Shown piece by piece: positions 1 to 64,000 of a DNA stretch of 64,000 bases. This DNA comes from a gamma proteobacterium symbiont of Ctena orbiculata. GTDB taxonomy: Bacteria > Pseudomonadota > Gammaproteobacteria > Chromatiales > Chromatiaceae. Location: NCBI GenBank assembly GCA_003058495.1, contig QBVC01000027.1:62001-126000 (forward strand), read 5' to 3'. A model generated the notes under the pieces. That model did not search any database. It was not told the DNA's origin and worked only from the letters and a program-made list of their open reading frames with translations. Numbering within the stretch: position 1 is the stretch's first letter; each line of letters begins with the position of its first letter. Both the position numbers and the translations under genes were made by a program.

Positions 1-67
1 CGATGACGGTGAGCGCCAGGAAGGGCAGGGTGAGTACCGGCCGCTTGAGGGGTTGATATGCACTCAT
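1..67 (-). CDS. hybB: Hydrogenase cytochrome b-type membrane subunit HybB, N-terminal fragment
   Basis: Only the first 22 codons lie in the window; the gene runs off the left edge. The visible N-terminus (MSAYQPLKRPVLTLPFL) resembles the start of the NrfD/HybB-type integral membrane subunit that passes electrons from hydrogenase to quinone. Its ATG overlaps the stop codon of hybA (ATGA), so the two are translationally coupled. Identity rests on gene order (small subunit, ferredoxin-like subunit, then this gene) and a short N-terminus. A large subunit gene would be expected further left. Confidence 0.6.
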   Translation of the reverse strand, partial: MSAYQPLKRPVLTLPFLALTVI

Positions 68-1035
68 GAGTCGTCTCCTCCCTCGTCATCGGTATTGCGC
101 CGGACCACGTAGGTAAGACCCGCCAGGGCGATGGCCGGCAGGGCCATATAGCTGTAGAGGGTGTGCTGCACCGTCTCCGAGATGGAGGCGTAGGAGCGCT
201 CCTCCAGCGGCGGCATGCCCAGCTTGTCGAAGGGGATGGAGGAGATGTGCAGCACATTGGTGCCGCCCGCCTCCTTCTCGCCCCAGACATGGTCCTGGTA
301 CTCGGGCACCGCCTTTTGGTGGTGACTCTCCGGGTTGCGCACGTCGCCGCGGGGGTAGTTGTAAGTCTCGCCGGGCTTCAGCGCCATGCGGCGCTTGGCC
401 TCCTCCAGCAGCGCCTTGCGCGAGCCGAACAGGGTGGCGCCGGTGGGGCAGACCTCGGCGCAGCCGGTCATCTGGCCCCTGTCGATGCGCTCCACCCCGG
501 CCTGGTTGCACATCTGGCACTTGTGGATCTCACCGAAGGGGTTGTCGTAGTCGAACTGGGGCACGTTGTAGGGGCAGCCCACCATGCAGGTGCGGCAGCC
601 GATGCAGGCATCGGGATGGTGGGTGACGATGCCGGTCTTCGCATCGCGCCGCATGGCGGTCACCGGACAGACCGAGACGCAGCCCGGATCGACACAGTGC
701 ATGCAGCTGCGCTTTTCGAAGGCGTAGCCGTCTTTCACTGCATCCTTCCGCTCGCCTTTGCCTTCGCTGTAGACCTTGATCACGTTCAGGGTCTCGGCCG
801 AAAGGTCGTGGGCGGCGTCCCAGGCGGTCTCTTCGCCCAGGGGTGTCGCCGGCATCTCATTGACCTCTTTGCATTTCGCCACGCAGGCCTTGCAGCCGAT
901 GCAGAGCGTCGAGTCGTAGAGCATGCCGATGGCTTCCTCCGCCGGCTCCAGGTTGCCCCGCGCATCGGCCGTGCCGGCGCCCATCAGGGCCGCGCCGCCG
1001 CCGAGGGAGGCCTTGAGAAAATCTCTGCGTTTCAT
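64..1035 (-). CDS. hybA: Hydrogenase iron-sulfur subunit HybA
   Basis: A 323-residue periplasmic electron-transfer protein linking a [NiFe]-hydrogenase small subunit to the membrane quinone-reactive subunit. The N-terminus carries a twin-arginine signal (RRDFLK, then a hydrophobic stretch ending near ADA). Four cysteine clusters of the DMSO-reductase ferredoxin type are visible: CIGCKACVAKC, CMHCVDPGCVSVCP, CIGCRTCMVGCP, and CQMCN with CAEVCPTGA. One transmembrane segment lies near the C-terminus, as in E. coli HybA. I start at the ATG directly ahead of the Tat signal, 7 bases after the hybO stop; the same frame is open upstream but that part is a shadow of hybO. Confidence 0.9.
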   Translation of the reverse strand: MKRRDFLKASLGGGAALMGAGTADARGNLEPAEEAIGMLYDSTLCIGCKACVAKCKEVNEMPATPLGEETAWDAAHDLSAETLNVIKVYSEGKGERKDAVKDGYAFEKRSCMHCVDPGCVSVCPVTAMRRDAKTGIVTHHPDACIGCRTCMVGCPYNVPQFDYDNPFGEIHKCQMCNQAGVERIDRGQMTGCAEVCPTGATLFGSRKALLEEAKRRMALKPGETYNYPRGDVRNPESHHQKAVPEYQDHVWGEKEAGGTNVLHISSIPFDKLGMPPLEERSYASISETVQHTLYSYMALPAIALAGLTYVVRRNTDDEGGDDS

Positions 1036-1042
1036 GCTGCCC

Positions 1043-2164
1043 TCACTCCCCGTCTTTCTCTTTGCCGTCGAGCTTCTTCGAGGCCATGGCGGTGGCGCCC
1101 ACCGCCACCCCGACCGCGGCACCGGCGATCGCCGCGGCACCGGCTGAGATGCCGGCCGTGCCCTCGCGATCCTCGATGCCGGGGAACATGTTGGGCGGGG
1201 TGTGGGTCTTGACGTCGGCCAGGCTGAACAGCGGCTTGTTGAAGCCGACGCCGCCCTCCGAGCAGCCGAAACAGGGGTGGCCGACGCCGATGGGCCAGAC
1301 ACCGCCGCCGACGTTGTTGAACTCCAGGCTGGGGCAGTTGTTGTAGGTCTCGGGACCCTTGCAGCCGAGCTTATAGAGGCACCATCCCTTGCGATGGCCC
1401 TCGTCGCCGAACTCCTTGGCGAAGCGGCCGGCGTCGAAGTGGGGACGGCGGTAGCAGTTCTCGTGGATGAGGCGGCCGTAGGCCCATTTCGGGCGCCCCT
1501 TCTCGTCGATGGGGGGCAGCTTGCCGTAGGTGACGAAGTAGAGCACGGTGCCGATGAAGTTGGCCGGGTTGGGCGGGCAGCCGGGGATGGTGACCACCGT
1601 CTTGCCGGCCAGCAGCTGCGGCGCACCCACCGCCCCTGTGGGATTGGGCTCGGCCGACTGCACCCCGCCCCAGCTGGCGCAGGAGCCGAAGGCGACGATG
1701 GCGGCGGCGTGTTCGGCGGCCTCGTTGGTGATATCGACCATGGTCTCGCCGCCGATCTTGCAGAAGATGCCGTCGTTGGCGAGGGGTATGGCCCCTTCCA
1801 CCACCAGCAGATATTTGCCCTTGTTCTCCTCCATGACCTTCTTCTTGATCTCCTCAACCTGGTGGCCGGCGCCGGTATCGAGGGTCTGGTGGTAGTCGAG
1901 GGAGATGAGGTCGAGGATGAGGTGTTCGAGGGAGGGCTGTTCGGAGCGCAGCAGGGCTTCACTGGGCCCCGTACACTCCTGGCCGTGGAGCCAGATGACG
2001 GGCGGGCGCCGTTTCGGATCGGCCACCGCCTGGGCCATGGCCATGGCGGCATTGTTCGATAGTCCCAGGGATGCCGCTACGCCGGTACAGAACTTGAGAA
2101 AGGTTCTGCGAGAGACGCCGAGACGTTTCTCCACTGCTGAAAAGTCGAAATCGTGCGCTGCCAT
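1043..2164 (-). CDS. hybO: [NiFe]-hydrogenase small subunit
   Basis: Small subunit (373 aa) of a membrane-bound group 1 uptake hydrogenase; it carries the FeS relay between the NiFe site in the large subunit and the membrane. It has a Tat signal (SRRTFLK, residues about 19-25), then mature sequence starting near RRPPVIWLHGQECTG. Cluster ligands visible include GQECTG, GSCASWGG, GCPPNP, HENCYRRPHF and GVGHPCFGCSEGG. A glycine/alanine-rich transmembrane anchor sits near the C-terminus. A purine-rich ribosome site (ggagag) precedes the ATG. The order hybO-hybA-hybB matches the E. coli hyb operon; the catalytic subunit must lie outside the window. Confidence 0.93.
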   Translation of the reverse strand: MAAHDFDFSAVEKRLGVSRRTFLKFCTGVAASLGLSNNAAMAMAQAVADPKRRPPVIWLHGQECTGPSEALLRSEQPSLEHLILDLISLDYHQTLDTGAGHQVEEIKKKVMEENKGKYLLVVEGAIPLANDGIFCKIGGETMVDITNEAAEHAAAIVAFGSCASWGGVQSAEPNPTGAVGAPQLLAGKTVVTIPGCPPNPANFIGTVLYFVTYGKLPPIDEKGRPKWAYGRLIHENCYRRPHFDAGRFAKEFGDEGHRKGWCLYKLGCKGPETYNNCPSLEFNNVGGGVWPIGVGHPCFGCSEGGVGFNKPLFSLADVKTHTPPNMFPGIEDREGTAGISAGAAAIAGAAVGVAVGATAMASKKLDGKEKDGE

Positions 2165-2519
2165 CTGTACTCTCTCCGGTTAGCTTGCTGAGGCGTTTTG
2201 GGTGCTGCAGTCTGCAAAAGACAAGTCAACAATTTCCGCAATTTTTGTGCCGGATTTGTTTTGTTGCTTAGATTCATTGGCTTAGAAAACTCAGCTAATT
2301 GCACAGACAAAAAAAGTGCAAGGGATCATTACATCTCAATTTCCTTACTGGAAAGATGGTTTACATATTTTGTGGTAATTACCAAGGTCGGTTTCCCTCG
2401 ATCCCGAACCATGTTCACCGGTTGTGTTATTTCTGCTGGAGTCCAGGGAGGCGCTTTGTGGTAGCCGCCGCTTTTCGCTAAGATGCGCGGCACTTATCTC
2501 CCAGTCGATGTGATGGACA
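2165..2519. other. Divergent intergenic region between hybO and cysS
   Basis: About 355 bases with no convincing gene. The left half is AT-rich and presumably holds the hydrogenase promoter; the right half leads into cysS. I saw no clear FNR box, riboswitch or repeat. Confidence 0.5.
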
Positions 2520-3908
<1,389 letters not shown>

Positions 3909-3915
3909 GTTTATC

Positions 3916-3933
3916 GGTGCGGTAAACCGCACC
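3916..3933. repeat. REP-like palindrome, copy 1
   Basis: GGTGCGGT-AA-ACCGCACC forms a perfect 8-bp stem. Two near-identical copies lie at 5103-5120 and 5144-5161, on the other side of the lipoprotein gene. It sits at the 3' ends of cysS and the lipoprotein gene and could act as a bidirectional terminator, though no strong T-run follows. Confidence 0.7.
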
Positions 3934-3941
3934 ATAAACTC

Positions 3942-4982
3942 TTACTGATAACCCACAATCCTGGCCAATACCCACCAGAATGCAAACGCCTTTCGATTGG
4001 CCGTAATATGCTGGCTATTATGCGCACCATAAGTGGCCACACCACCGGGTGTTGAACGGTTCTCGTACCAGTCGACGCCCAACGAGTGCGCCGCCTGCCA
4101 ATCCTCATAGAAGTTGCCCCCGTAGCTGGTGGAATTGCCGTTGTCGCCGGCATCCTCGTAATAGCTGCCATCCATGGCATGAGTGTCGATGGAGTAGTAG
4201 TCGATACAGAAATAGTGGTGGGTGTTGCAGTAGTCGGTGATCAGTGACGCCTGCTCGCGGGGATTGCCCTCACCGGTATTCGAGCCGGTGTTTGCATGCC
4301 CGGTCATGAAGATGAATGTGACCGGCGTGGTGCGGGTCTGGCCGACGCCGCTACCGATCCTGCTGCCGCCGGGACCATACTCGTCGATCAGGGTCTGCAT
4401 CGAACTCAGGTAGTCGGCCACCGAGTGGCCGGCGATGTTGCACCAGGACCAGAGCATGACGTTGATGGCCTCGTTGGCCGGATCGTCGAGGTAGTTGCGC
4501 ACCTGATGGCGCCAGCTCATCCAGTCGGCGTCTGCCTGGGACAGATCCTGAAAGGCGCCGCCGATTTCGTTGTCGTGAAAATCGAGCTTGTCCGCTTCGG
4601 GGAGTGAGTTTCTGGTTACACCGAATCTTCTCTCGTCGCCGTCTTTGTAGTCGGGCAGGCCGAAGACACCGTAACTGACATGGGTGCCGTGGGAGGTGTG
4701 GTTGTAGGCGATGTGCAGGGTGCTGCGGGCGCTGTCGATATAGCTGTCGGGTATGGCCCGCAATACTGCTTCGGTGGCCACGCTGTAATCGGCCACATAG
4801 GCGGATGAGGCAGTCCCGCTATCGTTGTCACCATCATCGATCACATCATTGCCATCAGAGATGTCATTGTTAAGGTCACTGTCGTTGCTGACATTGCTGC
4901 CGCCGTTACCTCCGCATGCTACAAGGAATAGACAGAGCAACACCACCGTCAATGACGGCATCTTCAAGTGACATAACGACAT
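3942..4982 (-). CDS. Secreted lipoprotein of unknown function, possibly SGNH-hydrolase-like
   Basis: A 346-residue protein with a lipoprotein signal (hydrophobic segment ending LFLVAC, lipobox Cys near residue 23). A low-complexity Asn/Asp/Ser/Gly linker follows, then a globular domain from about residue 60. The domain has patches typical of carboxyl-ester or glycoside hydrolases (HTSHGTHVSYG, WSWCNIAGHS, FIFMTGHA), but I cannot place it in a named family with certainty. A second in-frame ATG at codon 8 (4961) would still give a full signal peptide. It is bracketed by REP-like palindromes. Confidence 0.75.
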   Translation of the reverse strand: MSLCHLKMPSLTVVLLCLFLVACGGNGGSNVSNDSDLNNDISDGNDVIDDGDNDSGTASSAYVADYSVATEAVLRAIPDSYIDSARSTLHIAYNHTSHGTHVSYGVFGLPDYKDGDERRFGVTRNSLPEADKLDFHDNEIGGAFQDLSQADADWMSWRHQVRNYLDDPANEAINVMLWSWCNIAGHSVADYLSSMQTLIDEYGPGGSRIGSGVGQTRTTPVTFIFMTGHANTGSNTGEGNPREQASLITDYCNTHHYFCIDYYSIDTHAMDGSYYEDAGDNGNSTSYGGNFYEDWQAAHSLGVDWYENRSTPGGVATYGAHNSQHITANRKAFAFWWVLARIVGYQ

Positions 4983-5102
4983 AACGGATCTCCAGCAACT
5001 GCACCTGGGGATAAAACCATAAATTAGTTGTGGTTTTATAGCGGAAAGCTGTGGCCCGGTATGTGATCCCTGTCGAGAATCTGCTTTTTAGGGAGTCTTA
5101 TC

Positions 5103-5161
5103 GGTGCGGCAAGCCGCACCCAACAAGCTAGATAAGGGCGTAGGGTGCGGCTTGCCGCACC
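5103..5161. repeat. REP-like palindromes, copies 2 and 3
   Basis: Two copies of GGTGCGGC-NN-GCCGCACC at 5103-5120 and 5144-5161, with loops AA and TT, separated by 23 bases. Together with copy 1 (3916-3933) they flank the lipoprotein gene. They lie just 3' of folD on the minus strand and may stop or stabilise its transcript. Confidence 0.75.
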
Positions 5162-5172
5162 GTATGATGAAA

Positions 5173-6033
5173 TTAATTTGCCGAGCTGTGCAGCTCCGCC
5201 GCCTGCAGGGTGTTCTCCAGCAGGGTGGCGATGGTCATGGGTCCGACGCCGCCGGGTACAGGCGTAATCCAACTGGCTCGCTCACTGGCCTCAGCAAAGT
5301 TCACGTCCCCCACCAGTTTGCCCTGGTCATTGCGGTTCATTCCCACATCGATGACGATGGCCCCCTCCTTGATCCAGTCTCCCGGCACATATTCGGCACG
5401 GCCGATGGCGACCACCAGGATATCCGCGTTATGCGCCTTCTGCGCAAGCTCCTTGGTGCGGCTGTGGCAGACGGTGATGGTGCAGCGGGCCGCCAGCAGC
5501 TCCAGGGCCATGGGGCGGCCGACGATGTTGGACTGGCCGATGATCACCGCATCCAGCCCCTCGAGCTTCTGGCCGGTTCTCGCCAACAGGGTCATGATCC
5601 CTTTGGGTGTGCAGGAGCGCAGCAGCGGCATGCGCAGCACCAGGCGGCCGACGTTGTAGGGATGGAAACCGTCCACATCCTTGGTCGGCAGGATGCGCTC
5701 GATCACCGCCTCCTCGTCGATGTGTTCGGGCAGCGGCAGCTGCACCAGGATGCCGTCGATCGCCTCGTCTTCATTCAGCCGGTCGATCAGCGCCAGCAGC
5801 TGATCCTCGCCGGTGGAGGCGGGGAGATCGTGGGAGACGGAGTGGAAGCCGACCTCGTCACAGGATTTCCGCTTATTCCTTACATAGACCTGGGAGGCGG
5901 GATTCTCCCCCACCAGGACCACCGCCAGGCCGGGTCGGCGCATGCCGCCTGCCACGCGTTCCTCCACGCGTTGTCTGATCTGCTCTCTGAGATCGGCCGC
6001 AATGGCCTTGCCGTCTAAAATCTGCGCACTCAT
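5173..6033 (-). CDS. folD: Methylenetetrahydrofolate dehydrogenase / methenyltetrahydrofolate cyclohydrolase
   Basis: Bifunctional cytoplasmic enzyme (286 aa) interconverting 5,10-methylene-, methenyl- and 10-formyl-tetrahydrofolate with NADP. Family hallmarks: the [14 protein letters not shown] segment with the catalytic Lys, QLPLPEHID, the Rossmann-type [10 protein letters not shown], and the C-terminal [16 protein letters not shown]. It is monocistronic here. It is not next to the formate genes at 47-52 kb, so any role in formate assimilation is only inference. Confidence 0.97.
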
Positions 6034-6197
6034 CGGGGTTCCCGGGGTCTGATTGAAACCAGGGATCGGATGATACAGAAAGCCGGCCCTACTGTCAGTG
6101 CGCAGGGCCCGCCGCCATTGACCTCGCGGGGCTTCGCCAGTATTATTCCCCCCCTTTGCTCACCCAGGGTGTAGGGATATACTTTTGGGATGATTTT

Positions 6198-6274
6198 CGG
6201 GGTATAGCGCAGTCTGGTAGCGCGCCTGCTTTGGGAGCAGGATGTCGGGAGTTCGAATCTCTCTACCCCGACCA
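6198..6274 (+). tRNA. tRNA-Pro(UGG)
   Basis: A 77-nt cloverleaf with acceptor CGGGGTA/TACCCCG, anticodon loop TTTGGGA (anticodon TGG), T-loop TTCGAAT and encoded CCA. First of four tRNA genes on the plus strand. Confidence 0.97.
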
Positions 6275-6281
6275 GTTGACT

Positions 6282-6627
6282 GCGCCCGTAGCTCATTTGG
6301 ATAGAGCATCGGCCTTTGAGCGCACCTGGCCCAGGCCAAGTGCAACCAGGAGCCTCTATGGGGAATGCAACCCGTAGAGTGGATCGCACTGTATCGGGGA
6401 AACCTTAACAGGTCATGCTGATGGCAATCCCGAGGAAACCTCAGGTTGGGACATCCTGAAAGAGCGGATGGGCGAGCCTGCAGCCGGGGGATCCGTAGAG
6501 ACTATACGTGCGACACCTGAGACGGTGAAGAGATAGTCCAGACCACAAACCCCGAACGGGGGCGTCGAAAGGCGTAGTTGGTAAGCTAAGCCGAGGGTAG
6601 CAGGTTCGAGTCCTGCCGGGCGTGCCA
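6282..6627 (+). tRNA. tRNA-Arg(UCU) interrupted by a group I intron
   Basis: Two exons, 6282-6316 and 6586-6627, join into a normal 77-nt tRNA. Acceptor GCGCCCG pairs with CGGGCGT, D-arm GCTC/GAGC, anticodon stem TCGGC/GCCGA, T-arm GCAGG/CCTGC, encoded CCA. The joined anticodon loop is CTTCTAA, anticodon TCT. The sequence closely resembles E. coli tRNA-Arg(UCU) as I remember it. The break lies inside the anticodon, after U34: the 5' exon ends in T and the intron ends in G, as group I splicing needs. Confidence 0.92.
6317..6585 (+). ncRNA. Group I intron (IC3-like) in tRNA-Arg
   Basis: A 269-nt insertion with group I core signatures. The segment GTAGAGACTATACG (P7 5' side) and GAAGAGATAGTCCAG (P7 3' side) closely resemble the Azoarcus tRNA-Ile intron core. 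The intron follows a U and ends with G (position 6585), and it has no room for a homing endonuclease. Insertion between anticodon bases 34 and 35 is the position used by cyanobacterial tRNA-Leu(UAA) introns, although this host tRNA is Arg. Confidence 0.9.
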
Positions 6628-6675
6628 AGTCTGCAGGAGCGGCTGTCGCGAAACAGCCGGATAGAAACGGTCAAT

Positions 6676-6752
6676 GGTGGACGTAGCTCAGTTGGTAGAG
6701 CTCCGGATTGTGGTTCCGGCGGTCGTGGGTTCGAGACCCATCGTCCACCCCA
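6676..6752 (+). tRNA. tRNA-His(GUG)
   Basis: Acceptor GTGGACG/CGTCCAC with the extra 5' G at 6676, anticodon loop TTGTGGT (anticodon GTG), T-loop TTCGAGA, discriminator C and encoded CCA. Confidence 0.97.
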
Positions 6753-6794
6753 TTAACGCGACTCCCCATTCCGTGTGGGGGTCAAACAGCTCAT

Positions 6795-6870
6795 GGGCCA
6801 TTAGCTCAGCTGGTAGAGCAGTGGACTCTTAATCCATTGGTCGTAGGTTCGAATCCTACATGGCCCACCA
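6795..6870 (+). tRNA. tRNA-Lys(CUU), island attachment site
   Basis: A 76-nt cloverleaf with acceptor GGGCCAT/ATGGCCC, anticodon loop CTCTTAA (anticodon CTT), T-loop TTCGAAT and encoded CCA. Its last 47 bases (6824-6870) recur exactly at 11646-11692, the pattern left when an element integrates into a tRNA 3' end and restores the gene. Confidence 0.97.
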
Positions 6871-7109
6871 GTAACTATTTGATTTAAATAAAAATAAAAA
6901 ATATTTCATCTGGATAGTGATAGGTGAAAAATAAAAAAGACGACGGATAGTCAACGAAATAATAATAATATTGACTGAACCATATTAACGTTACAAATAA
7001 CGCACTTTAAACGAGATTTAAAATATTATTATTGATCTCTGCTATAGTCTAAATTATTGACTTGATTAAAAATAATTGTTATCAAGTTATGAAAGGGATA
7101 GGATGATTT

Positions 7110-7550
7110 GTGGGAAAGAAAAAAGCGTCAAATCGGGGCAGAAAGGATTCTAGGATCCAAGAGCCGACACAAGAAAATAGTAAAAAAGGTTTCGCAGATG
7201 TCGCTATAAGGTTTATAGATGCGATGTATGATCTTGCTCAAACCGGTAATCTTGTAGGCTTGGCGCTATTCGGTTTTGTATGTTGGATATTTTATGTAAC
7301 GTACAAATTACCTGCAGAAACTGTGGAAGGTATGTTGTATGGCATTGGGAACTTTTTAGCCAGTGAATCATTCTATATTGTGCCATTTACCGCTGTAATT
7401 GCGTTTTGTGGTTATACAAACCTTATTCAGAAACGTGTTTATAGAACTCATATCAAAGATCTTGCTGAGCATAGAAAACTACTTATACATGGATTAGAGA
7501 GCGGAGAGTTGAGTCATCTAGGAACTCATCATAGTAGTGAAAATGACTAA
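7110..7550 (+). CDS. Small two-TM membrane protein of unknown function
   Basis: A 146-residue protein that I do not recognise. The N-terminal 30 residues are very basic (Lys/Arg/Ser). Two hydrophobic segments follow, about residues 45-65 (NLVGLALFGFVCWIFYVTY) and 85-105 (FYIVPFTAVIAFCGY), then a short hydrophilic tail. The start is GTG, preceded by the purine-rich AGGGATAGGAT about 8 bases upstream; no in-frame ATG suits better. Codon use is AT-rich, unlike the chromosome around it. It is followed by another membrane protein 41 bases on, probably in the same transcript. Confidence 0.65.
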   Translation: MGKKKASNRGRKDSRIQEPTQENSKKGFADVAIRFIDAMYDLAQTGNLVGLALFGFVCWIFYVTYKLPAETVEGMLYGIGNFLASESFYIVPFTAVIAFCGYTNLIQKRVYRTHIKDLAEHRKLLIHGLESGELSHLGTHHSSEND

Positions 7551-7591
7551 TTACGAAAGCTCACTGGGTAGTCAGAAAAAAGGAGATAATC

Positions 7592-8164
7592 ATGCTAGCG
7601 ATTAATTTCATTATCGCGTGTTTGTCGCTGTGGTTGATTATGCTTATTAATTATCATTTCTTGCAACCAGCTTTAAAAAATCAACAAAGGTTCAAATTAT
7701 ATAAATTAAGAGATGAATTGTCTTTGTTGGCAATGAGTGGTGAATTAGATGAAAAGTCTGATGAATATTTGACACTTATTAAATTGATAAACAATGCAAT
7801 TCGGGCTACTGGTTCATTTCAAGTAACCGACTTTTTAAAGTTTATATTCAATTTTCACAAAGATGAAGAACGTAAAGCTAGATTTAAATCTATAGTAGAA
7901 AAAATTGATCAAGCAAACCACAAAGAGTATTGCAGAATAGCAAGTGATGTATTTGAGGTTTTACACGACATACTTCGTTCAGATACCAGGGCACTTAGGT
8001 ATTTCTTATTTCCTGGTCTACTTGCTGTTGGCTTCTTATTAAAAATCGTTAAGATTACTAAACTGATTGAGAAGGTTGAAAAGAAGCAAGAGCAAATTAA
8101 TGAGATGGACGAAGATCTAGACGGCTATAAAGACCAGTTTGGAAAAAAGACCTGTGCAGCATAG
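7592..8164 (+). CDS. Membrane protein with C-terminal coiled coil, unknown function
   Basis: A 190-residue protein with an N-terminal membrane segment (residues about 1-25) and a long helical, charged middle region. A second hydrophobic segment (ALRYFLFPGLLAVGFLLKI, about 130-150) is followed by a Lys/Glu/Gln-rich likely coiled coil to the end. A ribosome site (AAAAGGAGAT) precedes the ATG. AT-rich like its upstream partner, with which it probably forms a two-gene unit. Defence or signalling roles are possible given the island setting, but the sequence shows no catalytic motif. Confidence 0.65.
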   Translation: MLAINFIIACLSLWLIMLINYHFLQPALKNQQRFKLYKLRDELSLLAMSGELDEKSDEYLTLIKLINNAIRATGSFQVTDFLKFIFNFHKDEERKARFKSIVEKIDQANHKEYCRIASDVFEVLHDILRSDTRALRYFLFPGLLAVGFLLKIVKITKLIEKVEKKQEQINEMDEDLDGYKDQFGKKTCAA

Positions 8165-8269
8165 TGCTTTAGAAACAGTTAATTTTTTAAGCAAAAATAA
8201 TTAGGTCAACGGATTCAGCTTAGCAACCTCTTCAAGATGATCCGGTGATAAATGAGCATAGGAGTTAAC

Positions 8270-8575
8270 GGACACCCGAAAAATACTTCAAATCCAGACA
8301 TGATTTTGGCAACTGCTCCATTCCCCTATGCCATTACAAGACAATAACTTCGTAGTACAGCACGTTGGCCGCGATGCCAGCTCTTTTTTTGTATCTCGGC
8401 GTAGGCCTTGATTCGATCAATCGCGCCCAATACGGAGAAATAGTTTTTATTATAGTGGCTGACACTCGTCACCCAGGCATCCGGGTTTAAGCCAACACGC
8501 TCGAGGATATGCGAGGACACCCACAAATCCTTGCTTAAACATAACGCCTAAAATCAAAACAATTAACGGGTGTCC
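8270..8575. mobile_element. Small decayed transposon remnant bounded by inverted repeats
   Basis: Bounded by GGACACCCG at 8270-8278 and its reverse complement CGGGTGTCC at 8567-8575, each next to TTAA; another GGACACCCA lies at 8515-8523. Inside, on the minus strand, is a short frame resembling the C-terminus of a Y1/REP-associated tyrosine transposase. The arrangement looks like a deletion derivative rather than a working element. Confidence 0.4.
8326..8526 (-). pseudogene. C-terminal fragment of a RAYT/Y1-like transposase
   Basis: A 66-codon open frame containing LGAIDRIKAYAEIQKKSWHRG, a pattern I associate with the C-terminal region of long REP-associated tyrosine transposases. The N-terminal catalytic HUH and Tyr motifs are missing, so it cannot be active. 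Family assignment is from memory of similar sequences and is weak. Confidence 0.35.
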
Positions 8576-8773
8576 CCTTATGATTCCATACTCTGCCATA
8601 GGATTGCGATAAAACGGGGCCGCAATCCTGTCTTCTGGGGCTTTATGGGCGGCCTGTTCGGCCCTCTGGCGATACCTTTTGCTTTTATGGTGAGGCCTAG
8701 ACAAAGTAAATGACAGACCGAGAGATTTTCTTGTTTCCTTAGACGTATGTAGAGTAGACCTCTGTAGCACGAT

Positions 8774-9667
8774 TTAAATAGATGCAAGTAAATACGCAGC
8801 TACTATTACAAAGGCGAAAATGTAAATTATATTCAGAAAAGATATCTGTTCCTTTTGAGCGGCCTGCTCTGAAAATTCCCTAAATAAATTAAACAATACG
8901 GCAATCATAAATGCCATGAACACCAAGCCACATAAGGCTTCTATAGCCGCCATCATCCGCGCATCTTCTGTTGGCTGAAAGTCTCCATAGCCAAGCGTTG
9001 TAAAAGTCACGATTGAAAAGTAAAACAAGTCCCTTTCGGCCTTTTTGATTTTCTTCTTAGTTTCAGGCTCAAGGCTTTTAAGATCATCGCCTGAAAATTT
9101 GATCATACGATCAGGAGCAGTTTCCTCTTTGGTTGTGTCGATAATTCCTGAGACAGCATAACCTTCGGCAAAAGAATGGATTATGATGAAGGCGCTGGAC
9201 ATGGCTGCGAATAAAACAAAGATGATGGAATATCTGTTTGTTTGCCGAATAATGATCCATCGCATCAGTACGTATACTATAAATATTACTATGGCTGAGA
9301 TGGCCAGTATGATGGTAAACAAGGCCGTATCCGGTTGATAAGGTGTAACAATATCCGGTATTGAGCTAACAACTGTGATCGTAGCTAAGAATCCGGTTGC
9401 CAGTAATACTTCCTTGAAATTGTGAATGAAGGAAAGATATTGCTCATTCAGTTTTAATCTTAGTGTTGGTGATACGTCTCTTTTCAGCCATATATCTCGA
9501 AATTTCCAGAGCGGCATCACTGATAATAGCACTGCAGTGATTGCTCCCAGTTGCCAGTTACGAAATACCCCAATGCCTAGTCCTAAAAACAGGGCGGGCA
9601 ACAGTAGGACCAATAACTGGATATAAGAATTTAGTTGTTCAAATGATTTCTTGTTGTCCATCTTCAT
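8774..9667 (-). CDS. Potassium channel family protein
   Basis: A 297-residue integral membrane protein with about six hydrophobic segments. The last pair encloses a pore loop with the K+ selectivity filter TFTTLGYGD (about residues 220-228), followed by a pore-lining helix (AALCGLVFMAFMIAVLF-like). No RCK/TrkA nucleotide domain follows; the protein ends in another membrane segment, so the pore does not form the C-terminal end as in KcsA. AT-rich and encoded inside the tRNA-Lys island. A start two codons later (ATG of MDNKK) is equally plausible. Confidence 0.82.
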   Translation of the reverse strand: MKMDNKKSFEQLNSYIQLLVLLLPALFLGLGIGVFRNWQLGAITAVLLSVMPLWKFRDIWLKRDVSPTLRLKLNEQYLSFIHNFKEVLLATGFLATITVVSSIPDIVTPYQPDTALFTIILAISAIVIFIVYVLMRWIIIRQTNRYSIIFVLFAAMSSAFIIIHSFAEGYAVSGIIDTTKEETAPDRMIKFSGDDLKSLEPETKKKIKKAERDLFYFSIVTFTTLGYGDFQPTEDARMMAAIEALCGLVFMAFMIAVLFNLFREFSEQAAQKEQISFLNIIYIFAFVIVAAYLLASI

Positions 9668-9894
9668 TACAAAGCACGAAAAATATCATCCTTTTATATC
9701 TTTTTAGTCATGGCAATTGCTGCCGATAATCAGGACAGGACGAGAGTATTAAAGTGGATTCTTAAAAACATCCTGTATGAAGCATGAAGTGTTTGCCAGT
9801 GCCGATCGCGCTATATCCTGGGTGAAGAAAGCGCCATAGGGATGTGAATATACAGTAGCCCCAAGACGAAACTAATGTTATTTAGTGTTCCTCC

Positions 9895-10845
9895 TTAGAC
9901 TTCTAGCAATCCCAGCTCTTCCAACCGGATGGCCATGGTTTCTACTGACACATGAAACTGGTCGGCCAGTGACCGAAAATGCCGACCGTTGAAGCTTTCA
10001 GATTTTGCAAGAATTCGGGAGAGTTGGCGCAGTGTCTTTTTGCCGTCCTGCAAACCCAGCGATCCTGATGGGTCAAGTGCGAATATTGTGGCTTCATTGA
10101 GCGCAAATTTATCGGACAAGAAAAACTGCCGGAACCGTGCCCTGACAAGGTTTTCCGGCATCAGGAAGAAAGTGGCGAATTTATCGGCCTCTTTTTCGAT
10201 TTTGCCACGTGCCCCGCTTTCTTGCCCTGATCCATCGAGGGGGCGGTCGCGATGCATGCGTACCCCCTCGTGGAGAACAGCGTGGGCAAGCTCATGGGCT
10301 GCTGTGAAACGGCGTGTGTTAAACGGCATTTGCCGTGAAATCAGAACGCGCTTATCCGTTCGATCGATAATTCCAGCGACTTCGAAGGTCTCACCGTTAC
10401 TGGAGTACTGTCCCAACGTTTCCTCCAAGTCGAAGTCAAATTCAATGAGGTTCAGGGCGATGGCGGGATCGAGCAGCTCGACAGGGTCATCGGGAACGCC
10501 ATCTGGCCAGAGGTCATGACGCCGTTGCCATATGTTTTCCTGGAGTTTTTTCGCTGCTTGTTCAATCCCCTGATAGCCTGGTCGTTTAGCATGAGCAGAC
10601 CATTTTGTATTGGGAACTTGTGCAGATTTTGAGGCCGCTACGGGAATCTCGCCGCTCAGACCACCCGTATCATCGAGAAAAGCATATTGGTCTCCAAGTA
10701 ACCGACGGTTAGCCGCGATTTGCGCGGCGGACGCTTCAACAACCTTCGGCGCTGCATCATATCCGCCTTCTCCGTCCAGATAGGCATATGGGTTTTGAAG
10801 CAGTCGACGATTTTCGGAGATTTGCTTTTGCGATGGGATAGACAT
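9895..10845 (-). CDS. ImmA/IrrE-family metallopeptidase with N-terminal tandem motif
   Basis: A 316-residue protein. The central domain has the zinc protease motif AHELAHAVLH (His184, Glu185, His188) and the downstream EKEADKFATFFLMP that supplies a third ligand in COG2856 proteins. These proteases usually cleave a phage- or ICE-type repressor. Unusually, the first 60 residues hold two copies of NRRLL-xx-YAxLDxxGG (residues about 13-30 and 46-63), which I do not know from the family. The C-terminus (SVETMAIRLEELGLL) is the usual XRE-like tail. A small conserved-looking protein lies just upstream on the same strand. The partner repressor is not evident nearby. Confidence 0.85.
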   Translation of the reverse strand: MSIPSQKQISENRRLLQNPYAYLDGEGGYDAAPKVVEASAAQIAANRRLLGDQYAFLDDTGGLSGEIPVAASKSAQVPNTKWSAHAKRPGYQGIEQAAKKLQENIWQRRHDLWPDGVPDDPVELLDPAIALNLIEFDFDLEETLGQYSSNGETFEVAGIIDRTDKRVLISRQMPFNTRRFTAAHELAHAVLHEGVRMHRDRPLDGSGQESGARGKIEKEADKFATFFLMPENLVRARFRQFFLSDKFALNEATIFALDPSGSLGLQDGKKTLRQLSRILAKSESFNGRHFRSLADQFHVSVETMAIRLEELGLLEV

Positions 10846-10954
10846 CTTATCTTCCTAATTTAAAACATATTTATCCTAGTCTAGGCCATCTTTCTCTAAA
10901 GAAAAGCATACTGAGTCAAGCTTGACTTGTTCAAAAATGTAAAGTGAAGTCGTG

Positions 10955-11107
10955 CTATCTGCCTTTGCCACGTCCCGTATCACCCCGTCCTGGATTAGGG
11001 ATAGACTCTTTCTGTGTTGTAGACGGATGCCGCTTCGCATACGTCTCCGTAACAAATTGCCCGGTTTTGGAGCTACGATGCCCCGTATGACTCTGTTTTT
11101 TGGCCAT
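10955..11107 (-). CDS. Small basic protein (TGQFVTxxYAKRHPxTT motif)
   Basis: A 50-residue Lys/Arg/Ser-rich protein beginning MAKKQSHTGHRSSKTGQFVT. The motif GQFVT-x3-A-x-x-HP-x-TT-x-E is one I recall from many short, uncharacterised bacterial proteins, often beside toxin-antitoxin or ImmA-like genes. I chose the ATG at 11107 because the upstream in-frame part is hydrophobic and not conserved-looking. Its position 109 bases upstream of the protease gene suggests co-transcription. Function unknown. Confidence 0.6.
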   Translation of the reverse strand: MAKKQSHTGHRSSKTGQFVTETYAKRHPSTTQKESIPNPGRGDTGRGKGR

Positions 11108-11329
11108 AATAAAAACCCCAATTATTACAATAAAACACAGTATAGTGCATATAAATGCACCTTCAACCACAATATCTTGTGGTTGGGATCAAAATGACTA
11201 TTTCATCTTTCTCTTAATGCGACGTATTTGGCGAATACTTCCTATTTATCCAGACAATGGCGATTGATTGTGCGCTTAAGATGCATGACTCTGTGTTCTT
11301 GATGTGATCTTCAGTCTATGGAGGAAGAT

Positions 11330-11518
11330 ATGACCAGTAGGCAAAAATTGATGCCAGGTTCAGTGTTCTTGCTACTGGCCGGATTAGTCTGTACCGGTCT
11401 TGTCCTTCTTTCTCCCTATCGCCATCACCATGCCTCGGTTGTGATTGATCCTTGGGATGATTCAGTCAAGAGCGGTGATCCTCTCATCCAAGTGTTGACC
11501 ACCTATGGACGATCCTGA
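11330..11518 (+). CDS. Small single-TM protein, hypothetical
   Basis: A 62-residue frame with one membrane segment (GSVFLLLAGLVCTGLVLLS) and a His-rich turn. The ATG at 11330 is preceded by GGAGGAAGAT, a good ribosome site, which is the main support. It resembles nothing I know and lies just inside the right edge of the island. Confidence 0.4.
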   Translation: MTSRQKLMPGSVFLLLAGLVCTGLVLLSPYRHHHASVVIDPWDDSVKSGDPLIQVLTTYGRS

Positions 11519-11645
11519 TTAGCACGATCTGGCTGCGTGAATTTTGCGTGAATGGGTTGTGCATTGTTGTGCAAAGTCACGCAAACAGGGCAACGGGCGT
11601 TCCGGTAACTTATTGAAAAATAAGGACCATTGGTTCTCACGCCCC

Positions 11646-11692
11646 GACTCTTAATCCATTGGTCGTAGGTTCGAATCCTACATGGCCCACCA
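11646..11692 (+). repeat. attR: exact 47-bp copy of the tRNA-Lys 3' end
   Basis: Identical to 6824-6870 from the anticodon-stem GACTCTTAA through the CCA. Only the 3' part is present, so this is not a functional tRNA. It marks the right end of the island. Confidence 0.93.
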
Positions 11693-11716
11693 AACAACAA
11701 TGGGTGCTTACCGGCC

Positions 11717-11753
11717 ACATAGGTAACACTTTATTCCGAGGACATAGGTAACA
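11717..11753. repeat. Short direct repeats resembling an insertion-sequence end
   Basis: ACATAGGTAACA occurs at 11717-11728 and 11742-11753, a 25-base period. Such tandem motifs are typical of the terminal region of some transposons (IS481-like ends, from memory), but no transposase gene is left. It lies between the two tRNA-Lys end copies. Confidence 0.35.
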
Positions 11754-11896
11754 GTTTTGGAGCAAATGGGTTGTAACCCACGGGCTCCACTCGGTTTACT
11801 TCTTTATCAAAAAAGCCTGGTTCGATGGCTGAGCAGAGCAAGGCTGAACCCGGGAGCGCTGCGACCGCTGCCCGAAGGGACGAGGTGCAGCCGAGT

Positions 11897-11918
11897 AATC
11901 CTACATGACCCACCAGTA
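11897..11918 (+). repeat. Second, degenerate tRNA-Lys end copy
   Basis: A 22-base match to the last bases of tRNA-Lys plus three bases beyond (AATCCTACATG-CCCACCAGTA) with one G-to-A change. The shared GTA after CCA suggests this is the original chromosomal junction and that 11693-11896 is a second, smaller insertion in tandem. Confidence 0.6.
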
Positions 11919-11929
11919 TCAAATTAAAG

Positions 11930-11952
11930 CCCGAACCTTGGGTTCGGGTTTT
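11930..11952 (+). terminator. Rho-independent terminator, probably of the tRNA operon
   Basis: Stem CCCGAACC (11930-11937) and GGTTCGGG (11941-11948) with a 3-base loop, followed by TTTTCTGTTT. There is no gene just upstream on the plus strand. It makes sense as the original terminator of the four-tRNA operon, pushed about 5 kb away by the insertion. Confidence 0.75.
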
Positions 11953-12110
11953 CTGTTTCTACTCAGGTGATTCGAACCTACGATTTTAAATACCAGGTTC
12001 AAACGGCCAGATACCCATCAAAGAGGAAATCGCATAAGTCCTGGTTCTAAGTTACAGATTCTATATGGTTAGATGTCATGTAGATCCCAAGATACCACCC
12101 ATAAACAGAC

Positions 12111-12140
12111 TTGGTGAATTATAACAAAAATGTTATAATT
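12111..12140 (+). promoter_or_regulatory. Promoter and operator of the toxin-antitoxin pair
   Basis: A -35-like TTGGTG (12111-12116) and a perfect -10 TATAAT (12134-12139) are 17 bases apart. A perfect 10-bp inverted repeat, AATTATAACA-AAAA-TGTTATAATT (12117-12140), fills the spacer and the -10, as expected for autorepression by the antitoxin. Transcription would begin about at the toxin ATG (12147), giving a leaderless message. Confidence 0.7.
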
Positions 12141-12146
12141 GAAGCC

Positions 12147-12476
12147 ATGGAAAAGGATTTACATTGGAGAGGGAGCAGTTACAAGGATCTGCTCTCTTTT
12201 CCAGAACAGGCCCGCAGGGAAGCAGGTTACCAACTTGGTTTTATCCAGCTTGGTTTCGAATCTTCTGACTGGAAATCTATGCCAACTATAGGTTCAGGAG
12301 TGAGAGAGATCAGGATTCATGTGGAGGGTGAATTCCGGGTGATCTACATAGCCAAACATGAAGAGGCTATATATGTGCTCCATGCCTTTCAGAAGAAGAC
12401 GCAGAAGACTTCGAAACGGGATATTGAGCTGGCTAGATCACGACTCCGTGAACTGGAGCAAGAGAGGAAGAGATGA
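12147..12476 (+). CDS. higB: RelE/HigB-type toxin (phage Gp49-like family)
   Basis: A 109-residue basic protein resembling HigB-like mRNA interferases: GIQLGFESSDWKSMP-like core, GVREIRIH, FRVIYIAKHEEAIYVLHAFQKKTQKT and the C-terminal A-x-x-R segment. It would cleave mRNA on the ribosome when free of antitoxin. The ATG at 12147 lies about 8 bases after a perfect -10 hexamer, so the start is likely leaderless; an earlier in-frame TTG lies inside the promoter and is rejected. It overlaps the antitoxin gene by ATGA, toxin first, the order typical of higBA. Confidence 0.85.
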   Translation: MEKDLHWRGSSYKDLLSFPEQARREAGYQLGFIQLGFESSDWKSMPTIGSGVREIRIHVEGEFRVIYIAKHEEAIYVLHAFQKKTQKTSKRDIELARSRLRELEQERKR

Positions 12477-12766
12477 CTAAAACCCATGTAACTCCGGCGG
12501 GTGGAAACATCTTCGCTGACCTGGATGTACCCGATGCGGAGAATGAAAAGCTCCGGTTGGTCTTGCTTGCCTCGATTCGGGAATGGTTTGAGAGTTCCGG
12601 TATGACTCAAATTGAAGCGGCGGAGTCGATGGGCGTAAAACAACCGGTCCTCAATGATGCTATCAACGGACGGTATCAGAAGTTTACCATCGACAGACTG
12701 GTAAGATTGCTTGCCTCTGTGGGAAGGCGCGTAAACGTTACCATAACGAATGATCGGGCGGCATAA
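12473..12766 (+). CDS. higA: XRE-family antitoxin HigA-like
   Basis: A 97-residue DNA-binding antitoxin. The helix-turn-helix is residues about 40-70 (MTQIEAAESMGVKQPVLNDAINGR), and the C-terminus is LVRLLASVGRRVNVTI. It would bind the toxin and repress at the inverted repeat 12117-12140. The last 20 codons and some 3' flank are repeated at 17489-17579 beyond the RND operon, a sign of a past rearrangement. Confidence 0.87.
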   Translation: MTKTHVTPAGGNIFADLDVPDAENEKLRLVLLASIREWFESSGMTQIEAAESMGVKQPVLNDAINGRYQKFTIDRLVRLLASVGRRVNVTITNDRAA

Positions 12767-13185
12767 AACTAGATTACGACCTCGCCTTATGCGCGCCTAT
12801 GGCCACGCGACCGAGGCGCAGATCCTATGCAACCCACACATCCAGGAACGCGAAGTACGGATTTTGTTCATGGGGATGGGGTTTTAGTGGAGAGATTTAC
12901 CCAGCTCGTCAATCAGCGAGGGGATTTCGCGGGTGATATTGAGGGTGTCTGTGTTTAAATGCATACCCATATAAATACCCATAAATATCCATAAAGGCAA
13001 GGTATGGTGTAAATTACCCGAAAAGATATCCGAAAGTATCCATAAAATGGTGGGTTATTTCGGTTTTATATTTTCTACGAAAAAGATTCGAAGCGAACGG
13101 CTTCAAACAGGCTTGGTTCGACAACCGGGCAGCGCCGGCAAAGCCGAATCATGCTAGAGGGTCCATCAACACTGCAAGGCTCAGG
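12767..13185. other. Intergenic stretch with a possible gene remnant
   Basis: About 420 bases with no intact gene. It has short near-repeats of ATACCCATA/ATCCATAAA around 12963-13048 and a minus-strand coding-like fragment (12884-13054). Bases 13075-13150 are GC-rich and probably separate the TA locus from the efflux operon. Confidence 0.45.
12884..13054 (-). pseudogene. Possible 3' gene fragment
   Basis: A minus-strand frame ending MHLNTDTLNITREIPSLIDE and a few more residues before a stop at 12884. The last 26 residues look like real protein, while the upstream part is built from ATCCATAAA/ATACCCATA near-repeats. No start or full domain exists. I cannot name the family. Confidence 0.25.
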
Positions 13186-16100
13186 TCAATCAGGCAAGGG
13201 TTTTGCCTGCTGTGAAAACAATCTATCCGATACCCTGAACACCAACGCCAGTAGCGCCGGCATAAAGGTCAAAGTCACGATCATTGAGAACAGCAGTCCA
13301 AACAGGACGATGGCGCCCAGTCCCCGGTATAGCTCGGTTCCGGCTCCGGGGTTGAAGACCAGCGGAGACAGCCCGGCAACTGTAGTGACGGTCGACATGA
13401 GGATTGGTCGCAGTCGGATACGCACGGCTTCCGTCACTGCCTCGACGATGTTCATGCCTTTCTTCTTCAGGTTGGTTGCAGTGAGTTCAACGATCAAAAT
13501 GGGGTTGTTGACCACCGTGCCGATCAATACCAGGAAGCCGAGCATGGTAATCATGTCGAAGGGTTGGTTGATGGGATTGAGGCCGATCTGGTCAAGGTTG
13601 GCGCCGGCCAGGTTGATCAGATAGAGACCGGCGATACCGCCGCTGATGCCCACGGGCAGGTTGGTCATGATCAGCAGCGGATATCCCCAGTGGGAGAATA
13701 CCGCCACCATCAGCAGGTAGGCGATCAGTATCGCAACGATGAAGTTGCTGAACAGGGCGTCCCGCGTTGCCGTCAGTTGATCACTGGCGCCGCTGATCTC
13801 CAGCCGGATATCCGCAGGCAGTTCACCGGATTCCTTCATCCCTTTGATGATCTCCTTAGTCACCGCCTCTACGCCGGTCTCCAGCGGGATCTCCCTGGGC
13901 GGTATCACGCTCAGGGTGATGGTTCGATCACCGTCGACGCGACGGATGGTCTCGGTATTGACGCTCTCCTCGAGCCGGGCGACGGCATTCAGTGGAACGA
14001 TTTCGCCCCGGGAGGAGTAGAGCATCAGGGATTCGAGATCCTGGGGCTGTTCGATGTTGCCCTGGGTGGAGTAGAGAAACATGTCGATCTGGTCATCGTC
14101 GAGGAAAAACTCGTCCACAAAGGCGCCGTCCGAATAGGCCCAGATGGTGTATCCCAGGTCCTGGGTGTCGATGCCGAGTTCAGCGGCGCGCTCCCAGTCA
14201 GGCTGCACCTCGAGCATGGGTTGCCCCATGGTCAGGTTGGAGGGCTCGGGTCGCACCCTCGGGTTGTCGAAGACCTGCTTCGACTTGAGAAAGACCTTCA
14301 ACCCGGCATCGAACAGTGATTCAAGTTCCGGGCCGCTGATATCGATGTTGATACTGCGGGTACCGCCGAAATTGCCTGAAAAGATCGATCCCTTGGAGGA
14401 GAATGAGCGCAGGCCGGGCAGTTCACCGGCCTTGGCGCTGGCGATCTCCAGAAACTCATCGGTCTGGTGCCTGTCCGCCACGCCGCGAACGGAGAACACC
14501 CGGGTATTGCTGACGAAACTCACCGAGAAGGTCATGGCCGGAATGTCGGTTTCACCCTTCGCGAACTGTTCGGGATCCGCGCCCAGTTGCGGCAGGAATT
14601 GTTCATCCACCGACTGATAGTGGTCCTTCATGGTGTCGATGTTATAGCCGGGTGGGGCGAACATGATGGTGAAGACCTTGGCCTCTTCACCCTCCGGCAG
14701 ATACTCGGTTTGCGGCGTCAGATAGTAGAGGATGGCGCCGGCCCCCGCCAGCACGATCAGGATTACCGCCAGTGGCCGTATAAAGCCGGCCACCAGCCAG
14801 TGGATCAGTGATAGCACCCAGCGCGAAACGGTGGCGCCGAGCCTGTCCAGGAATGAGTTTTCGGATTCTTTATGGATGGAGAGGTAACGGCCGCTCGCCG
14901 CCGGGACCAGGGTGATCGCCACCAGCATCGACATCAGTATCGATGAGGCAATCGCGATGGCGATATCCGAATAGAGCTGCCCTGCCTCTTCGTGGATGAA
15001 CAGAATCGGCAGGAAAACGCAGACCGTAGTCAGGGTTGAGGCCAGCACCGCGGGCCAGACCTCGGTGATGCCGTTGAGGGCGGCCTGCAGGCGGCTGGTG
15101 CCCTTGCTCAGGTGGCGGTAGATGTTCTCCGCCACCACGATATTGTTGTCCAGCGTCATGCCGATGGCGAAGGCCACGCCGGAGAGTGAGATGACGTTGA
15201 TGGTGCGACCGGCGATCAACAGCCCGAGAAACGCGGCGATGGCGCAGATGGGAATCGCCATGGCGCCGATCAGGGTGCCCGAAACCGAGCGCAGAAACAG
15301 GAACAGCACCAGCAGGGCGAGGATCGCACCGATCGCCAGGTTGTGCTTCACCACCTCAACCGCATCGGTCACGTAGACCACATCATCGGAGTTCAGGACC
15401 AGCTCCAGGCCCTTCTCCTTGAGGATGCCCGCATTGAGCTCCTCCACCCTCGCCATCATCGCCTGCTTGATCTCGATCACGTTGGTGCCGATCTGCCGGT
15501 TCACCGCGAAGGCCAGCTGAGGTTTTCCGGACGCATAGGCGTAGTTGCGGACCTCGGCAAAGCCCAGTTCCGCATGGCCCAGGTCTTTCAATCGAACGAA
15601 GGCGCCGTCCCGTTCAGTGATGACCAGGTCATTCAGTTCCTCGACGGACTGGAAGCGGCCGATGGTGCGCAGCAGGTAGCGTCGCTTGCCGCTGTCCAGG
15701 TCACCGCCGGAGATATCCCGGTTTCTGGCCCGGATGGCGTTTCTCAGGTCCAGCAGGCTGATGTTGCGCTGCGCCAGCTTGAGCGGATCCACATGGATTT
15801 TGATCTGCCGCTCCGCACCGCCCCAGAGGCGGACGCTGGAGACGTCGGGCACCCGCTCCATCGGCCGTTTGATGTTCTCTTCCGCCCAGTCGTGGAGGGC
15901 GATGACATCGTCCTCGGAAAAGTCACCGCTGATCGGCGTCAGACGGAAATACATGAAGGAGTTGGATGAGAACGATTGTGAGCGGATGCTGGGCTGGCGG
16001 ACGTTCTCCGGGTAGTTGTCGACCTGCGACAGGGCGTTGTTGACGTCCAGCAACGCCTCGTCGATGGAGATGGTATAGGGGAATTCCAGTTCGATCTCCG

Positions 16101-16359
16101 CCCTGCCGGTATTGGCGGTGGAGATGATCCGCTCAAGCCCAGGGATACGGGTCAGGTACTGCTCCTGCTCGATGATGATCTCCTTCTCCACATCCTGTGG
16201 CGAGGCGCCGGGCCAGGTGGTGGTGACCTTGATCAGGCGGGCGTCCAGGTCGGGAATCATCTGTACCGGCACGCTGAAGATGGCCAGCAGGCCGAACAGG
16301 GTCAGAATCAGGATGGCGACGGTGAGAATGACCGGTTTTTCGATGCAGAAGCGAAACAT
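13186..16359 (-). CDS. RND efflux transporter, inner-membrane permease subunit
   Basis: A 1057-residue AcrB/HAE-type permease, the usual length, with the N-terminal MFRFCIEKPV, a first membrane helix and large periplasmic loops. The proton-relay segments are atypical for AcrB: TM4 reads GMTLDNNIVVAENIY (Asp404 kept, the AcrB Asp408 position is Asn405), and TM10 reads GTVVNNPILIVEL (the AcrB Lys940 position is Asn). Paired changes of this kind are known in some RND subfamilies. I start at the ATG at 16359, since the open frame upstream overlaps the adaptor gene. The adaptor lies 16 bases upstream; no TolC-type gene is present. Confidence 0.93.
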   Translation of the reverse strand: MFRFCIEKPVILTVAILILTLFGLLAIFSVPVQMIPDLDARLIKVTTTWPGASPQDVEKEIIIEQEQYLTRIPGLERIISTANTGRAEIELEFPYTISIDEALLDVNNALSQVDNYPENVRQPSIRSQSFSSNSFMYFRLTPISGDFSEDDVIALHDWAEENIKRPMERVPDVSSVRLWGGAERQIKIHVDPLKLAQRNISLLDLRNAIRARNRDISGGDLDSGKRRYLLRTIGRFQSVEELNDLVITERDGAFVRLKDLGHAELGFAEVRNYAYASGKPQLAFAVNRQIGTNVIEIKQAMMARVEELNAGILKEKGLELVLNSDDVVYVTDAVEVVKHNLAIGAILALLVLFLFLRSVSGTLIGAMAIPICAIAAFLGLLIAGRTINVISLSGVAFAIGMTLDNNIVVAENIYRHLSKGTSRLQAALNGITEVWPAVLASTLTTVCVFLPILFIHEEAGQLYSDIAIAIASSILMSMLVAITLVPAASGRYLSIHKESENSFLDRLGATVSRWVLSLIHWLVAGFIRPLAVILIVLAGAGAILYYLTPQTEYLPEGEEAKVFTIMFAPPGYNIDTMKDHYQSVDEQFLPQLGADPEQFAKGETDIPAMTFSVSFVSNTRVFSVRGVADRHQTDEFLEIASAKAGELPGLRSFSSKGSIFSGNFGGTRSINIDISGPELESLFDAGLKVFLKSKQVFDNPRVRPEPSNLTMGQPMLEVQPDWERAAELGIDTQDLGYTIWAYSDGAFVDEFFLDDDQIDMFLYSTQGNIEQPQDLESLMLYSSRGEIVPLNAVARLEESVNTETIRRVDGDRTITLSVIPPREIPLETGVEAVTKEIIKGMKESGELPADIRLEISGASDQLTATRDALFSNFIVAILIAYLLMVAVFSHWGYPLLIMTNLPVGISGGIAGLYLINLAGANLDQIGLNPINQPFDMITMLGFLVLIGTVVNNPILIVELTATNLKKKGMNIVEAVTEAVRIRLRPILMSTVTTVAGLSPLVFNPGAGTELYRGLGAIVLFGLLFSMIVTLTFMPALLALVFRVSDRLFSQQAKPLPD

Positions 16360-16375
16360 TGTGAGACGCCGCCCC

Positions 16376-17458
16376 CTAATCCGCCTTTCCGATTTTGACC
16401 GATTGACCGGGTCGTAAGTTCTCGTTGCCCAGCAGTACGACGCGATCTCCCACATTCAGGCTGCTGTCGAGGATCTCCACCAGATTGTCCTGGGTGCGCC
16501 CGGTCACCACGCTGACCTGTTTCACCTTGAATGGCTCATCTGAGCCGGTCACGCGCCAGACGACCCGGCTGCCATCCGCCTTCAGCACTATCGCATCCCG
16601 TGGAAGCATGATCGAGGGTTGCTGCTCACCGCTCAGTTCAATGAAAATGCGGGCCGACATACCGGGGGCGATCCGGTTTTCTCTGTTATCCAGCAGCAAC
16701 AGGAGGGGAAAGGTCCGGGTGTTGCGGTTTCCTGCCGCAACCATTGACGCAAGCGTGCCGGTGAACTCCTCCCCGGGCAGCGAATCGAAGCGGATTCGGG
16801 TCTTCAGCTCGGGTTTGATCCTTGGGTAGAATCGCTGTGGTATGGATGCCCGTATGCGGATACGATCCAGCGCAACCAGTTTCACCACCCCCGACTCGGC
16901 CTTTACCCATTGCCCCGTCTCCACGTTCTTCTCGGCAATCACACCGGAAAAAGGGGCGGTCAGGAGATGCCGCGAGAGCAGCTCTTCCAGTCGTTCCACC
17001 TCCGCACGTTGCTTGGCGATCGACGCCTGGGCAATCTCCTCTTCGGCCACGGCCGAGGCCAGCTGGCTGGCGGCAACGGCCTTGTTGCGGCGCAATGACT
17101 GGTACTCGTTTTTTTGCCGCACGGCCTCCCGGTGCCGGGCGATCGCCTCATCGAGTCCGGCCCGTGCCGATGCCACATCCAGTTTGGCAATGACGGAATC
17201 GAGGGAGAGAATTCTTTCACCGGCCTCGACCCGTTTGCCCTCCTCGACGAACACCTCTTTCACCACCCCTGACAGTCGCGGAGACAACTGCGATTCCTGT
17301 AACGCCTCCGCAGTGCCCGAGAGGGGGATCTCCTCTCGCATCTTCTGCTCCACGACCTCGGTAACGGTAACCAGGCCAGGTTTCTTTGGAGGTGCTGCAA
17401 TCGCATGGGCCATACACAGGAACCCAATGATCAGAACGCTGAGCTTCATCACGCTCAA
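16376..17458 (-). CDS. RND efflux periplasmic adaptor (membrane fusion protein)
   Basis: A 360-residue HlyD/AcrA-type adaptor with a cleavable signal (hydrophobic to about residue 21, AIAA). A lipoyl half-motif (LSPRLSGVVKEVFVEEGKRVEAGERI) is followed by an alpha-hairpin coiled coil (about 90-160), the second lipoyl half (LLTAPFSGVIAEKNVETGQWV), a beta-barrel and a C-terminal membrane-proximal domain. It would link the permease gene just downstream to an outer-membrane channel encoded elsewhere. Substrates cannot be read from the sequence. Confidence 0.92.
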   Translation of the reverse strand: MSVMKLSVLIIGFLCMAHAIAAPPKKPGLVTVTEVVEQKMREEIPLSGTAEALQESQLSPRLSGVVKEVFVEEGKRVEAGERILSLDSVIAKLDVASARAGLDEAIARHREAVRQKNEYQSLRRNKAVAASQLASAVAEEEIAQASIAKQRAEVERLEELLSRHLLTAPFSGVIAEKNVETGQWVKAESGVVKLVALDRIRIRASIPQRFYPRIKPELKTRIRFDSLPGEEFTGTLASMVAAGNRNTRTFPLLLLLDNRENRIAPGMSARIFIELSGEQQPSIMLPRDAIVLKADGSRVVWRVTGSDEPFKVKQVSVVTGRTQDNLVEILDSSLNVGDRVVLLGNENLRPGQSVKIGKAD

Positions 17459-17488
17459 ATCTCCTTTAAGGACGTTGAAACGGATCGT

Positions 17489-17579
17489 TAAGATTGCTTG
17501 CCTCTGTGGGAAGGCGTGTAAACGTCACCATAACGAACGATCGGGTGGCCTGGCAAAACTGCTTAACAACCTCGCCTTC
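17489..17579 (+). repeat. Second copy of the antitoxin 3' end
   Basis: Bases 17489-17549 match 12702-12762 (end of higA) at 57 of 61 positions by my count, all differences being C/T. Similarity resumes past the stop codon (AAAACT and ACCTCGCCTT blocks). The rest of the TA locus is absent. The two copies lie on either side of the RND operon. Confidence 0.85.
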
Positions 17580-17978
17580 AGCCGCAATCATATACCAACC
17601 GGCCGCAGTTCCTGGTTTTTGCAGAAATCAATGTATGCAAAATGGTAATCACCATTCCAATCGTTTAAAATGCATACCGTATACATTATACATGCTAGTA
17701 ATTTCATTAAAATTAGTCAGTTAGTAATTAAGAAAAGATATCGAAACTGTCATTGATCGGGAGTGGGTCGTCTTCGGCGGACGGGTTTCACGATCTGCCG
17801 TTAAATGGGTAGACTTGCCACTTCCATGATTTTAAACCCTGTCGTCACACTGATTGTCACTCACCCTGGTGTGGGTGTTGTCGATATTTTTAGTAGATTG
17901 TAGAAGTAACGGGGTGAATTTTTTCAACACAATGTTGCACATCGGTGAGTCAGGCTCTACCGAGGGGAGCAGAGGTCT
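17580..17978. other. Region upstream of ppc
   Basis: About 400 bases without a gene. It contains a weak GntR-type site (17677-17693), an AT-rich stretch at 17660-17740 that could hold a promoter, and a short GC-rich spacer. The ribosome site of ppc is GAGGGGAGCAGAGG at 17962-17975. Confidence 0.5.
17677..17693. promoter_or_regulatory. Weak GntR operator-like site upstream of ppc
   Basis: CCGTATA-CAT-TATACAT keeps the GTATAC core and the TATAC half of the operator seen at eight other places, but the outer bases differ. It lies about 285 bases ahead of the ppc start, further than most. It may be chance, or it may place PEP carboxylase in the regulon. Confidence 0.35.
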
Positions 17979-20798
17979 GTGAGTGATCCGTTTGTCGATG
18001 CCTGCGTGAAAAACGATTCGGTGCTGCGCGCCCGGGTGAAACTGCTCGGCAATCTGCTGGGCGACGTGATCAGCACCCAGTCGGGTTCCGAGGTGCTGCG
18101 CACCATCGAACGTCTGCGCAAGGGGTTTATCAAGCTGCGGCAGGATCCCGATGCGGAGCGTCACGCCAGGCTGGAGAGGCTGATCAGCGTGTTGTCTCCC
18201 GATGCCCTGCGCCCGGTGATACGGGCCTTCAACATCTACTTCCAGCTGGCCAGCACCGCGGAGGAGAGTTTTCAACACCGTCAGCGCCGCAACGTGGCCG
18301 CCCAGGGCGGGGTGTTGTGGAAGGGCTCTTTCGATGCCTGCATCCGCGAACTGCGGGAGATGGATGTCGAGCCCGATGAGTTGCAGGATCTGTTTGAAGA
18401 CGTTCGCTACATGCCGGTCTTCACCGCCCATCCCACCGAGTCCAAACGCCGCGCCATCCTGTTGCAGATGAGGCGGATATTCGAAAGCAACGAGGCCCTG
18501 GATGCACCCTCGTCAACGGTGGAACATAACGAGACCCACACCCGCAATCTGCGCACCCACATCCAGGCGCTATGGAAAACCAACGATGTACGCCCCTCGC
18601 GACCCGAAGTCCACCAAGAGGTCCGCATGGGCATGTACCACTTCCGGGAGGCGATCTTCGACGCCGTGCCCGTGGTCTATCGCCGCCTGGAGCTCGCGCT
18701 CAAGCGCTCCTATCACGACCATGAAGGTTTTCACGGCATCGACGTACCGGCGATGATCCGCTTCGGCAGCTGGATCGGCGGCGACCGGGACGGCAATCCC
18801 AATGTCACCGCACAGACCACCCGCGAGGCGATCCTGACCCAGCACCTGACGGTGATTCGCGCCTATATCGAGCGGGTAGACAGGCTGGTCGGCATCCTCA
18901 CCCACTCCCAGGAGTTCTGCACCCTGTCGCCGGCCTTCATGGCCAGCCTCAAGGAGGATGACGACTACCGCCAGGGGTTTGCCCAGGAGTGGCCGGAGCG
19001 TTTTCTGGGCGAGCCCTACCGGCGCAAGCTCTACATCACCGGCCTGCGCCTGCGCCAGGTGGAGCGGCGCGGCAAGGCCTGGCTTGACGGGGCCTCCATC
19101 GAGGATATGGTGGCTGGATTTGCCAATGAACTCGATTTCCTCCGCGACCTTGAGCTGATTCGGGACTCGCTCAACAGCCACGGCGACGCGGATGCGGCGA
19201 ATGCGGAGTTGCTGGACCTGATCAGGCTGGTGCGTACCTTCGGTTTCTATCTGGCGCGGCTGGATATCCGCCAGGAGTCGGCGGTGCATACCAGCGCCGT
19301 GGCCGATCTGCTGTCGGTGTTGGGGATCGAGCAGAACTACGAGGAACTGGAAGAGGGGGCGCGTCTCAAGCTGCTCGCAGAGCTGATTCTGGATCCGCCG
19401 GCGATAGAGGATCCCGGACGGTTTGCGGAGATGACCCAGGAGGTGCTGCGGGTCTTCGATGTGGTCGAAGAGATGCAGCGCATGATCAGTCCCCGGGTCA
19501 TCGGCCGCTATGTCATCTCCATGGCCCATCACGCCTCCGATGCGATGCACGTGATGTTTCTTGCCAGCCTGAAGGGACTCTGCGGCAGGCGCGGCGATTC
19601 GTTCTACTGCCGTATCGGCGTCTCTCCCCTGTTCGAGACCATCCACGATCTCTCCCGCATCGAACCCGTGATGTGCGACCTGCTCGATCAGCCGGTCTAT
19701 GCCCAGCTGTTGAAACAGCACGGTGGACTGCAGGAGGTGATGCTCGGCTACTCCGACTCGGCGAAGGACGGCGGCATCGTGGCCTCCGCCTGGCTCCTCT
19801 ACCGGGCGCAGCAACGGGTGATCACCCTGGGCAGGGAACGGGGTGTGCGCATCCGCCTGTTTCACGGCCGGGGCGGCACCATCGGCCGCGGCGGCGGCCC
19901 CACCCACGACGCCATCCGTTCCCAGCCCTCGGGCACCCTCCAGGGGCAGATCAAGTTCACCGAGCAGGGCGAGGTGCTCTCCTACAAATACAGCAACCGG
20001 GAGACCGCGATCTATGAGCTGACCATGGGGCTTTCGGGGGTCATCAACGCCAGCATCGGCCTGATCCGCGAGGTCGAGCCGGACGAGAAGTCGTTCCATG
20101 AGAATATGCGGTATCTCTCTGACAAGGGCGAGGCCGCCTACCGCGAGCTGACCGAGAAGACCCCCGGCTTTCTCGACTATTTCTACTCCGCGACCCCGGT
20201 ATCCGAGATCGGGTTGTTGAATATCGGATCGCGCCCGTCCCATCGCGCCAAGGGGGATCTCTCGAAATATTCGGTGCGCGCCATATCCTGGGTCTTCGGC
20301 TGGGCTCAGGCGCGGCAGACCCTGCCGGCCTGGTATGGCATAGGCACCGCCCTGGAGTCCTGCTGCAAGGGGAAGAAGAAAAACCTGAAGACCCTCCGGG
20401 AGATGTACCGCAAGTGGCCCTTCTTCCGCGCCCTGCTCAGCAACACCCAGATGGCCCTGTTCAAATCGAGCATGGACATCGCGCAGGAGTATGCCGAGCT
20501 GTGTGGCGAGGGCAAGACCCGCAAGCGGGTATTCGGCATGATCAGGGATGAGTACCATAGGAGCGTGAAGTGGATCTGCAAGATCGCCGAGATAGAGGAT
20601 CTGCTCGATGAAAATCCGCTGCTCAAGACATCCCTCAGCCGTAGGGACCTCTATCTCTATCCGCTGAATCACATCCAGCTGGAGCTTTTGCGCCGCTACC
20701 GCAATCCGGAGACCAGGGAGAGCGATCGCGACGCCTGCCTCGATCCCCTGTTACGCTCCATCAACGCCATCGCCGCGGGTATGCGAAACACCGGCTGA
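17979..20798 (+). CDS. ppc: Phosphoenolpyruvate carboxylase
   Basis: Forms oxaloacetate from PEP and bicarbonate in the cytoplasm. It is 939 residues, with the family's active-site segments: HPTESKRR (about residue 150), GSWIGGDRDGNPNVT (about 265-280), LGYSDSAKDGG, and the glycine loop FHGRGGTIGRGGGP. The start is GTG, chosen because GAGGGGAG/AGAGG directly precedes it and the N-terminus fits. The gene faces pyk tail to tail (65 bases apart), so both enzymes competing for PEP are encoded together beside the GntR regulator. It would replenish the C4 pool when cells grow on glyoxylate-derived PEP. Confidence 0.97.
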   Translation: MSDPFVDACVKNDSVLRARVKLLGNLLGDVISTQSGSEVLRTIERLRKGFIKLRQDPDAERHARLERLISVLSPDALRPVIRAFNIYFQLASTAEESFQHRQRRNVAAQGGVLWKGSFDACIRELREMDVEPDELQDLFEDVRYMPVFTAHPTESKRRAILLQMRRIFESNEALDAPSSTVEHNETHTRNLRTHIQALWKTNDVRPSRPEVHQEVRMGMYHFREAIFDAVPVVYRRLELALKRSYHDHEGFHGIDVPAMIRFGSWIGGDRDGNPNVTAQTTREAILTQHLTVIRAYIERVDRLVGILTHSQEFCTLSPAFMASLKEDDDYRQGFAQEWPERFLGEPYRRKLYITGLRLRQVERRGKAWLDGASIEDMVAGFANELDFLRDLELIRDSLNSHGDADAANAELLDLIRLVRTFGFYLARLDIRQESAVHTSAVADLLSVLGIEQNYEELEEGARLKLLAELILDPPAIEDPGRFAEMTQEVLRVFDVVEEMQRMISPRVIGRYVISMAHHASDAMHVMFLASLKGLCGRRGDSFYCRIGVSPLFETIHDLSRIEPVMCDLLDQPVYAQLLKQHGGLQEVMLGYSDSAKDGGIVASAWLLYRAQQRVITLGRERGVRIRLFHGRGGTIGRGGGPTHDAIRSQPSGTLQGQIKFTEQGEVLSYKYSNRETAIYELTMGLSGVINASIGLIREVEPDEKSFHENMRYLSDKGEAAYRELTEKTPGFLDYFYSATPVSEIGLLNIGSRPSHRAKGDLSKYSVRAISWVFGWAQARQTLPAWYGIGTALESCCKGKKKNLKTLREMYRKWPFFRALLSNTQMALFKSSMDIAQEYAELCGEGKTRKRVFGMIRDEYHRSVKWICKIAEIEDLLDENPLLKTSLSRRDLYLYPLNHIQLELLRRYRNPETRESDRDACLDPLLRSINAIAAGMRNTG

Positions 20799-20863
20799 TC
20801 CGGCTGTGCAGGGCGTTGAGATCAGGTAAACACGACAACCGGCGGCAGGGCGCGGCTCGCCCG

Positions 20864-22327
20864 TCAGGCGATGCGGGAGAGGGTGTGTTCACCCACGCGC
20901 ATGATCTTCATGATGTTGGTCTGGCCTTCGACACCGGAGCGGTCGCCCTTGGTGATAAGCACCAGGTCCCCCTCCTGGACGGTGCCCTGGCGTAGCATCG
21001 CCTCGATCACTTCACTGTTGATCTTGGAGAGGTCTCTGCTGGTGACGTCGAAGTAGAGCGGATAGACCCCCCGGTAGAGGGTCACCTTTCTGCATGTGAC
21101 CTGAGAGCGGGTCAATGCATGGATCGGAATCCCCGAGTTCATCCGCGACATCCATTTTGCGGTCGAACCGGTCTCGGTGAGGGCGGCAATCGCCTTCACC
21201 TCGAGGTGGTTGGCGATATACATGGAGGCCATGGCGATGGCCTCGTCGACGCGGCCGAAATGGCTGTCGATGCGATGCTTCGATCTGCGGGCGTTCTTTT
21301 CGGCCTCCATGCAGATCCTGTCCAGGGCCGCCACCACCTTGGGCGGATTCTTGCCGATGGAGCTCTCCGCCGAGAGCATCACCGCATCGGTGCCGTCGAT
21401 GACCGCATTGGAGACATCGAAGACCTCGGCGCGGGTCGGGATCGGGCTCTCGATCATCGACTGCATCATCTGGGTTGCGGTGATGACCACGCAGTTGTTG
21501 CTGCGCGCCTTGTGGATCAGCTGTTTCTGCACTTCGGGCAGCTTGGCATCGCCTATCTCCACGCCGAGATCGCCCCGCGCCACCATGATCGCATCCGAGG
21601 CGTCGATGATCCCGTCGATCGCCTGCAGCGCCTCGACCCGTTCTATCTTGGAGACGATGCCACCGTTGCACCCCGCCTCCCGCAGCAGGCTGCGCGCGCT
21701 CTCCACATCCTCCGCGTTGCGCACGAAGGAGACGCCAAGGTAGTCGGCATCGATCTCCGCGGCGAACTTGATATCCTCCCTGTCCTTCGCGGTCAATGCG
21801 GGCGCCGACAGACCGCCTCCCCGTTTGTTGATCCCCTTGTTGTTGGAGAGCATGCCGCCAACGACGACCCTGCAGTGGACGCAACCCGATTCGACCCGGG
21901 TCACAAGCAGTTCGATGGCGCCGTCGTCGAGTATCAGGGTGTCGTCTTCCGAGAGGTCGTCGGCCAGCGCGGCATAGGTGGTGCCGACCCGTTGTTGATC
22001 GCCGGATGAGAGATCACAGTTCGCATCGATGGCGAAACGATCACCGGCCTTCAGTTCGACCTTTCCGTCTTTGAAGGTGCCGACGCGGATCTTCGGTCCC
22101 TGGAGATCGATCAGGACCGCGATTTCACGTCCGGCCTCAGCCGCTCGCTGGCGAATCAGCCGGGTGCGCTCCCGATGCCTCTGCAGCGAATCGTGCGAGA
22201 GGTTGATGCGGACAACGTCCACCCCGGCGGCGATGAGCCGATCCGTGACCTCGATTCCGTCGGTGGCCGGGCCGAGTGTGGCAACTATCTTGGTGCGTCT
22301 GGGCATGGGTCGCGCTCGCTGTTTCAT
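20864..22327 (-). CDS. pyk: Pyruvate kinase
   Basis: Converts PEP and ADP to pyruvate and ATP. 487 residues, normal for the family, with RRTKIVATLGPA at the N-terminus, INLSHDS, the active-site segment MVARGDLGVEIGD, the Lys-containing ISKIE-type motif (VSKIERVEA), and CVVITATQMMQSMIESPIPTRAEVFDVSNAV split over the next helices. Either the ATG at 22327 or the one at 22306 may be used. A perfect copy of the GntR operator lies 59-75 bases upstream of the start, which ties this glycolytic enzyme to the oxalate/glyoxylate gene set. Confidence 0.96.
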   Translation of the reverse strand: MKQRARPMPRRTKIVATLGPATDGIEVTDRLIAAGVDVVRINLSHDSLQRHRERTRLIRQRAAEAGREIAVLIDLQGPKIRVGTFKDGKVELKAGDRFAIDANCDLSSGDQQRVGTTYAALADDLSEDDTLILDDGAIELLVTRVESGCVHCRVVVGGMLSNNKGINKRGGGLSAPALTAKDREDIKFAAEIDADYLGVSFVRNAEDVESARSLLREAGCNGGIVSKIERVEALQAIDGIIDASDAIMVARGDLGVEIGDAKLPEVQKQLIHKARSNNCVVITATQMMQSMIESPIPTRAEVFDVSNAVIDGTDAVMLSAESSIGKNPPKVVAALDRICMEAEKNARRSKHRIDSHFGRVDEAIAMASMYIANHLEVKAIAALTETGSTAKWMSRMNSGIPIHALTRSQVTCRKVTLYRGVYPLYFDVTSRDLSKINSEVIEAMLRQGTVQEGDLVLITKGDRSGVEGQTNIMKIMRVGEHTLSRIA

Positions 22328-22385
22328 CTAGCCGGGGCAGAGTGTATCGAAATGTTCACTTAATTGAATGCCTGGACTATAATAT

Positions 22386-22402
22386 TGGTATATTGTATAC
22401 CA
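22386..22402. promoter_or_regulatory. GntR operator ahead of pyk (perfect palindrome)
   Basis: TGGTATATTGTATACCA: arms TGGTATA and TATACCA match perfectly around TTG. It lies 59 bases upstream of the pyk start on the minus strand and about 250 bases from the gntR start. Confidence 0.8.
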
Positions 22403-22610
22403 TTCCAATGGCTCTGGTATAGAGGCTGGCAAGGGTATTTTGCCGATCTGCCGGCCGATTCGGTCGCCCGTCGGCTGCCCGCATCGGAACAGAGTCAGCA
22501 GGGTCGGGAGGAATCGTACGGGGCTGGCGTGTTTGCTGATCGAGGTCGGATCCAGGTCAGGCCAGGGGTGAAATTTTAACCAAACAATATCCTCGATTCC
22601 TATGCTTGTG

Positions 22611-22627
22611 GTGTGTATTGTATACAG
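22611..22627. promoter_or_regulatory. GntR operator in the gntR leader (autoregulation)
   Basis: GTGTGTA-TTG-TATACAG retains the invariant GTATAC core and ends 27 bases before the chosen gntR ATG. The placement fits autoregulation. Confidence 0.65.
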
Positions 22628-22654
22628 ATTGATCAGAGACCCAGGATTTTGAGA

Positions 22655-23347
22655 ATGCCCACGAAAGAACTGCGACTGAAACCAATCGACTCGAATAACG
22701 TACTGAAAAGTAAGGTATATGATCAGCTGAAAGCGGCGATCACATCGATGGATATCTACGCCGCCGAGACCGATACCAAGCTCGACGAGCGCCGACTGGC
22801 GGATGAGCTCGGGGTGAGCCGAACCCCGATTCGCGAAGCGCTGATGCTGCTGGAGAAAGAGGGCCTGATCCGGATGATTCCCCGCCGTGGCGCCTTTGTC
22901 GTGCGCAAGACCAAGCGCGAGATCCTGGAGATGATCTGCGTATGGGGGGCCTTGGAGAGCCTGGCTGCGCGGCTTGCGACGGTCAATGCCAGCGACAAGG
23001 AGATTTCGGGATTGCGGGAGACCTTCGTCAACCTGGACGATGCCAACTCGGCCCTGGCCGCCATCGACGAGTACTCGGAAAAGAACATCCGTTTTCACCA
23101 GTCGATTATACGCCTCAGCAAGTGCGAACTCCTGCAGGATATCGCCGATGGGCTCTTCGTCCACATGCGCGCCATCCGCTCCCGTTCGGTCAAGGAGCGC
23201 AGACAGCTCGCTGACTCGGTGGTGGAACACGTGCACATCATCGAGGCGTTGGAGAAACGGGATGCGGTATTGGCGGAAAAACTGGTACGCGAGCACACGG
23301 ATCACCTCTCTACGCATGTAAAGAAACATGTGACCTGGGTTGAGTAG
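22655..23347 (+). CDS. GntR-family (FCD/FadR subfamily) transcriptional regulator
   Basis: A 230-residue regulator. The N-terminal winged helix-turn-helix (residues about 20-85) contains the GntR signature ERRLADELGVSRTPIREALMLLEKEGLI and the wing PRRGAFVV. The C-terminal all-helical FCD domain has the expected metal/ligand residues (NIRFHQSIIRLS, VEHVHIIEAL, REHTDHL). I start at ATG 22655, since an upstream in-frame GTG lies inside an operator copy. FCD regulators commonly bind TNGTATACNA-type palindromes, which is what recurs ahead of the oxalate and glyoxylate genes, so this is the likely controller. The effector is probably a pathway intermediate, not identifiable here. Confidence 0.92.
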   Translation: MPTKELRLKPIDSNNVLKSKVYDQLKAAITSMDIYAAETDTKLDERRLADELGVSRTPIREALMLLEKEGLIRMIPRRGAFVVRKTKREILEMICVWGALESLAARLATVNASDKEISGLRETFVNLDDANSALAAIDEYSEKNIRFHQSIIRLSKCELLQDIADGLFVHMRAIRSRSVKERRQLADSVVEHVHIIEALEKRDAVLAEKLVREHTDHLSTHVKKHVTWVE

Positions 23348-23391
23348 ATGGGTCGCCGCTGTCTCTCGTCAGGATGAAAGGGTAGCGCTGG

Positions 23392-25161
23392 GTGAGCTCG
23401 GCTGGAGAGAAATACGGTCCCTGGAATCCGGGTATCCTGAGCCCCATGCCCGAGGATGTGAAACCCTTCATGACCATCGCCCGCGCAGAGAATGTTTTTC
23501 AGTCGATACCGGAGCTGGAGGAGATCAGCGAGTTTACCGGCTTCCCCTGGGAGTATATTGCAACCTTTCGACCGCAGCGCCTGGCGGTGCACGAGCTGTT
23601 GATAAGGATATCGGCCAATCTCTCGGTTTCCGACGGAACGCGGTATGAAGACCTTGGGGTCAATTTTCGCAGCATGGCCCAGCAGTTGTTCGAGCGCTAC
23701 GTCAGTCCCAATCTGCAACAGATAAACGACCTCTATGATGAATTGAGGCGCGCCATAGAAGCGGCGGTCGAAGCGGAACTGGAGGCTACGCTGTTTGCCC
23801 GGGAGGAGGAAAAAGTCGAGCCGAGAGGCTGGTTGACTAGACTCTTCAAGGGCCAACAACAGGCAGCCCCAACGCTTCCCAGGGAGGACCGCGAACTGCA
23901 GATTATCGCGGCATGGAAGGAGGAGGCGCCGCGGCTGAAAGACAATCCCCTGCGCCGTACGATGCTGCAGAGCCTCCATCGGATAACCAACGCAATCATG
24001 ATTCGACACGGCAGGATCCGGGGTGAGAAGAAGCTCCTTGTCAAGCTTGTGGCCGGGGAAGTCTGTAACCTATACGGCAGCAGGCAGATCGGTAATATGA
24101 TCGAACCCATGATCGAGGCCGGCGCCGCCGCCGAGGGTTATTCGACCCTGCCCATTCAGGAACATCCGGTGATCATGAACGTCAAGGGGGCGTCGGCGTC
24201 GGGGAAGAGCACCCTCAGGCCGCTGCAGCATCAGCTTGCCAACAGGCTCGGTTTTCGCTGGGAGGAGTTTGCCCTGATAAGCCCCGATATCTGGCGTAAG
24301 TATCTGTTGGATTACGACTCCCTGGGCGAGTTGTACAAGTACGCCGCTGTCTGTACCGGGCATGAACTCAAGATCGTCGACAAGAAGCTCGATGCCTACA
24401 TGGCGGGAAAGGCGAAACGCGTCGGTGTATCCCATCTGCTCATAGATCGCTTCCGCTTTGACAGCTTCGCCGAAAAGTCGGGCAAGGAGGGGAGTAATCT
24501 GCTCACCCGTTTCGGTTCAAAGGTGTTTATGTTTTTCATGATTACACCGCCCCACGATACCGTGGAGCGTGCCTGGGAGCGTGGTGAACAGGTTGGGCGT
24601 TACAAGGCGGTGGATGACCTTCTCGACCACAATGTGGAGGCCTTTACCGGGATATCGCAGATCTTCTTTACCTGGGCTCTCGATCAGGATAAGGATATCC
24701 ACTACGAATTCCTCGACAACAGCGTCGACCTTGGCGAGCGTCCAAGAACCGTGGCCTACGGCGAAAATGGCTCGCTCTGCATTCTCTGCGTGAAATGCAT
24801 GATCGACATCGATCGTTACCGCAAGATCAACATCAATGCGGATTCCGCAAGCAGTGTCTATCCGTCTGCGCGGGAGATGGCCCCTGAAATGAATCTGGCG
24901 TTTCTCAAAGCCTGTATCGAACGTCTTGAGAATGTCGAGTTTGTCAATGCGAAAAACAGAAAAGTTGCAGCAAGAATAAGAAGCGGCGAGTTGGTGGAGC
25001 TGAGGATGATGGAGCTCGAGGAGGCCGTGCCCGATGTGGATATCCGCGAGGCGTTGTTGAAGCTGATTTCCCCTGCAAAAGCGCGTCGAGACACTGATAT
25101 ATCGATACCGGATATTGTCGATATCTCGCGATCGGAAACCCTGGGGGACTGTTACGGTTGA
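23392..25161 (+). CDS. P-loop (zeta-toxin/kinase-like) protein of unknown function
   Basis: A 589-residue protein. The first 240 residues are helical with no motif I recognise. Near residue 270 is a Walker A, VKGASASGKST, followed by LISPDIWRKYLLDYDSLGE and LLIDRFRFDSF, a layout like zeta-toxin or small-molecule kinases of the P-loop class. The C-terminal 150 residues have no clear family. It lies 44 bases after gntR on the same strand and may be co-transcribed. The start is uncertain: GTG at 23392, or ATG at 23446. No antitoxin-like gene adjoins it, so a toxin role is unlikely. Confidence 0.65.
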   Translation: MSSAGEKYGPWNPGILSPMPEDVKPFMTIARAENVFQSIPELEEISEFTGFPWEYIATFRPQRLAVHELLIRISANLSVSDGTRYEDLGVNFRSMAQQLFERYVSPNLQQINDLYDELRRAIEAAVEAELEATLFAREEEKVEPRGWLTRLFKGQQQAAPTLPREDRELQIIAAWKEEAPRLKDNPLRRTMLQSLHRITNAIMIRHGRIRGEKKLLVKLVAGEVCNLYGSRQIGNMIEPMIEAGAAAEGYSTLPIQEHPVIMNVKGASASGKSTLRPLQHQLANRLGFRWEEFALISPDIWRKYLLDYDSLGELYKYAAVCTGHELKIVDKKLDAYMAGKAKRVGVSHLLIDRFRFDSFAEKSGKEGSNLLTRFGSKVFMFFMITPPHDTVERAWERGEQVGRYKAVDDLLDHNVEAFTGISQIFFTWALDQDKDIHYEFLDNSVDLGERPRTVAYGENGSLCILCVKCMIDIDRYRKININADSASSVYPSAREMAPEMNLAFLKACIERLENVEFVNAKNRKVAARIRSGELVELRMMELEEAVPDVDIREALLKLISPAKARRDTDISIPDIVDISRSETLGDCYG

Positions 25162-25282
25162 GCATTTGCGAGATAACGGTTCGAGCAATGGCCGGTTCGG
25201 GGCCGCCTGCGTCGGCAGTCAGGCGCGGCTTGAGTGAACCCCGGCCGTTTCACTGAAATCAAGATCGAAAGAGTGTGCACTG

Positions 25283-26200
25283 ATGGCTACAGCCTTTATC
25301 CATCACCGTGATTGCGAGCTGCACGATCCCGGTGCCCAACATCCGGAGTCGCCGGCGCGGATCAGGGCGATCAACGACTACCTGCCCACATCCGGCATCT
25401 GGGACAGGTTGGTCCGCCACGAGGCTCCCCTCGCCAGCCGGGAACAACTCTGCCGGGCGCATGACGAAAACTACATAGATGTGGTCTTCTCCGCCGCCCC
25501 TTCCGAGGGATATGTCTACCTGGATCCCGATACCTGCATGTCGCCGCACTCACTGAATGCGGCATTGAGGGCGGCGGGATCCGTGATAAAGGGCATAGAC
25601 CTGGTTTACACGGGCGAGGCCGACAATGCCTTTTGCAGCGTGCGCCCCTGCGGCCACCATGCGGAGACCAGGAGGGCCATGGGATTCTGCATGTTCAACA
25701 ATGTTGCCGTGGGCGCCTGTTATGCCAAGGATCGCTACGCGGCGAAAAGAATCGCCATCGTCGACTTCGATGTGCACCACGGCAACGGCACCGAAGACAT
25801 CTTTCGCCACGACCCATCGGTGCTCTTCTGTTCCACCTTTCAGCACCCCTTCTATCCGGGCAGCGGCGCGGATACCCGATCCGACCATATCGTGAACGTC
25901 CCCTTGCCGGCGGGCACGTCGGGCGCGCAATTTCGAGACGCCTTCGAGGGGGAGATCGTTCCCGCATTAAACGATTTTGCGCCTGAGCTGGTGTTGGTTT
26001 CCGCCGGTTTCGATGCCCATGAAAACGATCCGCTGGCCCAGCTCCGGTTGCGGGAGGATGATTACGAATGGGTCACCCGCAGGATCAGGGAGGTGGCCGA
26101 CAACTCTGCACAGGGCCGCCTTGTGTCGGTACTCGAGGGCGGTTACAGCATCGCCTCGCTAGGTTCCTGTGTAGAGGCCCACCTGAAGGCCATGCTCTGA
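25283..26200 (+). CDS. Histone deacetylase-family / acetylpolyamine amidohydrolase-like protein
   Basis: A 305-residue zinc hydrolase of the arginase/deacetylase superfamily, likely removing acetyl groups from small amides or protein lysines. Visible catalytic parts: RPCGHHAE (His pair), DFDVHHGNGTEDIF (zinc Asp and His), SAGFDAHENDPLA (zinc Asp) and the C-terminal LEGGYSIASLG. Length and order match bacterial class II HDAC-like proteins. It stands alone after the P-loop protein gene. Confidence 0.93.
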   Translation: MATAFIHHRDCELHDPGAQHPESPARIRAINDYLPTSGIWDRLVRHEAPLASREQLCRAHDENYIDVVFSAAPSEGYVYLDPDTCMSPHSLNAALRAAGSVIKGIDLVYTGEADNAFCSVRPCGHHAETRRAMGFCMFNNVAVGACYAKDRYAAKRIAIVDFDVHHGNGTEDIFRHDPSVLFCSTFQHPFYPGSGADTRSDHIVNVPLPAGTSGAQFRDAFEGEIVPALNDFAPELVLVSAGFDAHENDPLAQLRLREDDYEWVTRRIREVADNSAQGRLVSVLEGGYSIASLGSCVEAHLKAML

Positions 26201-26361
26201 CCTCAGCCTCCGTCCTGGGTAGACAGAGACCGATCCTCCGGGATTCCCATCTTCAGGACCGGTATTAAGCCAGATTTTCCAGTCTATACTCGAAACCTAT
26301 CACCGGCACCGGGAGCGCCCGCTGCAGCCAGGTGCAGTGTCTGCAGCGTGCATCGACAGCC

Positions 26362-27096
26362 ATGGTCTGCAAAATTGAAAACAACGGAATTGGGATCTTC
26401 CGCCGCCACGGCTGCGGCGAACGGCGATCGCCGTCCGGGGCGTGGCAGGCCCGGGGTTTTCTCTCTGTCTTGCTGCTGTTTGTCCTGCTCGGTCCGCAAA
26501 CGGTCGTCGCGGCCGACGACGCCGAGTTGCTGACGCGATTGCGCGGTGGCGGCTATACGCTCTATTTTCGCCATGTGGCGACAGACTGGTCCAAGTCTGA
26601 CCGAGTCGGCAAGGCGGGGGATTGGACGAGTTGTGACGCGCGTAAAATGCGGCAACTGTCAGACAGCGGTCGCGCCGATGCAAGAGATATCGGAAAGGCG
26701 ATCCGCGGCCTGGGCATTCCGGTGGGAGAGGTATTGGCGAGTCCCTATTGCCGGACCATGGAAACGGCCGAGCTGTTCGATGTCGGTCCGGTAATCCAGA
26801 GTAGCGATGTCATGAACCTGAGGAGTGCCGGTTATTTCGGCGGGCGCGACGAAATTGTCGCCAGTGCGCGGCGTTTGCTGGCGACGCCACCCGCGGCTGG
26901 TGCCAATCGGGTCGTCGTTGCCCACGGTAATGTTGCGCGAGAGGCGACACCGGTCTATCCGGAAGAGGGCGAGGGAGTGGTTTTTCTCGCCGACGGCAAG
27001 GGCGGATTCGATGTGATTGCACGTATTCCGCCCCGGCGTTGGCGCCGTATGCTTGAGCTCGGTAGAGCCGGTCAGGGTGACAGGATCAAACGGTAA
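26362..27096 (+). CDS. Exported histidine phosphatase superfamily protein
   Basis: About 244 residues. A hydrophobic segment (about 33-50, SVLLLFVLLGPQTVVAA) serves as signal or anchor. The phosphatase domain has the catalytic motif as YFRHVATD, then SPYCRTMETAELF, and the second His in VVVAHGN. The long basic leader before the signal suggests the true start may be later; the ATG at 26362 is the first good candidate, with a GTG at 26332 also open. It converges on the NHL-repeat gene with a 25-base overlap. Confidence 0.75.
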   Translation: MVCKIENNGIGIFRRHGCGERRSPSGAWQARGFLSVLLLFVLLGPQTVVAADDAELLTRLRGGGYTLYFRHVATDWSKSDRVGKAGDWTSCDARKMRQLSDSGRADARDIGKAIRGLGIPVGEVLASPYCRTMETAELFDVGPVIQSSDVMNLRSAGYFGGRDEIVASARRLLATPPAAGANRVVVAHGNVAREATPVYPEEGEGVVFLADGKGGFDVIARIPPRRWRRMLELGRAGQGDRIKR

Positions 27097-27935
27097 CGGA
27101 CGACACGGTCATTGCCGGAATCCGAGAGCCAAAGATCGCTGCCGCGCAGTTCCACGCCTTCCGGGGTTCTGAATCTGTCCGGACCGCGCCCGGGCTCGCC
27201 GTCGCCGAGCACCAGAATCAGCCTGCCGTCGGCCGCAATGAACTTGACCTGGTGGTTGTTCTTGTCCGCCGCGACCAGGCTGCCGTCGTCGAGCAGATCC
27301 ATGTAGCGCACGCCATTGAAGCCGTAGGACTCGCGGTCCAGCTCAGTCTTCACCGCAAGCCCTTCGGATAGCAACAGGATACGGTCATTCCCCGCGTCGG
27401 CCAGCCAGATATCCGAGCCATTGGCGGCAAGCTCGATATCGTGGGGCGCAGAGAGACCGGGTAGTTCATCGACCGCGACGCCGTTCTCGAATACCACCAG
27501 GTTGTTCGACCAGGCGCCGGCCACATAGATGCGGCCATTGGGGTGGGCAAGAACCCCTTCCGGACCCCGGATGCGGGTCGTCAGTTCAGCGATCCGGCTG
27601 GCCTTGGTGCCGCTTATCGAGTAGACGACAACCCGGTTGTTGTGGGTATCGGCGACATAGGCCCGGCCCGAGGCATCGAAGTCGATGTCGTGGGTGCCGG
27701 ATTGATGGTCCTCTCCGAATGCGTCGATCAATTCGAGGGTTTGCGGATCGAGGATGGCGATGCGATCGTTGCCGACGTCGGAGACGAACAGATAGCGGCC
27801 ATCGGGAGTCAGTTTGAGGTCATGCGGGTTTGACAGGAACGTCCCGCTGGCGTGCACGAAGCTTGCCGAGATTTCGGCATTCAGCGGCCCGGCAACCAGG
27901 TGCAACAGCAATAAGGCGGCACTCCACGGTCTCAT
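27072..27935 (-). CDS. Secreted NHL-repeat beta-propeller protein
   Basis: About 287 residues with a signal peptide (MRPWSAALLLLHLVAGPLNA) and five to six NHL/SMP-30-like repeats with the recurrent pattern ADxxNNRVxVY, e.g. VSDVGNDRIAIL, VADTHNNRVVVY, LADAGNDRILLL and LSDSGNDRVVRY. Such propellers bind proteins or sugars or act as lyases, but no active site is evident. I start at the ATG heading the signal peptide; a longer form starting at 27977 is open but has a hydrophilic leader. Confidence 0.8.
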   Translation of the reverse strand: MRPWSAALLLLHLVAGPLNAEISASFVHASGTFLSNPHDLKLTPDGRYLFVSDVGNDRIAILDPQTLELIDAFGEDHQSGTHDIDFDASGRAYVADTHNNRVVVYSISGTKASRIAELTTRIRGPEGVLAHPNGRIYVAGAWSNNLVVFENGVAVDELPGLSAPHDIELAANGSDIWLADAGNDRILLLSEGLAVKTELDRESYGFNGVRYMDLLDDGSLVAADKNNHQVKFIAADGRLILVLGDGEPGRGPDRFRTPEGVELRGSDLWLSDSGNDRVVRYRLILSP

Positions 27936-28261
27936 GTCGATGATCTCATTGTCTCTGTGCCCAGGGTGTTGATCCAATAATAGGCGATTTGCCGAGAAAC
28001 GGGTGCGGGCTGCTGCCGGTGAAACTGTTGCAACTCAGCATTTCATGGGCCCAAACCTCTCAATTGTATGGAAAAGCGGATCCTTGCCGGGATCTCGCCT
28101 GATGCCTCCAGGCCGGGCGGGGAAAATCTGCGGATGTTGCTGCTGGATTGCTGCGACTCAGCGCGCCGATTGCGATCTTCCCTGTTCACATTTTTACAAT
28201 TCTTATCCCTGACGCCTCCTTATCCTTTGTTCATCAATTGGGCAAATAAGGATGGCAACTG

Positions 28262-29014
28262 ATGATGAGCAGACTGAACATGTACACCGGCCTTGTCGGC
28301 CTGGCGCTTGCGGCTGTCAACACACCCTCACCGGCGGAGCGCAGTGTGCAGATTGGCTTGGTGACCTCGGCCAATAGCAGCTTTTATAGAGACGTGGGAG
28401 AGGAGTACTACCTTCTGCCCCTGGTGATCGCTGAATATGACCGCTTCTACCTGGAGGGTATCGAAGGCGGATACCGGTTTTACCAGGGTGACGAGGGCCA
28501 GGGCCTGGCATTGGAGATTCGTCACACCTTCGATGGCTATCAAAGCGATGACAGCGATGCCTTGGCGGGCATGGCTGATCGCGATGCTGCCTGGGAAGCG
28601 GGACTTGCGTATGAAGTCGGTCTGGCTGGCGGAGAGGCAAAGGCGAAATTGATGCAGGATGTTTCGGACACCCATAACGGCTTTTCGGCACGGATTGAAT
28701 ATGAACGTCCATTCTGGACCAGCGATGACCGGACGGTCTCTTGGTACGCAGGCTCGGAATACTGGAATAGCAAGAAAACCGATTATTACTTTGGTGTGGC
28801 CCCTGAAGAGGCGACACCAACACGTCAAGCTTACACCGCGGATCGAAGCTACAGCATCTTCCTTGGCAGTAACGCCGTCAAGCGCATCGACGACAACGTC
28901 AACCTGATTCTCAGCGCAGAGTATCTGCGGGCGTCGGATGCGGTGGGCGACAGTCCCCTGACAACCAGACGGGACCAGTGGTCTGCCTATGCCGGTGTGT
29001 TTTACCGGTTCTGA
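28262..29014 (+). CDS. MipA/OmpV-family outer membrane protein
   Basis: A 250-residue beta-barrel with a short signal (through about residue 25, SPAERS). Amphipathic strands recur, and the C-terminus ends AYAGVFYRF with a terminal Phe as needed for Bam insertion. Pattern and length fit MipA/OmpV proteins (scaffold or porin-like). Two ATG codons start the gene back to back. It precedes a CPBP protease gene by 65 bases on the same strand. Confidence 0.82.
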   Translation: MMSRLNMYTGLVGLALAAVNTPSPAERSVQIGLVTSANSSFYRDVGEEYYLLPLVIAEYDRFYLEGIEGGYRFYQGDEGQGLALEIRHTFDGYQSDDSDALAGMADRDAAWEAGLAYEVGLAGGEAKAKLMQDVSDTHNGFSARIEYERPFWTSDDRTVSWYAGSEYWNSKKTDYYFGVAPEEATPTRQAYTADRSYSIFLGSNAVKRIDDNVNLILSAEYLRASDAVGDSPLTTRRDQWSAYAGVFYRF

Positions 29015-29079
29015 AGCATGGCTATCTATTCAAAGTCGCGCCGATCACACAGGGTTGGCGGATATCGAGGTTACAGACA

Positions 29080-29892
29080 ATGAGCAACGAGTTTAACTAC
29101 CAGGGGAAAAACTACTTTTTGACGGTATTTGGCGGTACATTTTCGGCGTGGGCATTAGGGGGCTATATGAGCTTCAGCCCCGGTTGGGCGGACTATTACA
29201 TGTTGCCCATGCTGCTGGGCCTGATGATGCCGGCCATAGTCGCAATCCTGTTCATCTGGCGGCAGCCGGAATCGGGTATGCGCCGGGACTTTACCCGGCG
29301 CCTGGTGAGTCTTCGCCTGATTCGGCCCGGTGTATTCCTGCTTTCTCTGGCTCTGATGCCGTTATCCGTGGTGCTTTCAATCCTTGTATCACTGGCGTTC
29401 GGCGGTTCAATCGAGCAGTTTCAGGTCTCGGAGGCCTTCTCGTTCACTACCGGATTCGTACCCGTGCTGGCCTTGTTGCTGCTGGCGGCGGTTTTCGAGG
29501 AGCTGGGATGGCGGGGGTATGGCTTCGAGAGCCTGGAGAAGGGGCGGAGTTTTCTCGCAGCCTCGCTGATCTTCGGGTTGCTATGGTCCCTGTGGCACCT
29601 GCCTCTGCTCTGGGTGAATCACTCCTACCAGTTTGAGATCTATCAGCAAAGCCCGTGGTATGCAGTGAATTTTTATCTTGGAACGGCGGTATTGGGGGTT
29701 ATTATCAGCTGGGTGTGCCATATCAATCAGCGCAGTATTCTGGTCGCGATTCTGTTTCATTTTGTGGTCAACCTTTCCCAGGAGATGCTGAGCATGACCC
29801 AACAGACAAAATCTATTCAGACCTTCGTATTGATTGGATTTGCATTGGTGATCCTGTCGAGCCAGTGGCCACTGTTTCGTCGCCAGGGTTGA
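29080..29892 (+). CDS. CPBP-family intramembrane metalloprotease (CAAX protease-like)
   Basis: A 270-residue polytopic membrane protein with about eight hydrophobic segments. Family motifs: EELGWRGYGFESLEKG (the EExxxR motif), SLWHLPLLW (FxxxH-type motif) and a later HFVVN. The ATG at 29080 was chosen since codons ahead of it lie in the 3' end and spacer of the porin-like gene and are not conserved-looking. Substrates unknown. Confidence 0.88.
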   Translation: MSNEFNYQGKNYFLTVFGGTFSAWALGGYMSFSPGWADYYMLPMLLGLMMPAIVAILFIWRQPESGMRRDFTRRLVSLRLIRPGVFLLSLALMPLSVVLSILVSLAFGGSIEQFQVSEAFSFTTGFVPVLALLLLAAVFEELGWRGYGFESLEKGRSFLAASLIFGLLWSLWHLPLLWVNHSYQFEIYQQSPWYAVNFYLGTAVLGVIISWVCHINQRSILVAILFHFVVNLSQEMLSMTQQTKSIQTFVLIGFALVILSSQWPLFRRQG

Positions 29893-29927
29893 CGGGTTGT
29901 CAGTTGCCGCTCACAAAGGGGCAGGAG

Positions 29928-30962
29928 CTACCAATACCAGAGATATTGGCTTTGTTGATCAAAGTTGGTTTTCAGGTACTGCCCCGGCGTCATACCTGTA
30001 TAGCGCTTAAAGTCCTTGATGAAGTGCGCCTGGTCGAAATAGCCGCAGCGATAGGCAAGCTCGGTTAGGCTGATCGGCTGGCGTCTGGCCAGGGTCAGCC
30101 ATAATTTTTGGTGGGCGCCTTGAAACCTCAGATTGCTCTGAATCTGCTTAAAGGACATGCCATAGACTTCGTCGTAGCGCTTTTGCAGCCAGCGTTTGCT
30201 CTTGTTGTAACGTTCCGCCTGCTGTATCAGGCTCTCCTCTCCCTTGGGGAGCGGCGGGGTAAAGCCCTTCGGGTTGATGGCGTGCCGCTTGTCGCTGGTC
30301 GCGGAGCGGCGGCTGTCGATCTCCAGCCGCTGCTGTTTGACCTGTTGCCATGTGTGCTGAAGAAAGTAGCGCTCGACAATCCGAATCAGCTCCTCTCCAC
30401 TGTCGGTCGCTTCCATCTCTTCAAGCATCAGGCTCGTGGTGGTGTGGCCAAGCAGGTCGGCCAGTTGCAGATCCTCCCCGGCAAGCTCCTTTGGCGCGCA
30501 TTGGAACAGTTCATACAGTGCCATCGGGTAGAGATCGACTTTGAGATTTTTGATCGGACGGCTTTGCTCTTCGCAGGCAAGCTGGTAGATGTCGAACCAG
30601 CTGCCCAGGCCCTGCTTGATATAGGTGCGCTTCTCGATCACCGTGCCTTGGCTTGTCCGCTCAGCGGAGGGAATCGCCTCTCTCCTGGTCCCGGCACCCT
30701 GGCCAAAACCGTGAGCCTCTCCCCGAATTTCGCTCAGGCCGCCATAAAACTCAAAATAGATTTGAGTCATGATTGTGGGATAGGCGCGGGTGATCAGCTT
30801 GCTGTCCCGTTCTCTCAGGCAGCCGATGGAGTAGGTGTAGCTGGCGATATACCGGCTCAGCAGCGGATGTACGCGGTTGACCGAGCTGTAATCGGCCCAG
30901 GACTGGTGCTCGTTTTGTTCGGCAAGCCGCTCAAGCCGGTCGCCTTCATCGGGGGCAGTCAT
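29928..30962 (-). CDS. AraC-family transcriptional regulator
   Basis: A 344-residue protein. The C-terminal 100 residues carry the two helix-turn-helix motifs of AraC/XylS: ISLTELAYRCGYFDQAHFIKDF and the consensus tail YTGMTPGQYLK. The N-terminal 230 residues resemble the uncharacterised sensor regions of single-gene regulators. It is convergent with the CPBP protease gene; its target is unknown and may be the small membrane protein gene divergent from it. Confidence 0.9.
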   Translation of the reverse strand: MTAPDEGDRLERLAEQNEHQSWADYSSVNRVHPLLSRYIASYTYSIGCLRERDSKLITRAYPTIMTQIYFEFYGGLSEIRGEAHGFGQGAGTRREAIPSAERTSQGTVIEKRTYIKQGLGSWFDIYQLACEEQSRPIKNLKVDLYPMALYELFQCAPKELAGEDLQLADLLGHTTTSLMLEEMEATDSGEELIRIVERYFLQHTWQQVKQQRLEIDSRRSATSDKRHAINPKGFTPPLPKGEESLIQQAERYNKSKRWLQKRYDEVYGMSFKQIQSNLRFQGAHQKLWLTLARRQPISLTELAYRCGYFDQAHFIKDFKRYTGMTPGQYLKTNFDQQSQYLWYW

Positions 30963-31145
30963 AGGTGGTCGCCAGCTGTGAATAACTGAGCCCTAATCTA
31001 TAGCACTCAATCGGTTTATTTCCAATTTTAACAGGGCCAATAGTCGTACTGTTTACAATAGTCTGTCGAACACAAAGATAATCTGAATCTGTTGCAGATG
31101 TTATAATCTACTCAGATGGATGTGCCGTGTTTCGTTATTTCAAAA

Positions 31146-31637
31146 ATGCGTACTAGCTTTATTGCGAGTTTCCTGGCGAATCTGGTCCTGGCCATCGTGT
31201 CTCTGGTCATGCTTCCGGATCGGGTCGCGATTCATTTCGGCCAGGGGGGGATGCCCGATGGATGGGCATCAAACCTGGCCGGTACACTGATTATGCTGGG
31301 TGTGCATACGCTCCTGTTCTGCTCCCTCTACTTGTCACCTAGGCTGCTTGCTTCGGTGCCCGCCAAATGGATCAGTCTTCCCAACCGTGACTACTGGCTC
31401 AGACCTGAGCACCGCACTCAGGCGGTTGAAAAATTCAGCCAACAGATGTGGCGTTTTGGCACGGTCCTGTTTCTGTTTATGCTGTTCGTGGGCCTGCTCA
31501 CTCTGAAGGCGAATCTTTCCCGGCCGGTGAGACTCGATGAGGGGCCGCTGATCGTCGCGTTGGTGATATTTCTTGTTTACACGGCTTATTGGACGTTTAC
31601 CCTGCTGAGGGCTTTCCGCATCCCTCCTGATAATTAG
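31146..31637 (+). CDS. DUF1648-type small membrane protein
   Basis: About 163 residues, four membrane segments. The family motif LPDRVAIHFGQGGMPDGWAS follows the first membrane segment, as in DUF1648 (SdpI-like immunity or membrane proteins). I prefer the ATG at 31146, directly before the hydrophobic start; an ATG at 31116 is in frame but lies very close to a TATAAT (31102-31107). Confidence 0.78.
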   Translation: MRTSFIASFLANLVLAIVSLVMLPDRVAIHFGQGGMPDGWASNLAGTLIMLGVHTLLFCSLYLSPRLLASVPAKWISLPNRDYWLRPEHRTQAVEKFSQQMWRFGTVLFLFMLFVGLLTLKANLSRPVRLDEGPLIVALVIFLVYTAYWTFTLLRAFRIPPDN

Positions 31638-31710
31638 TACTTTGTACCTGCTTACCGATGAAACGGGCTCGAAGCCGTATCGTACTTAGCTGAGACGAAT
31701 TTCAGGATTT

Positions 31711-31790
31711 CGTCATTCCGGTGTATGCCGGAATCCAGGAATACCGTCGCCGTCAAGTATTCTTGATCCCGGCATGCGCCGGGATGACGG
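31711..31790. repeat. REP/MITE-like composite inverted repeat, copy 1
   Basis: An 80-bp element whose ends are CGTCATTCCGG...TATGCCGGAATCC and GATCCCGGCATGCGCC...GGGATGACG, each arm itself a hairpin. A second copy with the same ends lies at 63877-63946. It has the size and form of the non-autonomous intergenic repeats common in Gammaproteobacteria. Confidence 0.85.
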
Positions 31791-31857
31791 TGGTTCTTGG
31801 CTTGAGTAAATAGCATGCGGACAGCGCCCATTAGCCATTAGATTTCACTGCTGTAAA

Positions 31858-32244
31858 TCAATTCGAACTGCTTAGGGTTTCAACTGCGGCAACCATATAG
31901 TCCACGGCCTGGCGAACCTCTTCATCCTTGAGTCGGCCGTTACCGCCTCGCGGTGGCATGCGGTAGTTGCCGTCGTCCCCCTTGATGCCGTTCAGCGCAC
32001 TCTGGTAGAGGGCGGGTTTGCCTTTTCCGATCCGTTGTGCCCAGGCGTCACTGTCTGTTACAGCCGGCGCGCCGGAGACACCCAGGAGGTGGCAGTTACG
32101 ACAGGTGCCCATCCAGATGCCGCGTCCCTTTGCAAGCTGTTGTTCCGCAAAGCGCGGCATATCCGGTATTGCCTGGCCTTGCTGCTGCTCACTGCACCCG
32201 GCAAGCAGATAGAGACAAATAAAGATTAACCAGAGCTGTGACAT
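31858..32244 (-). CDS. Cytochrome c5-like lipoprotein
   Basis: A 128-residue monohaem cytochrome. Lipoprotein signal with lipobox LLAGC (about residue 16), haem-binding CRNCH (about residues 48-52), and the axial Met in YRMPPRGGNGRL. Size and layout match periplasmic c5-type electron carriers. No redox partner adjoins it. Confidence 0.9.
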   Translation of the reverse strand: MSQLWLIFICLYLLAGCSEQQQGQAIPDMPRFAEQQLAKGRGIWMGTCRNCHLLGVSGAPAVTDSDAWAQRIGKGKPALYQSALNGIKGDDGNYRMPPRGGNGRLKDEEVRQAVDYMVAAVETLSSSN

Positions 32245-32429
32245 TGCTACTCTCTAACTGAACCAGGGATAAATCAGCAAAAGTATAGATAGCAAGGCAT
32301 TGGAGGAGATGAGGCCGGAACCCCCTATGCCATGTTTAAGAACAAGGTAGTACTAATAAAACCGCTGAAAAGGATTTGACATATTTGACCTTCATTTGTT
32401 CGACCCTGTTGATTGTTCCGCATCAAGAC

Positions 32430-33248
32430 TTATGCTTCCGTGCAGAAGCGCTCGAGGGTTTTCGCAATGAACTGGAAGGCATTGGGATCCTGCTCGAGGA
32501 AGCGATGTCCGCCCTCAAAGAAGGCTATCTCCGCTCCCTCTATTCGGCTATGCAGATTCTTTACCGCTTCGGGCTTTGCCTGGCCGTCGTATTTCCCGCC
32601 ACATACCAGGGCCGGTACCTGCAGGGCAGGTAAACGGTCATAGGTGTCGTGGTGCCTGCGTGCCTCTATCTGGCGGGTGATCCCGGCGATACCACCCGGC
32701 TCCTTGAGGAAGGGGGAGGCATTTGCCGCCGCGGCCACCAGCATCTCCGCTGTCTCGTCCGGGTGTTCCGCCTGCCAGGCTTCGCTGTACCGGCTGTCCC
32801 CGATCGCGAGCATCTTGCGTGAACGCGCTTCAGGAGAGAGGTCAGACAACTCGTGGATCGGATAGGAGGATCCGCCCGCACCGCCGCTGGCGGTGCAGCA
32901 GAGTGTCAGGCTGCGGACACGCCTCGGCGCTCTGATAGCCAGTTCCTGGGCAACCATGCCACCGAAGGAGACGCCGATGACATGGGCGCCTTGCCAACCG
33001 ATGCCATCCATCAGGCTCTCGGCATCTTCGGCATACTGTTGCATGGTGTATTCGACTTGCGGTTTGTCACTCTGCCCCGTTCCCCTGTGATCCAGGGCGA
33101 GGATATCGAATCTGTTTGCCAGGCTGCTGTCGAAAATGTTCGGCCTGCTGCGCAGGTCGCCGCCCACGCCCGGCAGGAACAGCACCGGACAGCCCGTTCC
33201 CCGACGTTCATAGTAGAGTCGAAGTTGTGGTGTGGTTATGTAGGGCAT
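32430..33248 (-). CDS. Alpha/beta hydrolase
   Basis: A 272-residue alpha/beta-fold hydrolase with an oxyanion-loop region (LFLPGVGGD), the nucleophile elbow GVSFGG (Ser about residue 94), and the catalytic His in FEGGHRFLEQ near the C-terminus. It resembles 3-oxoadipate enol-lactonase or haloperoxidase-type enzymes, with substrate unknown. It lies next to the S-formylglutathione hydrolase gene in the same direction, 39 bases apart. Confidence 0.88.
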   Translation of the reverse strand: MPYITTPQLRLYYERRGTGCPVLFLPGVGGDLRSRPNIFDSSLANRFDILALDHRGTGQSDKPQVEYTMQQYAEDAESLMDGIGWQGAHVIGVSFGGMVAQELAIRAPRRVRSLTLCCTASGGAGGSSYPIHELSDLSPEARSRKMLAIGDSRYSEAWQAEHPDETAEMLVAAAANASPFLKEPGGIAGITRQIEARRHHDTYDRLPALQVPALVCGGKYDGQAKPEAVKNLHSRIEGAEIAFFEGGHRFLEQDPNAFQFIAKTLERFCTEA

Positions 33249-33287
33249 ATTCGGCTCCCTCTCATATGTGTCGCTACGGTCTCAGCA

Positions 33288-34136
33288 CTAGCGGTCCCGG
33301 TCGCCATGCAATGCCTCGGCATGGTAGGCCAGGTGTTCGCCGATAAAGCTGGAGACGAAGTGATAGCTGTGATCATAATCGCGCTGCATCCGCAGGTTCA
33401 GCGGGAAGTCGTTTGCCCGGCAGGCGGTGACCAGGCTGTCGATATAGAGTTGATCCACCAGGTATTCATCGTTGCTGCCGCAGTCGATCAGCAACGGGAT
33501 CTTTTGTGCCCCATCCTCGATCAGGCAGGTGGCATCGTACTCCTTCCAGCTCTCCTCGTCGCTCCCCAGGTAGGCGGAAAAACAACCCTGACCCCAGCCG
33601 GAGAGTATGGGATTGCATATCGGAGAGAAGGCCGACACAGATCGATAGGCGCCGGGATTTTTCAGGGCGCAGATCAAGGCGCCATGTCCTCCCATCGAGT
33701 GGCCGCAGATCGATTTGCGGTCCTTCAACACGGGGAGTTCGCTTTCGATAAGCGCAGGGAGTTCACGGGTTACGTAGTCATACATCTGATAATGGCTGCG
33801 CCAGGGTTCCTGGGTGCTGTTTACGTAGAATCCGGCCCCCTTTCCCAGGTCCCAGCGGCTGCGTTCGTCGGCGACATCGGCGCCCCGCGGGCTGGTGTCG
33901 GGAAAGACAATGGCCAAACCAAGCTCTGCCGCATAGCGTTGCATGCCCGCCTTGGTGCGGGCATTGTCATCGCTGCAGGTCAGGCCGGAGAGCCAGTACA
34001 ATACCGGTACCGGCGATACCGTTGCCTGGGGCGGCAGGTAGACCGAAAAGGTCATGCTGCAGTTGCAGCTGGTCGATTCATGCTTATAACGGTTCAGCCA
34101 GCCGCCAAACTCCTTGATGTGTTCAGTCTGCTGCAT
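33288..34136 (-). CDS. fghA: S-formylglutathione hydrolase
   Basis: Hydrolyses S-formylglutathione to formate and glutathione in formaldehyde detoxification. About 282 residues of the esterase D family: WLSGLTCSDDN, the nucleophile GHSMGGHGAL, a catalytic Asp in IDCGSNDEYL, and His in DYDHSYHF. The ATG at 34136 follows GAGGGGAGC; an earlier in-frame ATG lacks a ribosome site. Formate so produced could enter the formate dehydrogenase encoded at 47-52 kb. No glutathione-dependent formaldehyde dehydrogenase adjoins. Confidence 0.92.
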   Translation of the reverse strand: MQQTEHIKEFGGWLNRYKHESTSCNCSMTFSVYLPPQATVSPVPVLYWLSGLTCSDDNARTKAGMQRYAAELGLAIVFPDTSPRGADVADERSRWDLGKGAGFYVNSTQEPWRSHYQMYDYVTRELPALIESELPVLKDRKSICGHSMGGHGALICALKNPGAYRSVSAFSPICNPILSGWGQGCFSAYLGSDEESWKEYDATCLIEDGAQKIPLLIDCGSNDEYLVDQLYIDSLVTACRANDFPLNLRMQRDYDHSYHFVSSFIGEHLAYHAEALHGDRDR

Positions 34137-34211
34137 GCTCCCCTCTGTTAACAATGGTATAAACAATCAGCCATAACGGCATGCCGAATAGGGCAGATGG
34201 TTATTGTCGAA

Positions 34212-34240
34212 AATAAAAAACGCCAGATGGGGATCTGGCG
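34212..34240 (-). terminator. Rho-independent terminator of the glyoxylate operon
   Basis: On the minus strand, stem CGCCAGAT-CCCC-ATCTGGCG type (34221-34240) is followed by TTTTTTATTT. It lies 65 bases past the glycerate kinase stop and ends the gcl-hyi-glxR-glycerate kinase operon. Confidence 0.88.
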
Positions 34241-34305
34241 TAAAGGCTCCCCATCAGGGAGCTGGAGGTAAATCCGCTACCGGGGTTTGGGTTGGATAGA
34301 CTCGA

Positions 34306-35568
34306 CTATTCATCGATGAGTATCGCCCGGAAGTCATTTACATTGGTCCGCGTCGGCCCGGTAATGACAAGGTCGTCCAGTCTTGCGAAGAAGTGGTAAC
34401 CGTTGTTGTCGTTGAGCATATCGACGGCCTTGAGACCAAGCTGTTCCGCACGGCCAAGGGACTCCGGATCGAGCAGGGCGCCCGCGTTGTCCTCGGTGCC
34501 GTCGATGCCGTCGGTATCGCAGGCGATGGCATGAATGCGCGGGTGACTGTCCAGGGCCACCGCGAGGGCAAGCAGAAACTCCGCATCGCGGCCACCGCGA
34601 CCGGAGCCCTTTACCGTTACCGTGGTCTCGCCGCCGGAGAGCAGCACACAGGGTGCCTCCGCCGGCTGACCATGGGTCGCTATCTGCAGTGCGATTCCGG
34701 CATGGACGGAGGCCACGTCCCGGGATTCGCCCTCGATGCTGTTGCCCAGTATCAACGGTTTGTATCCCAGGGACTGCGCCTTGGCGGCCGCCGCCTCCAG
34801 GGCGTCCTGCGCGGTGGCCAGCATCACTGTCTCGGCCCGCTCGAGTCGCTCATCGCCGGGTTTCGGCGTCTCTTCCCCGGCCTCCTCGAGGTGTTGAACA
34901 ACCGCCTTGGGTTCTTCGATGCCGTACTTCCTGAGAATCGCCAACGCATCCGCAAAGGTTGTGGGATCGGCAACGGTGGGGCCGGATGCGATCACCGAGG
35001 GATCGTCGCCGGGGACGTCGGAGATCAGCAGGGTCACCACTTGCGCCGGCGATGCCGCCGCGGCCAGCCTTCCGCCCTTGATCGCCGAGAGATGTTTGCG
35101 CACGCAGTTCATCTCGCTGATGGTGGCGCCGGAGCGCAGCAGCGACTTGTTGATCCGCTGCTTGTCCTCGAGGGTGACGCCGTCCGCGGGCAGGGCGAGC
35201 AGGGCCGAGCCTCCACCCGATATCAGGCAGAGCATCATGTCATCGGGGCCAAGCGCCAGGGCCATCTCCAGGATGCGCCTGGCGGCCTGGCGGCCGGCCT
35301 CGTCCGGCACCGGGTGGGCGGCCTCGACCAGTTCTATCCGCTCGAGGGGAACGCCATGGTCGTAGCGGGTGATGACCAGGCCGGAGAGGGGGCCGTCCCA
35401 GTGCTCCTCCACGGCCTTGGCCATGGATGCCGCCGCCTTGCCTGCGCCTACCACCAGGGTGCGCCCCTTGGGAGGCTCAGGCAGATGCTGCGGCAGGCAG
35501 CTTGCCGGCAGGGCGGCGTCCACCGATGCCCTGAAGAGATCGAGCAGGATGTCTCGCTGGGAGTCCAT
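34306..35568 (-). CDS. gckA: Glycerate 2-kinase (MOFRL family)
   Basis: Phosphorylates D-glycerate to 2-phosphoglycerate. 420 residues with the class II glycerate kinase marks: VVGAGKAAASMAKAVE, CLISGGGSALL, SDVPGDDPSVIASGPT, and the C-terminal MOFRL region with LLSGGETTVTVKGSGRGGRDAEF and DTDGIDGTEDNAGA. It is the last gene of the gcl operon, so it delivers glyoxylate-derived carbon into lower glycolysis, one step from PEP. The alternative name ttuD is used for the same family. Confidence 0.94.
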   Translation of the reverse strand: MDSQRDILLDLFRASVDAALPASCLPQHLPEPPKGRTLVVGAGKAAASMAKAVEEHWDGPLSGLVITRYDHGVPLERIELVEAAHPVPDEAGRQAARRILEMALALGPDDMMLCLISGGGSALLALPADGVTLEDKQRINKSLLRSGATISEMNCVRKHLSAIKGGRLAAAASPAQVVTLLISDVPGDDPSVIASGPTVADPTTFADALAILRKYGIEEPKAVVQHLEEAGEETPKPGDERLERAETVMLATAQDALEAAAAKAQSLGYKPLILGNSIEGESRDVASVHAGIALQIATHGQPAEAPCVLLSGGETTVTVKGSGRGGRDAEFLLALAVALDSHPRIHAIACDTDGIDGTEDNAGALLDPESLGRAEQLGLKAVDMLNDNNGYHFFARLDDLVITGPTRTNVNDFRAILIDE

Positions 35569-35583
35569 GGGGATCGGGCCCTG

Positions 35584-36471
35584 TTACTCTCCGGCGATAT
35601 CGTGGTCGGCCATCATCTCCAGCGCCCGGCACATGGCCGAGTGGTCCCAGGCCGATCCGCCGTGGGCGGCGCAGGAGTTGAACAGCTCCTGGGCGGTGGC
35701 GGTGTTGGGCAGACTCATGCCGAGGGCGCGGGCGCCCGAGAGGGCCAGGTTGAGATCCTTTTGATGCAGTTCGATACGGAAGCCGGGATCGAAGGTGCGC
35801 TTCACCATGCGTTCGCCGTGGACCTCGAGAATCTTGGAGGAGGCGAAGCCGCCCATCAGCGCCTCGCGGACCTTGGCGGGATCGGCGCCGGCCTTGGAGG
35901 CGAAGAGCAGGGCCTCGGAGACGGCCTCGATGTTGAGGGCAACGATGATCTGGTTGGCGACCTTGCAGGTCTGGCCGTCACCGTTTCCGCCCACCAGGGT
36001 GATGTTCTTGCCCATCAGTTCGAACAGGGGCAGGGTGCGGTCGAAATCCTCCTGAGAGCCACCCACCATGATGGTGAGGGTTCCCCCCTTCGCGCCGACT
36101 TCGCCCCCCGAGACAGGGGCATCAAGATAGGCACACCCGAGATCGTTGATCTTGGCGGCGAACTCCTTGGTTTCGATGGGGGAGATCGAGCTCATGTCCA
36201 CCACGGTCTTTCCGCCGGACAATCCTTGGGCAACACCTTCGTCGTCAAACAGTACCGCCTTCACATGGGGGGTGTCGGGAACCATAATGATGATGGTGTC
36301 CGCCTTTTCGGCCACCTCCTTTGAGCTGCCGCACTCGACGGCTCCCATTCCCTTCAACTCCTCCGGAACGCCTAAAAGCGTATAGGCATAAAGCTCATGA
36401 CCGCCTTTGATGAGGTGTCCCGCCATTGGGGCGCCCATGATTCCCAGACCGATGAAACCGACTTTGCTCAT
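35584..36471 (-). CDS. glxR: 2-hydroxy-3-oxopropionate (tartronate semialdehyde) reductase
   Basis: Reduces tartronate semialdehyde to D-glycerate. 295 residues of the beta-hydroxyacid dehydrogenase family: Rossmann start VGFIGLGIMGAPMAGHL, substrate-binding DAPVSGGEVGAKGGTLTIMVGG, and catalytic Lys segment GNGDGQTCKVANQIIVALN. I start at ATG 36471, just before the Rossmann motif; 62 bases separate it from hyi. GarR would be an equivalent name. Confidence 0.95.
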   Translation of the reverse strand: MSKVGFIGLGIMGAPMAGHLIKGGHELYAYTLLGVPEELKGMGAVECGSSKEVAEKADTIIIMVPDTPHVKAVLFDDEGVAQGLSGGKTVVDMSSISPIETKEFAAKINDLGCAYLDAPVSGGEVGAKGGTLTIMVGGSQEDFDRTLPLFELMGKNITLVGGNGDGQTCKVANQIIVALNIEAVSEALLFASKAGADPAKVREALMGGFASSKILEVHGERMVKRTFDPGFRIELHQKDLNLALSGARALGMSLPNTATAQELFNSCAAHGGSAWDHSAMCRALEMMADHDIAGE

Positions 36472-36533
36472 GATGAAAACTCCTTGCTGATTTCTATGTC
36501 CGCCTCGGCGGCGACTTGTTATCTGTTTTTCGA

Positions 36534-37313
36534 TTAAGCGAGATAGGATTTGACCCAACCCATGCCTTCATCGGTATTACCTGCAGGTTTGTACTCGCAG
36601 CCGATCCAGCCGTTGTAACCAAGGTTGTCGATGAAACCGAACAGGAACGGATAGTCGATCTCGCCGGTACCGGGCTCGTTGCGTCCGGGATTGTCCGCCA
36701 GTTGCATATGCTCGATACTGGACAGGTTGTTCTTGATGGTCATCGCCAGGTCACCTTCCATGATCTGCATATGGTAGATGTCGTACTGCAGGGCGATGTT
36801 GTCCGATCCGCTTTCGGCGATGACATCGAGGGCCTGCCGGGTACCGGTCAGATGGAAGCCGGGAATGTCCCGGGTGTTGATCGGTTCGATCAGCAGGCGT
36901 ATGCCTTCGGCGCCGAGCTTGTCAGCGGCGAATTTCAGGTTGGAGACGAAGGTCTCATGGACCTTGCCCGCGTCCACACCCTCGGGGGTGAGTCCGGCCA
37001 GGCAGTTGATCTGTTTGCAACCCAGGGCATTGGCATAGTCGATGGCCTGGCCCACACCCTCCTGGAATTCAGCGACGCGATCGGGCAGGCAGGCGATCCC
37101 CCGTTCACCGGCACCCCAGTCGCCGGCGGGCAGGTTGTGCAGCACCTGGGTCAGGCCGAACCGCTGCAGGCGCTCGGCCAGCTCCTCTTTGGCGAATGGA
37201 TAGGGGAACAGGTATTCGACACCGCTGAAACCGGCCTTGGCGGCGGCCTCGAATCTGTCCAGGAAGTCCACCTCGTTGTATAGCATGGTGAGGTTAGCAG
37301 CAAACTTTGGCAT
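36534..37313 (-). CDS. hyi: Hydroxypyruvate isomerase
   Basis: Interconverts hydroxypyruvate and tartronate semialdehyde. 259 residues, TIM-barrel of the xylose isomerase-like family. It opens with PKFAANLTMLYNEVDFLDRF and carries metal-binding residues in LIEPINTRDIPGF, QYDIYHMQIMEGD and the terminal IGCEYKPAGNTDEGM. It lies second in the operon, 83 bases after gcl. Confidence 0.95.
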   Translation of the reverse strand: MPKFAANLTMLYNEVDFLDRFEAAAKAGFSGVEYLFPYPFAKEELAERLQRFGLTQVLHNLPAGDWGAGERGIACLPDRVAEFQEGVGQAIDYANALGCKQINCLAGLTPEGVDAGKVHETFVSNLKFAADKLGAEGIRLLIEPINTRDIPGFHLTGTRQALDVIAESGSDNIALQYDIYHMQIMEGDLAMTIKNNLSSIEHMQLADNPGRNEPGTGEIDYPFLFGFIDNLGYNGWIGCEYKPAGNTDEGMGWVKSYLA

Positions 37314-37396
37314 AAGGGTTCCTCTTCTTGTGTCTATCAGGTTGCCGTCCCCTGATCGGGGAAACTGATTTTTTATTCAGGTTCGATGCAGTCTTG

Positions 37397-39172
37397 TCAG
37401 GCTGCCTTCTTCGATTTCTTCTTGCTCTCGTCCGGCAGATCGATGGCGCCGCCGAACTCGTTGATGTTGTCGATATCGGTCCCCATGGGAATGTTGGTTA
37501 CGCGCTCGAGCACGAACTCGACCACCACCGGCACCGAGAACTCGTCCATCAGCTGGCGGGCGCGGGCAAGGCCGGCCTGGATATCCTTGGGATCGAAGAT
37601 GCGCACCGCCTTGCAGCCGAGCCCCTCCGCAACCTTAACATGGTCGACGCCGTAGCCGTTGACTTCCGGCGAGTTGATATTGTCGAAGTCGAGCTTCACC
37701 TGGAAATCCATGTCGAAGTTCATCTGTGCCTGGCGGATCAGTCCGAGATAGGAGTTGTTCACCAGGATGTGGATATAGGGCACCCGGTGCTGGGCCGCGA
37801 CCGCGAGCTCCTCGATCATGAACTGGAAGTCGAAATCGCCTGAGATGGCCACGATATCGCCTTTTGGATCGGCGACCTTGACCCCGATCGCCGCAGGTAT
37901 GGTCCAGCCCAGCGGACCGGCCTGGCCGCAGTTGATCCAGTGCCTGGAGTTGTAGACGTGGAGATGCTGCGCGGCGGAGATCTGCGACAGGCCGATGGTG
38001 GTCACGTAGCGCGTCTCCTTGTTGAAGAACTTGTTCATCTCCTGGTAGACGCGCTGGGGCTTCATCGGCACCTCGTCGTAGTCGGTTCTGCGGTGCATGG
38101 TGCGTTTGCGGGCCTGACAGTCGTCGACCCAGGCGTTGCGGTCGGGCAGTTTACCCGCCGCCTTCATCTCCCTGGCGACTTCGACGAAGAGCTCGAGTGC
38201 CGCCTTGGCGTCCGAGACGATACCGTAGTCGGGATTGAAGACGCGGCCGATCTGGGTCGGCTCGATATCGACGTGGATGAATTTGCGCCCCTTGGTGTAG
38301 ACCGGCAGGGTGCCGGTATGGCGATTGGCCCAGCGGTTGCCGATACCCATCACCAGGTCCGACTCCAGCAGGGTGGCGTTGCCGTAACGGTTGGAGGTCT
38401 GCAGACCGACCATGCCCGCCATCAGCGGATGGTCGTCGGCAATGGTGCCCCATCCCATCAGGGTCGGGATCACCGGGATGTTGGTCACTTCGGCGAACTC
38501 CGTCAGCAGGGCGCCCGCATTGGCGTTGATGATTCCACCGCCGGCAACGATCAACGGCCGCTCCGATTCGTTGGCCATGGTCAATGCCTTTTCGATCTGC
38601 TCCCTGGTGGCGGCGGGCTTGAAGGGCTCCAGCGGTTCGTAGGTATCCGGATCGAACTCGATATCGGCCATCTGGATATCCAGCGGCAGGTCGATCAGCA
38701 CCGGTCCCGGACGGCCCGAGCGCATCTCATGGCAGGCGCGCTGGAAGACCCTGGGGACAAGGCCCGGTTCACGTACGGTCACCGCCATCTTGGTGACGGG
38801 CTTGGCGATGCTCTCGATGTCCACCGCCTGGAAGTCCTCCTTGTGGAGGCGTTCCCGGGGGGCCTGGCCGGTGATGCAGAGGATCGGTATGGAGTCCGCG
38901 GAAGCGGAGTAGAGACCGGTGATCATGTCGGTTCCGGCGGGTCCGGAGGTGCCGATACAGAGCCCTATATTGCCCGGTTCCGCTCGGGTGTAGCCCTCCG
39001 CCATGTGTGAGGCGCCCTCCATGTGGCGCGCCAGTACATGCTTCATGCCGCCGATCTTGCGCATTGCTGCATAAAAGGGGTTGATCGCTGCGCCGGGGAT
39101 GCCGAAGGCGACGTCGATCCCTTCCTTCTTCAATACATGCACAGCGGCCTCTGTCGTCTTCATTATCGCCAT
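37397..39172 (-). CDS. gcl: Glyoxylate carboligase (tartronate-semialdehyde synthase)
   Basis: Joins two glyoxylates into tartronate semialdehyde and CO2, using thiamine diphosphate. 591 residues, collinear with E. coli Gcl through most of the length. The ThDP-binding site has GDFDFQF...NNSYLGLIR. At position 51, where most ThDP enzymes have Glu and E. coli Gcl has the well-known Val, this protein has Met ([13 protein letters not shown]). The C-terminus ends in a Lys-rich tail. A GGAGGG ribosome site precedes the ATG. A copy of the GntR operator ends 60 bases upstream. First gene of gcl-hyi-glxR-gckA. Confidence 0.96.
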
Positions 39173-39231
39173 CGCAATACCCTCCTGCTCTGAAATATCG
39201 TAAAAAAACCTTGAATCTAAGTTTAATCATC

Positions 39232-39248
39232 TGGTATACAATATACAA
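39232..39248. promoter_or_regulatory. GntR operator ahead of gcl
   Basis: TGGTATA-CAA-TATACAA, one mismatch in the second arm. It lies 60-76 bases upstream of gcl. It contains TACAAT, a -10-like hexamer, so binding would block a promoter on one strand. Confidence 0.8.
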
Positions 39249-39614
39249 CTGTTTTGTAAACCTATTTCCGTATTCGGCAGTTGTCTTTGTAAACGAGATG
39301 GCTGTCCGTTTCTCACAGTTAGGAGTTGAGCCGCCATGAACCTGTCTATCAGCATGATCAAGCCTGGTCTCATGGCGGTTTCAACCCGTTATCCGCGCAG
39401 CTTCGCGCATCATCCGCTGCAAATTAACGGTAACCGCAAACTGGATGCCCGAGCCGCAGGCTATTGTTATCTATTTCCCGGCGCCATATTCAGCAAGGAT
39501 GTCAGGGAATTTAACGCACTGCCAGTGCAAACGATAGCTGTTTGATCGCCTTGGGTGCTATTCCCAGTTAATTAAACGCAATATTAAAACGTACGAACGG
39601 GGGGACGCTGGAAA
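39249..39614. other. Divergent spacer between gcl and the PanE-like gene
   Basis: About 366 bases without a supported gene. A 69-codon frame at 39336-39545 has no family resemblance and no good ribosome site. This spacer would hold the promoter of the PanE-like gene. Confidence 0.5.
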
Positions 39615-40679
39615 ATGACAACATACAACACGCTGATACTGGGGGCCTCATACGGCTCGCTTCTAGGTACCAAACTTTTGCTGGCCGGTCACTCGGTGAC
39701 CCTGGTCTGTACCCGCGCTACAGCCGACCTGATCAACCAGGCGGGGACGCTGGTGCGCATGCCGGCCAAGGGCCGAGAGGGCCTGGTGGAGATCTCCTCC
39801 AACGGACTTCCCGGCAAGCTGAAGGCGCAGACCCCCGGGGAGGTGAACCCGGATGAGTATGATCTGGTGGTCCTGGGTATGCAGGAGCCCCAGTATGCAT
39901 CCCCCGACGTGCGCCAGCTGGTAGAGCGGATTATTGCCGCGGGCAAACCCTGCATGGCGATTATGAACATGCCGCCCATGCCCTATCTTGCACGCATTCC
40001 AGGCATTACCATGGAGGACCTGCAGTCCTGCTACCGGAATCCGGAGATCTGGGTTGACTTCGAACCGGGTCTGGTCACCCTCGCGAGCCCCGATCCCCAG
40101 GCATTCAGACCGCCGGAAGAGGCCAAGAACATCCTCCAGGTGAGCCTGCCGACCAACTTCAAGGTTGCGCGCTTCGAGTCCGATGAGCATACCGCGATGC
40201 TGCGCGACATGGAGAAGGATATCGAGGCGATTCGCTACCAGACGGGCGACGGCAGCGTCGAGCTCCCGGTCAAGCTGAAGGTCTTCGATTCGGTGTTCGT
40301 ACCCCTGGCGAAGTGGTCGATGCTGCTCGCCGGCAACTATCGCTGTATCGGCCAGGATGAGATGATCCCGATCAAGGATGCCGTCCACTCGGACCTGGAT
40401 GCATCGAGAAGCATCTACGACTGGGTCAAGCAACTCTGTATCGAACTGGGTGCCAAGGAGGAGGACCTGGTACCATTCGACAAGTATGCGAATGCGGCCA
40501 AGGGTCTGGCCAAGCCATCCTCCGCCGCCCGCGCCCTGGCGGCCGGGGCGCAGAGTATCGAACGGGTGGACTGCATCGTCAAGCGCCTTGCGGGTTTGAA
40601 GGATATGCATTCGGAGACCGTTGACAGGATTGTCGATCTGGTGGAATACCATCTGCAGAAAAATCGCCGGCAGGCATGA
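39615..40679 (+). CDS. PanE/ApbA-like dehydrogenase, candidate oxalyl-CoA reductase
   Basis: A 354-residue protein of the ketopantoate reductase superfamily. The Rossmann start is LILGASYGSLLGTKLLLAGH and the first domain ends near residue 180; the C-terminal helical domain contains LPVKLKVFDSVFVPLAKWSMLL. It is longer than ordinary PanE and divergent from it. Methylobacterium extorquens uses a PanE paralogue (panE2, from memory) as oxalyl-CoA reductase making glyoxylate. The position here, divergent from gcl and within a cluster with oxc and frc, fits the same role. An ordinary pantothenate role (with panD nearby) is the alternative. Confidence 0.7.
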   Translation: MTTYNTLILGASYGSLLGTKLLLAGHSVTLVCTRATADLINQAGTLVRMPAKGREGLVEISSNGLPGKLKAQTPGEVNPDEYDLVVLGMQEPQYASPDVRQLVERIIAAGKPCMAIMNMPPMPYLARIPGITMEDLQSCYRNPEIWVDFEPGLVTLASPDPQAFRPPEEAKNILQVSLPTNFKVARFESDEHTAMLRDMEKDIEAIRYQTGDGSVELPVKLKVFDSVFVPLAKWSMLLAGNYRCIGQDEMIPIKDAVHSDLDASRSIYDWVKQLCIELGAKEEDLVPFDKYANAAKGLAKPSSAARALAAGAQSIERVDCIVKRLAGLKDMHSETVDRIVDLVEYHLQKNRRQA

Positions 40680-40759
40680 TTGGACCGGGGCGCGGTCGGC
40701 AGCGATGGCGAGGGGCCCCCAGGGGGCCCGAAGTGACCACAAGGAGATAGGGTAGAGAT

Positions 40760-41137
40760 ATGTCTACAGCTAGAATTCGAATTTCATGGCCCTCCGGTGA
40801 AGTGACTGCTGAGCTGGTCGACACTCCGACGACAGCCAAACTGCTGGGGGTTCTGCCCTATGAGGGGAGCGCCAACACCTGGGGCGACGAGGTCTACTTC
40901 AGCCTCCCCTTTAGCGCGGAGAGGGAACCCGATGCCACCTCGGTGGTGGAAAAGGGCACGGTCTGCTTTTGGCTCGGAGGAAGTGCGCTTGCGCTGCTGT
41001 TCGGTCCCACGCCGGTCTCCCAGGGGGATGAGTGTCGGCTGATCAGCGACGCCAATATCATGGGCAGGGTAGCGGGGGATCCCACGCTGCTCCGTTCAGT
41101 CCGGGACGGGGACCCCGTGCGCCTGGAGTCGATCTGA
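40760..41137 (+). CDS. Cyclophilin-like fold protein (TM1367-type)
   Basis: A 125-residue protein. The pattern VDTPTTAKLLGVLPYEGSA, WGDEVYFSLPF and LLFGPTPVSQGDE matches the Cyclophil_like (PF04126/TM1367) family as I know it. Function unknown; members are often linked to ureidoglycolate-like or small-acid metabolism genes. It follows the PanE-like gene by 80 bases (AAGGAG precedes its ATG) and probably shares its transcript. It ends 7 bases from the convergent pntB. Confidence 0.75.
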   Translation: MSTARIRISWPSGEVTAELVDTPTTAKLLGVLPYEGSANTWGDEVYFSLPFSAEREPDATSVVEKGTVCFWLGGSALALLFGPTPVSQGDECRLISDANIMGRVAGDPTLLRSVRDGDPVRLESI

Positions 41138-41144
41138 CTCGACG

Positions 41145-42533
41145 TCAGACACTCGCCAGGATGGAATCGACGCTGCTCTTCGCGTCGCCGAACAGCATGC
41201 GGGCATTGTCTTCGAAAAAGAGGGGATTCTGCACCCCGGCATAACCCGCCGCCATGCTGCGTTTCATGATCACCACGCTCTTCGCTTTCCAGACCTCCAA
41301 CACCGGCATGCCCGCGATTGGACTGGCCGGATCGGTCTGCGCCGATGGATTGACGATATCGTTGGCGCCGATCACCAGAACCGCATCGGCGTTTTCGAAG
41401 TCCGCGTTGATTTCATCCATCTCCAATACGATGTCATAGGGCACCTTGGCCTCCGCCAGGAGCACGTTCATGTGGCCCGGCATGCGTCCCGCTACCGGGT
41501 GGATCGCAAAGCGCACCTCGACCCCGTTGTCGCGCAGCTTTTTGGTGATTTCGTTGATGGAGTGCTGGGCCTGGGCGACGGCCATGCCGTAGCCGGGTAC
41601 GATAATCACGCTGCCGGCGCTGCTGAGCAGATCCGCTGTATCCTGCGCGGAGATCGGGACGGCCTCCCGGCCATCATCCACAACCCCCGAGCCGCTGCCT
41701 GCCGTGGTGCCAAAACCCCCGGCGATCACCGCGAGGAATTTACGGTTCATGGCGCGACACATGATATAGGAGAGGATGGCGCCGGAGCTTCCCACCAGGG
41801 CGCCGGTGACGATCAGCAGATCGTTCTGCAGCATGAAACCGGTGGCCGCGGCGGCCCAGCCCGAATAGCTGTTGAGCATGGAAATCACCACCGGCATATC
41901 GGCGCCGCCGATGGCCATGACCATGAGTACGCCGAACAGCAGTGAGACAAGGGTCATGATGATCAGCGGCAGCTGACCGCTCTCTCCTTCGGCGCCGACG
42001 AAGAGGTAGCCAAGCCATACGCAGGCGAGGCCCAGGCCGAGGTTTATCCAGTGGCGTCCCGGCAGCAGCAGGGGCTTGCTCGAGATGCGCCCGCTCAGCT
42101 TGCCGAAGGCGGCCACCGAGCCGGTAAAGGTCACGGCGCCGATCAATATTCCCAGGTAGATTTCGACTTCATGGATGACGCGCTCCACGCCCTGAAGATG
42201 GGTCCCGGGATCCAGATAGCTGGCATAACCGACCAGCACCGCCGCCAGGCCGACAAAACTGTGGAGCATGGCGACCAGTTCGGGCATCTGGGTCATCTGT
42301 ACGCGGGAGGCCAGGTAGATGCCGACGATGGCGCCGACGACCATGCAGCCCGCCAGGGTGGTGTAATTGGTCACCTGGGCGCCGCCGATGGTGGCCACCA
42401 GGGCGATGATCATGCCGACGATGCCGTAGATGTTGCCGCGACCTGCGGTCTCCTGGTTGCTCAGGCCGCCGAGGGCGAGGATGAACAGCACCCCGGAGAC
42501 GATATATGCGGAGGTGAGTAGGCCTTCAGTCAT
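41145..42533 (-). CDS. pntB: NAD(P) transhydrogenase subunit beta
   Basis: Membrane subunit (462 aa) of proton-translocating transhydrogenase. About nine membrane segments fill the N-terminal 270 residues; the C-terminal NADP-binding domain has [34 protein letters not shown] and [10 protein letters not shown]. It follows pntA by 12 bases. With formate dehydrogenase making NADH, PntAB would supply NADPH for reductive steps such as oxalyl-CoA or tartronate semialdehyde reduction. Confidence 0.97.
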
Positions 42534-42545
42534 ATTTGGTTCCCC

Positions 42546-44123
42546 TCATTTCCTGAACATCTGCAGCATGCGCTGGGTGACGAAAAAGCCGCCGAAGATA
42601 TTGATCGTCGCGATCAGGATCGCTATCGCCGCGAGGACGACGACCAGCCCGGAGGGGCTCGATATCTGTAGCAGCGCACCGATGACGATGATCCCGCTGA
42701 TCGCATTGGTGACGCTCATCAGGGGGGTGTGAAGCGAGGGGGTGACGTTCCAGACCACCATGTAGCCGACAAAGCAGGAGAGGACGAAGACGGTCAAGTG
42801 GGAGAGGAAGGCCGCGGGGGCGATCGCGCCGACGAACAGCAGGGCCAGGCTGATGGCGGCCAGCAGCAGCGCACTGCCCCATCCTTTGGACGTTCCAACC
42901 TCTGTCTCTTCAGCACCCTGCTGCGGCGGCGCCGCCGTAGCCATGTGTTTATCCGCGGACGCCTTCGCCGAGAGTTTGGGTGCGGGCGGCGGCCATGTGA
43001 TCGTCCCCCTGTCGATGACGGTAAGGCCGCGGGTCACCTCATCCTCCATGTCGACATGGATCACACCGTCCTTGTCTGGCGTCAGGTCGCTCAACAGGTG
43101 GCGCAGGTTGGTGCCGTAGAGCTGGCTGGACTGGGTCGGCAGACGGCTCGGCAGGTCGGTGAAACCGATGATGGTCACGCCGTGACGCACCACGGCCTGA
43201 CCCGGTTCGCAGAGAGTACAGTTGCCGCCCTGCTGCGCCGCCAGGTCGACGATCACCGATCCGTCCTGCATCGATTCGACCATCGCCTCGGTGATCAGCT
43301 TGGGCGCCGGTTTGCCCGGGATGAGGGCGGTGGTGATGATGATATCGACCTCCATCGCCTGGCGCATGAAGAGATCCATCTCCGCCTCGATGAAGGCCTC
43401 GCTCATCACCTTGGCGTAACCGCCTTCCCCATCCGCCTCTTCCGCGAAATCGAGCATGAGGAATTCGGCGCCCATGCTCTCCACCTGTTCCTTCACCTCG
43501 GGACGGGTATCGAAGGCGCGGACGATGGCGCCCATGGAGCCGGCGGCGCCGATGGCGGCGAGCCCGGCGACACCGGCGCCGATCACCAGGATCTTCGCCG
43601 GCGGCACCTTTCCGGCAGCGGTCACCTGGCCGGTGAAGAAGCGTCCGAAATGGTTGGATGCCTCGATAACGGCCCGGTAACCGGCCACGTTGGCCATCGA
43701 ACTCAGGGCATCGAGCTTCTGTGCCCGTGACAGGCGGGGGACGCTGTCCATTGCCATCACCGTGGCGCCGCGAGCCGCCAGCCTCTCCATCAGCTGCGGA
43801 TTCTGCGCCGGCCAGATGAAACTGATCAGCGTGCCGCCTTCCGGCAGCAGTTCCGTTTCGTCCACCCCCAGGGCGGGATGGAACCGGGGACTTTGAACCT
43901 TGAGCAGGATATCCGACTCGCGCCAGAGCGAGGCTGGGTCACTCTTGATCTCTACACCCGCTTCCCGATAACAGTCGTCGGAAAAGTGGGCCGCGTCACC
44001 GGCGCCTGTCTCGACCGCCACTGAAAAGCCGAGTTTTTTCAGTTGTTCCGCTGTCTCCGGGGTTATCGCGACCCGCCGTTCACCCGGGTCTATTTCACGG
44101 GGTGCACCGATTGTCATGGACAT
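42546..44123 (-). CDS. pntA: NAD(P) transhydrogenase subunit alpha
   Basis: A 525-residue single-chain alpha subunit as in E. coli: N-terminal NAD-binding domain related to alanine dehydrogenase ([60 protein letters not shown]), a hydrophilic linker (about 370-410), and four C-terminal membrane segments. GGAGGAGAG precedes the ATG. A GntR operator lies 234-250 bases upstream in the spacer shared with the divergent panD. Confidence 0.97.
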
Positions 44124-44356
44124 TTGTATCTCTCCTCCGCACCAGTTGCTGCCTTTGCGTCCACCCTATGGCCCCTCGACCGCGGCAGGGTCGGGATCTC
44201 ACCGGATTTACCGCGGGTGCCCGCCGTTCTGACGCGCCTGCCGGACCCTGGGGCCACGCGGCTATCCACCCGGGACAGCGCAGCCTGGCCGGTGAGAATC
44301 GACCGTCGCCGGGCTGGTCGCATCCGGGTGTTGGAATGGACAGCTTTTATTGTATA

Positions 44357-44373
44357 TGGTATACAATATACGA
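44357..44373. promoter_or_regulatory. GntR operator between pntA and panD
   Basis: TGGTATA-CAA-TATACGA; an additional TTGTATA flanks it on the left (44350-44356), giving overlapping half-sites. It lies 55 bases ahead of the panD start and could control both directions. Confidence 0.78.
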
Positions 44374-44427
44374 AATCTCTGTTTAGATAAAGGACTAAAA
44401 AAGCACGCAATCGAGAGGTGGATAACA

Positions 44428-44880
44428 ATGTCGCCAACCAGGCCTTTCATGTACGGTAAGCTTCACCGTGTCACCGTTACCGAGGCCAATCTCGACTATG
44501 TCGGGTCGGTGACCATCGACCCGCTGCTTCTGCAGGCGGCCCGTATCTATCCCCATACCGGTGTGGATATCGTCAATATAAGCACCGGCAGCAGGGTAGA
44601 GACCTATGTAATCGAGGGTCCGAGGGGCTCAGGGGCGATCTGTGTGAACGGAGCGGCCGCCCACCTCTTCAAACGGGGCGATCTAGCGATCATCATGGGT
44701 TACGAGCAGGTTCCGGTGGCGGAGTTGGCCGGGCGCATCAGCCGTGCGGTACTGGTCGGCCAGGATAACGCCATCCGTGAGGTGCGCTGCTACAAAACAC
44801 CCCGGTTGCATGAGCTTGGCCGCCCGGAGAACAACAGGTTGGGGGAGCTGTTTCCACTGCAGCACCTGAATTCGAACTGA
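44428..44880 (+). CDS. panD: Aspartate 1-decarboxylase
   Basis: Makes beta-alanine, the precursor of pantothenate and CoA. It is a pyruvoyl enzyme that cleaves itself. It is 150 residues, slightly long. KLHRVTVTEANLDYVGSVTID carries the Gly26-Ser27 self-cleavage site, and NGAAAHLFKRGDLAIIM the family's second signature. The ATG at 44428 follows GAGAGGTGG; an ATG seven codons later is possible. The GntR operator directly ahead ties CoA supply to oxalate metabolism, which runs on CoA thioesters. No other pan genes adjoin, apart from the PanE-like gene at 39.6 kb. Confidence 0.92.
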   Translation: MSPTRPFMYGKLHRVTVTEANLDYVGSVTIDPLLLQAARIYPHTGVDIVNISTGSRVETYVIEGPRGSGAICVNGAAAHLFKRGDLAIIMGYEQVPVAELAGRISRAVLVGQDNAIREVRCYKTPRLHELGRPENNRLGELFPLQHLNSN

Positions 44881-45014
44881 GAACGGCGGTAAGCAGCGGG
44901 AGGCGGCGTTGAATCCCGTCCCCGGCCTTCCGGGAGGGGCGTACCCACAATGTCCCCGTAGACGGGACGCAATTGACCCGGTTGCAAAATCACCTCATCT
45001 GTACCACAATAAGT

Positions 45015-45031
45015 TGGTATACAATATACCA
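45015..45031. promoter_or_regulatory. GntR operator ahead of the CoA ligase/formate dehydrogenase operon (perfect)
   Basis: TGGTATACAATATACCA, a perfect palindrome with arms of 7 bases. It ends 53 bases before the ligase beta-subunit gene. Confidence 0.85.
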
Positions 45032-45083
45032 AATAACAGTCGCAACCCTATGTTGTTGAACGACTCACGAGGACGGAGCAGGA

Positions 45084-46253
45084 ATGAATATTCACGAATA
45101 CCAAGCAAAGGCGCTATTGGCGAAGTTCGGTGTGGCGGTGCCCCGTGGCCGTCCCGCATTTACCTCCGGCGAGGCTGAACTGGCCGCCCAGGAGCTGGGC
45201 GGGGATCTCTGGGTGGTCAAGGCGCAGATCCACGCCGGTGGGCGGGGCAAGGGAGGCGGCGTCAAGGTGGTGAAGTCCCACGAGGAGGTCCAGGCCGAGG
45301 CCGAACGGATGCTGGGCATGAACCTGGTCACCCACCAGACCGGTCCCGAGGGCAAGGAGGTCAAGCGGATCTACGTGGAGGAGGGGTGCGACATCGCCCG
45401 CGAGCTCTACCTGGGGGTTCTGCTCGACCGGGCCACAAGCTGGGTCACCCTGATGGCATCCACCGAGGGCGGCATGGACATCGAAGAGGTGGCCGCCAAG
45501 ACACCGGAGAAGATCCTCAAGGTGGCGATTGATCCCGCCATCGGGCTGCAGCCCTTTCACGCCCGGGAGATCGCCTTCGGTCTGGGACTGGAGCGCAGCC
45601 AGATCTCCTCGGCGGTCAAATTCTTCAAGGGCCTCTATCGGGCGTACACCGAGCTGGATGCGAGTCTGGTCGAGATCAACCCGCTCGTTGTCACCGCGAG
45701 CGGGGAGCTGATCGCCCTGGATGCGAAAATGAACTTCGACGACAACGGCCTCTATCGCCAGAAAGCGGTGGAGGATCTGCGCGACGAGGATGAGGAGGAT
45801 CCCTCCGAGCTGGAGGCGAGCAAGCACGAGCTCAACTATATCAAGCTCGACGGCTCCATCGGCTGCATGGTCAACGGCGCCGGGCTGGCCATGGCGACCA
45901 TGGACATTATCAAGCTGGAGGGCGGCGAACCGGCCAACTTTCTCGATGTGGGCGGCGGCGCCACCACGGAGCGGGTCACCGCGGCGTTCAAGATCATCCT
46001 CTCCGATACGAACGTGAAAGGGGTGCTGGTGAATATCTTCGGCGGCATCATGCGTTGCGACATCATCGCCGAGGGGATAGTCGCGGCGGCGAAGGAGGTC
46101 AGGCTGCAGATACCGCTGGTGGTGCGTCTCGAAGGCACCAACGTGGAGAAAGGCAAGGCCATCCTGGCCGAATCGGGATTGGATATCCTGGCCGCCAACG
46201 ATCTCGGAGACGCGGCGAAAAAGGTCGTCGCCGCCATAGGGGGGGCTCACTGA
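45084..46253 (+). CDS. Succinate/malate-CoA ligase, beta subunit
   Basis: ADP-forming CoA ligase beta subunit (389 aa) with ATP-grasp domain: N-terminal [32 protein letters not shown] (nucleotide-binding), VEINPL, and the C-terminal [17 protein letters not shown]. Sequence alone cannot separate succinyl-CoA synthetase (sucC) from malate thiokinase (mtkA). The operon with formate dehydrogenase, a GntR operator ahead, and a malyl-CoA-lyase-type gene in the same regulon favour malate; no 2-oxoglutarate dehydrogenase genes are present. Activation of oxalate itself is a less likely alternative. Confidence 0.9.
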
Positions 46254-47128
46254 TGTCAGTACTTATCGATAGAAACACCAAGGTGCTCTGCCAGGGCTTT
46301 ACCGGCTCCCAGGCGACCTTTCATTGTGAACAGGCGATCGCCTACGGCACCACCATGGTCGGCGGTGTCACCCCGGGCAAGGGCGGCAGCAGGCATCTGC
46401 AGCTGCCGGTATTCGACACCGTCGCCGAGGCGGTGGCCGAAACCGGCGCCAGCGCAAGCGTGATCTATGTGCCGCCCCCCTTCGCCGCGGATGCCATCCT
46501 GGAGGCCGTCTATGCCGAGATCCCCTTGGTGGTCTGTATCACCGAGGGGATCCCCGCCGCGGATATGGTGAAGGTGAAGCGGGTGCTTCGGGGCTCCGCT
46601 ACCCGCCTGGTTGGGCCGAACTGTCCGGGTGTGATCACCCCGGGAGCGTGTAAGATAGGTATCATGCCCGGCCATATCCATACGCCGGGCAATGTGGGCA
46701 TCGTCTCGCGCTCGGGCACCCTGACCTACGAGGCGGTGGCGCAGACCACGGCGGTGGGGCTGGGCCAGTCGACCTGTATCGGCATCGGCGGCGATCCCGT
46801 CAACGGCACCAATTTCATCGACTGCCTGGAGCTGTTTCTCGCCGATCCGCAGACCGAGTCGATCATCATGATCGGCGAGATCGGCGGTACCGCCGAAGAG
46901 GAGGCCGCGGACTTTATCCGGCAGGCGAAGGTGAAGAAGCCGGTGGTCGGATTCATTGCCGGGGTTACGGCTCCTCCCGGTCGCCGCATGGGACACGCGG
47001 GTGCGATCATCGCCGGGGGCAAGGGTGGCGCGAGGGAAAAGATCGAGGCAATGCGGAGCGCCGGGATCCATGTTTCGGATTCACCGGCCGCCCTGGGAAC
47101 GACCCTCAAGGCGGCGCTGGGCCGATAG
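46253..47128 (+). CDS. Succinate/malate-CoA ligase, alpha subunit
   Basis: A 291-residue alpha subunit carrying the CoA-binding domain and active-site His: [16 protein letters not shown] (CoA site), [33 protein letters not shown], and the phosphohistidine segment [17 protein letters not shown]. Its ATG overlaps the beta-subunit stop codon (TGATG). The substrate ambiguity is the same as for the beta subunit (sucD or mtkB). Confidence 0.92.
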
Positions 47129-47192
47129 GGAGGTTTGCGAGGTCTATCCTGCGCTGTCTGCAGATACCGAATAACAGAATGAGGATCGCTTG

Positions 47193-48896
47193 ATGACAGA
47201 GTCCATGCAGTCGGTTGTAAAACGAGGTCACCCGGGTGCGGGGAAAAAGCGCACAAACAAAACCCCCAAAGGGAGACAGGTCGATCCGGAAGCACTGAAA
47301 GAGGTTCAACAGCTTCTGGGGGACAGGGAGCGGCGCCGGGACCTTCTGATCGAACATCTGCACCTGATCCAGGATCGCTACGGCCATCTCTCGGCACCCC
47401 ATCTCGCGGCGCTCGCCCAGGAGATGGGCCTGTCGCAAACGGAGGTCTACGAGGTCGCCAGCTTCTACTCCCACTTCGATGTGGTGGGGGAGGGCGAGAC
47501 ACCGCCGCCGCCGCTGACGATCCGTGTCTGCGACAGCATCGCCTGCGAACTTGCCGGCGCCAACAAGCTGCTGGCGGATCTGGCCAGGCAGGCGGGGCGC
47601 GAGGTGCGGATCTTGAGGGCGCCCTGCATGGGGCGCTGCGCCAAGGCGCCGGTGGTGGAGGTGGGACATAACCATATGACGGAGGCGGATGCGGAGCGGG
47701 TGATGGCCGCTGTCCGCAGCGGAGACACCAGGCATCGACTGCCCCACTATATCGATTTCGACGCCTATCAGGAGGAGGGGGGATACCGGCTGTTGCGTGC
47801 CTGCCTCTCCTCCGAGCGCAGCGTGGAGGAGATCATTTCGGCACTGGAGCATTCGGAGCTCCGCGGCCTGGGCGGCGCGGGTTTTCCCACCGGGCGTAAA
47901 TGGCGCATCGTGCGGGGCTATGAAGGCCCGAGGATGATGGCGGTCAACTGCGACGAGGGCGAACCGGGTACCTTCAAGGACGGGGAGTACCTCGAACGGG
48001 ATCCCCACCGCTTCCTCGAGGGGATGCTGATCGGGGCCTGGGCGGTGGAGGCGGAGGCCTGCTACGTCTATGTCCGCGACGAATACCCGGCGGTGCGTGA
48101 AATCCTCATCGCCGAGCTGCAACGGCTGGCTGCAGAGGGCCTGTTGGGTGGGCTCAAGGTGGAGGTTCGCCGGGGCGCCGGCGCCTATATCTGCGGCGAG
48201 GAGTCGGCGATGATCGAGTCCATCGAGGGCAAGCGCGGCCTGCCCCGCAACCGCCCCCCCTATGTGGCCGAGGTCGGCCTCTTCGGACGGCCCACCCTGG
48301 AGAACAACGTGGAGACCCTCTACTGGGTGCGCGACATCCTGGAGCGCGGCCCCGAGTGGTTCAGCGGCGCCGGTCTCAACGGTCGCAAGGGCTGGCGCAC
48401 CTACTCGGTCTCAGGCCGGGTCAGGGAGCCGGGGGTCAAGCTGGCCCCCGCCGGGATCACGGTGAAGGCGCTGATCGACGACTACTGCGGCGGCATGCAG
48501 GAGGGCCACAGCTTCAAGGCCTACCTGCCGGGCGGCGCATCCGGCGGCATCCTGCCGGCCTCCCTCGGGGACCAGCCCCTCGATTTCGGCACCCTGGAGC
48601 AGTTCGGCTGTTTCATCGGCTCCGCCGCGGTGGTGATCTTCAGCCACCGGGACAACATGCGCGAGGTCGCCCTTAACCTGATGCGCTTCTTCGAGGACGA
48701 AAGCTGCGGCCAGTGCACCCCCTGCCGGGTGGGCACCGAGAAGGCGGTCAAGCTGATGTCGCAACAGCAGTGGGACCGGGAGCTGCTGACCGAGCTGTCG
48801 ACGGCGATGGCGGATGCCTCCATCTGCGGACTGGGCCAGGCCGCGGGGAATCCCATCAACTCGGTGCTCAACTATTTTCCGGAGGACCTCTCATGA
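47193..48896 (+). CDS. NAD-dependent formate dehydrogenase, fused NuoE-NuoF-type beta subunit
   Basis: A 567-residue diaphorase subunit passing electrons from formate to NAD. Residues about 40-170 form a NuoE-like [2Fe-2S] thioredoxin fold (RVCDSIACELAGA, RAPCMGRCAKAP). Residues about 190-560 are NuoF-like: GRGLGGAGFPTGRKW-type FMN loop, NCDEGEPGTFKDGEYLERDPH, GAGAYICGEESAMIESIEG and the 4Fe-4S site ESCGQCTPCRVGT. The ATG at 47193 follows GAGGA. It overlaps the catalytic-subunit gene by ATGA. This fused form is like the Methylobacterium Fdh1 beta subunit. Confidence 0.93.
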   Translation: MTESMQSVVKRGHPGAGKKRTNKTPKGRQVDPEALKEVQQLLGDRERRRDLLIEHLHLIQDRYGHLSAPHLAALAQEMGLSQTEVYEVASFYSHFDVVGEGETPPPPLTIRVCDSIACELAGANKLLADLARQAGREVRILRAPCMGRCAKAPVVEVGHNHMTEADAERVMAAVRSGDTRHRLPHYIDFDAYQEEGGYRLLRACLSSERSVEEIISALEHSELRGLGGAGFPTGRKWRIVRGYEGPRMMAVNCDEGEPGTFKDGEYLERDPHRFLEGMLIGAWAVEAEACYVYVRDEYPAVREILIAELQRLAAEGLLGGLKVEVRRGAGAYICGEESAMIESIEGKRGLPRNRPPYVAEVGLFGRPTLENNVETLYWVRDILERGPEWFSGAGLNGRKGWRTYSVSGRVREPGVKLAPAGITVKALIDDYCGGMQEGHSFKAYLPGGASGGILPASLGDQPLDFGTLEQFGCFIGSAAVVIFSHRDNMREVALNLMRFFEDESCGQCTPCRVGTEKAVKLMSQQQWDRELLTELSTAMADASICGLGQAAGNPINSVLNYFPEDLS

Positions 48897-51640
48897 GTGA
48901 CTCAATCCGCTTCACCCTGGACGGAGAGGAGGTCGAGGCCGCCCCCGAGGAGACCATCTGGCAGGTAGCCAAACGCGTCGGCAACACGATTCCCCATCTC
49001 TGCTATTCACCCCAACCGGGTTACCGGGCGGACGGCAACTGCCGCGCCTGCATGGTGGAGATCGAGGGGGAACGGGTGCTTGCCGCCTCCTGTCTGCGCA
49101 AACCGACGCCAGGGATGAAGGTGCATTCGGCGAACGAACGCGCCAGGCGCGCCCAAAGCATGGTGGTGGAGCTGCTGCTGGCCGATCAACCGGCGCGTGA
49201 GGCGGCCCATGACCGGGATTCCCATTTCTGGGGTGTTGCCGACGGACTCGGACTCGGGGAGAGCCGCTTCCCGGGCAGGGAGACACACGACCCCGATTCG
49301 AGCCATCCGGCGATGCGGGTGGCCCTGGATGCCTGCATCAACTGCAACCTCTGCCTGCGCGCCTGCCGCGAGGTCCAGGTCAACGATGTCATCGGCATGG
49401 CCTTTCGCGGCCATCATTCTAAGATCGTATTCGACCAGGACGATCCGATGGGGGCGAGCAGCTGTGTCGCCTGCGGCGAGTGCGTGCAGGCCTGTCCCAC
49501 CGGGGCGCTGATGCCCGCGACCCTGGTCGATGCGGCGGGCAGAGGCAGCAGTGCGGCCCACGACAGTGAGGTCGAGAGCGTCTGCCCCTTCTGCGGTGTG
49601 GGCTGTCAGCTGAGCTACCAGGTCAGCGACAACAGGATCATCTCCGTCAGCGGCCGGCCGGGTCCCGCCAACGAGAATCGTCTCTGCGTCAAGGGGCGCT
49701 TCGGATTCGACTACATCAACAATCCGCAACGCCTCACCAGGCCGCTGATCAGGCGCGACGACGCCCCCAAGCGGGGCGACATCGATCTCGATCCGAAAGA
49801 CCCGCTGACGCACTTCAGGGAGGCGAGCTGGGAGGAGGCGTTGGATCGCGCCGCCGGCGGATTGAAGGCGATCCGCGACCGTGACGGCGGTGGCGCGCTG
49901 GCGGGATTCGGTTCGGCGAAATGCTCCAACGAGGAGGCCTACCTGTTTCAGAAGCTGGTGCGCTCGGTGTTCGGCACCAACAACGTCGATCACTGCACCC
50001 GTCTCTGTCACGCCTCCTCGGTGGCGGCGCTGCTGGAGGGGGTCGGTTCGGGAGCGGTCAGCGCGCCCTTCAAGGCGGTGGAGGATGCCGACTTCGTGAT
50101 GGTGATCGGCTCCAATCCCACCGAGAACCATCCGGTCGCCGCCACCTATTTCAAGCAGGCGGCACGGCGCGCCACCCTGGTCGTGATGGATCCCAGGGGG
50201 ATGGCGCTGAAGCGACACGCCACCCACATGCTGCAGTTCAAGCCGGGCAGTGACGTGGCGATGCTCAACGCCATGCTCAATGTCATCATCAGTGAACAGC
50301 TCTACGATCAGGCCTACATAGACGCCCATACGGAAGGCTTCGAGAATCTGAAGCGCCACATCGAGGGGTTCACCCCGGAGGCGATGGCGCCCATCTGCGG
50401 CATCGATGCGGATACCCTGAGAACGGTTGCGCGGAAATACGCCAAGGCCAAGGCGGCCATCATATTCTGGGGCATGGGTGTCTCCCAGCATGTGCACGGG
50501 ACCGACAACTGCCGCTGCCTGATCGCCCTATCCCTGATCACCGGCCAGGTCGGCCGGCCGGGCACCGGACTCCATCCGTTGCGTGGACAGAACAACGTCC
50601 AGGGCGCCTCGGACGCGGGCCTGATCCCGATGATGTATCCCGACTACCAGCCGGTGACCGAACCGCAGGTGCGGCAGCGTTTCGAGGATGCCTGGGGCAC
50701 CGCCCTAGATCCGGAGAAGGGGCTCACCGTGGTCGAGACCATGGATGCGATCCATGCCGGCAAGGTCAAGGGCATGTATATCATGGGCGAGAACCCGGCG
50801 ATGTCCGATCCCAATGTGCAGCATGCCCGGGAGGCCCTGGCGAGCCTCGAGCATCTGGTGGTGCAGGATATCTTTCTTACCGAGACCGCGTTCCACGCCG
50901 ACGTGGTCCTGCCGGCATCGGCCTGGCCCGAGAAGGATGGCACGGTGACCAACACCAACCGCCAGGTGCAGCGGGGGCGCAGGGCGGTGGAGATGCCGGG
51001 GGTTGCGCGCCAGGATTGGTGGATCACCAATGAGATCGCCCAGCGCATCGGCTGCGACTGGAACTACAGCGGGCCCAGCGACGTCTATGGGGAGATGGCC
51101 AGGGTCATGCCTTCACTGGATAACATCAGCTGGGATCGGGTGACCGCGGAGGGGGCGGTGACCTATCCCTGCCCGCAACCCGACCTCCCCGGCAACGAGA
51201 TTATCTTCAGCGAGGATTTCCCCACCGCCAACGGCCTGGGCAAGCTGGTGCCCGCCAGTATCGTGCCCCCGGACGAAGTGCCCGACGACAGCTATCCCAT
51301 GATCCTCACCACCGGCCGCCAGCTCGAACACTGGCATACCGGCGCCATGACCAGGCGGGCCAGCGTGCTCGACAGCCTGGAGCCGGAGGCGATCGCAACC
51401 CTCTCTCCGGCCGACCTGGAGAGGTTTGGTATCGAGCCCGGCGCGAAGGTGAGAGTCACAACACGACGCGGCGTCCTGGAACTGCGGGCGAGGGTTGACA
51501 GTGCGGTGCCCCCGGGTGTGGTATTCATTCCCTTCTGCTATGCGGAGGCGCCGGCGAACGTACTCACCAATCAGGCGCTCGACCCTTACGGCAAGATCCC
51601 GGAGTTTAAATTTTGCGCAGCCAAGGTGGAAGCGGTATGA
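48893..51640 (+). CDS. NAD-dependent formate dehydrogenase, molybdenum/tungsten catalytic alpha subunit
   Basis: A 915-residue catalytic subunit oxidising formate to CO2 in the cytoplasm. Order of domains: [2Fe-2S] ferredoxin (CRACMVE), a His-rich NuoG-like FeS region, two 4Fe-4S clusters (CINCNLCLRACREVQ, CVACGECVQACPTGAL), then the bis-MGD domain with a 4Fe-4S site (CPFCGVGCQLSY) and molybdopterin motifs. The metal-binding residue is Cys372 in VDHCTRLCHASS, so this is not a selenoprotein. It starts at the ATG overlapping the beta-subunit stop. It would turn formate from Oxc/Frc and S-formylglutathione hydrolase into NADH. Confidence 0.95.
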   Translation: MSDSIRFTLDGEEVEAAPEETIWQVAKRVGNTIPHLCYSPQPGYRADGNCRACMVEIEGERVLAASCLRKPTPGMKVHSANERARRAQSMVVELLLADQPAREAAHDRDSHFWGVADGLGLGESRFPGRETHDPDSSHPAMRVALDACINCNLCLRACREVQVNDVIGMAFRGHHSKIVFDQDDPMGASSCVACGECVQACPTGALMPATLVDAAGRGSSAAHDSEVESVCPFCGVGCQLSYQVSDNRIISVSGRPGPANENRLCVKGRFGFDYINNPQRLTRPLIRRDDAPKRGDIDLDPKDPLTHFREASWEEALDRAAGGLKAIRDRDGGGALAGFGSAKCSNEEAYLFQKLVRSVFGTNNVDHCTRLCHASSVAALLEGVGSGAVSAPFKAVEDADFVMVIGSNPTENHPVAATYFKQAARRATLVVMDPRGMALKRHATHMLQFKPGSDVAMLNAMLNVIISEQLYDQAYIDAHTEGFENLKRHIEGFTPEAMAPICGIDADTLRTVARKYAKAKAAIIFWGMGVSQHVHGTDNCRCLIALSLITGQVGRPGTGLHPLRGQNNVQGASDAGLIPMMYPDYQPVTEPQVRQRFEDAWGTALDPEKGLTVVETMDAIHAGKVKGMYIMGENPAMSDPNVQHAREALASLEHLVVQDIFLTETAFHADVVLPASAWPEKDGTVTNTNRQVQRGRRAVEMPGVARQDWWITNEIAQRIGCDWNYSGPSDVYGEMARVMPSLDNISWDRVTAEGAVTYPCPQPDLPGNEIIFSEDFPTANGLGKLVPASIVPPDEVPDDSYPMILTTGRQLEHWHTGAMTRRASVLDSLEPEAIATLSPADLERFGIEPGAKVRVTTRRGVLELRARVDSAVPPGVVFIPFCYAEAPANVLTNQALDPYGKIPEFKFCAAKVEAV

Positions 51641-52617
51641 GAGCAGTCCTGATCAGTGAGTTTGGTGGTGCGGATGTCCTGCGGATCGGCGAGGTGGAGA
51701 CCCCCGCGCCGGGTCCCGGACAGGTCCTGGTCGAAGTCGTCGCCACATCGGTCAATCGTCCCGACATCGTGCAACGCGAGGGCAACTATCCCCCGCCGAA
51801 GGGCGATTCCGAGATCCTGGGCCTGGAGGTGGCGGGGCGAGTCAAGGCGCTCGGCCCCGGGGTAAGCGGTTGGGCCGTCGGTGATCGGGTCATGACCCTG
51901 GTCGGAGGCGGTGGCTATGCGGAGTATGCCGTCGCCCATGCCGACCATCTGATCCCCATTCCCCAATCCATGAGTTTTGAAGAGGCGGCCTGCGTCTGTG
52001 AGACCTACATCACCGCCTACCTCAACATCTTCATGCTCGGGGCGTTGAAAGCGGGCGAAACCGTGCTGCTGCATGGCGGCGGAGGCGGTGTGAACACCGC
52101 CGCGATCCAGCTTTGCAAGGCGCTGGCAGCGGACTCGAAAGTGATAGTGACCGCCTCGCCGGGCAAGGTCGAACGGGTGGCGGAACTGGGCGCCGACCTG
52201 GTGGTCGACTACAAGAACCAGGACTTTGTCGAGGAGGTCAAGGGATACACCGGGAAAAAGGGCGCGTCGGTTATCCTCGACCATATCGGCGCGGCCTATC
52301 TGGCGCCGAACATGAAATCCCTCGCCGTCGGCGGACGCCTGGTGATCATCGGCGTCATGGGCGGGATCAAGGCGGAGTTGAACCTGGCGCTGATGATGGT
52401 GAAGCGGCAACAGATCATCGGCTCGGTACTCCGCTCCAGGCCGGTGGCGGAAAAGGCCGCGATCGTCGCTGCATTCAAGGAGGCGGTTGTGCCGCTGCTG
52501 GAACGGCGTGAGATCCTGCCGCTTATCCATGAAACCTATAAGTTGGAAGATGTTGCCCGCGCCCATGAGGAGATGGAGGCGAGCGCCCACTTCGGCAAGA
52601 TCGTACTGCTGCTATAG
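51637..52617 (+). CDS. NAD(P)H:quinone oxidoreductase-like MDR protein
   Basis: A 326-residue medium-chain dehydrogenase/reductase of the zinc-free quinone oxidoreductase (PIG3/Qor) type: NYPPPKGDSEILGLEVAGRV, the coenzyme loop HGGGGGVNTAAIQL, and a C-terminal KIVLLL. Its ATG overlaps the formate dehydrogenase stop codon (ATGA), so it is the last gene of the ligase/formate dehydrogenase operon. Role unknown; reduction of a carbonyl or enoyl thioester of the pathway is possible. Confidence 0.85.
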   Translation: MRAVLISEFGGADVLRIGEVETPAPGPGQVLVEVVATSVNRPDIVQREGNYPPPKGDSEILGLEVAGRVKALGPGVSGWAVGDRVMTLVGGGGYAEYAVAHADHLIPIPQSMSFEEAACVCETYITAYLNIFMLGALKAGETVLLHGGGGGVNTAAIQLCKALAADSKVIVTASPGKVERVAELGADLVVDYKNQDFVEEVKGYTGKKGASVILDHIGAAYLAPNMKSLAVGGRLVIIGVMGGIKAELNLALMMVKRQQIIGSVLRSRPVAEKAAIVAAFKEAVVPLLERREILPLIHETYKLEDVARAHEEMEASAHFGKIVLLL

Positions 52618-53093
52618 CGCGCAGGCAAAACAGCAAGCCGCCCATGGCGAGCGACAGGTGCGGCGGTGCTGTCCGTCACTGCCGCTGCCGGCTTCGTCGG
52701 GGATCTATTAGTTAATTAATAGACGCCTTGGGACTGCCGCCACTATTGGTGAATAGAGGGGCAGGCCATAAACTATATAAAGGTTGTGGAAATTATATAA
52801 TTACATAGCTATTACAAGAGCTTAGACCATAATGAACCGAGCGGATCCGAGCCGGCAGGCACTGCATTGCGGGCAACCAGTCCGCTATCGCTCAATTCCT
52901 TCGCCAAGTGAAAAAAAAATTAAAAAAAATCTTCAAAAAACCACTTGTTTATATCTGAGGTTGGGCTAACATTCATTACTAGTGGTATGTTGTATACCAT
53001 ATACCATAATTAAATCGTCCCGCGTTCATTTACAAGAGAGCAGCCTTAACACTCCTGGACGCGGATCTGCAAAAAACAGAGAGGATTGAGTAG
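52618..53093. other. AT-rich region upstream of tctC
   Basis: About 476 bases without a gene. It includes an A-run-rich stretch (52905-52945) that should be bent, and an operator copy at 52983-52999. This is probably the promoter of the transporter operon. Confidence 0.55.
52983..52999. promoter_or_regulatory. GntR operator ahead of tctCBA
   Basis: TGGTATG-TTG-TATACCA, then a further ATATACCA half-site to 53006. It lies 95 bases ahead of tctC. Confidence 0.8.
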
Positions 53094-54077
53094 ATGAATT
53101 TAAAACTACGTAGATTCGCCGTGCTTCCACTGGTGCTGACAGCCGCGGCATTCTTTGTCTCCACTGTCAACGTCGCACACGCGGCATGGACTCCGAGAAA
53201 ACCGGTTGAGTTCGTCATTATGGCGGGGCCTGGCGGTGGTGCCGATAAGATGGCGCGTCTGATGCAGACCGTTATCGAAAAACACAACTTCTCCCCGAAG
53301 CCCTTTATCCCGGTCAACAAGCCCGGCGGTTCCGGTGCAGAGGCCCTGGTTCATATGAAGAGTAAGAAGAAGGACAACCATATCGTCATGGTTACCCTCA
53401 ACAGCTTCTATACAACACCTCTGCGTCAACCCAATCTCCGTGTCGATCCGCTGACGTTCAAGCCCATTGCGCGCATGGCGGAAGATACCTTTATCCTCTG
53501 GGTTCACAAGGATGCCGGTATCACCAACATCGAGCAGTTTGTCGATGCGGCAAAGAAGGCAGGTTCCAAATGGACCATGGCCGGTACCGGCAAGGGCGGC
53601 GAGGACGAACTGCTAACCTCCTTTCTCAACAAGACCTACGGTCTGAAAATGAAGTATGTACCGTTCAAGGGGGGTGGTCGTGTCGCCAAGGAGCTGGCCG
53701 GCAAGCATGCGAACTCCACGGTCAACAACCCGTCCGAGGCACTCGGTTTCTATGAGTCTGGCGATGTCGTGCCTATCGTGGCCTTCACCAAGGATCGTCT
53801 GCCGCTGTTTCCCGATACCCCGACCATGGGTGAAGTCGGCGTGCCATACTCCTATTTCATGCAGCGAAGCGTGGTCGGTACCCCCGGTATGACCGATGAT
53901 GCCTATGAGTTCTACAAGGGTGTATTCGAGAAGGTCTACAACTCTGAAGAGTGGAAGGCCTATATGAAGAAGAAGAGCCTGCTCGGTGATTTCCTCAGCG
54001 GCAACGGACTGGTCGACTATTGGAAAGTGAATAACGAAACGCATCGCAAGATGCTCAAAGAGATCGGCGAGATCTGA
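53094..54077 (+). CDS. tctC: Tripartite tricarboxylate transporter, periplasmic binding protein (TctC/Bug)
   Basis: A 327-residue secreted solute-binding protein; signal peptide to about residue 34 (VNVAHA), then WTPRKPVEFVIMAGPGGGADKMARL, the Bug-family start. Bug proteins bind small carboxylates. GAGAGGA precedes the ATG. It leads the tctC-tctB-tctA operon between the formate and oxalate-decarboxylase genes, and oxalate is the most sensible ligand, but that is inference. Confidence 0.92.
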   Translation: MNLKLRRFAVLPLVLTAAAFFVSTVNVAHAAWTPRKPVEFVIMAGPGGGADKMARLMQTVIEKHNFSPKPFIPVNKPGGSGAEALVHMKSKKKDNHIVMVTLNSFYTTPLRQPNLRVDPLTFKPIARMAEDTFILWVHKDAGITNIEQFVDAAKKAGSKWTMAGTGKGGEDELLTSFLNKTYGLKMKYVPFKGGGRVAKELAGKHANSTVNNPSEALGFYESGDVVPIVAFTKDRLPLFPDTPTMGEVGVPYSYFMQRSVVGTPGMTDDAYEFYKGVFEKVYNSEEWKAYMKKKSLLGDFLSGNGLVDYWKVNNETHRKMLKEIGEI

Positions 54078-54142
54078 TCTCAACCGGTTATATGCAACAT
54101 CAATAAAGCGTGTACAGAGGCGGCTAGGCGGAGGAGATCATC

Positions 54143-54640
54143 ATGCGACGTGCTGAACTTATCATGGCAATAGTATTGGCGATTTTCTCCGCCTATTTGA
54201 TGTGGAAGAGTACGGAACTGCCAATCGGTTGGATTCCGGAAGAGGGGCCGGGTGGCGGTGCGTTTCCCTTCTGGCTCTCCACGGGCATGTTGTTGAGCTG
54301 CCTGTGGATAATATGGCGTTGGTTCAGGCGTGTGACGCCCCAATCACGTTCCAATCTCCCCTATTTCGATAGCCAGTCTGCGACCCTCATCGGGCTTGTG
54401 GCGGTGGCGTTGACCGCAATGATCGGCTCGATCCACTGGATCGGGGTCTACGGCGCGATTCCGTTCTTCTTCATTTTCTATATGAAGTTCATCGGACGTC
54501 ACTCGTGGCTGCAGACGTCGGCGTTTGCCATCGGGGCGCCTGTGGTCACTTTTTTCTTCTTCGAGATCATGTTGCATATAACCCTGCCCAAGGGTGAGAC
54601 AGAGCCGCTTTTTTACCCGCTCTATGACCTGTTCCTTTAG
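54143..54640 (+). CDS. tctB: Tripartite tricarboxylate transporter, small membrane subunit TctB
   Basis: A 165-residue protein with four membrane segments in the usual TctB spacing; it begins MRRAELIMAIVLAIFSAYLMW. It has the Gly/Pro-rich PEEGPGGGAFPFWLS turn found in the family. It sits between tctC and tctA, as in canonical operons. Confidence 0.88.
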   Translation: MRRAELIMAIVLAIFSAYLMWKSTELPIGWIPEEGPGGGAFPFWLSTGMLLSCLWIIWRWFRRVTPQSRSNLPYFDSQSATLIGLVAVALTAMIGSIHWIGVYGAIPFFFIFYMKFIGRHSWLQTSAFAIGAPVVTFFFFEIMLHITLPKGETEPLFYPLYDLFL

Positions 54641-54717
54641 TGGCTTTGTAGGCCGCGGTTTTTTTATAACAAAGAATTTGAATAACTTATCCATTCGCCT
54701 GTCTTGAGGATGCAACC

Positions 54718-56250
54718 ATGGAGATAATCCAACTCCTGCTCGATGGCTTTCTGGTCGCCTTAGAGCCAACCAATCTGTTCTTGGTGATCATTGGCTGCGC
54801 CGTCGGTCTGTTTATCGGTGCCATGCCTGGACTGGGCTCGGTCAATGGAGTGGCCATCCTGTTGCCTGTTACCTTTATCGTACCTCCCACTTCAGCGATC
54901 ATTTTTCTCGCGGCAATCTACTACGGCGCCATGTACGGCGGCGCTGTCAGCTCGATCATGCTCGGCATACCCGGCGCATCCACCGCCGTTGCGACCACCT
55001 TTGACGGTCGTCCGCTGGCGGTTCAGGGCAAGGCCGACATGGCGCTGGTCGCCGCCGCGGTCGCCTCGTTCGCGGGCGGCACGATTTCGGTCATTCTCTT
55101 TACCGCCTTTGCGCCGCCCCTCGCCCATGTGGCGCTTGCCTTCGGTTCGGCGGAGGAGTTCGCCCTGATGCTGCTGGCATTCGGCACTTTTATCGGCCTG
55201 GGCGGTGACGATATTCCGAAGACCATTTTCTCCATCCTTATCGGTCTCGTGCTCAGCGCGGTGGGCCTGGATGTCCTGAGTGGTCAGCCGCGCCTCATAT
55301 TCGGCGATATACCGGGCTTTTTCCACGGCATCAACTTCCTGGTGCTGGCGATCGGCATCTACGGCATCGGCGAGATTCTCTGGACCATAGAGAGCAGCCG
55401 CGGCGAGGTGCAGGTCTCGCAGGCGGTGGTGACGGTGCGGCGCATCATCGACTCCCTGAAGCAGATGGGCAAGAGCATCAAGACGGTGATCATGGGCTCC
55501 TTCGTCGGCTATTTCGTCGGTCTGCTCCCCGCGGCCGGCGCCACCCCAGGCTCGATCATGGCGTACGGTTTCGCCAAGACCATGTCAAAGGATCCGGACA
55601 GCTACGGCAAGGGCAATGTGGACGGTGTTGCGGCACCCGAATCGGCCAACAACGCCGCCAGCACGGGCTCCATGTTGCCGATGCTTACCCTCGGTATACC
55701 CGGTTCGCCGACCACCGCCATTCTCCTTGGCGGCATGGTCATTTGGGGCCTGGAGCCCGGTCCGCGCCTGTTTGTCGATCAGACCGAGTTTGTCTGGGGG
55801 CTGATTGCCAGCCTCTATGTGGCCAACTTCTTCTCCGTGGTGCTGAATGTGGCCTTCATCCCGCTGTTTATCTGGGTGTTGAAGCTGCCGTTCACCATTC
55901 TGGCGCCGGTGATTTTCGTGCTCTGCGTGGTTGGCGGTTATGCCCCGACCCAGGACATGCACGATGTCTGGCTCATGCTTATCTTCGGTGTCGTCGGCTA
56001 CCTGATGCGCAAACTCGACTATCCCATGGCGCCGATGGTGTTGGCCATCGTCCTGGGGCCACTGGCCGAGTCATCCCTGCGCCAGGCCCTGTTGCAGTCC
56101 GAGGGCTCACTGATGGTCTTTATTGAAAGACCGATATCGGGCCCGATCATGGGGGTCGCGCTGCTGCTCTTCCTGCTGCCGGTGTTCAAGGCCATCAAGG
56201 CCAAATTGACGAATTCCAAGGGCGAGGTGAACGCGGCGTCCGGGGGCTGA
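54718..56250 (+). CDS. tctA: Tripartite tricarboxylate transporter, large membrane subunit TctA
   Basis: A 510-residue permease with about eleven to twelve membrane segments. Family motifs are present: IGAMPGLGSVNGVAILLP, YYGAMYGGAVSSIMLGIPG, and GLLPAAGATPGSIMAYG with the later SMLPMLTLGIPGSPTTA. It forms the channel of the secondary transporter, driven by an ion gradient. Confidence 0.94.
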   Translation: MEIIQLLLDGFLVALEPTNLFLVIIGCAVGLFIGAMPGLGSVNGVAILLPVTFIVPPTSAIIFLAAIYYGAMYGGAVSSIMLGIPGASTAVATTFDGRPLAVQGKADMALVAAAVASFAGGTISVILFTAFAPPLAHVALAFGSAEEFALMLLAFGTFIGLGGDDIPKTIFSILIGLVLSAVGLDVLSGQPRLIFGDIPGFFHGINFLVLAIGIYGIGEILWTIESSRGEVQVSQAVVTVRRIIDSLKQMGKSIKTVIMGSFVGYFVGLLPAAGATPGSIMAYGFAKTMSKDPDSYGKGNVDGVAAPESANNAASTGSMLPMLTLGIPGSPTTAILLGGMVIWGLEPGPRLFVDQTEFVWGLIASLYVANFFSVVLNVAFIPLFIWVLKLPFTILAPVIFVLCVVGGYAPTQDMHDVWLMLIFGVVGYLMRKLDYPMAPMVLAIVLGPLAESSLRQALLQSEGSLMVFIERPISGPIMGVALLLFLLPVFKAIKAKLTNSKGEVNAASGG

Positions 56251-56331
56251 TATCTCCCCGGTGTCGTGAATCGACTGCCGATCGTTTACCAGAAGGAAAG
56301 CGGAATCCAGCCTTGATAGTGACGAATAATC

Positions 56332-56348
56332 TGGTATATTGTATACAC
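56332..56348. promoter_or_regulatory. GntR operator ahead of oxc
   Basis: TGGTATA-TTG-TATACAC, mismatched only in the last bases of the second arm. It lies 194 bases ahead of oxc, in a 290-base spacer. Confidence 0.78.
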
Positions 56349-56541
56349 AATACAAAAAGTAGGTTCCCGGCAGTCGGATTGGACTGCGGGAGGCCTCGAA
56401 GAGACGAGTCCTCTCCCCGGTTAGGGGGGGCGTCAGCCAAGCTAGCGACATCCACGGCTTGGGATTTGGGAGCGGTTGATACGAGAGCATGTTTATTGAA
56501 TCTGCTGAAAGAGAAACGACTCAGCATACCTGGAGCGAGAA

Positions 56542-58257
56542 ATGAGCAACGTGGCAAAAATCGTACCTGATGGCGCAGAGCTGACAGACGGCTTTCATCT
56601 GATCATGGATGCCTTGGAGATGAACGGCATCGAGAATATCTACGGCCTGGTCGGCATTCCGGTGACTGAACTCGGTCGTATGTGGCAGGCCCGGGGTCAT
56701 CAGTTCTACAGCTTCCGGCATGAACAGAATGCCGGTTTTGCCGCTTCCATCGCTGGCTACCTGACCAAGAAACCCGGTATCTGCCTTTCGGTTTCCGCTC
56801 CCGGTTTCCTCAATGCCCTGACCGCACTGGCCAATGCGACCACGAACTGTTTTCCGATGGTGCTGATCAGTGGCTCCAGCGAGCGGGAAATCGTCGACCT
56901 GCAGCAGGGCGATTATGAAGAGATGGACCAGCTGAACATCGCGCGTCCCCACTGTAAGGCGGCCTATCGCATCAATCGTCCCGAGGATATCGGCGTAGGC
57001 GTTGCCCGCGCTATCCGCGCCGCCGCCTCGGGCAGGCCTGGCGGTGTCTATCTCGATATCCCGGCGCGCCTGTTTTGCGAAACCCTGAGTGCCGAAAAGG
57101 GTGAGCAGTCCCTGTTTGCGCCGGTCGATCCGAGTCCGGTCCAGCTGCCCGGTCCGGATGCCATAGAACGCGCCGCCAAACTGATACGGGAAGCGGAACG
57201 GCCCCTGATCCTGCTCGGCAAGGGCGCGGCCTATGCCCAGTGCGATGACGAGATCAAGGCCTTGATCGAGGAGACGGGCATACCCTTCACGCCGATGTCG
57301 ATGGCGAAGGGTCTGCTGCCCGACACCCACCCGCAATGCGCCTCGGCAGCGCGCTCCATGGTGTTGAAGGATTCCGATCTGGTCGTACTGATCGGCGCCC
57401 GCCTGAACTGGCTGCTCGCCCATGGCAAGGGTAAGACCTGGGGCGGCGGCCTGAAGCAGTTTGTGCAGATCGATATCCAGGCCGACGAAATGGACAGCAA
57501 CGTCCCCATCGCAGCGCCGCTGGTAGGGGATATCGAATCCTGCGTCTCACTGCTGCGTCCCGCCCTGCGCGGTATGCAGAAACCGAGTGAATGGGCCAAG
57601 GCGGTCGCCGAGAAGGCATCCGGCAATCGTCTCAAGCTTGCCGGCAAGCTGACCAAGCCGACCGCGGTGATGAACTATCACAATTCACTGGGCGCGATTC
57701 GCGAGGTGCTGAAGAACTATCCCGATATCACCCTGGTCAACGAAGGCGCCAACGCCCTCGACAATGCGCGCATGATCATCGATCAATATAAGCCGAGGCG
57801 GCGCCTGGATACCGGCACCTGGGGCGTGATGGGCATAGGCATGGGATTCAGCGTGGCCGCCGCGGTCGAGACCCGGGCCCCGGTGGTCGCCGTCTCCGGT
57901 GACAGTGCCTTCGGCTTCAGCGGCATGGAGATCGAAACCATCACCCGCTACAAGCTGCCCGTCACCGTGATCGTGATGAACAACGGGGGCATCTATCGCG
58001 GTGATGAAACCAATGAGGCGAGTGATCAGGCGGCCGTCACCGTGTTCAATTCCAGCACCCGTTACGATCAGATGATGGTGGCATTGGGTGGCGAGGGCGT
58101 TCGCGTCACCACCCCCGAGGAGCTGGCCGAGGCATTGGAGAGATCAATCAAATCCGGTAGGCCCACCCTCATCGACGCCATTATCGATCCGGCCGCCGGT
58201 GTGGAATCCGGCCGTATCGGCAACCTGAATGTTGTGAGCACGATCGGCAAGAAGTAG
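56542..58257 (+). CDS. oxc: Oxalyl-CoA decarboxylase
   Basis: Cytoplasmic thiamine-diphosphate enzyme turning oxalyl-CoA into formyl-CoA and CO2. 571 residues, the usual length. The ThDP Glu is present (Glu61 in RHEQNAGF). [19 protein letters not shown] is an Oxc signature, [15 protein letters not shown] the CoA/ADP region, and [14 protein letters not shown]...NNGGIYRG the cofactor-binding segment. It is followed by frc after 48 bases. It starts at the ATG after GGAGCGAGA. Confidence 0.97.
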
Positions 58258-58305
58258 ATAACAACGCGGCCTGGGCGCCGCCATAAGAAAACGTGAGGTA
58301 TTTCG

Positions 58306-59610
58306 ATGACAGATAAAGCGCTTAGCGGAATTCGTGTCCTTGATATGACGCATGTCCAATCGGGTCCTACATGCACCCAGCTATTGGCCTGGTTTGGCGC
58401 GGATGTAATCAAAGTCGAACGACCTCACGTGGGCGACGCGACAAGGGGACAGCTGCGTGACATCCCCGATGTGGACAGCCTCTACTTCACCATGCTCAAC
58501 CACAACAAACGCAGTATCACCTTGAACCCGAAGACGCCGAAGGGCAAGGAGATCTTCACCCGGCTGATCGAGGAGTGCGATGTGCTGGTAGAGAATTTCG
58601 CCCCGGGCGCGCTGGACCGCATGGGTTTTTCCTGGGAACGGATCCAGGAGATCAACCCGCGCATCATCTACGGCTCGGTGAAGGGCTTCGGCCCCGGTCC
58701 CTACCAGGATTGCAAGGTCTACGAGAACGTGGCCCAGTGCGCCGGCGGATCTGCCAGCACCACCGGTTTCGACGACGGCCCGCCGATGGTCACCGGCGCC
58801 CAGATCGGCGATTCCGGAACCGGCCTCCACCTGGCCCTGGGACTGGTGACGGCGCTGATGCACCGGGAGCGCAGCGGCAAAGGGCAGCGTGTCGAGTGCG
58901 CCATGCAGGACGGCGTTCTCAATCTGTGCCGGGTCAAGCTGCGTGACCAGCAGCGCCTGTCACAGGGTCCGCTGCGGGAGTATCCGCAGTTCCCCCATGG
59001 CGAGTTCGGCGAGTCGGTGCCCCGGGCGGGAAACGCCTCCGGCGGCGGCCAGCCGGGGTGGGCGGTGAAGACCAAGGGAGGCGGAATCGACGACTATATC
59101 TACGTCATCATCCAGCCCCAGGTCTGGGAGGCCTGGATGAAGACCATCGGACGCGAGGAGTTGATCAGCGATCCCGAATGGGCCACGCCCGAGGCGCGGC
59201 TGCCGAAGCTGGATCAATGCTTTGCAATGATAGAGGAGTGGACCCTGACGAAGACCAAATTCGAGGCGATGGATATCCTCAATGCCCAGAACATCCCCTG
59301 CGGGCCGATCCTGTCATTGCAGGAGCTTGCCGAAGAGCCGTCGCTGCGCGATAACGGCACTGTGGTGGAGGTGGATCATCCCACCAGGGGTCCCTATCTG
59401 ACGGTTGGCAATCCGATCAAGCTGTCCGCCTCGTCTACCGAGGTTGTTCGCTCCCCGCTGCTCGGTGAACACACCGACGAGATTCTGCGGGATGTACTGG
59501 GTTTCAGCGACAACGCTATCGCGGAGGCTCGGGCAGCCGAGGCCATAGGTTCGGAGCATAAGCTCCATGAAGATGAACATCCGGTTCCCATGCCCGAGGC
59601 GGGGGCCTGA
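58306..59610 (+). CDS. frc: Formyl-CoA:oxalate CoA-transferase
   Basis: Moves CoA from formyl-CoA to oxalate, making oxalyl-CoA and formate. A 434-residue class III CoA-transferase. The catalytic Asp is Asp169 ([10 protein letters not shown]), the same number as in the characterised enzymes. The glycine loop GGGQPG that closes over the active site is visible (about 246-251). [27 protein letters not shown] starts the protein. It pairs with oxc in one operon; together they consume oxalate and keep CoA cycling. Confidence 0.97.
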
Positions 59611-59688
59611 GTTTTTGCATGACCAGGTGTGTAGCCAGGCAAGGTTGTTTCGTTTGTCTGACTGATGCGCAATTGAATTACAGAACAG

Positions 59689-59714
59689 GCTCTGTGTATT
59701 GGGCTACACAGAGC
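59689..59714 (+). other. Strong hairpin between frc and the stress protein gene
   Basis: GCTCTGTGTA-TTGGGC-TACACAGAGC: a perfect 10-bp stem with a 6-base loop. No T-run follows, so it is a processing or stability hairpin or a weak terminator rather than a standard one. Confidence 0.65.
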
Positions 59715-59752
59715 GGTTGAATCTGCATACTCCAGCTATTGAGGTCCCAATC

Positions 59753-60619
59753 ATGTCGATAAAAACCATACTTGTTCCAATCGGCGGGCGTAAGGCAAGC
59801 ATGACAGCGCTGGAACGTGCGTTTGTCATCGCAGAACGGTTTGGGGCTCACATCAAAGCGGTGCATGTGATGGAGCGCGCCTTCGATGCCGTCTCGTTTG
59901 AATTTCACCTCCCGGCCCATCTTCGGGGAAGCGTGGAGGAGTCGTCGGAACAGTCGGCCAAAGTGCAGGCCGATGAGTATCGCGAGGCCTTTGAGGATGC
60001 CTGCAACAAGGCCAATGTCACGATCAGCGATAAACCGACCTCGGGGACTGGCGTTTCGGCGGGATGGCACCAGGAGTTCGGTCATGTAGAGGATGTGCTG
60101 GTACGCCATGCCCGCTTGAGTGATGTGGTGACCGTTCCCCAGCCGGTGATCGCATCCGGTCCTGCCCGACGCTCGCCCGTGGGCAGGGCTATCGAAGCCA
60201 TGTTGTGCGCGACCGGCAGGCCGGTCCTGATCGATCCGCCCAAATGCGAGATCAAACAGTGTAACAGCGTGGCCATCGGATGGAACGAGAGCACCGAGGC
60301 CTCACGTGCGGTGGCGATGACAATGCCCTGGCTTACCGTGATGAACAGGGTGACGATCATCGCTTCGCGGAAGCGGGAAAGAGGGGCGAATGAATTGGCC
60401 GAGTATCTCTCCTGGCATGATGTGAAGGCTGAAATCGCCTTTCTCGATAGCCAGGGTGACAGTGTCGGAGAGGCAATGCTGAACATCTGCAAGAGTACCA
60501 GCACCGGTTTTCTCATCGTCGGCGGATTCAGCCACTCCCGGGCCCGGGAGCTCCTCTTCGGGGGTGTGACGCGCCACCTCCTGGCCCATTCGACCATTCC
60601 CACGTTGATGGTGCACTGA
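59753..60619 (+). CDS. Tandem universal stress protein
   Basis: A 288-residue protein with two UspA domains: the first starts SIKTILVPIGGRKASMTALERAF; the second (about 165-288) ends with the nucleotide-loop type GGFSHSRARELLFGGVTRHLLAHS. I start at the ATG of MSIKT. It lies downstream of oxc-frc with a hairpin between and 21 bases ahead of the lyase gene, so its expression may be partly tied to oxalate use. Confidence 0.87.
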   Translation: MSIKTILVPIGGRKASMTALERAFVIAERFGAHIKAVHVMERAFDAVSFEFHLPAHLRGSVEESSEQSAKVQADEYREAFEDACNKANVTISDKPTSGTGVSAGWHQEFGHVEDVLVRHARLSDVVTVPQPVIASGPARRSPVGRAIEAMLCATGRPVLIDPPKCEIKQCNSVAIGWNESTEASRAVAMTMPWLTVMNRVTIIASRKRERGANELAEYLSWHDVKAEIAFLDSQGDSVGEAMLNICKSTSTGFLIVGGFSHSRARELLFGGVTRHLLAHSTIPTLMVH

Positions 60620-60640
60620 CGCCTGCCGGGAGCTGGGCCC

Positions 60641-61498
60641 ATGCGCAGCCTCCTCTTCGTCCCCGGCAATGTCCAGAGGATGCTCGACAAGGCGTTGACC
60701 TGCAGCCCCGATGCCTATGTGCCGGACCTGGAAGATTCAGTACCCGAAGGGGAGAAGGTGAACGCCCGCCGCATGGTCGCGGCCCATCTCGCAAGACTTT
60801 CAGCACGGGATATCCCGGTCATCCCGAGGATAAATGCATATCGGACTCCCTGGTGTGAAGGGGATCTTGCCGCGCTGGTCGGCCCGAATGTCCATGGCGT
60901 CTCCATCGGCAAGATCGAATCGGCCGAGGACATCGCCGCCATATCGGATGCAATCGCCGAACAGGAGAGGAGGGCGGGCGTTGAGGTGGGAACCATCCGC
61001 CTGCTCCCCTGGATCGAGACGGCGCTGGCTGTGGTCAACTGTTATCAGATCTGCCGCGCCAGTTCGCGGATTACGGCGGTGGCATTCGGCGCCGAGGATC
61101 TGACCGACGATCTGGGTATAGAACGCACGGAGGGTGAGAGCGAGACGGCCTATGCGAGATCCGCGGTCTGCATCGCCGCCCGTGCGGCGGGGTTGGACGC
61201 CCTCGATACCCCCTATTTCCATTTTCGCGACAACGAGGGTCTCAAAGCGAGCGTTGTCGCGGCGAAACAGTTGGGCTTCAAAGGCAAATTTGCCATCCAT
61301 CCCGCCCAGCTCGAGCTGCTGAAGGAGATGTTCTCACCATCCGAGGAGGAGCTGGCCTACGCGCGTCGTGTTGTCGAGGTGTTCGAGGAGGCAGAGAGGG
61401 AGGGTAGGGGTTCGACCTCTCTGCAGGGTAAGGTCATCGACGTGCCCGTCGTGAAACGGGCACGATCACTCCTTCGCTCAGCCAAGCATACCGCCTGA
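60641..61498 (+). CDS. HpcH/HpaI-family CoA ester lyase (malyl-CoA lyase type)
   Basis: A 285-residue CitE-like lyase with MRSLLFVPGNVQRMLDKAL, VPDLEDSVP (metal Asp/Glu), PRINAYRTPW, VEVGTIRLLPWIET and the second metal site AFGAEDLTDDLG. Members cleave or form malyl-CoA, beta-methylmalyl-CoA or citramalyl-CoA. Set beside a malate-type CoA ligase and glyoxylate enzymes, L-malyl-CoA to acetyl-CoA plus glyoxylate is the likely reaction. Direction in vivo cannot be read from the sequence. Confidence 0.85.
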   Translation: MRSLLFVPGNVQRMLDKALTCSPDAYVPDLEDSVPEGEKVNARRMVAAHLARLSARDIPVIPRINAYRTPWCEGDLAALVGPNVHGVSIGKIESAEDIAAISDAIAEQERRAGVEVGTIRLLPWIETALAVVNCYQICRASSRITAVAFGAEDLTDDLGIERTEGESETAYARSAVCIAARAAGLDALDTPYFHFRDNEGLKASVVAAKQLGFKGKFAIHPAQLELLKEMFSPSEEELAYARRVVEVFEEAEREGRGSTSLQGKVIDVPVVKRARSLLRSAKHTA

Positions 61499-61744
61499 AT
61501 GCTGCTGAGGATCCCGCAACAGCGGGCCGACGCGACAGATAAAGACGGTTTTCACGCCCTGGTAAAGGAGTGCGACACCCATGATGGCGGGGATGAGGAC
61601 CGCCATGTGCTGCAGCAGGGAGTAGCCGAATGCTGACGAGATCAACAGTGCCACGCCAAGAGCGATCTGAAAAAGGCTGAAAATGGATTTGCAGTCATTG
61701 GATGAGAGGGCGTTGCGGTTGACGCTGCTGGGCTGCTGATACAT
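61478..61744 (-). CDS. Small membrane protein, YgaP/DUF2892-like
   Basis: An 88-residue protein with two membrane segments (SLFQIALGVALLISSAFGYSLL and AVLIPAIMGVALLYQG). It resembles the DUF2892 membrane module found in YgaP and short rhodanese-linked proteins. It overlaps the 3' end of the lyase gene by 21 bases on the opposite strand. Function unknown. Confidence 0.7.
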   Translation of the reverse strand: MYQQPSSVNRNALSSNDCKSIFSLFQIALGVALLISSAFGYSLLQHMAVLIPAIMGVALLYQGVKTVFICRVGPLLRDPQQHSGGMLG

Positions 61745-62449
61745 TGGTTCAACTCCTAGTCAAATTAAATCACACATCGAGTCTCTGGCTCGAAAGGGCA
61801 GGCTCATGCCTATGTTGCAGTGCAGTATAAAGGACCGTTTGCTGCATTGCAACATCGATTGGCAGGGTAAGTGCCCGATTCAAAATAAGAATATTACTAT
61901 ATAGGGCGCGTCTGATGAATACTGCGACCGCACTCTCAAGCTCCCGCCAATGGAATCTCCCTGCCCATCGGATAGGTGAAATCTATCAGTTGAAGAGAAT
62001 GATGAGATTGATAATCGTCAATGGTCGGTTCGCGTACTCGTTTTCTTCCTGGGCGACCCGACAAATGGGCCGATGCGACTGGCCATGTGCTGTATTTGGC
62101 TGCTGGTTCCGGGTGTCACGCCTCGCCGGGGCGATTGGCTTTCCCTGTCAGCCGGTTGGCTTGTCGCTCCGGCAGGGCAACCGGCCTCAACAATATCTGC
62201 CCTTATATCTGGTATTTGGTATACAATATACTATATATTACTGGTGACAGCAGGAAGTTCATTAGCAGCAAGCAGCCGCGGATGTGGTAGCGCGGGGAGT
62301 GAGGTGTATTCAGGAGATTTGCTTCAAGCAGCCTCATCAGAGACAGGATGACACTATCCTGAAGCGCTGATTCAACTCCGGATTGAGTCTGGTCCCAGCG
62401 CCCAACAGTCGGGCATTAAAAAAGCCTGCAACGAGGAGGAATAGATCTT
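61745..62449. other. Long non-coding stretch upstream of nhaD
   Basis: About 700 bases with no supported gene. It contains a GntR operator (62217-62233) and a small hairpin CAGGAT...ATCCTG near 62344-62361. The frames open here show no protein-like pattern. The leader is unusually long for one gene and may hold structure. Confidence 0.5.
62217..62233. promoter_or_regulatory. GntR operator ahead of nhaD
   Basis: TGGTATA-CAA-TATACTA, with a second GGTAT half-site just left (62211-62215). It lies 217 bases ahead of nhaD. Confidence 0.75.
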
Positions 62450-63859
62450 ATGCGTTATTTGCTCATGTTGATGGCGCTCATCTTTACCGCGACGGATGTT
62501 TGGGCGACAGAGACGGCACATCAGACCCTGTCGCTGATCGATCATAATATCGGTTACTATGCCATTGCCGTCTTCGTCGTCGCCTACCTGCTGGTGATGG
62601 CCGAGGAGTTCACCCACCTGCGTAAATCCAAGCCGGTAATCATCGCCGCGGGCGTGATATGGAGCATGATCGCATTCGTCTATGCTCAGCACGAAATCAC
62701 CGGTGCGGCGGAATCCGCGGTTCGCCACAATATCCTTGAATTCGCCGAGTTGATGCTGTTCCTGCTTGTTGCGATGACCTATATCAACGCCATGGAGGAG
62801 CGCCTGGTCTTTGAATCGCTGAGGGCCTGGCTCACCCGCAAGGGATTCAGTTACCGCCAGCTGTTTTGGATCACCGGTTTCCTGGCGTTCGTGCTTTCGC
62901 CGATCGCGGACAACCTCACCACCGCCCTGCTGATGGGAGCCGTGGTGATGGCGGTGGGCAGGGACAGCCCCAGGTTTGTCGCCATCGGCTGTGTCAATAT
63001 CGTGGTCGCGGCCAACGCGGGCGGTGCCTTCAGTCCTTTCGGCGATATCACCACCCTGATGGTCTGGCAGAAGGGTATCGTCGATTTCTGGACCTTCTTC
63101 CATCTGGTGATCCCGTCCATCGTCAACTTTCTGGTGCCCGCTGCGGTCATGCATTTCGCGATACCGGACGTCAAACCCGATGTTGAGGCGGAAGCCATCA
63201 CCATGAAGCGGGGCGCCTGGATAATCATGGCGCTGTTCCTCTGCACCATCGCCACTGCGGTCAGTTTCCATAACTTCCTGCATATGCCACCCATGGTCGG
63301 AATGATGACCGGGCTCGGTTATCTGCAGATCTTTGGCTTTTATCTACGCAAGACACACCATAAGGAACAGCCTGGCTATAGCGAGGAGAAGGCCAATGAG
63401 ATGGTTGGCGACGTAACGGCCTTCGAGATATTCCGGCAGATCTCGCGCGCCGAGTGGGATACGCTGCTCTTTTTCTATGGTGTTGTGCTCTGCGTCGGCG
63501 GCCTGGGTTTCATCGGCTATCTCGAGCTGGTCTCCTCCATCATGTATATCGATATGGGGCCGACATTTGCCAATACCATGGTCGGCATACTCTCGGCCAT
63601 TGTCGATAACATTCCCGTGATGTTCGCGGTCTTGACCATGAACCCGGAGATGTCAACAGGACAGTGGTTGCTGGTTACCCTGACCGCGGGTGTGGGTGGC
63701 AGCATGCTCTCCATCGGCTCTGCCGCCGGGGTTGCCCTGATGGGCCAGGCGAGGGGAGTCTATACCTTCTTCAATCACTTGAAATGGACGCCAGTGATCG
63801 CCCTTGGATACGGCGCCAGCATTGTGGTCCATATGTGGGTCAATGCCAGCCACTTTTAG
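62450..63859 (+). CDS. nhaD: Na+/H+ antiporter, NhaD type
   Basis: A 469-residue antiporter with an N-terminal hydrophobic signal-like segment and about twelve membrane helices. Recognisable NhaD features: LSPIADNLTTALLMGAVVMAV, VVAANAGGAFSPFGDITTLMVW and a late GILSAIVDNIPVMFAVL, with Asp residues in the membrane that bind Na+. GAGGAG precedes the ATG by about 13 bases. With an operator copy in its leader it may rid the cell of Na+ taken in with the carboxylate. Confidence 0.95.
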   Translation: MRYLLMLMALIFTATDVWATETAHQTLSLIDHNIGYYAIAVFVVAYLLVMAEEFTHLRKSKPVIIAAGVIWSMIAFVYAQHEITGAAESAVRHNILEFAELMLFLLVAMTYINAMEERLVFESLRAWLTRKGFSYRQLFWITGFLAFVLSPIADNLTTALLMGAVVMAVGRDSPRFVAIGCVNIVVAANAGGAFSPFGDITTLMVWQKGIVDFWTFFHLVIPSIVNFLVPAAVMHFAIPDVKPDVEAEAITMKRGAWIIMALFLCTIATAVSFHNFLHMPPMVGMMTGLGYLQIFGFYLRKTHHKEQPGYSEEKANEMVGDVTAFEIFRQISRAEWDTLLFFYGVVLCVGGLGFIGYLELVSSIMYIDMGPTFANTMVGILSAIVDNIPVMFAVLTMNPEMSTGQWLLVTLTAGVGGSMLSIGSAAGVALMGQARGVYTFFNHLKWTPVIALGYGASIVVHMWVNASHF

Positions 63860-63876
63860 GGAATGTCCGATTAATC

Positions 63877-63946
63877 CGTCATTCCGGCGTATGCGGGAAT
63901 CTGTGTGTTTAATTTTCATGGATCCCGGCATACGCCGGGATGACGG
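63877..63946. repeat. REP/MITE-like composite inverted repeat, copy 2
   Basis: A 70-bp element with ends CGTCATTCCGGCGTATGCGG and GATCCCGGCATACGCCGG...GATGACG, the same family as 31711-31790 but with a shorter centre. It lies just 3' of nhaD. Confidence 0.85.
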
Positions 63947-64000
63947 AAGGATAAATATTAAAAAGTCCCTTAGGCGCCATAACAGAGATCGATTTGAATT

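Follow-up and report, generated by a model that had tools for sequence, protein, structure and literature searches.

A 17-bp operator and its predicted GntR/FCD reader mark a probable oxalate-growth regulon in a lineage of sulfur oxidizers

Oxalate is a widespread, highly oxidized product of plants and microbes. In the stretch of DNA analyzed here (64,000 nucleotides in all, called the window in the following), copies of the operator TGGTATA-N3-TATACCA precede several of the genes listed in Table 1, and they probably form the control set of a regulon for growth on oxalate, read by the GntR/FCD protein encoded among them and working through repression and its release. The regulon is likely autoregulated, conserved across classes and under a repressor. 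A dedicated oxalate regulon was not found in the literature searched, nor was oxalate use mentioned in the Thiodiazotropha literature that this search covered. Regulator, operator and targets can be named here, and the proposal is directly testable. Growth on oxalate may, by the same token, be a way of life in this relative of chemosynthetic clam symbionts.

With up to three mismatches allowed, the motif matches 11 times in the window against 0.58 expected by shuffling (largest value 4; 11 was reached in 0 of 100 shuffles). Seven of the eight sites listed in an earlier note proved to be strong on recounting, with none (22386, 45015), one (39232, 44357, 52983, 62217) or two (56332) mismatches out of 14, while the eighth at 22611, GTGTGTATTGTATACAG, has five. 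This last copy can be regarded as a possible core site only, because a best match with at most five mismatches turns up in about 40% of shuffled upstream regions; the sister genome G006 has retained the copy. GTATAC is present in all eight copies, and the two palindromes described as perfect, 22386 and 45015, indeed have perfect arms. Four sites (44350, 52983, 56332, 62210) overlap with a further match shifted by 7 bp, so that they are 24-bp half-site arrays. Open reading frames called mechanically cover the sites at 22611, 44350 and 62217. The true start of gntR, taken from homologues of 230 amino acids, is at 22655 and the true panD ATG at 44428, each downstream of the respective site, and a family search with the reading frame 61915-62247 gave no match; all strong sites are therefore intergenic, as had been stated before. 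A site profile was built from sites picked by the pattern itself, possibly with overlapping arrays counted twice, and its high columns thus partly reflect this selection.

Table 1. Putative operators, their predicted reader and genes of the window (positions counted from its first nucleotide)
Feature	Position	Strand	Remarks
Operator, perfect arms	22386..22402	+	58 bp ahead of pyk (-), within gntR leader region too
Weak core-only operator, 5 mismatches	22611..22627	+	27 bp ahead of gntR
Operator	39232..39248	+	59 bp ahead of gcl (-)
24-bp operator array	44350..44373	+	between pntAA (-, 226 bp) and panD (+, 54 bp)
Operator, perfect arms	45015..45031	+	52 bp ahead of sucC-type ligase gene
24-bp operator array	52983..53006	+	87 bp ahead of tctC
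24-bp operator array	56332..56355	+	186 bp ahead of oxc
24-bp operator array	62210..62233	+	216 bp ahead of nhaD
GntR/FCD regulator, 230 aa, predicted operator reader	22655..23347	+	Pfam GntR and FCD over cut-off; VanR-type fold matches
Pyruvate kinase, third genome copy	20864..22327	-	absent from G006
AraC-type regulator gene	29928..30962		
Glycerate 2-kinase-like	34306..35568	-	below NCBIfam cut-off
Tartronate semialdehyde reductase, start uncertain	35584..36558	-	over cut-off
Hydroxypyruvate isomerase	36534..37313	-	over cut-off
Glyoxylate carboligase gcl	37397..39172	-	over cut-off
Candidate oxalyl-CoA reductase, weakly ketopantoate-reductase-like	39615..40679	+	inference
Transhydrogenase beta, pntB	41145..42533	-	over cut-off
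Transhydrogenase alpha, pntA	42546..44123	-	over cut-off
Aspartate 1-decarboxylase panD	44428..44880	+	over cut-off
CoA ligase beta (sucC type), third genome copy	45084..46253	+	
CoA ligase alpha (sucD type)	46253..47128	+	over cut-off
Formate dehydrogenase NuoEF-like subunit	47190..48896	+	below cut-off
Formate dehydrogenase alpha (ORF; true start later)	48713..51640	+	over cut-off
TctC-type binding protein	53094..54077	+	
tctB	54143..54640	+	position and conservation with tctC, tctA
tctA	54718..56250	+	position and conservation; NCBIfam without match
Oxalyl-CoA decarboxylase oxc	56542..58257	+	over cut-off
Formyl-CoA:oxalate CoA-transferase frc	58306..59610	+	over cut-off
NhaD Na+/H+ antiporter	62450..63859	+	over cut-off

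A check for the motif being equally common at random genome-wide came out negative: at no more than one mismatch, the window's own genome holds ten matches (nine places) against zero for the reversed pattern, which was counted in the same sequences as a control. Together with the counts in the window this rules out chance as the origin of the motif. Nine of the ten matches reside within 47 kb of this contig, two of them just outside the window. Copies beyond the window genes include the tenth match, a perfect one preceding the complex I (nuo) operon, along with one at C51:131550 and another at a second frc. Of 56 genomes searched, 54 have no close orthologue of GntR, the best hit being 34% identical where there was one at all, and they contain 12 matches versus 13 of the reversed control; 33 genomes with an orthologue, representing 33 of the 80 loci described below, contain 71 versus 5.

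Orthologous loci were picked by the GntR protein alone; they are the best 80 of 257, are not independent of each other and include near duplicates (L084/L085). Twenty of them and six other loci were displayed individually, and the counts for the set cover all 80. Among these best 80 of 257, a site with at most two mismatches precedes gntR in 71 of the 80, tctC in 32 of 39 cases and the sucC-type CoA ligase gene in 17 of 20, with reversed controls of 0/80, 0/39 and 0/20, and at one mismatch or less their entire 1.24 Mb yields 72 matches versus none. As the site stands ahead of the matching gntR gene so regularly, a single protein is predicted to switch the oxalate-growth programme. In 75 of the best 80 of 257 loci an oxc, frc or tctA homologue with more than 45% identity is present. 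Records carrying a gntR-oxc-frc locus include Pelagibius litoralis, Pelagibius marinus and Lutibaculum baratangense. A site directly ahead of oxc (0/47) or frc (0/68) was not found in this set, and fdhB is directly preceded by one in 1 of 14 cases; oxc and frc of the relatives lack a site of their own because both as a rule follow gntR. Nine of the 80 orthologues (best 80 of 257) have no site within 430 bp of gntR. In five of these (L078, L080, L113, L118 and L141) gntR closely follows tctA, with a site before tctC in three, and in the remaining loci L075, L103, L107 and L145 no site with two or fewer mismatches occurs anywhere. Upstream of FCD paralogues with 27-34% identity, sites at this threshold amount to 0/27. 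One operator and one regulon with GntR as reader, as first proposed from the window, is supported by this distribution, with the motif at chance level where GntR is lacking.

It is possible, albeit somewhat unlikely, that the regulon is narrower and limited to the operon of GntR itself together with tctCBA, oxc-frc and the CoA ligase, in which case the copies next to pyk, gcl, panD/pnt, nhaD and nuo would be weak sites or without function. The only genes with a site in most of the orthologous loci (best 80 of 257) are indeed gntR, tctC and the ligase, and among the loci studied those at pyk and gcl are confined to this genome and that at nuo to this genome and G006. On the other hand, sites recur elsewhere ahead of panD and ligase (L210), pnt (L191), nhaD and frc (L080) and fdh (L189, L203, L205), and ten matches versus none at one mismatch or less in the own genome are too many for strays. 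Sites of relatives also precede the ligase in L198 and L211, mdh-sucCD and a formate-THF ligase gene, and the breadth claimed earlier for the regulon is thus backed by other genomes. Further sites of relatives are situated in L196, L201, L214, L216 and L217. Some observations count against a broad oxalate regulon. Relatives' sites are also found beside genes without a known link, i.e. TPR/sulfotransferase (L192), PrkA (L207) and methyltransferase (L215), and some gntR homologues are accompanied by 25%-type TPP enzymes in the place of oxc. Among the genomes studied the full operator set is restricted to that of the window; G006 has kept gntR at 94% and features a single match with at most one mismatch, at nuo, its best matches upstream of gcl and gntR showing five and four mismatches. 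In favor of the regulon, the pyk and sucC genes of the window are third copies in the genome and neither copy is present in G006.

The regulator falls into the FCD (FadR-type) group of the GntR family (PF00392, 56.3 bits with a cut-off of 27; PF07729, 77.4 with 24.3) and stays below the NCBIfam cut-offs for NanR (67.2 versus 260 bits), Burkholderia-type PhnR (equivalog TIGR03338, 99.7 versus 271.5) and GlcC (28.7 versus 301). The top fold matches of its structure model (mean pLDDT 75) are PmiR and Atu1419/VanR (ranks 3-7), followed by TM0439 (9), NanR (37) and FadR (42). Residues N144, H148, H192 and H214 are invariant in 31 sequences and align with Asp/His3 of TM0439. By its modeled fold and predicted metal-site residues the regulator is a VanR-type FCD protein. 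PmiR from Pseudomonas aeruginosa (PDB 7xp0/7xp1) is the best match in fold and sequence among solved structures with 28-29% identity. A structural relative is Atu1419 from Agrobacterium fabrum (PDB 6z74, 6za3), which is reported to bind the 10-bp palindrome 5'-ATGTATACAT-3' and to have a metal site of the VanR type, made up of Asn/Asp and three His (PMC7797058). It shares the GTATAC core of the motif, the FCD fold (E 2.7e-08) and the metal-site residues but is only 26% identical, controls hydroxycinnamate genes and uses a simple palindrome without an extra half-site 7 bp away. The E. coli sialic acid repressor NanR is likewise of the GntR/FCD type and reportedly binds repeated GGTATA units with several dimers side by side (PMC8012715); its repeats are direct, in contrast to the inverted core found here. 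Among regulators of neighboring C2-acid metabolism, the GntR protein GlcR is reported to act as a repressor, and Paracoccus not to grow on oxalate (PMC11323563). GlcC/GlcR (glycolate) and the IclR-type BhcR (glyoxylate) come near the control proposed here, but their targets are glycolate oxidase or the BHAC rather than oxalate genes.

In the absence of substrate, regulator dimers would occupy the 10-bp core TTGTATACCA (half-sites TTG and TGG) and, at a distance of 7 bp, the extra half-site(s), covering or adjoining the promoters and thereby repressing. The regulator may be released when its FCD metal site binds oxalate or one of its near products (glyoxylate, oxalyl-CoA). TctCBA would then import oxalate, with NhaD maintaining the sodium gradient, and Frc and the extra CoA ligase would generate oxalyl-CoA, to be converted by Oxc and Fdh to formate and CO2 with a yield of NADH. 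Part of the oxalyl-CoA would provide carbon via glyoxylate (candidate reductase 39615, Gcl route), and NADPH (Pnt), CoA precursor (PanD) and flux from PEP to pyruvate (third Pyk) would be raised. Scores for oxc (TIGR03254, 908.8 with a cut-off of 739.4) and frc (TIGR03253, 674.3 with 504.2) exceed those required for these equivalogs of oxalate catabolism. The sucC-type product scores above the cut-off as succinate-CoA ligase beta (607.2 versus 370) and below it as malate-CoA ligase beta (590.3 versus 604), and the sucCD-type genes may have a serine-cycle role. The product of 39615-40679 is a candidate oxalyl-CoA reductase; searches gave no match in Pfam and nothing significant in the PDB (ketopantoate reductase, E 0.63), and PF02558 is found on 1 of 120 homologues among the matches listed. 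Methylobacterium extorquens AM1 reportedly reduces oxalyl-CoA to glyoxylate when assimilating oxalate, the step also proposed here, and a regulator is not known for this process. Tentatively, and with some doubt, we consider a wider role: an undescribed VanR/FCD oxalate sensor of alpha- and gammaproteobacteria and of records labeled Acidobacteria may reprogram the whole core metabolism, from uptake and sodium balance through the charging and supply of CoA and the oxidation of formate to NADPH, PEP-pyruvate and C1-folate or TCA entry. Among these sulfur oxidizers it may also have captured complex I via an operator arisen at the position of a tRNA terminator in relatives.

That GntR acts mainly as an activator is unlikely. 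Some sites are 186-366 bp away from the start codon and a TTGACA-like element lies downstream of the nuo site; most gaps, however, are 27-87 bp, and the relatives NanR and Atu1419 are repressors. A -10-like hexamer inside the site (gcl, panD, oxc) or just before it (gntR) also speaks for repression, but this is weak evidence, since promoters were scored by a simple consensus count and the site itself resembles a -10. Contrary to the earlier note, GntR is not the only regulator in the stretch, as the AraC-type gene 29928-30962 is present, and FCD paralogues with 24 and 32% identity are encoded in the genome. That one of these reads the motif is nevertheless highly improbable: GntR and the site go together across the 80 loci (best 80 of 257), and araC is absent from their listed partners with three or more occurrences. 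The paralogues are eliminated by the 0/27 upstream sites and by sister genomes carrying a paralogue of 29-34%, in which counts are at control level (6 versus 6 in 20 genomes). It is scarcely credible that the palindromes are hairpins, terminators or a dispersed repeat: their arms can fold, and the place of the nuo copy is taken in a sister genome by a tRNA terminator with a strong hairpin (-21.9 kcal/mol), but folding of the nuo copy is weak (-5.7, z -1.55) and a T run is lacking, which excludes terminators as a general reading, the sites precede start codons rather than follow genes, and the different places have just 17-24 bp in common.

The pattern TGGTATANNNTATACCA is matched 11 times in the window when up to three mismatches are allowed, while shuffling gave a mean of 0.58 and a maximum of 4 matches and none of 100 shuffles reached 11. 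These matches fall at seven places, and of the eight operator copies noted earlier, seven can be kept as strong ones (0, 1, 1, 0, 1, 2 and 1 mismatches), whereas the copy at 22611 has five mismatches and is weak. Four of the places show a second match at a 7-bp offset, and judged from sequence the operator there is a 24-bp array in which a half-site lies on either side of a 10-bp core (reading TTGTATACCA or the complement of this). The outer right half-site is matched at 5-7 of 7 positions in 26 of 158 distinct sites from relatives, a count in which arrays may appear twice, as compared with about 1% for shuffled flanks.

The idea of a single enriched operator held up when the whole genome (4.53 Mb in 51 contigs, with the window at C51:62001-126000) was scanned. 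At up to one mismatch there are 10 matches and not one for the reversed pattern. Nine of the ten fall within C51:84386-131566, and two of the nine are outside the window. With two mismatches allowed, the ratio drops to 18 forward versus 6 reversed matches, so that weaker matches elsewhere are mostly background.

Operator copies outside the window (contig positions) and genes in the window (window positions)
Feature	Position	Strand	Context
Operator copy	C51:128606 (= L016:4606)		Right of window, between 2-hydroxy-3-oxopropionate-reductase-like gene (under NCBIfam cut-offs) and second formyl-CoA transferase (frc) gene
Operator copy	C51:131550 (= L016:7550)		Right of window, neighbouring genes without Pfam match
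Perfect operator copy, tenth match	C6:78004 (= L017:8005)		Between tRNA-Leu and nuoA
gntR	22655-23347	+	GntR and FCD domains both above Pfam cut-offs
589-aa gene	23392-25161		Directly after gntR
Histone-deacetylase-type protein gene (PF00850)	25283-26200		
AraC-type regulator gene	29928-30962	-	
CitE/malyl-CoA-lyase-like gene	60641-61498		After oxc-frc

The number of motif matches follows the presence of a GntR orthologue, in agreement with the view that this regulator is the partner of the motif. Among 56 genomes searched, only the window's own and that of a sister symbiont of Ctena orbiculata (G006, contig NATV01000139.1; 93% identity) encode the orthologue; the other 54 have paralogues at most 34% identical or none. 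In these 54 the motif is at control level (12 matches versus 13 reversed at up to one mismatch), as it is in 20 genomes of the same genus without the orthologue (6 versus 6). In contrast, 33 orthologue-carrying genomes, those of 33 of the 80 loci described below, gave 71 matches versus 5 reversed, with at least one match in 32 of them.

Contigs were searched for the GntR protein by means of an alignment built from 31 homologues, which led to 257 confirmed stretches. The best 80 of these were used, picked by the GntR protein alone, and sites were sought up to about 400 bp upstream of genes. At up to two mismatches, a level attained by 0.06% of shuffled upstream regions, a site precedes 71 of the 80 gntR genes (51 at up to one mismatch), 32 of 39 tctC genes and 17 of 20 genes for the sucC-type ligase; none of the three groups gave a match to the reversed pattern. 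In five of the nine loci lacking the site upstream of gntR, the gene closely follows tctA. FCD paralogues did not show the site in any of 27 upstream regions (a 28th was too short). Homologues of oxc, frc or tctA with more than 45% identity occur in 75 of the 80 loci. Neither oxc (0/47) nor frc (0/68) has its own site there, because both usually come after gntR, an order inspected in 20 loci. The window differs in that oxc is preceded by an operator of its own and gntR is set apart. The titles of the records, as deposited, include gamma- and alphaproteobacteria as well as MAGs given as Acidobacteria and, in one case, as Dehalococcoidia. At several of the gntR loci (L079, L083, L089, L092 and others), the expected oxc place beside an frc homologue is taken by the gene of a TPP enzyme whose identity to Oxc and Gcl is only about 25%; going by this position, the enzyme is possibly another oxalyl-CoA or related lyase. 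The CitE/malyl-CoA-lyase-like protein of the window scores under equivalog cut-offs, and its gene is also present in L080 and L083.

The breadth claimed for the regulon finds support in relatives, where sites recur ahead of genes for formate dehydrogenase (L189, L203, L205), transhydrogenase (L191), panD (L210), the window-type CoA ligase (L198, L210, L211) and, in L080, nhaD and an frc. Further sites precede malate dehydrogenase-sucCD (L193, L195) and formate-tetrahydrofolate ligase (L200; the protein encoded in L202 is identical at 533 of 557 positions). No link is obvious for a TPR/sulfotransferase gene (L192), PrkA (L207), acylase plus CoA-transferase (L208) and a methyltransferase (L215), and in L196, L201, L214, L216 and L217 no target gene was assigned. 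Sites in L192, L194 and L197 are close to ORFs of 656-660 aa, of which that in L192 was scanned. In the window's genome pyk and the sucC-type ligase gene of the window are each a third copy, G006 having two, and oxc is confined to this genome among 22 of the genus (next best 30% identical).

The closest protein record to GntR stems from Candidatus Thiodiazotropha sp. (95%), which, together with the host of G006, makes Thiodiazotropha or a neighbour of it the probable genus of the window. The predicted structure of GntR (mean pLDDT 75, pTM 0.67) is nearest in fold to PmiR, a Brucella GntR protein and Atu1419/VanR. Residues N144, H148, H192 and H214 are invariant among the 31 homologues and align with the metal-ligand positions of TM0439 as given in PMC7797058; from its chemistry, oxalate could be the metal-bound inducer. 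Atu1419 is described as binding the 10-mer ATGTATACAT with contact to its G3 (PMC7797058), and several NanR dimers as sitting side by side on GGTATA repeats (PMC8012715). By analogy, a central GntR dimer may occupy the 10-bp core and further dimers the outer half-sites.

Between the end of the site and the start codon lie 27-87 bp at pyk, gntR, gcl, panD, the ligase gene and tctC, and 186-226 bp at oxc, nhaD and pntA. At gcl, panD and oxc a simple promoter count finds a -10-like hexamer within the site, although the site itself resembles a -10 element. Repression appears the likelier sign of control.

GntR/FCD regulons are known as a kind; what appears new is this particular regulon, its substrate and its breadth. 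The limited set of papers searched held no oxalate regulon of this kind, and the word 'oxalate' is absent from the main text of a comparative study (PMC5343134) that covers 33 groups of regulators from Proteobacteria.

The nuo operon is a candidate target only. The tRNA-Leu-nuoA region was aligned in all 22 genus genomes and read by eye. Perfect in the window's genome, the site has one mismatch in G006 (L157:12751) and two in G016 and G021, which are without the regulator; it is unrecognisable in the remaining 18. In G004 this position is occupied by a strong hairpin resembling a terminator (-21.9 kcal/mol, z -7.5); the operator of the window's genome folds at -5.7 (z -1.55). The operator may have derived from a terminator or be a chance likeness, and the flanking remnants increase the probability of the latter.

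The 589-aa protein encoded next to GntR is without Pfam or NCBIfam match and 90% identical in G006; its gene perhaps belongs to the gntR operon.
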